Source of the DNA: Mesaphorura yosii
Lineage: Eukaryota > Arthropoda > Collembola > Poduromorpha > Tullbergiidae
DNA length: 64,000 nucleotides
NCBI GenBank assembly: GCA_009869945.1
Contig: WIXG01000126.1
Coordinates: forward strand, 1-64,000
Reading direction: 5' to 3'
Position 1 is the stretch's first letter. The number at the start of each line of letters is the position of its first letter. Shown piece by piece: positions 1-64,000 of this stretch. The position numbers and the translations under genes were made by a program. The notes below the pieces were generated by a model, which did no database searches, was not told where the DNA came from, and worked only from the letters and a program-made list of their open reading frames with translations.

Positions 1-3000
1 TATTTTTAGCTTCAAGTACCTACGGTTTTAAAATGTATATTTTTAAAGTACAAAGAGGGATATAAAAAGTGCAGTTGGTACTGATATAATAAGTGCTGCT
101 GTTGAAATAAAGAAGTGCAATTATACCCAAGTGCTGATTTGTATATATTTTTAGTGCAATATGTTTGAGAAAAGTGCAGCAATAATAATAAGCCGATACA
201 AACACAATCAAGATCATTACAGAATATTACAAATTCGCACTGGAATAGTTCTAGATTTTAATTTATCGGTCGTAGTAGTCACCAGGCAAGACGCAATTAT
301 TGACTTTTTTCAAGAAATACGCAGAGAATAAGTTTTTAAAACGAGGGCGAGTAACTTGGTTGTAGCTCAGAAATATTAACACGGACTCTCAGCTGGCTAA
401 CCTTGCCCAGGTCGTAATTCCTGTACGAAATTCAGCGGCTCAGATGTGTGTGCATTTCTACTGAACAAACAAATAGACGTCTTCCCAGTATAATTTGAGG
501 GAAGAAGCAAGAAAAATCTTAACAAATTATGTGTGAGAAAATGAAAATGAAAACTTTAACATTCTTGCTTAGTCCTGGCTGCGTTCCGAGCGATACGAAA
601 CTGCGGGCTTCAAGGTTGCTGAGCTGTACTGAGCACCGACATGACTAATGCACAAACCTTTTAAGAAGATGAAAACAGAATCATTTTGCAAAGAAGAAAT
701 ATTTCAGAGCAGGGCGAATAAACTTTCTGCAAATCCTGCTCGGTGCGGGTCTGAGTTTTAGTTTGAGCCGGTCACATTAAATAATACGCTGCGAGACGAG
801 GTGCGAAGAGAGTTTGTCCAGAACTCATTGATCACTGAGGGCCGGCCGCCGAGGCGAGTCTTTTTCAGAAATTGAAGCCTCCTCACTCTCACTGCTAAAA
901 ACAAGTTAGTCAAGAATTCTGACATATAGTGGTTAATTCTACGCGAGCCACACGACACTTCACGGCCAGGCAGATGTTCTCGCACGGTAACTCGTCAACG
1001 ACCGTGTCGTCCATAAAATGTTTATGATGTATCATGTTTTATGCATGTCTACTTCTGTATTGCATTGTACCGTTTGTGCTGCTGCCAGCAAAAGAGAATA
1101 GATTCCAGACGAGAAAGTGAGCTATTAGTGGCATGACATGGCATGGAATGGCAAGGCACGGTGCGAGAACGAGAAAGGTAGGTAAAGTAAGAATACGTTA
1201 TTGATTTGATGCACTGAGAGAACGAGAAGCGAGAGAAAGCAAGCGCAGGTGTTTCACTTTGCTATTCTTCGCTGTGCCGTTTCAACTCTCGAATATTTCG
1301 TCACTCTCGTTTCAAACAAATCGCTGTGTTATTGTAACGAACAAAACTTTATTAAACGACTTTTCTTGGTTTGGTTGTTCACGTATTTGGGCTTTCGTCT
1401 TACCAGACATTTCTATTACTTAAAGAAGTTTTAACTTCATACTCTCCATATCTTGCAATTTTCTAATTAGAATAAACCGCCGTCTCGGTCTCACCATCAC
1501 TCCAAGCCGTGTTGTCGCCTCATTGCGTTAGTAGCCGCGGTGTAAGTGAATTTAGGAATAAAATTTGGGAAATAACTCAATTAAAGTCGTGTGGTCGCGG
1601 CAAATCTGTCCTGGCTAGACTGCAATGTCATAATTATAATTTAGTGTAGCATAAACGCCAAAATCAGTTCACGTCTGGAAAACCAAACGCTAAAACATAA
1701 AGGGAGAAGAACGATTCGAAAACTGAAAACAAGAAAGCAACAGCATGGAGAAGTGTGAAATTGTGTCGTACAAATGAAACTACACGGTGAATGAGAAAAC
1801 AGAAAATTGGTACATGATCGTGTTCAAGAATACAAAAAGACTGTTCATTTTTGAATCGAGACAAGTACCAGACCGCTATTTTTAATGATCTTCTCATCTT
1901 GTGCGAGAGAAAGCAGAAGCCTGCCTCAGCCCTGTCTGTGGCCTTTGAAGATTCCACTATGATGATTTGATTATCGAAAGCGATTTGAAGTGTCATAGCT
2001 TATAGAAGAGCTACAAATACATCAACATAATCCTCTTTATGCGTCGTATGCCGAACATGAAAGGAAACTAAATTCATTGCTTCTTTTGATGCTTGTGAAA
2101 TATTATTTCCTTGCTGGATGCTGATGAGATGTAATCGAAACTAGCGTAGATTACGCTGCGGCTCGCCTAGGCTGTGTCTTGGATACAATTTATAAACTTG
2201 TCATGCTACTGCTTGCATGGATTAATTAGTTGGCTGGCACTTTGCATGACACAAGTTGAGGAGACCATGAATAAACATGAGACCTTTTGAGAATGCTCAT
2301 CTCAGAGCTGTTCTACTTTGTTTTCTAATGTCTTGTTTTGTTTCAGTGTACAAAAGTGTACGAAACGCATTTCTGCGACTGCGGCCCGTATTTCAAGGGA
2401 TTCTGAGAATGGCCAGTTTTGAGCTGTGGCCCGCAGAAGGAAGCGAGACACGAGAAATTGGAGAAAGAAAAGTCCTGGCCGCCATCCGACTATTCTGAAC
2501 ATGTGCACGCTATTAGCACTTAGCACACTTTTAAGATCGTAAAAGACAGGACTCGTTGGACAGAGTAGGTCACCGGAGTGCAGCACGGCGCGCCGCGGCG
2601 GGGGGATCATAAAACTGTGGCCATGAAAGCTCAGTGTTTGCAGAATGGTTTCTACTTCTCTCTGCATTCGATCATATTCAATTTCCTTTTTCATGTCATA
2701 AAAAGAGGCAGAACAGAACGAATGCGTACGCAGAATTTTGGGGCAGTATCTCACGATTCGCAAATGCGAAATTCACACTTCGCACGTGTTCGCCAGGGGA
2801 AGATTTTTTAAAACGAATTTTCAAAACGAAACGTGGACTTGAAGATTTTGATGCATGGTCCACGAACCGTGCATTATGTGGCTTGACGTGCGTTCGGAAG
2901 CTGTAAACCAGGAACAGTGAGCAGGTATTTTTTTCGCTCCCAGCTTGCTTTACATCAAGTTGTGGTGTTTTCGTGTGCACCGTCCTTTCTCCGTGTTTCT

Positions 3001-5596
3001 GCCTCTGACAAGCCAAGCCATGCCTGAGCTTCCTTTTCACTCTGAGAACTCAAACTACGAGTTTTCTGTTTTCTCTTTGCTGTACGGCACAGGAGTCGAG
3101 CCTCAGACTGTCCCACTGCGAGCTAGCACTTTAGTAATTGTGTAGCACTGTGTCGTGGTAGACGAGTCTGCTCTGCTCCACAAACACGAACACGGTGGAA
3201 CGGGAACTTCCACGGCCTGAACAGCGAACGGTGGCCGTTCAGCTCCGTCAACTCTCCCGGAGCTCTATTTTTCTCGTCATTTTCTCCAGGTTACAATTTC
3301 CGCATCCGTACATGCTATGTCAAATTATTAAATGAGACAACGCTTCGTCAAGTGTGCCACGAGTTGAGCCGCTGTTCTGCTTCGTGTGCTTGTGCAACAA
3401 GAAAACATCAACATTCACATCATAAAACAAAAAAACATTGCACCGCATAAATTACAAACTCATGAGAGACTCTTTCGCAAGTTTACAAGTTTATACATTC
3501 AATTTTGTTTGAGCACGTGCAGTCGCGTATTTTGCAATTTCCGGCGTCTCGAGCCGTTCTAAACATTTTATTTCTTTTTTTCATGCACAGTGCAGTGCAA
3601 TTCAAGTGTTACAGTCACAAAAGCTGGAAACAAAGCCCCTCGTTCGGGTAAACAATAATTAATGGACATTTATTAGAAAACAAAGCTGCTTGGTTCGTAA
3701 TTTATGGACATTGTTTCTGTGTGCGTGTGGTTTCCGGCGAATTGCGAATAATTATCGATTCAAAGTGTGCTAAATCAGCAGCCGTCTCAGGCATTCGCCG
3801 ATGGACGTCAAGAAACAAGTAAAGGCAGGTACCAAGTCGTCGTAACTTTCTCCCCAGTGCACGCACGTGGTTCGCTTTCTTTCTCCGACGGGACGTTCAT
3901 TAGTGCAGACAATGTAATATTACTACCGTAATAATACAGTGTTACATTACGATTACGACTACCAGCGTGTGCAAGACAAGTTGCTTTATAATCACAGGAA
4001 TTTCCTTCTCCATTTTGCTCTGCCCTGCTCCAGCCTGCTCGGCACGGCTGGTTTTAATTGCTTGGTGTTCAGGAAAGTGGACCGACAGGAGCTTTTGTGT
4101 TGTGGAATGCGGCGTGGCGTTATTCATTGATTTACAGAGTGATTCTACAAAGAAAGAGGCACGGGCCATTTTCATCGCAGATTCTCAAGAAAACGTGTGT
4201 GCCAGTGCGCGTGCTGCCAGTTTTTTAAATAATTCGTTGACTTTACAAAGTTTACGTCACGCCCGTCATCGTCTATCGAAGTGGCTAGTGTCAAGACCTT
4301 TCAAACTCATGCATTATGGCAAAGCGAGGCAATGGCAGAGCTTGCAGGAAGGAACTTCCTAGTCATAATATTTGCAAATCACTGAAAACTTCATTCAGCG
4401 GCCCGTGAAACGTATCATAAACAAATTCCACAATACAAACGGTGCTGGCACAACCAAAGGCGAGTTCGTACAAGCAGAATCAAACGCCAAAAATTTGGAA
4501 TTTGGAAAATTCTAGCCGAAAGTCAGCATCGCACGGTGTAAGTTAATTCAGGCACAAATTCTGGGTTTTCTTGTACTTTTTATTTGACACTGGCTTGTGT
4601 TTTCATTGTCCTGGTCAACCTGACCATTTTGAGCTCAAAACTCGTGACCCCTGGGGGACGTTGCTGGCCACTGCATATACGAATCCCGCGTGTTCTGCGT
4701 TTGATCAGATGCGCAAGACAGACAAGCAAGGCTCGTTATTTATTTTCAGTGCACACCTGAGAATTGGCACCGGTGTCGTGTCGGGCGTTCGGGCACTGAG
4801 ACTAAGTGCCAAGGACAACTTTAGCCATCATGAAATGTGAGACTACATAAACTATCATTTCTGTGTACCAGGAGAGAAAAAAACAGGACTCCATTTCAGT
4901 CGCTGGCGCAGCAGCACGAAGTGACACGACCAGGCAAAAGGCAGGTAGGCTGGACGGCTATTCTGGACAAATGGTCCCGAATCATATATTTTTATTGTCG
5001 AGTGTGGGAAGCACGACCAGCGCGGAACAGAGACTCCTGAAACACGAGACGGCTACTAAATACAGAAAGCTGTGTATATTTTATTCAGTATAGCCAGACA
5101 TACTGCCACTTTCAGCCTTTGTACATTTCCAGTCATGGAAGCGCATAAAACGGACGATACAAGTCAGAGTTAGGCACTCGCAGCAAAGTTGGCCGTCCAC
5201 AGGATACAGTCACTTTTCCTATTAGTGAAATAATTCACTTCAAAGAGAAAATAATACAAAAAGGCAAGCTCTAATTTTCGTGTAGCTGAAGACCGACATT
5301 TGAATCCGAGCGAAAAGAGCTGCGGTCCAGCAGACAAGCAGACGCTCAGAATAGTTTTTTCTGCAGGCTGTGGGAAAGCGCGTACGCCCAATTCAGATGT
5401 AATGAATCCTCACCTCAACGCTGTTGCTTTGTGCTCTAAACCCAATTCAGGTTGCTGTCATGTTTACTTAAGAAAATAAGTTCTTGAATAAATATACAAA
5501 CCAGCCCAAACATTAGCGTTAAATTTCGTTACGCCAAGTAAACAAATGCGATCGGCGAAGAAGAGCGGGCGCTGGAATTCGCACTGGCTGTCGAGT

Positions 5597-5627
5597 ATTT
5601 CTTAACCCGAAACTCGAGTTAAGAAAT
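5597..5627. repeat. Short perfect inverted repeat (hairpin)
   Basis: The arm ATTTCTTAAC at 5597-5606 is matched by its exact reverse complement GTTAAGAAAT at 5618-5627, around an 11-base loop. The stem is 10 bp and AT-rich. No target-site duplication is obvious, so I cannot call it a transposon remnant. Confidence 0.6.
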
Positions 5628-8600
5628 GGTGGGTAATTATTGATTATTAGTGCCCATGCATGCAGCACTCATTTGTCATTACGCACTGTCCTGTCTTGAA
5701 GAAATTATCCGAGAATATCCTCCTCCCGACAAGTCTTGCGAGATCATACTCGTAGACGGAAAATGATGAAGACCATGAAAAGGCAAGACAAGACTGAGGC
5801 TGTATCGCACTCTCGCAGTTCATTTATAAGCGACGTCGCGAATCTGTCCGCATGAAATTGTGTACACGCCAAGCACGAACGTTATGAAATATGGACTCGC
5901 CGTTATTGATTTACTATTTCAAACCATAAATCACTTCGTGCTGCTCCTTCTACGCTTCCACGCACTTTACGTGCTCCAGCATCGCATTGTTGCGATGCGT
6001 GGATGGGCATTGAGGATAATCCACCGATCGGCCGTGGGTGACTGCACTGCATTGCATTTTGTAAGCAACAACGGAACAAGAAAAGAAAGTTTTGCTTGCA
6101 GGAATTGTTTGCTTTTAACGCAATGAAACGCTGACGTTTTTTTTAGAGATTCTCATCCATTTGTCGACTCAAACGGAAAATTTTTCGCATTTCTTCACAA
6201 ATGTTGAGTTTCCTTAAAATTATTGACTCTTAAAAGAGGTCATTGGCATTTGTCGAGATTCACGAATTTGTCATTCTCGGAGCTACCAACCAATCCCTAG
6301 TCAGCTGATGAGAAGCAATGAGACGTATCCGAGTTACTACACGCTATTAAGGCCTGGCGCTGCAGGAGTTAAGTCACAAATTGAATGCTTAGCGGCTGAG
6401 GCTCGAGGTAGGTTGCATTTCGTGGTACGCGTACGGCAGACCACGCTTATTATAAAGTCTTCTCCGTACTCATAAGTAATAGAAAAGCATCATCATCATC
6501 AAGAGCAACTGTGACAGCTCACGGCATGCTGCTCGATGGGAAAACAAACAAGGACAGGTAACCATGGCCAAAATCGAGGTGATGTCTTGAACACGAAGTA
6601 GGAAAACCAATTCCGCCTCAAACAAAAGCGAGCGCATGGGAGAGAAGAAAAGAACACTGCCGAAAGAACTAAAGAACACGAAGAAGAAAACAAAGTCAAG
6701 AAAGACGACTTTATACTCACAATCTCTTGAATAACACAAACATGCCACACACGGTGCCTAAAGAGCGAAGAGCGAGAATCATCATTGAAATAAAGCACGA
6801 GTTGAATTTCCTACCGATTTAGCTTTATTTTATAGACTCTGCTTGATGTATGGAGTTGTAATCATTTTTTTTACCTTCCTCCAATATCCTCGGCCCTGCC
6901 ACGGACACGCAAAAGGCTTCCCTTAGCTTCTTGGCTTAGTTGCCATGCAGAAGCAAAGAAAAGGTGGCCGTCCTTCCTTTCGGATTTATTTAGTTTCTCG
7001 ATTTTGTTGTCTCTATTTTCTTTTATTTAAAAGCCAATAAGCTGGCAGAGCAGCAACGTACGCTATCATCGTACGCGAAGAAAACAGCACAGTAATCGAA
7101 AGTTTCTGAAGGAAGCGACCGAGAATACGAAACAAATTGAAAACTGCACAGGAAATCGAGTAGAAATGAAAACAAAAAGCGAAAGGCGGGCGGAACACGA
7201 ATGGCGCGGCGCGGTATCAGATTAGAATTCACTATTCAGGGATTCTCACACTTCATTATTAGATTCAGGTATCACAAACCACAATCGCTCGAATTTGAAT
7301 GGAAAATTTCGAAAGTAATCGCAGTTTTAAAGGTACGCGCTTACTGTTCGAGTTCAGCCCAAATATTCAATGGCCCATACAAAATGTGAGATGTTGAATG
7401 ATCATACATTCAACATTGCAATAATTTATCGAGGACTCATGCTGAGCTGTTGTAAGTGCTTTATATAATAATGATAATGATAGTAATAGCTGCAGAGAGT
7501 CCATTAGGGTGGAGCCAAACGAGACACTGAGACTCTCAATCAACTTTCTATTTCCCAAGGATGCAGCACTGGGAAAGCGGAGTCTGTAAAAATAGGAGAA
7601 AGTCAGCAGAAAATTGAGCACAGAGCGGTGAAAGACTAAACTAAAGATTTTCTCATTTTATACCCGAATCGAGCAACTGGTAATAAACTCTTCGACGTGC
7701 ACGCACATGAGCACGAATGGTACGTGGCGCATTCTAATGAAACATAAACTTGTGCCTTTATGGTTCACTGACAAAAGAAATATTCGACTGGTGAGTCAAA
7801 AACCGCGTAAAAGAGAGGCAAATGGTAGTTGTACCAAAGATATAAGGACAAAAGCTCCGGGCAAGTACAAAGGAAAGATTAGAAATCAGACTCCTCAGAT
7901 TTCTTCCTTTCGTCCATCAAAATTCCAACGTTATTTTTGTTTGTATTTGTAAAATAAAAAGTGAATTCCGCACAAAGTATGAATTTGAGTGGCTCAAGCC
8001 TGTGATTATTGGTTAAAGTTTTCCAAATTTGACATGAAGACTGTAGCCCCGAGACGAGACGATGCAGTGGGCATTACACCTGCATTGAAGCACGTAACGT
8101 AACTTGGTCGTGGATGAATATTTTATATCCCATTGATTTCCTTTGTCTGTAAAGACTTTCCCGCAAGCTTACAATAGCGGAGCACAATTTCTTTTGTTTG
8201 TGTTGTGCGCTAAGAACAAAACCGACCATCCTCGACGGTTCCTGGCCTCAGTTGAGCAATAATTTTAACGAGCCCGTCTCTTCGCGTCAAGGAAATCGAT
8301 AACTCCATTTGTGTGGGCATCACGTGAGTGTTTTCATTTTCCTGACCTTTTCTCGTGAGGTGATCGGTTGTTGGGGAAAATGACATCTGATCGCATTAAT
8401 CAAACTTGTCGACGGTCCAGAATCGTATCTCATTTCTACTGAATTGGACGTTGGCCTCTGTGTTAGTCACCTTTTGTCGTTCAGTGTTGTTTTTAAACGT
8501 AAAATGTACGCCTTGCCATGTTTAACGGTTTTTCTTGCAACGTTGCCTCGCCGCATGTATGTGAATAATGTATGTAGGAAAACTTCTGTCTATAAAATGT

Positions 8601-11600
8601 TTCGAATCATGAGCAGTTTACTCAGACTTTCGTTAAAAGAGAACTTTCCCTTCGCATTTATATATTCATTTTTATCCGTCAAGCGTATCGATCTTGTTCT
8701 TTTCTTGGTCGTCGTCGTCGTTTGTATGTACGCAGAGAAGAGTTCGTCTTGGATTTTTCAGTTGCCATTTATAATAATAATATTATATTAAAATATATTA
8801 CTTTATTCGCTATTCACGTATTCGTGTAATGCACTTTGCCGCGCTACGTATTCTCCAGAGCGAGCAAATTCAAAACTTTTGTTTATACAATTTAGCTCCT
8901 TGCACTCTGTTCATGTAGATAAGGCGAAAGTGAAAACAAGTTGCAAGCGATCAACTTGTAAACAGCGTCGAGTAAATATTTACCTCGTCGAAAATGATAA
9001 AGAAATGAAATCAATGATTGAGCGACGACGCCTTGAAATAAAAGCCAATACAAAGCCACGATCTGTGTAAAACTTTTAAATCCCGTCTCATGACATGAAC
9101 TCGACTGACTTGACTAGCTCTCGTGTAGAGAATCTGAATCTCCCAGTCTTCCGTTTAATATATTGCCACTCATTCGAGTTTTCCAATATTTGCGTAGAAA
9201 AGAGAAAAGTTGAATAGAATATTCAAATTCTGTTGCATGTAATTGAATTGCAAAAAGTGATAATGATGCTGTGACGATGCCTACGCGAAGCGAGAGCGAA
9301 AAGGTCGTAGTGTCTCAGTAATTTAATGTGTATCTGCGTAACACAATACCACAAACGCTTATCGAGAGAAAGTTCGGGAAGCGGAGCGGGCTTGAGGGCA
9401 CGAGATCCCCATTACGTATGTATATATGCATGAATCCGCATGGATTTTTCAGTGCTGGGCTTGCTGCGTATGTGCCTGCCAAATCGCAATCTCGAATCGA
9501 GGAAAAAGTTCAGATCAAGTCGGTCGTATTTTGGGTCGGCTAGGATTTTTTACGACGTGTGAGTGTGTTTCTGATGTGTGCGTCGAAATTATAATGGAAA
9601 CTTTTCAATTTTTCATTAATACGCCAAGCAAGCCAGGGCAAAGGTGCGGGTTAGTGCCAAAAAATAATAATAGGATGAATGAATCTCTTCTCTTCTTGCG
9701 GGAACTCTCGAACGCAAAAGAGATGGGACGAGTCACGGATGAATGAAGAGACCCGACGCTCGGAGAGACGGTTCACTCCGCTCTTGTAAAAGAATTCCGT
9801 CTCTTTGGCAGGGCGTCTTACCCTGAGAGCTCGGTTCGCGGAATGTTCTGCACAATGTGGGCCCATTGTCATATTCAATAAGATCATTTGCACAAGAGCC
9901 CGGGCAGTGAAAAGAATTTGACGACCCGCCTACAAAATATGAATGTTTAAAGCGCAGTTGGCCTGCGCGTGGGCCCTCCAAACCATTAGCGATCAGTCCT
10001 TTTGCGAATCGGAGACAAATTTTGCTCGTCTAGGCCGAAAAATTAAAAAATTAATTAAACTTTGCTTTCTAATGGACTTTCCCAACTTTTTCTGAAAGTC
10101 GTTACCGATTTCGCATTAAATATGCAGTCGCCCTAATCGATCCTGAGAGCGGGTGCGGTGCGGGTATTTGATAATAAGTCTTCAATACACAACACGCAAG
10201 AAGCACTTACGCTCTGTATGCAGGAACCTTGAAGCGTAATTCAGCCGTTCGCCTGTGTAAACACACCAGCAGTTTAATCAAACAAGAGCGAGTTCACCGT
10301 CCCACAGAGCAAAAGATGGATCGGTCAAGTTTGCAGCGCAGAGCGAGCGAGAAGAATAGTTGTCAGTTCCACTGACACATTTCACACTGTCTTGAGCATT
10401 ATTTCTATAAACAACGAGCGCAAAACGCATTTACACCAAAGAACTTGGAAACGAAAAGATGCTTTGTTAACGCGAAAAGAAAATCCTGGCAACGCAGTCA
10501 GAAAAATCGGGAAATTGGAAAGAAGAAACCCATAGTCTCAGTCTTACTCATTTCGTATTCTTTTATTTCTGACCGTGTCGCGCAAGGAATGTGAAATTCA
10601 TCTGGCAGAAGAAAAGAATAGGTGACCGAGTTTCGACTGAGAAAGTTCAACTCCAATTATTTTCGTTCAACTTTTCCTTTATTTCTTGTTGCATCACTGC
10701 ACGAAATGCCAACTCGCCATGCCCGTGGCTCAATTTTGCATTTGCATTTGCTCCCGTATCAATCCTTCCCTTGAATGATGCCTTTTCCCATTTTATCCTC
10801 AATAATTTGACATGTAGCGTGGTCCTCCGAGACAATGACAATACCTGTCTGTCTGGCTTGTGCGATAAAGAGCCGTTCGCTGTTCTTGGAACACGAGCTC
10901 GGCACGGCATTTCACCTTAAACCTAACAAAGTAATCCTAAAACATTTGTACCTGCACAACGACGACATATAAGACGCATCTAGTCTTCAACCTCTCCTGT
11001 ACTATTTCTCCTGTACCTCACTCGACTGCTTTTATCGGGACTGACAATACAATATGGAAATATATTTACGCGCTCATAGCGAACAAAATCAATGCAAAAT
11101 ATATGTTGCAACGATACTCGGATCGAGTTTCATTTCACCTTACGACTCAAGCGCGTATGAGAATCTTAATATGCTAAATCTCCGGCTGCCATTCTCGTTC
11201 GGGACATTTCTTTCCAACTCCAAACTCGTACTTTAATCTTCTTCCTTCGATAATCTGTCCTTGTTATCCCGCTCAGCGCTACAATTGCAGCAGGCTTGCT
11301 CATCTTAATCGCGGATAATGTGATTGAAATCAGAGGCGCCTTTCTTAGTATTTAGTTTGAATGCAGAGCCCCGCGTTTCTAACATGAGACCAAACCCAAT
11401 ATTGCATGAAAGATCCGGGATTTGACGGATTCTGTTCAGTTAAGAGTGCTTACATCGGATTAATTTTACTCTGGTGTCTTGAAACCTTGCCTGCATCTTG
11501 CCAAGTCATCGTCTGAACACGATATCGACTTGTCATCAAGTTGGAAACGTGGAGCTCTGTGAATTTTATTTCCCGCCATAAACATCAGAGCGGAGATAAC

Positions 11601-11842
11601 AAAATGTTCCAGCCGCTACGCGCATTAGTCCATAAATAATTCATCATCATAAAGTTTAGCCTTCTCAAACACTGAGGCAACTTTGGACAAATTTTGTGCT
11701 CTTCGTCGTTGCAGTGTCCGTTGCTTTTACTTTCCAATACGGCGAGTTTAATGACTCGTGTGCAAGAAAAGAAAAACGCACGCGCAAAGCGCTTCCTTCA
11801 TTTTCTTTCTTTGCCTAAACTTTTCTCTGCCTTCACGTCAGT

Positions 11843-11954
11843 CAGTTTCTTACTATTTTTAATTTAATTAATTACATCAGCAAGTTTCAACAAGGCGACA
11901 GAAAACTTTCGCGGGTCATTAATTAAATGAAGTTTTAATTTAGTTGAGAAACTG
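11843..11954. repeat. Imperfect long inverted repeat
   Basis: The segment beginning CAGTTTCTTACTA and running into an ATTTAATTAATTA tract is roughly mirrored by TAATTAAAT followed by TAGTTGAGAAACTG at the right end. The outer arms pair over CAGTTTCT / AGAAACTG and the inner arms over the AT-rich tracts, with bulges. A second short pairing (AAGTTT / AAACTT) lies in the loop. It could be a decayed MITE or a chance fold of AT-rich DNA. Confidence 0.4.
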
Positions 11955-12931
11955 CCGACTGCCTGCGCGGGGACTGTCTCTTGCGGGATTCACCATGGAA
12001 CATGAAAATAATTCAGCTTGCGGAATCGTTATGCCAAGTAACACGATGTAATGGTTTTATTATTACACGTCGAGGATAAAGGAATAAAATAATAAAAATC
12101 TGGTGCAAGAGAAACACGATATTTCAAACCAGAAATGAAAGACTCAAAAGGCATAAAATACAATAACACAGACACTTTGGGCTTGAGTGAGTGCGGGTGC
12201 ACTCGTGTAGAAATTTATGGAATCTGAGTGGTTGGAATTCTTTCCACCGCACCGTATCAAACCCGAATTTCGCAATTTTACACTCGAGAGGTGCAAAAGC
12301 GTATGGATATTGAAAAATATGTATGCAACCAAAGGGAAAATTCACAGTTCACGATTACGATTCACGAATTGTGTTTCCATTTTTGCAATACAATAGCGTG
12401 CGTTGGCTTCACAGTTTCATATGAAGAAATAGTTAAATGGGCCGCCCTGAGTGTTCGCAGTGCAATATTTCGTCGTCCGTAAAAACACGGCACTTTCCAG
12501 TGCGTACCAAATCACGGAAAGAATTCACATTAATTTGTACAGGCAAAGAAGAAACTTATTCTCCCACGGCCATGATTATTACTTGATTATCTTTATTTCG
12601 GATGAATAGCATTTAATGACGTCCCTAATTACAGAAATGTTAATTTGTACAATTTGTACAACAATAATTCCATTTTACATCTCCTAATTAAAAAACTTGA
12701 ATGATCTCATTTCGTGTGTTCTTGAACCTTACAGACTCGTGACTCGTGAGCTCAGCCAGGCTGCTAGGAATCAGATTGTTTGACTCGCAACGGAGTTAGA
12801 GCTTCAATGACGACGGACAAAAACTTCAGAAGTAAAGCCTGAAGAAGATTCTCGTCGAGATTACAGAGAGTGAAAGAAAGAGGGGAAAAGCGGAGAGAGA
12901 AGGATGAGAGAAAATCTTTTCATGAGCCCAT

Positions 12932-15816
12932 ATGACGTCTCCGAACACGACAACCGGATGGAATGCCACAGCCGGTAGCAATTTGACTGACTACTCTCAG
13001 GTACTTGTCAACTTCATTATTATCACAAAAAATACTTTGTACAAACCCGCGCTGTAAACCTGCGCGTGCGCACTGAAATTAAATATTTTCAAAAAAAAGA
13101 CGACAGAAATGTTCAACATGCCAGCAAGTTTTCGAATAAAATGGAAATATTCTTGCGCTCATTTCCAACTGGACGCCGCTATAATTTTTGCTTCCACTTC
13201 ATTTCCGGAGGTGCCTTGTTTTCAGTATGACTCCGCTTCTTCATTTGCATTTTATTAATTATTTTCTTCTGGCTCCTGCCGGTGCCAGAAACTGTAACTG
13301 TGAAAGTTTCAGGAAAAGCAAGAACAGGAGAATAAACTTGACTTGCGTTAATAAATAAGCTGTGCCCCAGAAACCATCGCGCTTAAAGATTCAGGTGCAC
13401 TCAATAATGTATATGTACGCAAGAGCAAGAACTAAGAAGGTCAACTCCAGCCACGGAAGGTTCCGTAGCTATCCGTTTAAATGGAAGATGCGAAATGAGA
13501 GGGACGCAAGCGAAGACGGTTAAGCTGCTTCAGATGCATTCATGTCTTCGTATTCTTCAATGCAGCGTTTAATTGGCTCCAAGGTCGGTCGCTCGATTAT
13601 ACAACGCGAAAGAAATTCGTGCGGTCAAAAATGAATCGAGACCACAAAAGCCGCAGATGATATAAAGTGATGCATGACGACAATGAGACTATTGAGGAGC
13701 ATTTGTGGTGTAAAAGGCTCGGACAAGCGCTAGCTGTCCAGCAACACAGAACACAGCACAACCGTGCTCTCGTGCAAAATAAGTTTAAAGTCCGTGTGCG
13801 TACAAAACAATTGCACGGACTCCAATTGCAATTGCGAGGAAAATGGACACAAAAGAGGCTAGTAAATAACAAAGTATTTGTCATTAGCGAATTCGAATAG
13901 TACTATATTTTGAAACAAGCTAATTTCCAGAGCTATGAAGCACGTCGCACAGGCCTTAATTGTGTAGAAACGCGCAAAATAGTAGCTAAATATGCTTGGT
14001 GTAGCGCAGCAAGTTAGCATAAAAAAGCCTGGATTGAAGAAAAGGAGCGTGTTCCTTTCTGAATACAAATGAGGGGCTTACAAATGAGTGCAGGGTTCAA
14101 TTAAATCAGTGCCGCAGCCGCTAGCCATTCTTGCTCTTTTTAGTTGTGTAATAACACATTTAATAATCCGCCATTCTGTTCTTATGTCTTGCCATTTCCC
14201 AGATATTCAACCATAGTGCGAACCGAGACTTTGACAGTGGCGAAGACATGGCCGGAGACGCTGGATTACGAGCGATTCAGATTCAACGGTCTGAATTCTA
14301 CCGAAACAACTACGACTACATGACTGGAGTCCGAATCGCGGCGACACTGGGGGGGTTCTTCCTCTTCGTCCTCCTCACGCTCCTGTACAAATCCAAGTGC
14401 AAGAAGTCTTCGCGAGAACCGACGCCGATTCTGCCACTCTCGACTCCGCACCCGGATCTGGTCGTGCTAACGTCCACGCCGAGCCAGCAACCGATCGAGG
14501 AAGCTGTCCCCATGCTGAGCAGTCACCAGCAGCTGCTGATGGACCCGCAGCCCGGCCCCTCGCACTATGGCGGCCGGTACATGGCCGGCCCGAAAGTCCT
14601 CCTGACCACAGCACACGATTCATCCGAGTCTTCCATTGAGTCCGAGCTCTTTTTGAATAATCTGCACAGCAATTCGAGTCTCTCCAACCAATGCAATAAA
14701 ATTCCACCACTCGTCGGAAGCACGTACACAAAGAAGAAAGGCGGTCACGAAGGCTCGACTGTGGCCGCTCGTCAAATGTCGCTGCTCCAGCAAAGCATTG
14801 ATATTCATGTGATTCAACCGACTCCCACTATTTCGCCCAGCGGAAGTGAAAACATTTTCAAGAAACAGTCCCGGAAGAGGAACAAGAAGAGACGGGGCGA
14901 AGGCCGCTTCCAGCCCTCAGCAATAACGCAGACGGCGGTGGACTCGGACTCGGGAGCAAATAATCCATTATTTTTTCTACAAGCCGAGAATCTGAGTTTG
15001 AAGTATATGGACGATACAAGCAGCGAGAACATTCCGACCAGAGGCTCAGACTTTGAGGACGACAGTGGCGGATCGCTCGGGTCGGACTCCGTCTTCAGCT
15101 TCGAGCGCAAGCTGTCGTCGGCGTCGCAGTCCACACAGCACGACCAAGACCCAGACGATGAAGGCTTGTGTCGAGTCACATTGACCGAAGCACAAGCTCA
15201 AGTGCATCACCGTGACAGTTTCTGTTCATCTGAGTTCGAGTCAGTGACCGACTACCTGGAGTATCATCGACGACGTTCCTCGTCCACACAAACGACTTGG
15301 TCAGACCTGAGGCACTGCCTGAACTTAGGACCATGTGCCACAGCGAACATCTCGCCACGGAGCAGCATCGGCGGAGGAGGCGAAGAGCAGCAGCTGCAGC
15401 CAGTGCCCGCCCTGGGACCAAATCCCACCGGTGGGGCTACAAATACTTCTTTACTGTTGACTCCCGGCCTGCTCACTCAGAAGAAGGCGGCCATCGCCCA
15501 CATTAGCAGTTCCAGCAGTCCGCTGTCAAACTGCAGCTCCAGAAAGCAGTCCATCGTCTCTACTCAAGACGAACCAATCATTTTAGTTAAAGACAACTCG
15601 ATTTCAGGCCAAACGTCCCCACCGCCGCCGGAAACATGCACCATCCCCACGACAACAGTCGCGGTGACGGCGAAGGACTCCCCGAGCCCGAATTCGAGTT
15701 CTCAGCAACAATCACAACAGCAGCAGGGTAAAAATACTACTACAAAAACTTTTCAGACACTTAACCAAACGTGCGGTGTGCCGTGTGATGAAGACAAGCG
15801 CTTACTACAAGAGTAG
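12932..15816 (+). CDS. Single-pass membrane protein of unknown family, 560 aa, two exons
   Basis: Coding exons are 12932-13000 (23 codons) and 14203-15816. The 1202-nt intron has donor CAG|GTACTT and acceptor TTTCCCAG, joined in phase 0. An in-frame TGA two codons before the ATG at 12932 supports this start. The first 28 residues carry four N-glycosylation sequons (N5, N11, N17, N26). A hydrophobic helix follows at about residues 66-85, then KSKCKK, giving a predicted N-outside/C-inside topology without a cleavable signal peptide. The roughly 475-residue tail is rich in Ser, Thr, Pro and Gln. It has a basic cluster near residues 242-256 (SRKRNKKRR), an acidic DFEDDSGG stretch, a Tyr/basic motif DYLEYHRRRSSS at 373-384 (RRxS, fitting PKA- or PKG-like kinases), a short poly-Gln, and EDKRLL at 553-558, an acidic dileucine sorting signal. 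The architecture recalls accessory subunits or receptors with a short ectodomain, but I recognise no family and assign no function. The longer frame and exon phasing make the coding call strong. Confidence 0.85.
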
Positions 15817-15922
15817 TTAATCAGTCAACTGTGTTTCATTTTTCTTCAACTCTGTGTACATTCGGTTTCTTCTTCTTGCCCTTTCTTCACCGTCGTAGTG
15901 TCAAATGTGTATTATGTGCAAA

Positions 15923-16287
15923 ATTAAAAGCAATACAAATTTTGAGGTGTCTATCGTGATGATGATTCGAGACATTGCAAATATGTGTCACTGTGTTCAA
16001 ATTGCGTGACGTGCGTGCGCGCGTGAGTGAAGTGTCGTCCTGTAATTTTAAGATTGTAAAACTTTCAGGCATTGCATTGCTTGCCGCTTGAAATAATTGG
16101 GATTGATAGAAATTGGGACAGGACTCCCTTTCAATGTGATTTCCCGCATACGCCCAAAATAAGACGATATAGCGCCTATTCAACCCTGCCCCAAAGAACA
16201 AATCAAATCAATGTAAAACCACAAAACTGTGCTCGTTGTGCTATATCTCAAAATAAAATTCGCGAATTTGTCGTGAAGGTCAATAAA
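15923..16287 (+). terminator. Candidate polyadenylation signals of the membrane-protein gene
   Basis: Downstream of the stop at 15816 are ATTAAA at 15923-15928 and AATAAA at 16252-16257 and 16282-16287. Use of the AATAAA copies would give a 3' UTR of about 450-500 nt ending next to the stop codon (16314) of the convergent aminotransferase gene. Positions are read directly. Their use is inferred. Confidence 0.5.
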
Positions 16288-16313
16288 AACAAGAACGACG
16301 TTGGTTATTTAAA

Positions 16314-19300
16314 TCATGTGTGACATGTTTGGGATTTGCTGTAGAGTGCAGAAAGGAAAATGCCGGCGAGCTTTGCGATAGCTTCAGGAAGCAAGAACAC
16401 AAATGTTCCGAGCTCACCTTATCCATGTCTTCCAAGGGCACCACGGAGAAAGACGCTCGGACGTAAGGCGACTTGGCTTTTCTGTCGGGGAAGAATTGAT
16501 TGCCGGGCAGCATCATGACGCCTGCATTCTTTCCTCGTTCCATGACCATTCCGAAGGAGTCCTTCACACCGAGTACTTTCATCCACAGAAACATTCCACC
16601 AGCGGGCACGTGCCATTCCGCTAATCCTACAGTGTTATTGAGACACTTACTTTATGAGATTCTGACGCCTCAATTCAACTACGAATTGTAAATCCAATTC
16701 GCCCACGCGCTCGCGCAACGAATAAGTCAACTGAATTGGTTGCTGCTTGCAAGCAAAGGCTAAAGTCAAAGGCCACGAACCCGTGAGATGCTCCTTCGCA
16801 GCTGCCAGCATTTTATCTCGTCTCTCTCTGTAGAAAGCCTGAACTTTCTTCAGGTGCGCTTCGAGCCCATCGACTTTCCATTCACGTAGTACAGCATCAA
16901 CCGCAACCTGCGAGCGAATACATACGAACGAGCGTCAGTTGTGAGAGAGAAAGACGAATAGATCAAATAAAGCATCATAATGTGTTCCTGGCCTGGTCAT
17001 TGCAGAGGCGAGATCACAGACACCATAATACGGTGAATAAATTGACCTTTATAGCCTTTATTACGCAATCATTTCCCGCACGGCGTGGCAGTACCTGAGA
17101 CATAGAAGCCGCATGAAGACACGTCGCCTGAATGGAGAGCTCCAATTTGCGCACAAGTGCTTTCGGTCCAGTGGCGAATCCGATACGAATGCCAGAACTT
17201 AAAACTTTCGAGAAGGAGTCTAGCCTCATGACGCGTCCGTCAACGTCCAGCGAAAGGAAGCTCACAGGATTCTCCTGTCAAGCAAAACGGCCAGTGAAAA
17301 ATTGAACAGAAAAATAAAATAATGGCGAATTACAAAATAATAATTCACGAGCAAAAACTAAATTGAGAATTGCGGCAATATTTGCAATTGTAAATTGCAC
17401 CAATAAAACTGAAAAACTCAAGAGCTCAAAAACCAAATGCAAGTGAGTAAAATGTAATACCTTTTCGAAATGAAGGAAATAATAAGGATCATCTTCCAGA
17501 ATAAGAAGATCAAACGTCTGAGCAATTTTGTAGATTTCTTTTCTTCTTTCGAGGCTCGTGTTGACTCCATCCGGATTGGACCCAGTCGGGTTTACGTAGA
17601 GCAACTGAATGGCATCGAATATAAGGAACCATTAGAGCATCCAGGGTTTGTTAAAGTCGTTATTTTATTTATTCATGGCTGGGTGAAAGTGGAACGAACA
17701 CAAAAACTGCTAACAAGTGAACATGAACGCGGACATGGGCTCCGGTCACCAGTCCGGTTGCGAATATTTTGCGAAATTTCAGCATTGCTTCTCTTTGCTC
17801 GTGACTTTGAAATACTACATTGACATTAAAGTCTGAGATTAAAAGATTGAGCACATTTGTCTCTGACGACCAAGTGGCCAAACTGCCACGCAAAGTCATT
17901 TGCCAGTCTGCGCTGTCTGTTCTTCAAATATTGATAGAGGGAGAATAAACAACTTTGCAATCTCCGCTGAGAATTGAGATTCACAGGCACAAAACGCTGT
18001 GTTTTGCGCTTTCCAGGTGCTGCTGCTGGTGCTGAGCAGGGGAATTCTTTTCTTTCGCGCATTAGTATTTTATTTTATTCTCCTGAATTCTGAACAAAGT
18101 AAACAGACTCCTGCGATGCGCTGCAGGACTCACCGGAAAACTTCTTAAATTAACTTGGTGGAAACGGGAGACAAGCACATAAAAATTTGGAGTGCCAAGC
18201 ACCATTATGTATTCTACGAAAATGTGTCGTGGTCCTCGCATTATTATGAATAATTTGAATGGACCGCACCAAGCATTCAAAAAGCGTGCGCGCAACCGAC
18301 AACAACGAAGTTGATGAACGAATAAAATTTGGTCTGATGCTAGCCTTATTATTCTGGAAGGACGACGAGTCGGAGCATATTCTCTACTTCCAAGCTTATT
18401 CTACAGGATTTTATTGGAATTGTTCCAACGAGACGGATCTATCTTTGGTCATTATTAGAATTAATAGGGTAAGCGCTCTTTTATCCTCGCCAGCGCCTCA
18501 AATACGGCGATCCATCAAAACTTCATCTTCTGGCTTTTGCATGCGCCAATGTTCCGAATTCATTACGTATTGGCGTTGGTGCACGCTTGCTTGTACAGTA
18601 ATATTGGCATTGTACATTGTACCTTTGGTTTCTTTCCGCTTTGTGACGCGTTCTCCAAAATTTTCCTCATCTCCGATGGAATCATTCCCTCCGAGTCGAT
18701 TGGAATTCCCAAGTATTCCGGTTGATGCGGATCCATCTAGTGCGGCAAAACGAAAGCAAAAGTAATTCGAGAGCCTGGCTGCGGACGGAAAGTCACATTG
18801 CTTACCACATTAAAAGCGCTGCTGTAAGAGGGCACAGACAAGACTACTTTGTCGCCAGGGTTCACCAGCAGCTCCACCATTGCACACAGGCCATGTTGGC
18901 TTCCGATTGTGACGATGATGTCTGTATCTTCCCAATTCGGCGGAGCGTGGTACCTGTACACCAGTTCTCGGAGGGATTCCACGAGCGGTGGGTACCCACT
19001 TGTGGGCAGGTATTGCAGGCTCGCTTTCAGTTGAGCGCCTTCTATCTTCAATTTAGTTCCGCCCGTCATCTCGAATTCCATCGACTCAAAAGGAAACAGG
19101 TCAGGGTTGGGATTTCCGCCCGCGAGGAACAGAACATCGCTTCCGGGCTTCTGTTCCGCCAGTTGTCTCACTGGAATTTAAAAATTTGACTAACGCTTGT
19201 TAAATTCATTAAATCATGGTGATTCCTACTCAGTTCACGAAGAAGCGACGGCTGCCTTCTCTGCCCAACCTCATTCAAGTATTTTGTGTAGTCCATTACT

Positions 19301-19614
19301 TGCTTCGGGCTTGTTTTGATCGGGCTCATGGCTGTTGAGGTTGAAGTTGCGGGTTTGTGTAGACTGATGGGCCGTCGTTGCTGTTGCTGAATCAATTGCA
19401 CAGGTAAAAACTGTTCTGAGCGATTCCTGTTGCTCTGGACGAGTGTTGCAGATGATGATGTGGACTTTGATGTAGACTTTGACTGCGACTGTCTAGTTTG
19501 TGAGATTAACCTCGCGCCCCTGACCTGTAACTGCAATCGGGCACGTTGACCACACTTGACATTCTGTGAATTACGTAACACCTGCGCTGGAAAGTTACCG
19601 AAGAAGCGAGGCAT
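16314..19614 (-). CDS. AADAT: Kynurenine/alpha-aminoadipate aminotransferase (KAT II type), probably mitochondrial
   Basis: A PLP fold-type I aminotransferase that transfers the amino group of kynurenine or 2-aminoadipate to 2-oxoglutarate. Exons on the minus strand are 19614-19230, 19170-18806, 18736-18623, 17604-17461, 17274-17095, 16907-16781, 16626-16418 and 16370-16314, giving 526 aa. All junctions are in phase. The order of motifs follows human KAT II: LAGGNPNPDLFPF, GSQHGLC (phosphate-binding Ser/Gln), SVPSYS (Tyr), LEDDPYYFLHF (Asp and Tyr), SFSKVLSSGIRIGF (K359, the PLP Schiff-base lysine), LAEWHVPAGGMFLW, and SPYVRASFS (substrate carboxylate Arg). The usual NPTG reads NPDG. The N-terminus is about 100 residues longer than the human enzyme. 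It starts Arg-rich and almost free of acidic residues (MPRFFGNFPAQVLRNSQ), then turns Ser/Gln-rich. M107 (MDYTKYL) aligns with the human start. The last exon is uncertain: a 47-nt intron is assumed, and without it the frame reads on to a stop at 16280. It lies downstream of guanylate cyclase alpha on the same strand. Confidence 0.92.
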
Positions 19615-20647
19615 TTAACTCACCTGACAGCAACCACAGCTTTGTAAAACCCGTCCGTGCACGTGTGTCCACATTTGCACTGCACTGTGCTAGTCCAAGA
19701 TTAAATTCAAGTGTTGATTACACCTGGATATGAATGTCCTGTTCCAATGCCGACTTGACTGCAGACTGAACATTTAAATGCCACAATAAACGCGTGTAAA
19801 ACTTTACTGCGATAAAAATGCGGCATGAAGGGTTGTGTAAGCTCGCTGTCAGCTGGTTCAGAGATCAGACGTACTAGAGATGATCTCGATGCGAGTTCTG
19901 CGTTTCCGCTGAGGTTATTTGAATGGTTCAAGAAATCGAGTAACGTGCTGGAATTCAGTAGCTTGAAAACTACACGCAGCTGACTGGAGAAGGAATGTAG
20001 TCCCCAGCTCCGTACGACGTGGACAAAGATTTGTCGTTTACTTGTTCACTTCTACTCGGGAATGGCAATGCTGATGATAAAAACCACACATAAATGCACA
20101 TTTATTTAGTTAAGTTCATATTTATCATATTAATATCTATTCATATCTTCTTAATCTTTCTTTTTCTTAATCGACAGAATAGTTTTACAAGATTAATTCT
20201 CCAAGATTTGTAATGTATGCTTAAGATTTGTTGGTTTACAATTTGGTGATTTTAAAACTTAAATTCTAATTTAGAAATGTTTGTTCTCACATTAATTCAT
20301 GGCCTACACAATTTGGCATCAGGTAAATAACAACACGAACAAATGAACGCGGGGTCGCTTAACTTGATAACGCAGTATTCAATCGAAATTGGTGCTTAAC
20401 TCTCCATTTTTTTAGTGGACGCACAATAATAGACTAGTAACACAGGGGATTGTTTGAAGCTACTGAAATCATTCGAATCCACACATCTCATATTATCTAA
20501 TTATAATTTTCATTTGTATAATTGTAATGATAGCATTTTGTATTAAGAATTGTGAATATTTTTGGATTTACGCATTAAACATTAAAACAGCGATTTGTGT
20601 CGCGTTGTGGCGATGGCAAATATCTCCCGTTCACATCTTCGCATCAC
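19615..20647. other. Spacer between aminotransferase and cyclase alpha genes
   Basis: About 1 kb holding the presumed alpha 3' UTR on the right and the presumed aminotransferase promoter and 5' UTR on the left. It is AT-rich, with no coding similarity seen. The candidate alpha poly(A) signal at 20101-20106 leaves roughly 490 bases for the aminotransferase promoter and leader. Confidence 0.6.
20101..20106 (-). terminator. Candidate polyadenylation signal of guanylate cyclase alpha
   Basis: TTTATT on the plus strand reads AATAAA on the coding strand, 542 nt past the alpha stop codon. I see no closer canonical signal. Use is inferred from position only. Confidence 0.45.
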
Positions 20648-23600
20648 TCACTCATTTTCGAGTCCAAGCTTCTTCACAGCTGCGGCGATGTGATCGAACT
20701 CGTCTGCCGACTCTGGGAGCGACGGATGATGATATGAGACCAGAAAGTGACAGGTTCCCTGGACATCAGAGGGAAACCCTTTCGGGAGACATTCCCTCGG
20801 CCTCGCCTCGAATTTGAATGTCGGAGTCGTCAGCAGGAATCTGTCGGGTGAATATCAAAAGATAAATAAATGAATAACAACCAACTCTCGCTGTCGTCTC
20901 GATAGTTTTTCAAATCAAAGCTTGAACTTGTGCAAAAGTTTCACAAAGTCAACAGAACTCCAAGCCAGGCGGGCGCGAGTTGGGAAGTATTGAACGTCTC
21001 CATGAAATCCGTTATTTGAAACTCATTTTAACGTCTACATTTCTCTTCTGATGGGACGGACCACCTGACCTGGCACGTTTATCTACAAAGTTTTGCGATT
21101 TTTCAATTTTAGAGTCGATCGAATGAGCAAGCAGCGAGCAGCTAAAGTACGGTACATTGACTAAACGACGGCTGTCCACGAAAACCTGCTGTCATGAATT
21201 ATTAACACTAAACGAGCTCAGAATTCAAAACCAGCAAGTGCTTTCCACTTTCAGCTGTTCAGCTCCTTGATCAAATTTATTACCTGTACGTAGTCGGGCT
21301 GACATTAATTTTTAACGGTTCACTCCCAGACTCAAATTTATTGGCAAGGGTCACGTTGTTTCCAAAGAGACAGTAGCGCGGCATCTTCACGCCCACGACT
21401 CCAGCCAGCACGGATCCCGTGTGAAGACCAATTCTCATCTGCGAGGAAAAGTACGGTTCAGCTTCACAGAATCCGAGATGCTCCATCATCGAGCTTAGTT
21501 TCATCTTTCATGGTTACCTTAATTGGTTGCCCATCGTGTGTCAGATGCTTTCCACATGTTCTCATCATTTTGATTGCCATCCATGCAATTTGTTGTGCGT
21601 GGGTTGGGCTCACACGATGAAGTCCGCCAGCAACGCAGTACGCGTCTCCGATTGTCTCCACCTGAAAGACAGCTTAAATTAGAATAATCTAGCGATTGTA
21701 GTTCGAATTCGCCCTTCTGCCCAAGTCGTGTTCTTAATCTTTTTTGACAAAATTTCCAGTTTAATTTTTATCAACGGAAAGGTACGACTTGTTTTATTCC
21801 AAGAATCCATAACTCCAAGCGAAATATTGTGAAGTTTTGTTAAGTATGGCTCTCTTCTCTTGGTTCAAGCAAATATTTCCGTGCAGACGAATTATAATTG
21901 CATGTACACAACTCCCCTTCGCCTTCATTTTCATTGAAGTGTTTGCAATTTGTTCATTTCTATTTACATTGTACTCTAGCCTAAGCCTGGACTCATAAAC
22001 TTGTATCCCGCGTGTCCTCTGTTTAGTGTTTACATTAGCAGAGAATAAATTGCGACTGAGAGAATTGATACAGGTCTGAGAAGAGCGTTAAAGCATTGGG
22101 CTTAGTACCCAAGTATGATGAAACTGTAAATTGAGACGCTATTTGCCCTTTCTATTGCTCTTTGATTTCAATTTGGAAATGAAGAAAAATACGAACCACG
22201 CTTCAAATTCCTGCACACGGCAATGTGGAAATTTTAGAACTTTTCTAATCTCATCTTATCGCACGCCATTCGCAGGCATATGCACGGTTGGCCGAAGTAT
22301 TGAATTACGAGTCTGGGTTCAAGTGTCACGATTACCAGAGGTACTCGGTGCTTACGTTGTATTTGAGGACCGATTTCATTCTCATTACGGGGACGAGCGT
22401 GGTGTTTTGCTGAATGGAGGCGCCCACGGACGCATTAGCGGCGAGAGTGGAGCATAGAGTGCGAGGAAGCCTACTTTATGGAATGTGAATGCGATAAAAT
22501 CGAAGAGTGCTCAGATATTTATTTAATGTATTTTGTTATACTCAAATCACATTACTGTAAACATGTATGTAAACACACAATATTAGGTAAAGTACTTTCG
22601 GGTGCTAGGCTGGAGAAAGCCTAGCGCACCTTTGCATTTGCTTGCTGCCTGGCATGGGGCAGACAGGCAAGCACGGCACGCGGCACACGGCCGGCCTGCG
22701 ACTGCCACCGCGTATATACATACAAAATACATTAAAAGAAATTGGATTTTGTTCATAATCGTCTTCCCATTCTTGCTCTACCTTGCAGACTGCTGCTTGA
22801 ACCAACAATAACAACAAACTGCTTGAACTTTCTTCCTCTTCACATTTCTCTACGAACCTTTTACTGCTCCTGCTCGTTCTCGGATTGGGTTACTTAAACA
22901 GTTTTGTAAAATATTGAGCCGAGTAAGTATTTTGGTTACACACGAGTTTAGAAGCTCAAGTGCTCTTCGGCGAGAAGCGAGCGAGGTTTACCTTTTTTGC
23001 CTGCCAACCACTTGTGCACAGATTCATATTTTTATTCCAGCTCAACAATAACATCAACAAAACCCCTGTCTGTTAGCTAATCCGCTCGGTACTCTCAAAT
23101 CTGAATTTTGCATCTGGCGAAATGGTGTAATGCTTCATCCATAAGAACAATACAATTATTTGGCCTTATTTTCGTCGACCCGTCCCTCAAGCCACACTGG
23201 AGGGCCAAAACTCTAGCTTAAGTAATCTTCTTCCTGCCATATCAGGCTACTGACGTTCAAGCTCAATTTCAATTTTCTGCGCGCCGAAGATACGCAGTAC
23301 GGAATTAGTTTGAAGTTCCTTGGAAATTCGTCGACATGAACCAGTCGCTCGCAATATTTTGTGATCCACATCTGCTAATTTCACTGAAACATGTCAAATT
23401 AATGTGTGATTCACTTTGCGCGTACTTTTAGCGGTATGTTGCTCATCCCCTGAGAAATTTTCACAAATAAAGTTACGAGTTCTGAGCGAGAACAAAGTGA
23501 AATGTGACATTATCGCCGGCCGTCGCCGTCAAATACGTACGTACGTACATGAATTGACCTGATTAACTTTTTGTCTTTCGCCACGTTTGGCAAACATGAC

Positions 23601-26600
23601 ACAGGAAACGAGTTTAGCAGAAGTTATCACCCCGCACAGCACAGCTGACACGTTTTCCGCGGAATGGCAAGTGAAATTCATGGATCTGAGGAGCGTAGTC
23701 CCGGCCTGATTTATAACTCCGAAGCCCAAACTTTTACTTTTACTGCATATTGACTTTTATACGACCAAACCAGAGCATACACCAAACTTGTTGAATTCAA
23801 CGTGTTTTATGGCGTTTAAACAACGCGAATGGGCCAAGTTGGTCGGTCGGCCGATGCTAGCGACCATAAAAAAAAGTTCAAGCCGCGTTCGTGTTTGAAG
23901 GCTTAGCCGCCCTGGCTTTGATGACTGGAAATTACCAGACAAAAAGACACAACTAATTCGTCTGTCCACTTTCGCTTAGCCTCCTGACTTGTTTGTTGTC
24001 TCTGTCTGACATTCTTTACTTGCAGTTTCAATTTTCAGGTTCAACGAAATAAAAGGGGAAAGGAGCCGAGCGAAACTAATTTGGGGGTTTGTTGGATTGG
24101 TCCGCTCTCGCGCATCTCCTTCGACATACGCACTACATATTGAGGCTAATTGTTTTCTCGTATTTCTCGGAAACAAACGCCTCACCGCCACCTTTGTGCC
24201 CTGTCCCTTCTAATACCTTTTTGACTGGAAATATCCATGTTCGGACTCAGATCGATGGACATGGAATCAAATCCGGCTAACAAAAGTCGGCAAAATTGGC
24301 TGCAATTGCGAGGAACTTAAGTCAAACTCTAAACTTTGCCCTTCAGCAGAATCAATACGAGAAGGCAGTGACTTATTTCCCTTCAGCCTAGAAACACTCT
24401 TGCACTAATCTGAAATCAATTCCGGCCTCACAATTCATTTTTGCCTACACCCTTTACATACAGCTTGCAATAGCGAAATTGAACTTCTGCCTCTGCGCAG
24501 CCTGCCTCGTGCTTCATGGGATCGTGAAGTATGAGGGAAAGAATTCGCAATTTTCAGAGAAATGCTACCAGGAATTCTATCTTTATCCAGTACTGACACG
24601 CCAGGCCAATTTATTTGCGAACTCTGTTCCTTTCGTTTTTAGCTCTACTAGTCCAAGTTATGCGATGCAATCGTAAGTCTAAATAAAATGTCAACTATTT
24701 AAGGAGGATTTGAAGAATCTTTCTTCTTGCCATGCAGTAAAACAATTTCTAATCCTGCAAAATTCGAAATTTCGTCCCACACGCCTTCTGACGGCCTAGG
24801 ATTTATAATATGATTGTTTACCTTCTGATTGAAAATAGAAACAACCCAAATTAAACGAAGAAAAAATTAATTGAATGATACACGACGGAGTAAAACAGAG
24901 AAAAAAATCCATGCGATGGGATTAGATGAGAGGGAGAACAAAGCAAAAACATTAACGACAAGATTAGCACCGACCCACTGTTTCATTTCAGAATCGCCTC
25001 GCTCATATGGCAACTAATCTTTGTGTTGTGTTACTCAAAAATCGGACGTAAGAATCTTGTTGTTTTCCGCTCGTTCAGTGAATCGAACTTCTTTCTTTGC
25101 GAACAGTAATCCTTTCCCTTGCGAGGTTAATGCAAAGAAACGTCGGGAAAAACTGGCGTGGAAGCGTGGTACAATCAATTCTCGAATGTGAAAGTTGGTA
25201 AAATTTGAACGCGCGAGGCCATTTCCTTTCCGCCAAGCCGAATTCTCGTTAGCTGGCTTCTGGGGTTTAATTTATGCGTAGCATTGGAATTTTGTGAATT
25301 TACGCGGACGTTAAATCTTGATAAAGCTGACGAGCATTGAAGTGTTTTCTAGCCTGCTTTGTAGCACCGCTGCGAATTTTGCCAAGCGACAGTCATGACC
25401 ACTGAATCGATGAATGAATGAGTGCTTTGCTTCACTCATTTGATTGCGTTGCATTGCGTGTCAGCAAGCAATTGTGGTTTTGAGTGACATTTTTGCGAAA
25501 CCTCAAGTGCCTGGCGTCTGGGCGTTTATAAAGTATGTGCGTGTGGTTGTGCGCTTGTGTTTTAGGCCCCGGCATAAAGTAGACATGGACGTGCAATTAT
25601 TGTCCCAACCATAACGGTTGAAACTGAAATCTGATCGCACTCATGCTGCTTCATGGCTTTTGTGCAAGCAAAATGAAAATGAAGTAATTATGCCTAATCC
25701 TAAAATACAATGCAGAAATTTATTAGTGCATTGCGTGCGTATTTAAGCCCCTTTGTAAAACGAAACCTGAGTTCCTTGGCCACAAATTCGCAAACACATT
25801 TGCTGATTTCGCAAAGGAATTTCGTGCCAGCAATTTGCGTGTGCAGGGCAGAAGAATAATTCATGTTCGAAGAAAGGAATTCATGCATTCTGAAGGAAAT
25901 GAATAATTTTAATGTGCATGTGTTCCCACTTTTCACCGTCACTAAAATGGGAAGACGGTTGAATGGCCATTGTCAGCGTTTCGTTCTTTGTGTGACAATC
26001 GCTCAAGAGTAGCGCTCTTGCTCTTGGGCGAATTGATGTAATATTTGCAGACACTTGAGCCGGTATGCATTACAAACTGGGTACGGATGTTATTTCAGTG
26101 AATCGAAACGAAAACTGGTAAGGTTTCGGAATGCTATCCATTTTCTGCTCGCTCATCTTCTATTCAAGTCCAACATGCAAATGGCATTCGAGCACACGTC
26201 ACGAATTGGATGCTTGAGACGCTGAATCGTAAAATTGTGTCTATTCGCAGAAGTGTCGCAGAAGGATTCCATTGAGTAGGATTAAAAGGCGTGTGGGGGT
26301 GCTTCGAAGCGAGAAAGTGAAACGAATAAAATAATAAAATTTTAGTATTTAATTTAAATAAGCCCTGCAGGCTTGAAGCGAGAGGCTCAAGGGAAAGCTA
26401 CTTTTTTTCGCCTCGCAATTCATGATCGAAGCCGAATTCTCCGTACGGCGTTTCTGCCACCATGGCGTATAGGAAAAGAAAAGAATAAATTATTCATACT
26501 CCAATTTTACACATTTGACTCGGCCGAGTCCCGAATTCCGTCGTGGGAATTAAGCCAAATCCCTTACACTCTGAAAACACAGATTAGGCCTGGTTCGGGC

Positions 26601-29600
26601 GAGAATTTCGGAAATAAGTGTGAAGATTAAGATTGCGAGAGAGAAGCTTCGAAGGCTTTAGCTACTCAACTTTCCGTCTCTGAATTAAAGTTGCTAAAGT
26701 CTTTCGTCAAGTTTTGATTTTCAAGTTTCAACAGACTCTAAAAAGAAGTCTGTAAAATTTTGAACGGTTTTGAATTGAATGTTTATGAAGTTGAAATTCC
26801 AAATATCAAGAATGGAGTTTTGCATATGAATGCGAATTAGCAGGTCGCCTTATAGAAATACCTCCCTCAGACTCTTGACTTCTATCAATTCTTTCGGGCG
26901 AAAAAACATTTTACGCGCGTACAAGCAATAATGGAGGTATTCCAATTATGTCTATAAATAAACTCCAGGTAAAAAATTTGTAAGGCGTTAAAAATAAATA
27001 AATGATACGTGCGAAATTTCTTTTCGAGTTCAAAGACTGACTGATGACATAAGGTATTCTTACTTTGTAAACATCCAAATGCCCACAAAAGGCATCAAAC
27101 TGCGTGTAGAGATTCTGCAGCATGGCGACAACCATCATCGGCGTTGCTGTTGAACAAATCGATGTGAATCCAACAATATCACTGAATAGCATTGTCACAT
27201 TTTCATGCGTTTTGGCTTCAATGGTTTCACCTGAAATAATTCAAACACGATTATTTGACGCTTCACTGCACCGGCTTCGCCTTTTCCTTCGCACCAGCAA
27301 TGCAAAACGACTTCAATAAATCGAACATTTCGATTAATCGAATTCTTACCGCTTTGAAATTGAGATATACTTCTGAGTCAGTAATGACTGAAGAGATTAG
27401 TTTATGAGCGTTAACGATTTTTCAAGATGAATTCCTGAGAGTTATTGGACGCGGATATGAATTCAGTGGAATACTTATTCTTCCTGCATCAACCGGATGA
27501 AGGGAAAGCTGCAGCGGGAGGTGAATAGTCAACCCATAACGAGGATGAACGTAAGGAAGAAAAATGTGGAGCATGATTCCCGAAATTGAGATAAATGGGG
27601 CTCACGTTTATATATACTCGGCTTTCTGCACATTGGCTAAGAATGTCTACACATAAACTATATTGTTATAGAGATTTACCCAGCCAAAGTCGTTTGGCAA
27701 TGTCCTTTGGAAAAATAAGATGAAGGAGGGACACATTTTTCTCTCTTTCGCGGTCAACGGCTTTCGAGGCTTCCTCAATCGAAGTTCGCAATTTATCCAT
27801 TCTCCTCTTCAGACCGTCCTGTAACAAAAAGAATTAATAATTCCCAGGTGCAAGCGCTCCGACAAAGAATATTGCAACTTTTTAAATTAAGGTCGTTCGA
27901 GTAAACTGGCATGAGCATTGATTGGTTTGTGTCTCGTCGGGTATAGAAATTGAAAATTGGGATACCCAAAAATAATGCAGCTACCAAAGTCCCTTGTTAC
28001 CTTAATTGAATCGCACATGTGAGCATGTGCGTCGCTTTCATCTTTGGACAACACAAAGCTTGTCGTAATAATGAAATGTCTTCAATAATTGGATGAGGCG
28101 AAGAAGAAAATTATAATAAAGCCAAACAAACAGCAACAAAATGCGAGAAACTACCGAGTAAAGTTTATTTTTACTTTGCTTTTGTCTGGATTCCTATTCG
28201 GAAAATCAGACACAAATATTTCCTTGTTTTCTCTGTTCTCCTAAATACAAGACTTCAAACGAGAACGGAAGATGTGAGACGCCGAGAAGAAAACAAAGAG
28301 TCGGAGTATTTTTTCATTTTCTTTGCCTTTGAAGGAAATGTCCAAATTAAATAGTTCGAAGTGTTTATGAATTGCGTTGATTTTGACCCGTAATTTTCCG
28401 AGTATTGGCTCCGAGTTTGAGAAAAGAAGACTGACTGGGCGTCGAGTCTCATTAAACTAAGCCAGTTAACAATTTTCAGTTCGACAATTCATTTTCACAA
28501 TTTTCCAACAACAATTCATGGACCAGAAAGACGAAGGGCAAGAAAATCAATCGAAATGACAATCGAAACTTATTTTACAGTAGTTGCATATGCTACACAT
28601 ATAAAGAGAGCTTTCTAGTGAGTCGTGCAATGAATGGATTGGAGCATGAGTTGGCATGGCATGGAGTGCTGGAGCGGCATGATATTATGCTGGGATGAAG
28701 ATAAGAACAAGGACAACTTTTATTCTTCTCTGTTTAAATTTAAATCGCGTTGAGTTGCAACGCACTCTTGAATCTGAGCGTCAAGATAACTTCATAATTC
28801 GTATTTCCGCCCGCCAGAAATTCTTTTCACTTTCTTTTCCGCTCGGTTTCTTCGAAAAGAATTATTGGAGGGAAAGTTTCTTTTGTTCCAGGGAGATATT
28901 AAAGGCAATAATAAAGTGCACAGCACAATATTTTCAAAAATTTCATATATTTCTGCTCTGCAGTAACGCGTGGATAATGAATACTATTTCAAAATTAACA
29001 AAAGCATTGTCCTATTTCCCCATAGAGCTTGACAGACCGCCAATCTCGGGTTCCTGAATTTGCGATATCCGACAAGTTTATGTCTGGTTCGAGAAAACAA
29101 TGAACGCATCTGGCGTGGGGATTAACAAAAATATTTACTAAAGCAATCGATACTTTACATTCTGTGAAAGTTCTTGTAAATATTTACTTGTAAATGCATG
29201 TTTTTTTATACCAGCCTTCGGGAGTTAAACAGGGATTTGTTACAAATAAGCTTCCCTGCTTGCAAGTGCTGGATAGTAAATGAGGGCACTCATTTTTGTC
29301 CCGCACTTTGTTTGCAGGGGTTGCTAATTATTTTCGCGATCGAGGTGATGTCATGACAGCAAAATCACTTCTTAAGAAATCGGGGCCCCGCCGGGCGCAA
29401 AAACTCTTGCTTCGGCTAGTTAACAGTAAATTAGATCCGCATTCTCATTTGCAGGTGATTGAAACTTTTTCGTTTCGAGAGTAATTTATTCCAGACGCAA
29501 TGTCGCTGTTCTCGACGTAATTGGTTCACGGCAATAAGCCAGCTAAAACAGCTCCACCGAAAGACATAAAAGCAAGCTGCAAATCGACGACAGGACGCTC

Positions 29601-32600
29601 GATTTGTGTTTCTGACAGATTGGATCCAAACTACACAAAAATATCACTCCCGGCATATTAATTAATACTAAATTTATTCCCGACATGCGCCCAAGCACTC
29701 GCATTTGTGCCGAGATTGAAAAGGCTTCCTTGGAGCATGAAAGCAGGCCTGGCTTGAGTTATTGCGAGCTGTAAATTATATGATGATTGAAATTTTGATT
29801 TATCTCCGCTGAGATTCGATTTTACATCTTTCGATCTTCAGGGACAAATTTAACTCGAACATGAAACACGACAAGACAAAGGGAATCAAGGAGGATTGAT
29901 GGCACAGGAGTCGAGACAGCGCAAGGGCGAATTTAACGACCTGACTCAGCTCAGATAAAATACCCCTTCAAAGAAAGAGTTCTTACAACAGACAACAGGA
30001 AAATGAGGCTAAGGTGAATCGTTCTGTCCTGCCGCCATGCATGCACTTGTTTATAACCTGAGCACATAAAAAATAAACTTTTAAAGTGAAAAATCAAAAG
30101 AATGAGAGCAGAATAAAAGACGAAGCGAGCTCGAAACAAGAAAATGCGTCCACCCAGCGACAGAAGCAGCCTTGAATTTAGACAGAAGAAAGTAAGAAAG
30201 GAGAAAATGAACTTTGCGAGAGACAAAGGCGATGCTGGCGATCATCAACATCATCATTTGTAGGTATAAATGCGAGAAGAACACAACAATACTACCAATA
30301 AACTCGGTCGGAGTTTAGAAAAACTAAAATTTATTGCACGTCTCTCGGGAATTCTCAACAGCGTAGCCTTCATGTGCAAAGTAAAGTTTATGTGAGTTTG
30401 GGAGCATCTTGTTCGCACTTGCTTGTCGCACCGGGAATGAAGGAGGAAAAGAGAGATTAAAATGTTGATGATCTCTGCTCCGGCACGACGCGACGTCGTG
30501 AAAGTTTTATACTTCAGCGGTATGACACTTTCTCCACGATATTTATATCGTTCATGATCCAGTGCTGTGCGAATTGCGACGCATATTGCTTTGGCACCTA
30601 TTCTCACACGTTTGTGAAGAGATTTAAATTTCTCAGTTTGACTGACACCCTTTCTGCACGGCACGCCATGTGATGAAAGGCAGTCAGTCACAGCTTCGTC
30701 AGTAACTGGTTGGTACGATAATTGCCTTGCTTAGGACAAGATCAATTATCCAATTGGGGCCGGGTGAATGTCTGTCAATTTCCTTGGATCTACAATGCTC
30801 GGGAAATAGGCCTCCATGCGTGAGAAATAATAAACAAACAGCGGAAATTAAAAAATTCCATAAAGCGAGACTCTTTCATGAATCATAGCTGTGCCACCAC
30901 ATATCTCCAGCTACTGCTTTTGCTACCACTTGTTTTATGCTAACGATACGTACCCGAGAAGGCAAATAAACTTAAATACTGGAAACTCCAGTCCAGTTTT
31001 GTTACGTGATAGAGAAATTTCAAAGCTTACGAGTGAATGACGAGCAATTTATTCGGGTTACTGATACTACCACCTATTTATAGTAGTCGAACTAAAGTCT
31101 ATTTTATGGTGTGAATTTCAGGGAGCGGAAATTGGCGATTAGTCGCTGGCCTTCCTGGCCAAAACTTCTCACATCTTGCAATACGGATTCCTTCTTTTTG
31201 TCCTATTCACAAAAATGACAAAAGACGCTCTATCGACTCTGACATTCTTTCGCTCTGATAAAGCGTCCAAGCATATTTTGGCTCTTTTTCGACGGGCGGA
31301 GCATTTCAAGCCTGGCTAACCATTTGGCCTCTAATATAACAATTTCCTTCGCATTATTCTGCACTAAAAGCACGGAGGATGGGAAATTTCAACGGAGCTA
31401 TGAGAAAAAGCGACGACGGCAGTGAGAAGAAAAGAAGAAAGTGCACGGATGCGAAAGTCCGTTCGGAAGCTAGCAACTCAGCAGCTCAACTGGCCATCAA
31501 ATGTCATACCAGCCCGTAAAATGATGATGGCAGAACAAAAACAAAAAGTGACACGGAAAAATGCGACGCGATTGAAGAATTGAAATGAATCTCGACTGCT
31601 TTGATTTCTTCTGGGCATATATCCTTTCTCTTGCAGTTCGTTGGCAGTGGACCAAGTGAGCGCGCTCGCTGCAATCCATCTCAAGCAGATAGTATTGATT
31701 TTGACTTGCAATTTTCAAATGGGGTCTAGCGAGTAAGTTTCCCTCTGAAATCTTTAATTTTTTGCAAAATCCTTTCACTCAACGCCATGGCCATGGAGAG
31801 GCTTCGGCTATCGGCGGCCTCGACACGCTAGAGTTCAGCCCCAGCCTAAATTCCGTAATATTTTAAGTCTTGTTCCGATACTCATGTGAAGGACTAATCT
31901 TTCCATTACGCTCGTGCTACATGAATCATTTCACGGTACACAATTAGAATCATGCGTCTGACAGCACAAATGCAATCCCCATTATATCATGATTAGAGTA
32001 GCCTGCCTATGCGCTACGTACACTCTGAAAGCAGTGCATGCGGAGAAAAGTCTTTTGTACGATCATAAATTTTTTTGCAAGCATTTAAAAAGGGACTGCT
32101 TGTTAAGCTGTCATAAAAAGAGCGTAACTTCTGCTCACTGAAAAACTGCCTTTCAAAAGCGTATAAAACTTGAGCCAGATCCAAAACCTTTTCATCCATA
32201 AAACAGGCTCCTCATTTTAGTGCTTTGCTTTGTGCGCTGCTTCACAAAAATACAGGGTACAATGTGCTATTTAGTTCCGGAGTAGGAAAACTAATAATGC
32301 TGTGATTTAATGCGTATTTGAGCTTGCAGAAAGATTTAATTAGAGAAGTTGGCACCTGTGCTCGCGATTGTTCCCCAACCAAAATGACATCCCGAGTCGC
32401 ATCGTGAATGGGAATGTCCGAGATGTAAAGTCCTCGAGTGGTGAGTCCCTCCAAGCCCTCAATCAGCGGCGACCCCAGAAAAAGGAGGCATTGCGACTCC
32501 CAGCAATCCACCATTTGGCCCTTTAGCTCCATCCCCTGTAAACGTAAACATAATTACTTTGAGAAGAAAACTGGGCGACTGGGGATTCAAGTTAAGGAAA

Positions 32601-35600
32601 TTGGAACCGCGAGGCTTTTTGAGGAGAAGGGTGAAAGTAATCAATCTTGAAAGCCCAAAGCATCCGAGTGTTAAAATTGTAGGGAATTGCTTGAAATTTA
32701 GTATGCAAGCAACAGAGAGGCAGGAATTAACGAAAGCGGAAATAAAACGGAAGCGAAAATGGGCGCGAATTAGAATAAAAGAAGTGGAGTAACGAAACGG
32801 AATCGAACCTCTGCGAGTTGATTGGTTCCATTATTTCTTGATAAATTTATGAGACGCAGTAGAAAAGGCGTGTTCAGTCGTTGGAAAATCGACTCGAAAG
32901 AAATTTCGTTCCCCAAGTCAGGACGAACGAATTGGAAAAATTCGGTCGCCTTGTACTTCTTGCTGCTGCTGAGAGGGGCGAGCATTTGGCTGTCGACGGC
33001 GCCAGGCTCGGAGACCGAGGATGACTTAAGGCAGTCGCCACCCGCCGTAGCTGAAACTTGCGATTGTTGGTCAGCAAGAAAAGTTGGCGCAAAAACTTTG
33101 AGGAGGCTCGATCCGAGTTGCACCATTAACAGGTTGCGGTCGAGGATGAAATGCCACGGAAAGGCCTTCGTGAATAAGCTCACCGAAAGCACCAAATCCT
33201 TTGGACGTTGAGATAAGACTCGCTTCTTGCGGGGAGAGGAGACTTTGGCCACTTCGAGGGTTGTGAGGCTAATGTCGTACACGTACAAGTAATGCACCTT
33301 GGCGAGCGACTCGTCGTCACTCCGACCTTCTCGTCGGTGGCTCGACTTGCCGGAAGTCTGAGGGCGACATTGGATCGAGATGGTCGACGAGTACAGATTC
33401 GTGCAGATAGTCGAGAGCAGGCTTTGAAAAAATGGACCAAGCAGTTTCTCCCTGGAGACCGTCTTGTAGATCACCGTGTAGTGACTCGTCTCAACAGGGT
33501 CGTTCAGCGACGAAGGCTCCTTCGTGGTGATTATCGTCTCTTCAACCTTCTCCATTATCGACAGTCTGCGGCGATTTAACCTTTTAATTTGAAACCACCG
33601 CCAAAGAAGCAAATGAGAAGACTGAACTTACCCTTGGCTAGAATGCTTCAGGACTTCGAGGACGCCGTCCAAATTTATTAGAAATTTTCCAAAGTCCGGA
33701 CCAAGCGCGCGATACGCTCGCTCAAAATGCGAGCTGCAGCATTGAAAGTAAACTTTTCCCAGCGCTCGAATAAATCCTTCAATTTTGACCTCGCCATCAT
33801 CTGAGGAAAACAAATTGCGAGAAGTTGCGATTAGACCCTGCATATTTAAACCGTCTTGCAATATACTTGAAGTCATTAGCATACGATTAGAAACTGAACA
33901 GAAATCAATGGTTCAATGGAACAGTACAAATTGCGTGCAGTTTGAGTCTTGAGACCCACGCACATGGTTTCTCCTTGGGAAGTATGCAAAGAAAGTTTGT
34001 TGGGTGTCCTGAGTTGGTTTTAATGACACGCACTCGGCTGCCGGGCGAGAGCGTCACTCGAAGGAAAGGAAGCAGGAAGAAACTGTGACATTTCACTTTC
34101 ACTTCAAACTTTCCAACTAGTATTATGTGCTCTCCCGCTATGGCTTTAAAATTAAACAATGCTTTTATAAGAACCTTTTCCTTCCCTCTTCTGGGTTGGC
34201 TGTTCCAGACTCGACGACTTTCTTCCGTCCAGCGTACCGTTCTACTTCGCCAGCCAACCACAAAAAAAAAATGGAAAATCGACTGGAGCTCAAATTGGGC
34301 AACGAAATTCTCAGAGCGTACGATATCACAATTAATGGAAAATATCCCTTATGAGTGTGCATCTTGATCAAATTCGCTCTGGTTTGTCATTTGAGTGTAT
34401 GTTAAGACATGGCGCGTATTACAAATACTATGAGACTGGTCATAACGCGAAGTGGCAAAGGCAGGCGACCATTGCGATAGACAAATGAAGCTTTTACGTC
34501 TCATTGTTTCAACACGACACTCAGCAAGTGGCCGTGGCCATGGCGTGGCGTGGTCAGGCTCCAAAGCTCACATTACACCGAAACAAAGTTGAACAATACT
34601 CTTGAGAGACTAAATGTAAACCTAAACGCAAAGCTTCTTTTTTCCTGTCAGAAAGTTTGGAAGACCATTCTTTGTGCATGTGTAGTGGGAGAAAGAATTC
34701 TTCTCTCAGAAAAGAGTGAAAGAAGAAGTTTAAAAATAGGGATAAGAAAAGCGTACGAGTGAAAGAATTCGTACGGTGCTGGTTACATGGCCTTGTTGTT
34801 CAAATTTGAACATATTATTCATTACCACAACATAACAAGCGGAAAACGTAGCGGAAGACTTGCCTTGTCGTGTTCTCGGTTTCATGCAACCATTTATTTT
34901 CGTGCTCGGCCAGCTGCCGGTTCGGTTTGTGCAGTGGTGGTCGCTGAATACGTTGTTACGTTGTCGGCGCCCACCGACGAATTTCAAATATCGTATGACG
35001 AGCCCGAAATTTCACGAATCGCGTACACGATCATCAATGCCTTTTAATTATATACTTCGGGGTGCGTACTCACGCGATACATTTACAATAAGTTGAAGAT
35101 TTCGTGTGGAATTTTCTATTCAATTAATGATGACTGACTGGTCGGGAAGCTTGTTAAGCTGTAAGCAGGAAATACTGGACGTTTATGGACTCACTAATCA
35201 GCTAAAATTGGCGTTTTTGCATTCAGAATTTCCCTATTTGACTAGCTTAGAACCATAATTTGTGGATTTTCACTCTGATTAAATTTTCTACGATTTGTTC
35301 GCTATTGTGAAAACCAATTTGGAAGAATTACTGAGGCAGTAAGCCGTAATGAAAAGAACACGGTCACTATCTCTACCCAGAATCTGTGTCGTTACATTCT
35401 TTCATTAATGTTCCTGTGGTTTTCTACGTTTTACTATGCGCGCACTCCGGGTTATTGGCTAAGAAGTTTAAATTGGCACAATATTTCACAATTAAGGGCG
35501 CTTACGTTTACTTCCCTGTGCGAGCATAAGATTTAAAATTAATTTTTGGTGCGGCTTGGTTTATGCTGCAATTTAAATTCTATTAGTTTAGCTTTACAAA

Positions 35601-38600
35601 TTCTGTGTCATCGCGGGTCGTGCTGCAACCAAGAATACGAACACGCACTTACTTTGAATCACCTCTGTAATGGGACTGTGTGGCCCACGAAGGTGTTATT
35701 TTATGTCCTTCTCTCACACTTGTGAGAGCGGTCCATATTGTCCTGGGAGAAAGTAAGTTTAGGTTGCGCGTTTTACCTCAACAGTTTTCCTAAGAATCAG
35801 CTATAAACGGGCCAAGTTCCCATTTAATTTAATCACAAATGCAATGCGAAAAATGCAGGCAGTATTTGACTGATAAAACATAACTGTACTTAGAAGTTAC
35901 TCTGCAATAACGAAATAATAACACATGAGCTTATTCTAAATATTATTGTACGTGTGTGAGACGCCGGAGTGCGAAGGCGAAAAACAGTAAGAAAATCATA
36001 AAAATAAATCCGTAAAATTTTTATGTCCAATTCCATTTCATTGCCCAAATCTTTTCACAACCTGCCTCAGCCGCTTAGCCGTCTTAACCCATGCACATGC
36101 TTAACGTGTCAAATGGCTGGCCTCGTACTGGAAGTTTCCCTGAATCAGGTTAAAACACTCGCGTATAATTTGATTATGCAAAGGCAAATACGTAATAAAT
36201 GGCACGTTATCCGTGCCCGTGCAGCCCAGATAAACACCACACAAACCCGAGAAGAGGATTGAAACTGCTCGAAAAGCGGCATTTGTGTAAAGAATATTGC
36301 CTCAAAGTTCATTTTATTGGGTTCGAGAAAGTTTGTTGTTCTGGTCTGCAGCAAGAAACTAGAATTGAGTTTGACGACTGCCCAGCCTCAGTTGGGCCTG
36401 GAAATTTCCTCAACGAGATTGTTTAAAACATCATTTTCCTGTTTTTGATATTTTATTACCTCTTCATTTCCTCGATTCGCGTCATTTCCTTTCTCCTTTT
36501 CATCAAAACTTTTTAAATCAACCGTTCCTTCAGTGATAATAAATTTATTATGGCCTCTGAAGCTTGGGCGAGCACCTTGTAAAGATTTGGTCGCATTGTT
36601 GCTGTTGATGAAAAATACTGTCGTAAAGGGTTAATTATTTATTACGATCTTCGCAGCTGCTGCTCCCGTCGCCAGACAGACGCTCTGCATCGAACGGAAA
36701 CGCGCTATGCTGTGTATCGAAAAGTTTGGAATGGCTCTGGCTCAATACAAACACGGTTTGTATTCAGATCGCGCCCAGTCCCTCTTGGCCAGACAGAAAG
36801 TTTTGAACGACAAAAGTGAAACTTTCGAATACCAGTTTGATATTTCCTCATTTTATAACTTTCGACATTCGCTAGTCGCGTAATAACCTTAGGCCTTTGT
36901 AATTTTTGAGACCACACAATGTCTTCCGCCCTGCGCTAGCAGCATATTTCACATAAATCCACATGCTACTGTGAAGGTGCCCAGGAAAGCTCTTTTGACT
37001 AGTTAGCACCATAAAATGTATGCTAACGACATGTACATGCATCATGGAATGAATATTCATAAAGACTCATCGTGTTACACAGTTCAACAAATTTAGCAAA
37101 GATCTTGCAGGAGGTAATGAAGGGGAAGGCAAGGTGAAAGAAAAGAAACCCAGTCGCTCAAGCTCGGTGTCTTTTTCTTCTTCTTTTCCCGTTGCTGCTA
37201 TCATCACAGAGTCGAGTAACACTCAAACTCACGTTTTAAGTTTCATCCGTGTTTTGCGGCAAATTTCGTGCCATTATCACATGCATCGTGCATGTGAGGC
37301 CGCCCTGATGATAATGACGGGCATAATTTTCAAAGGAATTCGAATTTGTCGATTCCTATCGCAATGGGTACGTACGCCGAAAACCGCGGAAGGGCGAAAT
37401 GACGGACATTTTACACAGACGGATCTTTCTTGCACCGTGCCTTCGTTACACGACGCGACAAGTGATAAATGGTTTAGGCCATGATACGCGAAAACTGATT
37501 AACCAGGTTTGCGTGTAATATTTCGCGATTTAATCGATATATTGATGAGCTTGCACTAATGGGAATGGCCCAGATTCACGATGCGATGTAGCACTTCACA
37601 CGGCACGGTACAGATTTACACATGATTTCATTCTGCTCATTAGCCATGTTTTCCTACAGCAGAAATGAATTTTTATTGCCAAAATATTGATTCTACTTTC
37701 TGCTGATGGGTCGAGCAGAAGCAGTACACTCGCATTCAAGCTTGTGTGAAGCAAGCGGCGAGAAAGAGGCCCAAGCGAAAGTTTGCTCAGTGGATTAGAA
37801 GTTTGAGGATGCTTTCTTAAGAAGGAGCATCTGGATAATAAATATTTGCTGCAGTTCTCAAAGTTCGAGTGTAATGAAGGCGGGATGGAGAGTGTCAAGA
37901 TATTAATAATGACGGGTGTGCGAATGCGTGCACGGAGAAGAAGGAAAGTAGGTAATGGGAAAAGGTGTGAAGATTTTTCTCATTACTCGAGCAGCATGCG
38001 GTCCACTTCATCTCCTTAATGAAGCCCATTCAGCGTAATATTACTGCTTTCACATTATCAGCAAAATTCTCTGAGATGTGCCGTACTGAAATCACTTTTA
38101 TCTGTTTGGAGCCTGCAGACTCACCATGCAGCATTTTAACGATGTTGATCCAGAATTTACAATTTGCAAGCTTGAGCTTCGTGTCTCGTGCAATTTACAT
38201 ACCCTAATCAATGAAGGTGATAAAAGTGGACTACTTACATTCGTTTTGGTAGAAGTTTGTCAGTAAAATTGTCACATCATTGAAGCAGTCCCAGTTTAAC
38301 GAAACCAAGTTGGTGTAGGACTTCTCCACCCCGCCTGAACTTGACTGCGCCTTCATCTTCGATCTGCAGACAATTATTGAACAATTAGATACCTATTCAT
38401 ATGAGTTAGAGAACTTTTGCAAGCGACATTGAGTCTTTTATCCAAATATTGCCGAAGATTCTTACCGAATTGATTCAGCGACAGCGGCCAATCCACCAGC
38501 CTGATTTTGCAGTTGAAGAAGGGCTTCAACGATCCATTCTTTCTGTAATTCAATAAAACCAAGGAAATAGTCAGTGAACTTCGGTAAAGGAAGCTGTACG

Positions 38601-41600
38601 CTACTAGTAAAAAACGAATGCCTAGCGAACTGTCGAGATTTCTGCGGGTGGATTCAAAAGAGCGATATGCATGAAGCGTCGTCCTGACAGAGAATGCATA
38701 AACTTTTGTACAACTAATTAATTAAAGCAAGCAACGTCGAAATACTTGAGAGCAGGCTTTCATATCTTTGATGCCTGCTTCATAGGAAAAGTAGAGAATA
38801 CGCATGTCTTGGCATGTAACTTAATTTCAATTGAAGAGAAACACAAATTCGGCCGAGACTCGTGCCTCACTTTTCACTTCGGGATTTAACAGTGCCTTCC
38901 CTCTCAATTTTTCACCACGATGTTCTAATCCTCAATCTTTTCATCTCAAGCAACATTTCCTCGATTCATATTATGAATTAGCAAGTAGGCTGCGTATGTG
39001 TATAAATTAATTTTGAAAGGAACGCAAGAGAATTCCCAGACTAAAAGAAAATAACTCAACTCGTGCGGTTAACCTGAACCCCCCCCCCTGAACTTCTATC
39101 TGATCATAATTTAATGTGCACATCCTACAAGGAATTAGATTCTTCAGGTAAAACCTAGATTTTTGACGCCGTGACCGCTTCAGAAACGAAACTGCAGTTA
39201 AAAATAAACACGTTAAGCCCACCAGAATATAGATTTTCTTCTGATGATTAGTCTGTTCTTGTTTCAGGGAGGTGGAAATAAGAAACGTTGGAAATTAATC
39301 CGGGATCATGTAAATTCTACGAAAATTGATGCTGTGCGGCAAAACCGAGAACCTAATTGTTCATATTACCGTTTGATGAAGCAAGAATATTAAAATCCTT
39401 TGCTGCAGTCATGGAAGGAAATAAATCTGTGCATTATACTGACTGGATCACGTCAAACGTTCGCATTTCGCGTGTGGAGTGTCTTTGTTACAGGAAAACA
39501 GTAAAATTTGCTCTTTTTCAATAAGCTCCAAGGCAAATTTCTTACTAGAATAAGCGATTTATCCACAATTTCCTTTTGTTTCGAGTCCAGTTTCATGGCG
39601 TGATAATAATCTTTCGCGAATCATGCAGCAATATTTCATCATTTTCAGATTTGAATCGCGTATATCGGCAACATACGCCGTCGGGGCATCAGCGTCCTAC
39701 TTTGTTATGGCATTTGAACAACTCGCAATTAATTCCGACGCTATTCGCAGGATACACACGCCAAATGCATGTCTGGCATGTAAATTTTGTTTACACGAGT
39801 GCGGATTGAGAGCATCATGTTAAATAGTAACGTACGCTTCGCGCCCGTCTGTTTTTGTAATTGGCAACACGACGTTTATTGTGTTTACACATCTCAATCA
39901 ACACGAGCTAGGAACAGGAAAATTGCGAACTAGAGAACTCGACTTGCAACATGACGGCCTGGCTTGGCTTGGCTGATTTTGGGCAAAACATGTCAGCATT
40001 AAAATCTCACGCAAGCACGCAGCTCGGTGAGCATGCAACTTCTATTTGAATCGGTGCAAGCCTTTTCTAGCCATTTATTCATTCATTCTTGTGTGGACAA
40101 AGTAGTATGAACGGATGCACACAGCCAGGCAGGGTACATTAATGAATTTAGTGGCATTCAAACAAAGTGACAAAAATGGACAAATGGGCAAAGTGAATAG
40201 CGAAGAGTATGCATATTTGAACAGGAGGCAATTTTATTTATGCAGAATGCACACACTCGTTGTCTGTCACAACTTGCATGCACAATAGACAGGAATGAGC
40301 GCCCAGCGTGGATTTTCGGATGGACAACCAAGCTTGATTAAAAATCCCAGTTTCGAGAACATCTGCCTTCGTGTTTGGGATAGAAACTGTGGCAGAATTG
40401 ATAGCAAATTTCGGGCTAAACACGCCCGAACTATTTACAACGAAATAAATATACTGAATGAGGAGGAAATTGAGATGACACTTTTGCTGGTTTTGCGACA
40501 CTTTGAATTCTGTGGCAGTGAATTGGCAGTGCAGTACGGCCGGACAAGAGAAAAGTAAAGCTGTCAAGCTGTCTTGTTCACTTTTCCGAATGACACAGAC
40601 TCCCTTTTGCTAATCGCACGCCACGCCAGGCGGCTGGCAGCCACGCGGTAAATCATATCAACGCGACGAGGCAGTGGAGAATTCAATCTGGACAGGTTCA
40701 TTCACGACGATGACCGATGTGCGCACTTTTCCAATTTTATTGACAGACTGTCCCACTCCGAATCTCGGCTTCACGGAACTGGGCAATGGCCAATTTCATT
40801 TTGGAAGATTTCTTTGTGAAATTATGGCCTCATAATTCTATTATACTCTTTCACCGGGCCGAGCCCCGCTGGCCTTGCAATTCGAAGTAAAATCTTGTGG
40901 GTTCATATCAGGGTTCGACCATGGTATATACCACTGGTATATCACAGAGGTAAATACCGTTAAATAATAATATGGGAAATTGACTGAAAACTGTGAAAGT
41001 GTGAAATACTGTGAAATACTATGAAACTCTAGCAAAATTGCCGCAGGTCACCAGGTGGTCGCTAAAAAATAGGAATATAGCTACTTGAGACTGGCGGTAT
41101 TTAGCTGTATTTACCAGTATTTCACAGTATTGTGCGGTATATACCGTTATTTAACAGTATAGAACAGGGTTTATCAGCAGTTTGGAATCTACCAGTATTT
41201 CACAGTGGTATGTGATGTTCTCTAAAAAAGTGGTACTTGTCGAATCCTGGTTCTTATTTGTACGACTACCACACAATGAATTGCCACCGCCATCGCGTGC
41301 TTTGGGCTAACACGGGTTCACTTTCTTTGCTCATGATGGCAAATTCAACTGTCAACTTCACCACGGACTGGAGTAGGGGAAGCGAATACCCGACGCAGAG
41401 ATCTTATTTTTCCACTTTCCATCTTTGCTCTGGAGTCTGGAGAAAAGTCGGTACACTTTTCGTCGTCTAGCTTCCTCTTTTTACGTGATTTCCCAGAAAA
41501 ATTTCTATTTTCAAACACTCCGCACCAAAAATGCAGCGGCACCTCGTGCCTCGTAAAAGAGACCAATTTTTACCGGTAATGGAAATATTGCATATTTTAC

Positions 41601-44290
41601 GTTTACGTAGTCGGCATTGTGCAAATGGTTCAATTTTACTATGCATGCGACGCAACACTCGTAAGTGCACAGCAGTAAGAGGTTAACGGCGAACGCGTTT
41701 TTTGCCCTGTCTAGGCAAAAGAAATAAATTGGCAATATGCATATTGCTGTTACCCCATTCCCATTCACCATTCTTCTTTTACACCAGTCACTTTACTTAC
41801 CTTTTACTTTCCCTCAGAAAGCTGTACACTGAACACGGACTGCTAAGCGTCGTGCAGTCAGAATGTGTACGGCAGCTCGAATGAAACGTTCATAAATTAT
41901 TTTTAGCATGAAATGCTCTTGTTTAAATTACGACCGTCCATAAATAGCCTAGCACATTGTACCTTGTCTTGTCTTTAGCATGGAATTCCGAGCTAAATCG
42001 CGTTTCGTCTCTGTTTCTTGCAATGTAGCAATTAAAGAACTGTTTCCTCGGAAGCTTCGGTCCTGTATGCATTTGCCCACACGTTTTGCTCACATTAATG
42101 TCCCGGAGCACGACGTCCGCTGAATACAGTGTCGATTACGGTATCCTTTGGCCATTTAAATTACTCGCTTCTCACTCCGAAATTAAACTTTTGTCTGTGA
42201 TAAATTTCCGAGTCCTGAAATGTGGTAAGTTTGCATCTTCCCATAATTAATTGCAAACGATTCCGAGCAATGCCTCATTAAAACGCTTCCAACCAGATCA
42301 CGGAAGGATGCAACACCGGAAAAATAGGGAAACCATCCCAAAGTTTTGTTATCGCACAAAACCATGCACATGGCGCATTTGAACTCAAGTCTGTGCATGT
42401 GCTACGAATAGGAATATGATAATCTCACATGTTCATATCTTGCAAACATTCCCGGTTAGAACGGAGCACAAAAGAACCGGCAGAGACTCACTCGGAGATT
42501 CAATAAACGGCGTGCCAACAGCTGTATTTCAGCATTCCATCGTTTTCTCCGTCGGTGGAAGTGAATCAAAACCAAAATTATATCTGAAAGCGAATGCGCT
42601 ATTAACCCGATTCCAAAAACATGACAAGGACGCACGTGCCCACTTTCTACGGTAATCAGCCATCAGAGACAATAAACGCAGATTCAACTAAACAGCCGCT
42701 TCCAATCTTGGCGGTTTTGGTCCACGTCAACTCCACTGCAAATATGACTTGACACATTCCCAGCCACAACGTGCCTTTTCCAAGGAAGAGAACACACTAC
42801 GGCGTCTATCAACACCGGTGGGCTTTCAACCAAAAGCCACGACTAATTTGTGTCACAATTACAATTGCTGATGGGTGCGACGCGCGAGAGGTGCGAACTT
42901 GCACGCACAACGTTAAACCGCAGGTTAAAGCCTATAAGTTGGGGCGGCATTGGGATTTTGCCGCAAGAAGTTTCAGCAAATTGCTTACTCCGTTTGCTTC
43001 TCCGTCTTTGTTCTTGACGAGGTCATGCATTTCAATTTCGTTAATACTCCTTCGTTGGCCTGCTTTCCGACGCTTCTGCCTTCCGTCGATCCTCTCTGCA
43101 AATATCTCCCATCTACATTCTACAGTATTCTACTTTAGGCCGGGCCAGGATCCTTTCTGTGCTTTGTGTGCTTCCTCGACACCGACCGAGGTGTTTCGGA
43201 TGGGCCATGAGAAGAAAAGGAGATCTGGAAGTGTGGAAGGCCCGAACTCGGGGTGGGACAACAAATCCGCGACACGCGATAAGAAATATTTTGAAAATTT
43301 GGTGCAACAGTAGTAGAAAAATGAAGGAAGACGAGGATGCCAGAGGAAATGACAACACAAGAATACGTAAAGAAGAGACGCGAGGATTATAATAGAAACG
43401 AGAAAATACGAAGAAAAATTCTTGTTGTATTGACACAAGCTTAGAACGCCAGCTACGGGATTTGAATATTAGCTTTCTTCCTTTCCCAGACTTATCCGTT
43501 CAATTCCTCCCTGTGTGGCTTCCATATCCAATCCGCCTATGCAGCACGCTCGCAGAAGGCGCAATATCATTTATGGGCTTACAACGACCAAAATTTTCAA
43601 TTCCCTGCTTCCTGTGCCGCCTTTCTGCCATGTCGAGCAAGGCGATGATGGGCTGGTGCTTGGCGTCACGCTTTCCGCTCAAGATAAGAATACACTGGTG
43701 AAAGTCTTCCAAGAGCTTAAAGTTTTACAGATAACCTTTTGTCACCGCGTGGCGTAGTATGCGAGGGCACGAATCCAGACATTATTATAAAAATGTTGAT
43801 CATCCTTTCTTGGAACATGTTTCTGGTTTGTTCAGTGTGTTGGCATTTCTATTATTATTCCCGTATTAAATCTGCTCCGTGTTACAACAGATCATCCACA
43901 TTTTATGCCAGTCTAAACAGGCATGCAGGTTAACTGCGAAGTCTCGGAAGTCGGAATTCTAATATCAAAGAGTGTGTGCCAAAAATGCGAGTATGCACTT
44001 AGTGCAATTTGCGCCTATGATTTGTATTGTGTGACGGAAATTTATCTGGGCAATCTTTATCGTATAGCAGAGATTTCAGGAATTTTTTGGCCTACCTGTG
44101 GCACGACTAGCGAGATGATTGCCGCGCTGAGTGATGACAAATTCAGGTCGTCCGCACTGCCCGTTGACTCGGTCCCCTGTCCCGCTGCCATCACTGTTCT
44201 CTGTCCATTTCCATTTCCACTGTTCTTGGCCGCATTGAGGCTGAGGGACGAGAGTTGCTTGAATGGACAACTCATGTTTCCTGGCTGCAT
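20648..44290 (-). CDS. GUCY1A: Soluble guanylate cyclase alpha subunit (NO receptor), 766 aa, 11 coding exons
   Basis: Alpha partner of the NO-stimulated cytosolic heterodimer that turns GTP into cGMP (fly Gycalpha99B, vertebrate GUCY1A). Exons: 44290-44096, 38542-38466, 38363-38239, 33800-33632, 33565-32809, 32535-32356, 27818-27680, 27230-27064, 21661-21518, 21438-21284 and 20840-20648. The total is 2301 nt with every junction in phase. Residues about 50-188 are the degenerate H-NOX region (ending [16 protein letters not shown]). About 312-497 is the PAS-like HNOBA region ([45 protein letters not shown]), 502-547 the signalling helix, and 549-735 the catalytic domain. Metal-binding aspartates are D565 (FSDIVGF) and D609 (ETIGDAYCV). 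[11 protein letters not shown] marks an alpha rather than a beta subunit. It is about 75-90 residues longer than typical alphas, partly from a Ser/Gly-rich insert at about 356-392. Start M1 or M6 (MSCPFKQL) both fit, and an in-frame TAA lies about 12 codons upstream. Exons 2-3 are assigned by phase and splice sites, not by clear similarity. Confidence 0.94.
22601..22630. repeat. GC-rich hairpin within a GC-rich patch
   Basis: GGTGCTAGGCT at 22601-22611 pairs with AGCCTAGCGCACC at 22618-22630 with a two-base bulge and a 6-base loop. Immediately downstream, to about 22720, the sequence stays unusually GC-rich for this intron. A second weak fold (TGCCTG / CAGGCA) occurs there. Confidence 0.5.
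23534..23548. repeat. Short (ACGT)n microsatellite
   Basis: About four tandem ACGT units within a large intron of guanylate cyclase alpha. The run is self-complementary. Confidence 0.7.
27819..32355 (-). other. Large intron 6 of guanylate cyclase alpha
   Basis: A 4.5-kb intron between the exon ending GEQSRAQ (donor CAG|GTGCCA, weak) and the exon starting [10 protein letters not shown] (acceptor TTGTTACAG). One exon-like plus-strand segment at 29318-29425 is discussed under findings. Nothing else is recognisable. Confidence 0.7.
33801..38238 (-). other. Large intron 3 of guanylate cyclase alpha
   Basis: A 4.4-kb phase-1 intron with donor GAAT|GTAAGT and acceptor TTTTCCTCAG. It is AT-rich with no recognisable gene, RNA or mobile element. 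Confidence 0.65.
39079..39088. repeat. Homopolymer run of ten C
   Basis: An isolated C10 run in AT-rich intronic DNA. It is a likely site of length polymorphism or sequencing error. Confidence 0.7.
40909..41249. mobile_element. hAT-like MITE (non-autonomous DNA transposon), 341 bp
   Basis: The left end reads CAGGGTTCGACC and the right end, reverse-complemented, CAGGATTCGACA. This gives terminal inverted repeats matching at 10 of the first 11 bases, with GTACCACT/ATACCACT matching again a little further in. The flanks GTTCATAT (40901-40908) and GTTCTTAT (41250-41257) agree at 7 of 8 positions, as expected of an 8-bp hAT-type target-site duplication. CAG-starting termini and 8-bp duplications are known hAT traits. 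The interior has no coding capacity and is built from repeated units such as TATTTCACAGTAT in both orientations. The few mismatches suggest a moderately old copy. It sits within intron 1 of guanylate cyclase alpha. Confidence 0.8.
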
Positions 44291-45105
44291 GGTTGGTTGG
44301 CTTCTCTCACTCTCGTTCTTTTATTAGTATTCTCTTGATGTTCTCTCCGCGGAATTGTTTGAGATTAAAATCTGAAAAATAGCACAAAAGAGAGTCAAGA
44401 TAAAGAAGGAAAGTCAAAAGTTGTTTGTGTGAAGATAAACAATTGTTATAGACGAAGACAGATCCGGCCGGGTATGATTTGGTATTTCTACTGAATCAGA
44501 AGTCGGTCGAGTGCGAGCACAGCACAAAGCATGGGACCTTTTCCCTCTTCTCTCGGCATTCTCGGCTCACGAGCCTCGTGCATCTTCAGCGGCCTCGCAT
44601 TGTAATGAACCACAGAATATTTTTACACGACGTGTGCTGTTGGTGTCGGCGAAAACAACTAAAACAGAATCGAAAACACACTCTGCCCTGGTCTGGCGTG
44701 TTCAGGCCTCCAGCCCATAATATAATAATATTCTCCATTTTCACGTCCTCATTCCGCTAGCCTGTGGAAACTATTCTCTTGTCATCTCGTCAATCAAGTG
44801 AAAGTTTAGCGGCGAGGTCGAACTGCACTGCACTGAACTGCACGGAGCATAAGTCAAAGTGAAAGTTTCTGATGCAATAAAATTGAGAGATATCGTTCAA
44901 TATGACCCCGTGAGTTATAAAAATTGTGAAACACTTTTACTGTGCTGCACTACGCTCGTGTATACCATCGCAATCATTTTAATGTGAAAGTTCATCAGCG
45001 CCGTTTCGTGTTTCTTGGTTCACGAAATTTAACTTGCTGTTGTGCGAAGAGGAGCAGGTTTTTTACGTCTTTAACATAAAACTGGATGCGCTTATTTATT
45101 TCGAC

Positions 45106-45300
45106 TCGGAACACGTTCACCAGCACCGCTCGTCGCCTCCGCCCGCTCCTCGGAGTGCAAGCAACGTGAACACCAAACCACATCAAAGAAGAAAATGAAG
45201 CACAGTAAGAAAGAAAATTTATACTGTATCATCATTATTATTATAAACAAACACGCCGGGCCGCGTACGCCGTGCAGGCCGACGCTGCGCCGCACTGACG
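45106..45300. promoter_or_regulatory. CpG-rich patches upstream of cyclase alpha, candidate promoter region
   Basis: Two GC/CpG-dense stretches (about 45106-45175 and 45251-45300) flank an AT-rich spacer, 0.8-1.0 kb upstream of the alpha start codon. This is only a compositional argument. No TATA box or initiator is confidently assigned. Confidence 0.25.
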
Positions 45301-46664
45301 AGAATAAAAGAAGGCCAAAATATTGCTCTGTGATGGTGTTTTTATAGCAACCTTTTCGTATTATACATATTTCCTTATCACAGCACAGATGCTGCTGCGT
45401 TTTATGATGATGCAGCCGAGGAATTTTCTCACAAGCCGCAGCCTGACAGATAAAACTTGTGGCGTGAAGAAATGGTTGTGTACTATTATTTCGGGGATAA
45501 GTTCTGCACTTTTTCGGCAGTCGGGCGGATCCTAGCTATTTTATACTCGCAAAGAGCCTCTGATGATGATTTGCGGAGTTAATATCAGTCAGATGAACAA
45601 TAGTGAGCCAGGACTGACTGCCGTAAATGAGCAGCGAAAGCAAACATAAAATCAAGTTAAGGACGACTGGAGAGAACGCGTAAGTTCGAGTGCTATTGTT
45701 GCGGATTGAATGAGCCACGCAGCCCAATAATAATCGTATATAAGCACGAGGATGCTCTTGGCTGTCAGATCAAGAATTCTTCCACTGAAATACACGCCGC
45801 CACGACGGTTTAAATCTCGCACGCGAGTTTTCCCTTTCGCTTCATCATCACCGCAGTTGTGTTTCGCAATTCAGCACAGGCACACAAAGCACAAAATATT
45901 TTGTTCTTTTGTGCTGATTGATTTGTTTGTTGTTGACAGTATCAAAGCGATTCTGCTGAAATATTGCCTGTGAATTCTGGAACCCGCGCTTACGCTCACG
46001 CTGGGACTGCACAGTCGAGAGAAAGCACGGCAGTCATAATCATTTAAACTCGAGCCCTGTCGTGGAAGTGCGTTCGTTCGGTGCACGCGCCTTTTCGCTG
46101 AGAAAGATTGACAAGCGGGCTAACCTCATCCGCCTTCCGTTCTCTTAAGTAGATTCATGCTCCTCGTCTTGTCTTGAAAGTTGATTACATAATTCAATCA
46201 CCTTGCGTGTGGGTTCAGATTGAGTTCAAGCGGCATTCCGTCCAACTCTGTTTTGTTCTACTGCGCTCAAGTTTTCCCAGAGGGCGTGAATAAATAATGA
46301 CTTGACTTGTGGTGTTTGGTTTGATCTTAAAGTCTTGGAATTCCAAAACCAAACTACAAATCCGGCATTATTCAAATGCAGGGCAGAAATTCGCTACGCG
46401 CGGGGCTGCGTGAATGTTTGCACAACAATAATAAGGAAGCGGCAACGGAAACATAAATAAAGGAATACACTGCATAATAAAAGGGCGCTCAGGCTTTCTC
46501 TTCTCGGCTCGGCTGAGTCTGTAATTCTTGGTTTTATTGTTGTAATCACCGTCATCCTTATCTCATTTCGCCTTGACTCGGCTCGACTCCCATGAAATGA
46601 TTTCTCGTGTCTCGTGTATGCATTCTGAATGCATTGCTTAAGAAAGGAAGAGAAAATTGTGGCG

Positions 46665-46684
46665 ATGATGATGATCATCATCAT
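46665..46684. repeat. Perfect 20-bp palindrome of ATG/CAT triplets
   Basis: ATGATGATGA is followed without spacer by its exact reverse complement TCATCATCAT. It was probably formed by triplet-repeat slippage. Confidence 0.7.
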
Positions 46685-49600
46685 AATTATATTCTCTGGG
46701 TGAAATAAACTTTTCTTTTCTCAGTACAAGTGCTCTTCTGCTGCGCTAGCTGGTCGTGGCATTTCTTCTCATTATTCGAGTGCTTTCCTACTCCTCTAAA
46801 TGAGTTTTTCTTCCTCTTCCATTATTTAGAAAGTCAAGCTCTCATAATATTTTATACTTTCTTCCTCACTTCCTTCCTTTTCATATTAATAAGCATCGCT
46901 TCTGTTTTCGACACGTAGGATGCTTTCAAGCGCAAGCGATAGACAGGATCAAATCCGTGCGTGTGTCAATTCCTAAGAAAGATGAAAAAATTTGTTCCAA
47001 CACGACATTTATTACTTTTACTTTTACCTGCACCAAAGGACTGCGCTCCCGCCCTCGAATTCACTTACGCAGACGACATGACAAAACTTTAACAACTGAA
47101 TTTGTGCCTTGTCATCGGCCACCTTTTATAGCCCAGCCAAGCCCTGGACTTGTGCAACCCACATATGTCGGGCATAAAATTTCCTCACAAGCAGTAGCAG
47201 TACATTTTAGACGAGATAAACTTCCACAAACACATTCATACAATTTATTTTCTTGTTAACTTTCTCTACCTGTCCCGCACAGCATGCGGACTCCTCGCGA
47301 GTTGTTTTCTTCAACTCTTTTGTTTTCGCGTTCCCTCAAGAGAATTTTCTCACCGAATTTTTCTACTCTCCCTCCGCCTGTATAGGAGCTCAAGCTCAAG
47401 ACTCATGCCGTTGTCCGACACAGTGCTCTGGTCGCAATTCATTCCGAATATGGTTCTCGGCTCGTTTGGGCTTGCACAGAAATGGATTCAAGTTGCCGAC
47501 ATTGTTAAATAAAATTTTGAGGGCATTCTCCCTCATTTATGCCATACTCCTGGAAACCTGGATAACTCAAAGATTGAAACATTTTCGAAACTCGAGATGC
47601 GAAGGAAAGATTTTCGATCTGCGGCCCACTGTCCGGACTCTTACACGCAATGAAAGTTTGGCTTGCACGACGACGTAAAGTGTAACAAACCTCAAGTTTT
47701 GAGTTAACGCCTGGAGGCACGGAAAAATAGGAAACGGCAAACCTGGAAAATTTTCCCGCTATTTCGCAATCGTTTTGCGTAACTTTGAAGGCTCCTCTTC
47801 CCACTTGCAAATTTGGTCCTCGACGTTTTTGTGTTGCCACAATTAACTTGTCGTTCGCGAGACACTCCAACTCATAATTGAATTCTGTCGTGATTAACGT
47901 TAAAATTTCTGCTTCAGGCAAGCTTTCGTGATTCGACCTAGTTCACGACTTTGGCCACCGCCTTCACGTGAGGTCAACTCATAATTGGCGTTTCCAATTC
48001 ATATTACGCCGTCATTTAATCTAACAAATTGGTTTCCGACGTCAAAGGAGGACAAAGAAAATCGGACGTCTTTCATCTCGTTGCTCAGGAAAGTCGTAGT
48101 AATCGCGATAAACATTGGACACGTGGAGTTTGCAGTTGATCAAAGCCGCAGCCTCGGCGACAGCCACGCCCAGGGATCATCTTTTCGTTTCATCTTCTGC
48201 AGGCGTGGTGCTCACTGAATTAGGAGGATTATCTATCTTTATTACATTTATCCGCAATATAATCAATTCTCTGAATTTTACCCCTCACAAAGCCGAAAAC
48301 TTCAATCTTCTTGTAACTTGCGCATTGTTGCGGCACAGCGTTTGAATTAGTAATAGCAATTTGTTCAAGTCTAATTCAATTCGCGTTTTGTAGCTGTGCG
48401 TGCGAGTGGTTTTCTGGTCCAATTTCCGAGAAATTCATTTTAACAATTTCCCAAAGTGAGTATGGAAATAATTAGAAAATAACTTTTGTCATCAATCATT
48501 ATTGGCAAATGAATGCAGTGTCGTGAGACTCAATTGCCATCCAAATTACTTCCCTTCTTCGGAATTACGAATTAGTATAATTGAATATCGAGCCAGCACC
48601 AGTAGTACTGGGATTTGGACAAAGAGTTCGTAGCTGGGACATCGTTAGAGCCTTACATGAGTTTCATCTTAAAAAACGTGTTCCGGCACTTCCGCTTTTA
48701 TTCGTCGGACAACAAGATATTTGAGGCTTTATTCAAACTCGTCCGTCTCCAAACACAGCGCAAAATTGTAATCCTCAAAAGCAAGAGTCATTTAACTATA
48801 CAATTTGGTATCGCGACTCAAAATGCATTCTAATGAAAGTAGCAACGAAGGCGTAGATTGCGGGACAAAATGAGTTTTAGTCGGATTTTCCTCGAGTGAT
48901 CTCAAAAATGTGATATTAAAAATAAAGGGAATGGGTTAATTTAATCTTCTGCGAGGAAGGGGCTCGCTTGGTAAGTCTCACCTCAGGGTCGAGCCGCCCA
49001 AACTATGGCGCACGGCGTTGCTGAAATCGCTGACAACGATCTTTTGTCTCGACCTTTCTGTAGTGTCTACAACAGACCTATTGGGCTTAATGTTGATCAT
49101 TATTAATGAGTAGTATGGATTACAGAGCGCAACGAAATCTACATGGCTCGGCAGCATTATGCTACAATCTGCAGATTAAATCTGTTACATAAATGAATAC
49201 TCTACTCTCAGCTCGCACAAAAGCACCGTGTTCAGCAAAAACAAATCCTCTTGACTTGGTGTGGTGGCTTTGTGAGCAGAAATTTGAGGCATTTTGCGTT
49301 GTAGTTCTTTTGTCTTTAGAATGTGAATATGGATTAGCTGAAGCAGGCTGATGCGAAGGCATTGAAAAGCTTTGCGATGGAGATGATAATTGTGTACATT
49401 TAAATCTTGCACGGAAATCATTTCATCACTTTGGTTACATGCAATTTGATAATTCCAAATTGGAACTATGCATTTACAGAATTTGACTGATAAAACATCG
49501 AGATGAGAATGCTTCAGAAATGTTTGAAATGAAAGGAAACACACCTTCTAGGATCAGGCGTTAAGCCAACTTGATTCAATATGTGCTAAATCGACCCAAG

Positions 49601-52600
49601 ATCGTAAAGACATTAAAGCACGCACCTTCCTTCGACTGCAACGCGGATGTCACAAACTCCTACTCGCCTAAGTTAAGCCCGAGATTGTCGGCTTAAGTGC
49701 AAGGAAAGGTTGAAGAGTCATTAAAAGACACGAAGGAACTCCAACTGCAAGCGGTGAAAGTGGAAACAGATTATTCCATTCGTGAAAAATGCCGTGCAAG
49801 AAGTTTTGATGGATGTTCATCGAATGGAAGTAAGTTTCTTGGGATTTGCGTACCAACTTACTTTGTGCATACTTTTTGGAGGGACTGACTAAACGGATTC
49901 GTGAGTAAATTTTTCGGGTGGCTTGTCTTAAAGATGAAAATTGAAAATTGCATTTTAATGTTAAAACATAAAGTGCTCTTAGCCCGAACAAACTTCAGTT
50001 CGATTTCACACATATTTCGTGAATCCTGAAATCGCGCGAGCGAGCAATGGAAAGCTTTTAAACCAGTTTCGAGAAGGATTACATTTGCCATTTGCGGAGT
50101 AGTTATTGATTATAGACAAAGTTCATCCAGAGTGGGAATCACGCGTGAGAGATTTCAGGATGCTCATATCACGAGAGCAGAATGAAAACTCTTCGGAGCA
50201 ATTGCTCCGGTTTCCTCGTGGGACTTGGGACATCGATCCGCCGCTCAGGCTCACGTGCAGACACATCATTAGAACTGGCTTATCGAAAACGAGATCGGTG
50301 CGAGCCGCTCCATAACAAATCCCATTAATTGAAGTATTGGCCCAATCTAATTGAAATTACGTTCCCAAGCACGTGTCCGCACCCACAATTGAGCGGTCTC
50401 AACATTCCAATGCCGGCCATGAGATCTTGAAGCTAGGAAAATCACGCAAATTACCTGGGAAAATGCTGCAAATTGCAATCAATATGAAATGAAATTGACT
50501 TCGGTCGTGATTTCTTTGCGCGAATGTTCCGGTTGCTTCACAGACCTCGAGATTTCTCACTGGATGTTGTGCGTCGGTGAACGTTCACTCTGTGACATGT
50601 GACAAAAACAATATTTGTTCAGATCAATCAAGCTTGATCAAAGCGGTTGTTCACAGCAAACAAATCCTCTGTATGAAATCACTTGTCACACGCACAAACG
50701 AGAAACGGACTGTGTTGTTTTGCGCAGCAATGAGAAAGTTCGATTTGGCTGCGAACGCAGTCGTAGCGTCGCACCTGCACAACACCAGTTTGGCGTACTG
50801 GGCGGATTACGGGCCCGATTTCAATTAACCGTGGAGAATTTTGAGTAACTTGACTTCGATCGAGTGAGATAATTGAGTGATATCAGATTATCGGAAAATT
50901 GACTGGCGGAGTCTGAGCACGACGACCCGCAGCAACCCGCAACGTGAGTCAGCGCGAGAGGAGAAGAGAATGAAAATGTGGAGAGCACACGTATTTTTGG
51001 CGCTCTAATTTCCAACCACTCTTCTTTTTGGGTAGTCGTCGAGTTGGTTCTTCTGCTTTCTTATCGTTGCTGCTTCAAATTGCAACGCGAAACGAGACGA
51101 GTGCGCGCTTTCTCCTCTGCCTTGCTTTCTCCTCTGAGTTTGAGCTTTTTTCTTCCAAGTTCCTCGATCAAACACGACAGGTTTCGTATGAAACCATCTA
51201 GCAACGGAAAATAAGGAGAGGACGCTCAGGCTCAGCTCAGCCGGTTTGTGCCCATGCTTTGGCTTTCGCGTTAGGCCGAGAGAAAGTTGTAAGTTATGTA
51301 TTGGGAAGCGCGCTCTCATACGTGCATATACGCGAATATGTGGCATGTTCCAACCAGCAGTTCGTTCTTTCTCTTCTTCGCTCCATGCGTGCTTGCTGCG
51401 GAGAGCACGACAGCAAGAAAACGAGCACACGCTCAAACCCACAATGCATTTTGTCATTCCGCTGTCCAAGTAACTGCATGGTGATAATGGAGAAAGCAAA
51501 GGAGTTGTGTGAGCGCGTATAATATCTTCCTTGTACAATTACACGGACGTGCACGTGGAAACTTAATGCTCAAGCATGCATGCCATGCCATGGTTTTTCT
51601 GGTTAAGCGCAGGAGGAGAGCTGAGATGTTTTCTCCAGACGACCGACGGACTAAGAAGAATATGATTCTGGAGAAAAAGCGTAATTATTTAAACACAGGA
51701 CTGACATGAGAAGAACACGTGCGTGCTCCGAAGTAACAACCGCACAAATGTGTTTGTAATTCATGTTGTTGAATTTTAAACTGCCTCGTATTTCTTTCCC
51801 TTTCATTCCTTTCTTTCCGCAAAGAGAAATGTTTCCGCAACAACACGAAAACATTTATGAGGCTTCAGTCGAGTCGAGTCTCTTCCAGAGTCTTATTTAT
51901 TATCATGCTCCTGCTGAATATTGCATGAGTCTGTTTACAGGGTACGTATAAACTTGTCACTCCAGGATTTAAAATTGTCTCTGCAAGTCTTGGCCGTCCT
52001 GAGAAACGAAATGAATAAGTAAAAATGCAGCGACCACGTTGCGTTATGCGTTGGCACTTCAGTGCGCCCGAAAGTGCATTAAGATGAAAAGGTCAATAAG
52101 CGACTCTGGCGGTGAGGAAAATTTAATTTGAGGCATTTCTCATGCGACCACATTCACAGTGACTTTAATCAGGATGAACTTTCTTGTGCGGGAAGATTAT
52201 TTAATTCTCTCGTACGAGCAGTGTGTCTTTGCGTCAGCCGTCAAGTGTACTTGGATTTGCATTATTAAAGAGCGAAATAATGGTCCATGATTACAGGCCT
52301 CAAGAGCACATTGCTTCTCCCTCCAGAAAAATTACAACGAAAATATTGACATTCTCAACCGGCTCTCAGCGCGGCATTAAACAAAATTATTGAAATTTGA
52401 ATCGAATGCAGAGCAGAAGAAAGTTCAAAAGACGTTGCAAAATAACTGCGACAACGCAAGACCCCGTTTTTCTTCCTACGCTCTTTTTCGTGTACCTTTG
52501 TAGCTATAAACGAAGGAACAAGGTGTGATGTGTGTGCATTTCTAAGAAAAATTGCCAGGTACTGCGCGAGTGAAACGAGACTTGTTTTATCTCGTTTGAC

Positions 52601-55135
52601 GTGGAGCGTAATGATAATGATGGGCGTAATCGTGATCATACGGCCTGAATGCGCATAGAAAATCCTGCGTAACCCTCCGTATGCCATTCACGTTATTAAT
52701 ATCAATTCTGGATAAATCTATATTCAAGATTACGGCAACGCTTCACACATGAGCACAATCAGAGTAGCTGCACTTTGGACGTCTTTTGCCAGTCTCCGTT
52801 TGTTTGTAGTTTGGTATGTGATGACCAGCATAGAAATAGAACCAATTCTTCATAACTCGATGGAGCTTCAGGGAACGTGAGAGGAAAGGTCATAAGTCAT
52901 GGCTTTTTTGAGAAAACCTTTCTCGAGAAAATTGAGATTCTCGTCATATGTCGTTCTCAATTCTCATAATTTGCCCACACGTTTTCTTTCGACATATTCG
53001 ATTCTCCAAAAGTAATAAATTATAAAGCTTCGAGGAATCGTCCTCAAGCTGATGGAAAGTGGACGACAATTTCTCGAATATCCTTGACTTATTCTCAAAC
53101 TGGCCGATTTTAGAGGAAATCTCAGGTAAGAAGTTCTAGATTCTGATTTCTAGAAATTCCATTTCACCAGTCGAGAACTATTCGTCAGTCATGGGATGGG
53201 GTGTCGTGGCGTCTTTACTGAATTTTAAGGAGGGAGTGATAGTAATACCTGCCACCACATCGATTGGCTACAAAAGATATAATACATTATATATTAACGG
53301 ACGTCTAATACAATATTTTGGGTGTATAATATCCGCATCAGCAACGAGCTCGCGCGGCGCGTCTCGCGTTGGTAGAGAAAGTCAGCTCATGCACTCTCGC
53401 CGGCACGGCACGGAAGAGAGAAAGAAAATGAATGAATAATATGAAACGAGGACAATAAAATAAAAATGGGTTTCCTTCTTGAATACAAAAATTAGATTGT
53501 GAATCGTTCTCGCGTCTTCTGCGCTCAGCTTGCGTGCTTGTGCTTGTGCTTACTTTACACTGACTGCTGCTTTTTTGGAGTTGGTGAAGCCATGAACAGA
53601 CGATGGCGATGGCAATGGCAATATTGTACGCAGAGGAATATGATTTATACTTTCTCCGGCAGGCAGTCAGGCAGGCAGACGTTCGGTCATGCAGCAAGAT
53701 TCGACGGAAGAATTTCAGAATTTGGTCGAATTCTGAATACAAAGTACATTTGGTCTAAGCGTGCATTTATTTGCTGCCTTCATTCCTTTTCTTGCAGGCG
53801 AGACAGGGCAGACAGAAGAATAATTGCTTTTATTATTAAAAATTCTTGTGCAAGGACGATTAGCCTGTGTCTGTAATTATTTCCTCACAATCTCCATACA
53901 GATGCCATTGCACTACAGCACTGCAGGGCGGGTGAGTGTGGAATTCGTTTTTAGTATCGGGCGAATGCATTTGGAATGTAATGATTTAATTCGTTCGCCC
54001 GTGCTACTAATTGGTTTCAAATCATTTCAGCGGAGAGCCGAAACCAAAACCAGAGCGTGAACAGCACGAAATGTTCGTTTATCCGGACGGCGATGCTTTG
54101 CTTGTATCCGAGCCCCAGCCACAGTGCGAGTATGTAATTCGGCTTTGCGTAACTGAGGCAATCACACACCATTTTATTTTTACTCTTCCACACGGCACTG
54201 CATTGCACTAGGATCGCATGACGACGCGACGACACAAAACTTAAGTCGTATTGATATTCGTGGCGTACCCTTTCCCATCCTCTTTTACTGCAGAGATCAA
54301 GGCAATATGAATGACTGCGGGGCAATTCAGGCGCCGCCACGTAACTGCGCAGATAAAAGTCCGAGTGATATGACGGAAGAGGCTTAGAGCCCTTGCTTCC
54401 GTGCCTTGGATAGCTGACTTGCCTGTCGATTACAGTTACGCTACGGCATATAAAACATTGTCATGCTTTGTGACGCTGGCTTCATTGCAGAAGAAAAATG
54501 GATGAAAGAGGCAGCGAGGATGAGAAAGCATTGCAGAAAATGACTTTATAGCCCTTCAAACAATTTATGGGCAAGCCGCACTGATTAATATTAATTGTTT
54601 GCAACTAATTCCTGTCGTCATTTAACACTGGTACCCAGATTTAGTTAAGAAGCTCTCGCGTTGCAATTCATATTCGTTAGATTTTCCGCGTCACTGCACT
54701 GTATTTTCTACTCATTCGTATTCTTGAGTAGTTTTCTCTGTCTTCATCATGCTCCAAGCACCAAGAGAAACAAATCCTTCATGTTAATGAAGTTATTAAG
54801 GGTGATGAGGTCAAAACGATGTGCGGCATGACATGACAGACATTTGCGGATGGCATACGAAATGCAAAAATCCGAACATTGGCTTGGCAGAGTGCGCTTA
54901 GACGGTCAATAATGATGAGTTGTGGAAGTCAACTGCAAATAACAAATCTCTTCCAAGGAGCTGAGCGCGTACAGGAAAAGATTTTGTGTGTGCCTGAATA
55001 TTTGTGTGTACAGTTACGCAGTTACGCTAAACAGATTATGGTCACTTTGAGCACGCTGGTGTACGCGAACAGTACTTATTATTTTGCGCGTTGGCTTATT
55101 AACTTAGCGTCTGCGTCGTAGCGTTCGTACCACGC

Positions 55136-55320
55136 CGTACTTTCCCCAATTTGTCTGCCATGCCGTTGCCTTTGCCGTAACGGAGTTACTCACGGGCGGG
55201 CAGGAGCGTGGAACAACATCCGTTTCCCATTGCCGTGCAAGTGCACCGTGCGGGTGCGGGACCACCGCGAAATGGCGAAATACTTGCTTGCAGTGCTGTG
55301 CTGTGCTTGCATGCGGTGCG
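55136..55320. other. CpG-rich island in the alpha-beta interval
   Basis: A run of GC-rich sequence with many CG and GTGC words (for example CACGGGCGGGCAGG and CCGTGCGGGTGCGGG) stands out from AT-rich surroundings, 6.4 kb upstream of the beta-1 ATG. It could be a promoter or a non-coding first exon. Nothing in it is coding by similarity. Confidence 0.3.
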
Positions 55321-58300
55321 TGAATAAAGTCTATAAATTACCTTTGCCATTCTTTAGCTCCTTCTCTAGAAACCAGAAAACCCGAAAAATGAGTTAGAAA
55401 CGAGTCTGTGAAGATTACAAGGTGAATTCTTCATACGAGCGGCTATCATGTCGTGGATGCTCGGCATTTTAATAGGAATTATGTGCACGAATAAAGACCG
55501 ACCGACGGACTGACCGATTTTTACATTTGAACGAGGCCTCGGCAATCGAACTGAGAATTTCGCACCAAAATTGCAAGATGAGAGACCAAGGCGGAGAGAC
55601 GTGCTAAGGCCTTTGTGGGCCAAAGAAGCTACTGTGTCGTATCCGATGCCATGCCAACCATCTATCACAATTCCCAAAATCCTGCTCAAATCTTGCATAT
55701 GCTGGAATACATGCGAATTTTTGAGTTTCGCAGTTTGCATCGCATCCGGATCTGTTTTGAAAACGTTTGCAATCCAGGATGAATATAACGTGCTACATAC
55801 AAAATCAATTATTCCGAAATCGCGAATGGCAGGACAAGGTTCAAATAGATTGAAAGCGTCCTGGCAAGAAGCAACTCATACATCATTTTTGACTTGAGGC
55901 CGAGCCTGTCACGCCACGAACAGCGTCGGGCCCCCACCCGCATGTTTATTCACTTGACTATTCCTTGACCGTCGTCGATCCTTGGCGCAGTGTACCCATA
56001 CCAATTATAAGCAACCCGTAATGATGGACGGCATGACGGATTAGAGTCGATGTTTTGTTTTCTACACCTTAAGACACGGATCCCAGCATTTTTGAATGTA
56101 GTCAGTTAGTTTTCTATTTGTGTTTTGCGGAAGTAAACAACGCAAACGGGATCCGTTCCAGACTCTGTTTACTCTTACTAATGAGCTGTTTGCACTATTC
56201 ACGCTAGACAAACGCTATTAACAAATGTTCATGCTAATATCCCCATCATATTAATGATGTTGAAACAGAAAAAGGCGATTCGATGCTGCCTCGGATCGAC
56301 TCGTTGCGATTAATTCTGGTAACATTATCCAAACTTCTTACATCAAATTAGTTCCGGTCGCATTCACCGTCATTTTCATATTCGTCCTGTCCACTTTACT
56401 CCCTTCAAGCAAAAAGACGAGGACGGAGATCCGGCGAAGACTTTGAACCGCCGTCCGATTAAATTACTCGGAACTCTGCCCTGCTCAGGCAGCGACCAAT
56501 CATAGTCAATTTTGGAGCCGGACGCCACACTGCTGTCTTGTTGCCTTGGCGAAGAGGGCAAAGTCTGTCCAGGCCACCTGAAACTCGACGGTTGTCTTGT
56601 CGTGTCGTGTCGTGCCACGCTCCTTGTAATAAACACATTATGACATGATCCATGTTCACGTCCGTCATTAGATATTAAATGAGTGCGGCGCGTGGAAAGA
56701 CGCTCGCGAGCAGCAAACCAAAAGGGAAAGCACCGTCGTGGTGATGTACTTCAGTTGATGTGGTTCAGATGTACACTTCACATGGACCGCCAAGATGTGG
56801 GAGAGATTCAATTTCATCGCGTTCTTCGCCGGCCATGTCCTGCCTCGTCTCTGACGGCTCAGCCGCTCAGGCATCAGAAACATATGACTGAAAATCTGCC
56901 TGCTGGTGGTCCGGTCGTCCAGCGGCCCAACGTTGATTGATGACCTCGCTTGGCTTGCCTTGCTACAATAATTTCCGTGCTGGGACTACGAGCGGTTTGA
57001 ATGGCCTTACTAAAGCATTCGCTCCGAATCTTCGCGCTCGCCCGCGCACTAACGAACACAAACACGCTCATTTCACCAACCCATCGCCAAAGCCTTCGAT
57101 CGTCTTAGCATTAATTTTTCTCCGTGTTGCATTTTGGAATGGGAGTTTCAAACGTATCGAAGAATTCAGCTTAGAATTAGAATTCACCCGGCAAATTACG
57201 CCATTCCTGCTGACCGAACAAGTTGACGAAAACCAATACGAGTTCCAATCTTATCTATATTATAATTTGGCAAAATTGGATCACGGAGCAGATCCTTCAA
57301 AATATGCAGACGTGCCATGAACGCGAATTCAGGTTGAATGTAAAAAGTTGCTTAAAGTTTATTATGCGCCGAATTCTAATGAGCGGGTAAATAAACAAGA
57401 CGCAAACAGACTTTCGCGAAATGGAAGAGGCAAATTTCTGGCACCTTCGTCGAATAACAAAATTTATGAGGTATTGGCATGAAAAGGTGTCATATCGTAT
57501 TAGCTCTGATCCTGATGAATTTCATGAGATTCTGTCAATGTCGCAAAGAGTGCGAGAAAAGAAGCCCTTCTGCTTGGTTTCCCATGCTGACTTTTAATCT
57601 TTACACGTAAAATTGCTAGTCGAAAGGCGACGACGTGCTGGAATTAGAAGAATAAGAGTGGGTGAGAGTAAGATAAATTGACAGTGTGAAAACTCTTTTA
57701 ATATGATAAGTGGCACCTTTTAATATGTGCGATGTAGTGAGAAAAAGGTGTCTGCCATTACATCACGCAACTTTTGTTCGAGTATTTTTTGCTGAGCACT
57801 ACTAAGATGGCATTAGCAAAAGCGAATCCGATGCTCGATGTGCTCGTTGCCGCATCATTTTCCAACTTTTACGGCTTGTATAACACATTTTATATGGCCG
57901 CGTTACGTTTTACATGCATTTCCCCAAAAGTAGCACTCTAATGTGTCAAACGCGGCCGTTTTCGCGTTACTTTGTCAGTGTGCGAAGTCATAGTAAGTGA
58001 GAAGTTGTTCTAAATGCGAAGACGCCTCATGAAATTGCAGGCCAGAATATGTTCGGAACATTTCCATGAACATTGTCGTCGTTTTATGATTATGATCTAC
58101 GAATGCGAATGCCAACAGTTTTGTAACTCCAAATCCGTCTTGTGCTGTGAAAGCTACAATCTCGGAATTTGAATTGAGTTCTATTTTACGTCGTAATCGT
58201 AATCGCAGAACCCTCATATTTGCATATTATTACACAACTTTATCGCCCGGCTCATCCGAAACTTTTTTAGGCCCTGCGCAGGTATAGCGTATGATTTGTG

Positions 58301-58631
58301 AATCGCGAAATCGCGATATGAATGCTTTAAATAAGTTTGGCAACGGTTTCCCATGCATGACGAACAGATTGCCGAGCCGATGTTTGAGTGTAAACATTTT
58401 GGGTGGTGTGTTCAGGTGTACTACGACGCCGTCTTTGCCAAGAAACCATCGCTCATCGATAAACCTGCGCAGCGTAGGTGTGAAATCTATTCTTGTACCG
58501 CCAAAAGTCTCCGGTCTACCCGATAAAGAGCATTATTGACGAAACTTTTCAGGTGATTCAGTTTTCTTGCCTAACTCGAGTCCTTTGACACATCTTTCCA
58601 CTTTCACCGCTCACCCGCCTGAGGGCTAACT

Positions 58632-58666
58632 ACTCGCCACGGTGCGCCGGGCCCACCGTAGCGAGT
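58632..58666. repeat. GC-rich hairpin, 13-bp stem
   Basis: ACTCGCCACGGTG (58632-58644) pairs with CACCGTAGCGAGT (58654-58666) with a single mismatch, around the 9-base loop CGCCGGGCC. It is the most stable-looking short stem seen in the alpha-beta interval. Confidence 0.6.
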
Positions 58667-61600
58667 CCCAATTTTGCTAACGTTATTACCAAACTAACAC
58701 AAATTAACGCGCGACACGTTCAGACCTTCGCAAGAAAACGCAGTACTTAAGCACAGGAGTGCCGTGGGGCCATGGAGAAAGTGTCTGCACTTTGTTTCGT
58801 CAGAAATTTCTCAGCGCTCTTTCGAACAAAGTTTCGTTGCGAAATTAGCCTTCGGTGTCTTCTCCGTGTGCGTTTTGCATTGCATTTCTCATGTCATCTT
58901 TATTTTATGCACGCGTCTGGTTATTATTTCGCGTGTCGTGTTTCTGTCGTGTCTATTTCTTTAGGAGTTGTTATTTTGTTATTCAATTTCCCCACTGAAA
59001 TCTGATACGAGCGTTGTGGTTGATTCTGGCCCGGCCGACTTCCACTCGCTTTCCTCAATTCGAGATGTGAAAACACTCGTCGGTGACAACTCAACGGTAT
59101 TACTCCTGCATGACAAGATTTTAGTGAAAGATTGAATAAAAATAAAAACGGAGAACTCTCGAGACGAAGAAAAGAATTGAAGAGCATCACAGCCGTGCCG
59201 TATCCATTACAATGTAATTTAGATTTCAATCTTTACCCTCCACTTTTAAATGAAGTCTCGGGACTTTCCTTCATTTTCATTTCAATCATTGAATTTCATT
59301 CCACGATTCCATTCAGAATATTCTGCAGGCGCTACTTCAGTAATCTTTATTTCAATTTCAAATGAAATCGTTAGCCGCGCGACGCAATTGAAGAACTCTC
59401 GAATCACAAGAGCGAAATCGTCGGGTTCCGCACTTACTTTCGCACTGCTGCACTTATCAGCGAATGGTGACATTGTTGACTTGTTCGTCCTCATTTTTTC
59501 TCGATTTTGCCAATGCTCTTCGGAGTCTCTCCATTTTGAAAAAACAGAAATGTAGATTTTTACCAGTACAAGAAATTTGGCGCTGCTAACGGGCCAACAT
59601 TTTGCAGCAACTCGACCTATTTTCCGTGCCTCTGTGAAATCGATCGCCAACGAATTCATTGTTCCTAATTCATGACCACCAACGACGCCGGAGCGCTGCT
59701 GCGTTAAATGAACACCCGAACACCCATTGAGCAGCAAAGCAGGCCATGTTCAGAAATTGTTGTTCCGGCGAGAATTTCAGAACGAAAATTTTCTCACATG
59801 CTCGTTTGTCTTTCGCAGATCGTGGGCGGACGCTAGAGAATGGCGCGGACGCGGGCGGAAAGGTAAAAGTGGAGGGAAATGGAACAAAGTGGAATGAAGA
59901 AGGAAAAAATCGACTATTTTTGGACTTCGTTAAAATGGGATAAAGAAATAAAGAAAGTGGCGGTGGCAGTGCAGAAATTCATGCACTACATTGCATTACT
60001 CGTTACCCGCGTACGCCACGCACATTAAAACGCGGCCACATCGGAGTGTGAGCGTAATTCAATACTGTCTTGGCGTTGTTCAAAGTGCCGTGCTGTGGTG
60101 GTATGCGCCCAAGACAAGCTGGAGAGATGAGTGTGAGTGTCTGCCTGCGTGCTTGCTCGCGAGAGAAAATCTCTTTTGAATTGCAACGCTCGTCAGAGTG
60201 ATGGTGTTGGTTTTTGGTTGCTGTTGCTGGAGAAAGTGAAGTGAAAGCCGCCCGAGCGCGAGTCAAATATTTTGACGAGAGGGAGTTTTTCTTTGCAAAA
60301 ATATAGAGCGGAGCAGTGCAGCGCGCAGAATAGAGCCAGCCACAGGCACCCAAAGCCAAAGAAAGCAAAAACCCTCCCAAAATACATCATCCTACAACCT
60401 GAGACTGACTCTCTCCGCATTGCTTCTCTCATTCGTTCTAGAAATCGTTCGCAACCAGTCCGGTTTAAATCTAGCTATAGAAAGAAAGTGTGTAGCTTCA
60501 ACTCTTCACGGTCGCGAATCCAAAACCAAACCAGGACATGTAGCGCCGTGTTCCGTGGGCCTGCTACCTTCCTCGACTCAAATCTCGTCATAATTATCCC
60601 CTTGTAACCCCTTCCCCGTGTCCGTGCACCTTCCCGCAATGCCCACTTGTGATTGTTATTAGGAACTATATTAACTCTCCAGAAAAGTGATTGAGATCTT
60701 GTACTTGTGCCAAATTTGAAGATATCGGATATCGAAAAGCAACCGAGAATCAAGAAATTACTTTCGGATATTCACGACAGGTTTCACTTACCGAAATTGT
60801 GTGCACTTCCACTCACATTTTCACATTATTCTTCCACGTAATGGAGTTTTGTGTCCACTCAGCGAGGAAGACTACACGACATCACTCGACGAAAGTTCAT
60901 CATTGTTTTCTTAGGTCCACATTTCGGAAATCTCTCACGACGTAATTGAAACGAGGTTGATATCGTGTTCAGAGCGTGTGCTTGCGGACCAGAATAAATA
61001 CAGATGTTGGGAGGCAAGACGACGGAGCGCAGACCAATTTTCTGGTTTCCAATCCAAGCACATTTCCTCTGCTATTGTAATATTTCACCTTCCTGTTCTC
61101 ATTCTTTTTGTGCACGGGGCCAAATGAAAACGTTTGTATTCTTCTTATGATTATTACTCATATACAAATGCACGACAGAGACGAAGACGAGTACATAAAC
61201 TGTGCCGCTCTGTTCCGTACCTAGACACTGAGTATAAGAAGATAGTGTTCAAGATTGTCATTACACTATTCCACTTTCTCTTTGCTCCAAAGACAAAAAC
61301 ACGCCACACAAACGAGTCCTACAACACCGCTCTGCAGGCACACGAACCAAACTGAGAAACAGGGCGAGAGCAGCCCAGCGAAGCTAAGCTAAGAGCGAAT
61401 CTTTTCTTGTTCTTGCTGGGAGAAAGAAAAAAGTGTTTCTCAATTTTTCTTTCTCTTGTCTCTCTCATTCTCTCCAACATCGTGCCAACACGTGCACAGC
61501 ACACACGCTCCGTCGTCCAAGACACTCGAAATTTATCATTTCGTGTGATATATGAAAGCTAATACAAATTTACATTCATACTTTGCTCCGAGTAATTTAT

Positions 61601-61723
61601 TACTCAGACTCCGGTCATAATTTTCCACAAAAACACGAGAAACAATTCAAATTTGAATTGGAACAAGTTACGACAGATTTGAATTCACCGGAATTTAACG
61701 TGCAAGCAAAAATAACAATAAAC

Positions 61724-63537
61724 ATGGTAAGTAAAGAATATGAGATGGAATTTGAATGTGCCATTCAAATGTGAATGTGGGCCATTTTGATTAACGAATA
61801 TGTAATTTCAGTACGGATTCGTAAACTACGCTTTGGAGCTTCTCGTCCTCCGGAGCTTTGGCGAAGAGACCTGGGAGCAAATCAAGTAAGTTTAATCGCT
61901 CATTGCGGAATCTCGTATCACTAATTTTATGGCCATTGAAATCAGAGTCTGGCCCCGACAACGCACCGCAACACAACGGAAAACAGCGCGCTGCTAGAAC
62001 AATATCGGTCTTACGTGCGCTTATCAAAGAGCTAATTTTAGAGTCTGCTGTTCCCTTGGGACTCGTCCTCATCATTATCTGCGCGAATTTAGAGTAGGCG
62101 TCTTGAATTTTATCCGAGTAAAAGATCTGGGAGTAATGCGCCAGATAATTTACATCTTTCTCCATTCTCCTGCCTTCACTGGTATTGTTTGCCTTTCCAG
62201 TCAGCAGGCATTTGTATTGTTGACTTGGCCCGCCTTGACTTCTTGCACAGTCAAGCCCTGCTCTGGGCTGAGCTTTGCATCAAGCTCGAATTAGCTGAAT
62301 TTGCATGGCTTGTGTCGAGCATCATGTTTTGAATTCGTAATTGAGTGTACATTTTAGCAATGTTGCCATTACCATCGCCATGCAGTGCCAGGCCAGCTCG
62401 GCTTCAGGCAAAGCTCGTACGCCATCGAGATTTGTTTGTTCTGAAGATTAGCGGCTTTAATTCAGGCGAGGATTCTGAAGTCTGACTGAGAGCGATGAAA
62501 GCAGGCTGACAGTGGCTTGAAACTGATCCTCATCTCAACCCCGTATCAAGTGCGGCCATGGCATGGCAGCACGGAGACAGAAATGCTTTCATGCATATTG
62601 ATTAGGTTTTGGAACTGAAGATCATTGATACTTGTAATTGGAAAACAGCTGAGCCGAGCTCGAGTTGAGAAACTCTCCTTCTAGTAGTACTTCGAGGAGG
62701 CTGAGAGTCTCTACGAAATCAATTTCATTGGGACCGGCCTTGATTAGTTCAGAGAGCTGCTCCCAAAGTTCTTTTAGTAAATAAGTGCCTTAATTGAGTC
62801 GAGTCTCTCATTGAATGAAATTCAATGAGAAAACACTCAAAGAAACTACGAAGCCCTTGCACTTCAATCCAATCCACACCGAACCCAAACTTAAAAACTT
62901 CGTGCGCGAATTTTGTGCCGATGCCGACGCTCTTCCTTCAATGTCAAAGTTATTTATGACCGCATGTTACTTCTTTGTCTTTAAAGGAAAGAGGCGGAAG
63001 TCGTGATGGATGGACAATTTCTCGTGCGACAGATCTATGAAGATGAGCTTACGTACAACATTGTTGGTGCTGCAGAGAAAGTTTTAAGTGAGTTCAAGAC
63101 GTACATCATTTGTCATGATACTCCTCTCCTTCGCAGTGCCATCATGCGTGATGTCACACTCTTTCCTCTCGTTTCCTACGATTTTTCAACCAAGATTTCC
63201 GCAAAATGCGTTAGACTACATTTTGCCTCTTCGAGACGTTCAAATTCAAATCGTTCCAAAATGGGAAACCGATCAGGAAAATCGAAATTCCGGTTCTCGA
63301 TTCTAAGATTTAGCTCGAGAAAAATAGCACTGGAGCAGTTAAATATTCTTGTTCTTGAATTTCTTTTCGTGAGCCGAGTATATTTTCTAATTGCATGCGC
63401 GCACTGTACTCCTTTCAGATATTCCTGCCAATGCGATTCTGGAGCTCTTTGGAAAAATGTTCTTTGATTTCTGTGTCGAGTCGGGCTACGATCGCATCCT
63501 TCAGGTGCTGGGTGCAACTCCGAGGGACTTCCTACAG
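61724..63537 (+). CDS. GUCY1B1: Soluble guanylate cyclase beta-1 subunit, 5' part (first 99 codons; gene continues past the window)
   Basis: Heme-binding beta partner of the NO-stimulated guanylate cyclase (fly Gycbeta100B, vertebrate GUCY1B1). Coding exons seen are 61724-61726 (the ATG alone, donor ATG|GTAAGT), 61812-61885, 62987-63087 and 63419-63537 (donor CAG|GTAAGG). All junctions are in phase, over introns of 85, 1101 and 331 nt. The product starts [18 protein letters not shown], then [34 protein letters not shown] and [20 protein letters not shown], ending ATPRDFLQ. It aligns without gaps to the first 99 residues of the mammalian H-NOX domain. The proximal heme-ligand histidine (His105 in mammals) and the HNOBA, coiled-coil and catalytic regions lie to the right of the window. 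The frame is also open upstream of the ATG back to another ATG at 61583, but similarity begins exactly at 61724. It is divergent from the alpha gene. Confidence 0.94.
62806..62830. repeat. Perfect 11-bp hairpin in a beta-1 intron
   Basis: TCTCATTGAAT and ATTCAATGAGA are exact reverse complements separated by GAA. It lies in the 1101-nt intron of beta-1, about 160 bases before the next exon. Confidence 0.65.
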
Positions 63538-64000
63538 GTAAGGTACTCGAATGCACTCATTAAGCAATATAAAACTTCGACTGTAAAGTTTCAACGCTAC
63601 AGTGCGGAAGAGGCAGTAGCAACAGCCAAAAGGCGTTGTATGCACTTCAGCACCATCTGCAACTGCCTAGCCTAAATGTAGAAGGAAATAAAGTAAAAGT
63701 AGAGAAGGAGTAAAATTGTTACACGAGTAAGTAAAGAATTTGATGAAGGCAGAAGTAAATTGAGCACTCACTTTCTCTTTCTCGAGTGACTGTGCGTGTG
63801 ACTTTCACAGTCGCAGCCGGACGCACAGAGGGAATGCGTGGGCCGGACCATTTTACAACATGATTTAATAGAAGAGAAGAAAGCTGGAGAAAAGTGAGCG
63901 GAACTAATCGTAGAAATGAACAAATAAATCAAAGACCGATGCAACCTGTCGAAGTGCATTTCCAGTCACGGATTGCGAAGTGTTTTTAGTTTCTCTTCAG
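63538..64000 (+). other. Start of the next beta-1 intron, open at the window edge
   Basis: After the donor at 63538 no sequence resembling the next H-NOX exon (expected to carry NLDALHDHL-like residues with the heme ligand) appears before the window ends. The intron therefore exceeds 460 nt. Confidence 0.75.

Follow-up and report, generated by a model that had tools for sequence, protein, structure and literature searches.

The window analysed here, the first 64 kb (64,000 nucleotides) of contig WIXG01000126.1 (C126; 195,495 bp) in the 93.0-Mb genome assembly of Mesaphorura yosii (1,127 contigs), contains the genes for an alpha and a beta-1 subunit of soluble guanylate cyclase (sGC). The two genes lie on opposite strands and are transcribed away from each other, their start codons being 17,434 bp apart (ATG to ATG; Table 1). 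This divergent arrangement had been proposed in a preliminary description of the same DNA, and both the exon models and the spacing of the start codons agree with it; the region delimited there begins at 20,648, where the stop codon of the alpha gene ends, and closes at 63,537 with the end of a beta-1 exon (63,419-63,537). Both gene models were built from tblastn searches with the human sGC subunits, a home-made protein-guided splicer and inspection by eye. Furthermore, profile searches of the genome placed exons for HNOBA (PF07701) and for the cyclase domain (PF00211) on both strands of this contig, at 21-33 kb (minus) and at 66-70 kb (plus), and located exons for H-NOX (PF07700) at 63.3-64.5 kb, again on the plus strand.

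Table 1. Coordinates of the sGC alpha and beta-1 genes and of the features between them (positions in the window).
Feature	Position	Strand	Remarks
sGC alpha exon 10	20,648-20,840	-	stop codon TGA at 20,648-20,650
sGC alpha exon 9	21,284-21,438	-	cyclase domain
sGC alpha exon 8	21,518-21,661	-	cyclase domain, VETIGDAY
sGC alpha exon 7	27,064-27,230	-	cyclase domain, LFSDIVGFT
sGC alpha exon 6	27,680-27,818	-	coiled coil
sGC alpha exon 5	32,356-32,535	-	HNOBA
sGC alpha exon 4	32,809-33,565	-	end of H-NOX and PAS/HNOBA; weak donor
sGC alpha exon 3	33,632-33,800	-	degenerate H-NOX region
sGC alpha exon 2, tentative	43,583-43,715	-	start at 43,652, 43,694 or 43,715
sGC alpha exon 1 with start codon	44,096-44,290	-	195 nt; donor CAG/GTAGGC after 44,096; open in the joined model
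Interval between the start codons	44,291-61,723		17,433 bp without N; single-copy within the sensitivity of the search
27-nt stretch, alpha side	44,912-44,938	-	622-648 bp upstream of the alpha ATG
27-nt stretch, beta-1 side	61,429-61,455	+	269-295 bp upstream of the beta-1 ATG
sGC beta-1 start codon	61,724-61,726	+	intron directly after it (ATG/GTAAGT)
sGC beta-1 exon	61,812-61,885	+	15-residue stretch read here
sGC beta-1 exon	62,987-63,087	+	H-NOX
sGC beta-1 exon	63,419-63,537	+	H-NOX; remaining exons outside the window

The alpha gene comprises ten coding exons, from the ATG at 44,290 to the TGA. Its nearest PDB match is an alpha-1 chain: even without exons 1 and 2, the model scores 600 bits against 6pas_A and 455 bits against 6jt0_A (which we take to be the Manduca and the human sGC, respectively). 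Exon 1 weakly resembles the N-terminal region of human alpha-1 in the alignment. For exon 2, five open and phase-compatible candidates are present in the gap, three of which use the donor at 43,583; the reading frame stays open with each of these three variants, and depending on the variant 270/652, 272/664 or 274/666 aligned residues are identical to human alpha-1. Small alpha exons set by the splicer above 33.8 kb were dropped, as was its division of exon 4 into three parts, the first boundary of which was wrong. Raw-frame PDB searches of the minus strand at 33.3-48.3 kb did not recover the alpha N-terminus, and an antibody chain that appeared there at E 0.15 was taken as a chance match. In the alignment to human alpha-1, Asp486 and Asp530, presumably the metal-binding residues of the alpha cyclase domain, are both present. 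The cyclase domain with these two residues and the alpha-type N-terminal region identify the putative product as an sGC alpha subunit.

The start codon of the beta-1 gene is separated from the remainder of the coding sequence. Within 44.3-61.8 kb, GTRAG or GTRTG comes after just one plus-strand ATG, that at 61,724, which lies 88 bp upstream of the first Tyr codon (61,812), which itself follows an AG acceptor; the exon starting there opens with a readable stretch of 11 residues. The gene extends beyond the window to position 70,939 of the contig and encodes, in our model, a protein of 661 amino acids without internal stop, although two small exons outside the window (65,506-65,542 and 66,227-66,244) are tentative. 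This model matches 6pas_B with 883 bits and 6jt0_B with 870 bits over nearly the whole chain length, and 397 of 614 aligned residues are identical to human beta-1. His105, Tyr135, Ser137, Arg139, Glu473 and Cys541 (human numbering) are all present. We take His105 to be the proximal histidine, Tyr135/Ser137/Arg139 the Y-x-S-x-R heme motif, and Glu473 and Cys541 the beta-side base-recognition residues of the cyclase domain. The protein thus has the predicted features of the heme subunit of an NO receptor, i.e., an H-NOX domain (PF07700) with proximal histidine and Y-x-S-x-R motif, followed by HNOBA/PAS, a coiled coil and a class III cyclase domain that carries the beta-side residues. As the key heterodimer residues are kept in both proteins, the alpha and beta-1 subunits are predicted to be an NO-responsive pair.

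Directly downstream of the alpha gene and on the same strand, the window carries (16,300-19,600, minus) a gene similar to AADAT (KAT II), the kynurenine/alpha-aminoadipate aminotransferase, with human KAT II chains as best PDB matches. A 549-aa open frame at 14,167-15,816 (plus) has one hydrophobic stretch, long low-complexity parts and no Pfam match. Beyond the beta-1 gene, C126:73,767-75,311 (plus) is a long open frame rich in Ser that scores high in codon usage and lacks a Pfam match in the scanned part. Elsewhere in the genome, PF07700 has five matches, two of which belong to beta-1 and three to contig C210. There, an atypical sGC gene (64,497-67,161, minus) encodes H-NOX, HNOBA and a cyclase domain with both catalytic residue sets; it is likely of the Gyc88E/beta-3 kind. 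On contig C3 (594,000-604,000, minus), two guanylate-cyclase catalytic clusters lie on one strand about 7 kb apart and are probably receptor-type cyclases in tandem. The profile search of the genome also gave 66 matches for Chitin_bind_4 and none for insect odorant receptors, a zero that does not prove their absence. The chitin-binding matches and the PDB chain nearest to the alpha protein speak for an arthropod, and the zero hints that it is not an insect; a search for COX1 gave no match.

The interval between the two start codons has a G+C content of 0.44 and a CpG observed/expected ratio of 1.17. A six-frame Pfam scan of 33.6-61.9 kb returned no family over its cut-off, the one sub-threshold match being DUF6628 (13.9 bits vs. 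a cut-off of 27); it also passed over the real short exons of this range, namely alpha exons 1 to 3 and the first beta-1 exon after the start codon (61,812-61,885). When 20.4-33.9 kb was scanned likewise in two of the three minus frames, the alpha gene was detected (PF00211 at 1.4e-36, PF07701 at 1.4e-28). Rfam gave no match anywhere in the window. In a codon-usage scan trained on the two sGC genes, which overlapped 20 of their 24 listed exons with strand ignored, six of the top 70 segments fell in the interval, with scores of 8.1-11.4. Real exons scored 8.9 (alpha exon 1), 11.3 (63,419-63,537) and 61-64 (long exons). The segments of the interval therefore resemble small real exons and stay far under the long ones, which makes a large gene unlikely and leaves a small-exon gene possible. 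A hidden large gene was thus found neither by six-frame Pfam and Rfam searches nor by codon usage.

Two other possibilities for the nature of the interval were rejected. In a search of the genome that skipped simple repeats and very common words, two pieces covering nearly all of it (44,300-52,500 and 52,400-61,720) each matched only themselves, so the interval is not filled with repeats. The repeat search revealed five direct families and six inverted pairs with a longest repeat of 31 nt, so it is not the remnant of a large inverted duplication either. The identities of the two genes, their strands, their spacing and the absence of a recognisable gene between them are confirmed.

The intron positions bear on the origin of the pair. 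Three of the nine alpha introns (with exon 2 taken from 43,715) coincide with introns of the beta-1 gene, which has 15 in the model compared; they share the phase, lie within one aligned residue of their counterparts and are all located in the cyclase domain. Random placement of introns yields 0.22-0.26 coincidences on average and at least three in 0.10-0.18% of trials. The coinciding introns thus indicate that alpha and beta-1 are old DNA-level duplicates of an intron-bearing ancestor. In human and zebrafish, GUCY1A1 and GUCY1B1 are found together at a single locus (PMC7946990), and the single locus of the human pair, already stated in the preliminary description, is given in PMC11432225 as well. 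With linkage in vertebrates and in an arthropod, the simplest reading is an ancestral pair with a change in orientation. The age of the linkage would accordingly be ancient, and the proposal of an ancient linkage in the preliminary description gains indirect support from the common intron positions and from the single locus in human and zebrafish; as an evolutionary reading it is plausible and partly supported. Two observations count against it: the homologue of TDO2, which we take to be a neighbour of the human pair and which was the sole neighbour from that locus looked for, lies on another contig (C696), and the Drosophila genes are apart.

We consider it the best explanation, with a probability of roughly 0.7, that these are arthropod NO-receptor genes that go back to one duplicated ancestor, have retained or regained their linkage and are divergent after an orientation change. 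One ancestral gene would have been duplicated at the DNA level, placing the alpha and beta-1 paralogues side by side; the paralogues would have stayed (or become again) linked, as they are in vertebrates, and their relative orientation would have changed at least once between the vertebrate and the arthropod lineages. The product would be an NO-sensing heterodimer, in which the binding of heme and NO would fall to beta-1 and the synthesis of cGMP to both cyclase domains together.

The preliminary description had further proposed that the two genes are co-regulated from shared enhancers, for which the upstream regions provide one weak and post hoc support. A 27-nt stretch occurs upstream of both genes, in equal orientation relative to each (an inverted pair in the repeat search). 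The two arms are A+T-rich and identical at 23 of 27 positions, and they form the best ungapped match (score 19) between the two 1-kb upstream stretches. None of 300 dinucleotide shuffles attained this score (maximum 17). Over the contig's first 90 kb, each pairing of 1-kb stretches yields on average 0.0031 matches of at least 19 per orientation; this background takes in alpha/beta exon homology and local hairpins. A 20-base core with one base free has exact matches in the genome only at these two sites; such uniqueness is expected for a 19-base pattern chosen post hoc. With up to two mismatches, the window has two matches to the core vs. 0.02 expected, and the genome has 16 sites vs. six for the backward-read control. 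The choice of pattern and of 1-kb frame was made once the pair had been noticed; we therefore count the match as suggestive, at about one in a hundred by our own estimate. This stretch is a new observation here and a candidate for a common control element of both genes.

On this basis, it is conceivable that the divergent order has been kept by selection, with elements in the interval driving the pair and keeping its subunits in balance, but we regard such co-regulation as doubtful. The shared stretch, with its similarity, relative orientation and unique exact core, argues for it, as do reported human data on joint control (PMC6542710, PMC5430981). The post hoc choice of frame and pattern, the inexact sites elsewhere in the genome and the A+T-rich composition argue against it. 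Furthermore, start codons 17.4 kb apart are too distant for a classic bidirectional promoter, although untranslated exons could bring the transcription starts nearer. The long single-copy interval together with the 27-nt stretch is nevertheless a fair place to seek joint control. Co-regulation is compatible with descent from a duplicated ancestor, and both can hold together. A fuller version, in which an ancestral animal pair split in flies would here be a divergent pair with the same promoter element and a common regulatory interval, and its obligate heterodimer would be co-expressed, is likewise tentative.

Chance or late re-association of two once separate genes is less probable still. Gene order moves often in compact arthropod genomes, and the Drosophila alpha and beta genes are apart; however, two random loci would lie this near in a genome of 93.0 Mb with a chance of about 4e-4 (a post hoc figure), and the linkage is found in vertebrates too. 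That unlinked genes were merged into one contig of a draft assembly in 1,127 contigs is very improbable, as the window contains no N, the interval matches only itself and the internal repeats of at most 31 nt offer no evident repeat for a misjoin.

If alpha and beta-1 turn out to be adjacent in several invertebrate phyla, the retained linkage of duplicated genes that we favour would make the NO-receptor genes unusually long-lived neighbouring paralogues, with an orientation that differs between vertebrates and this arthropod. It would then be testable whether the linkage lasts through subunit balance or through inertia, and the 27-nt stretch provides a concrete target for this question. Should the order be limited to the collembolan's own lineage, it would be a local curiosity. 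Among the papers listed in our literature search, judged by titles and abstract openings, none deals with sGC genes arranged head to head, and the words "tandem", "adjacent" and "head" are absent from the main text of PMC1435932.

Three known systems can be compared with this locus. The closest is the vertebrate GUCY1A1-GUCY1B1 locus (human 4q32.1, zebrafish), where orthologous alpha and beta-1 genes are found together as they are here (PMC7946990; for human also PMC11432225). The adjacency is found in M. yosii too, with no recognisable large gene between the two. However, we take the vertebrate genes to be in the same orientation, whereas those of the collembolan are on opposite strands and divergent. 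Drosophila resembles M. yosii in having single alpha and beta-1 genes, Gycalpha99B and Gycbeta100B; assuming that these names give their positions (99B, 100B), they occupy separate bands of one chromosome arm, in contrast to the adjacent genes here. Finally, pairs with bidirectional promoters such as COL4A1/COL4A2 are divergent genes for partner subunits, as in the present case, but their transcription starts lie within ~1 kb of each other, whereas the start codons of the collembolan sGC genes are separated by more than 17 kb of single-copy DNA.
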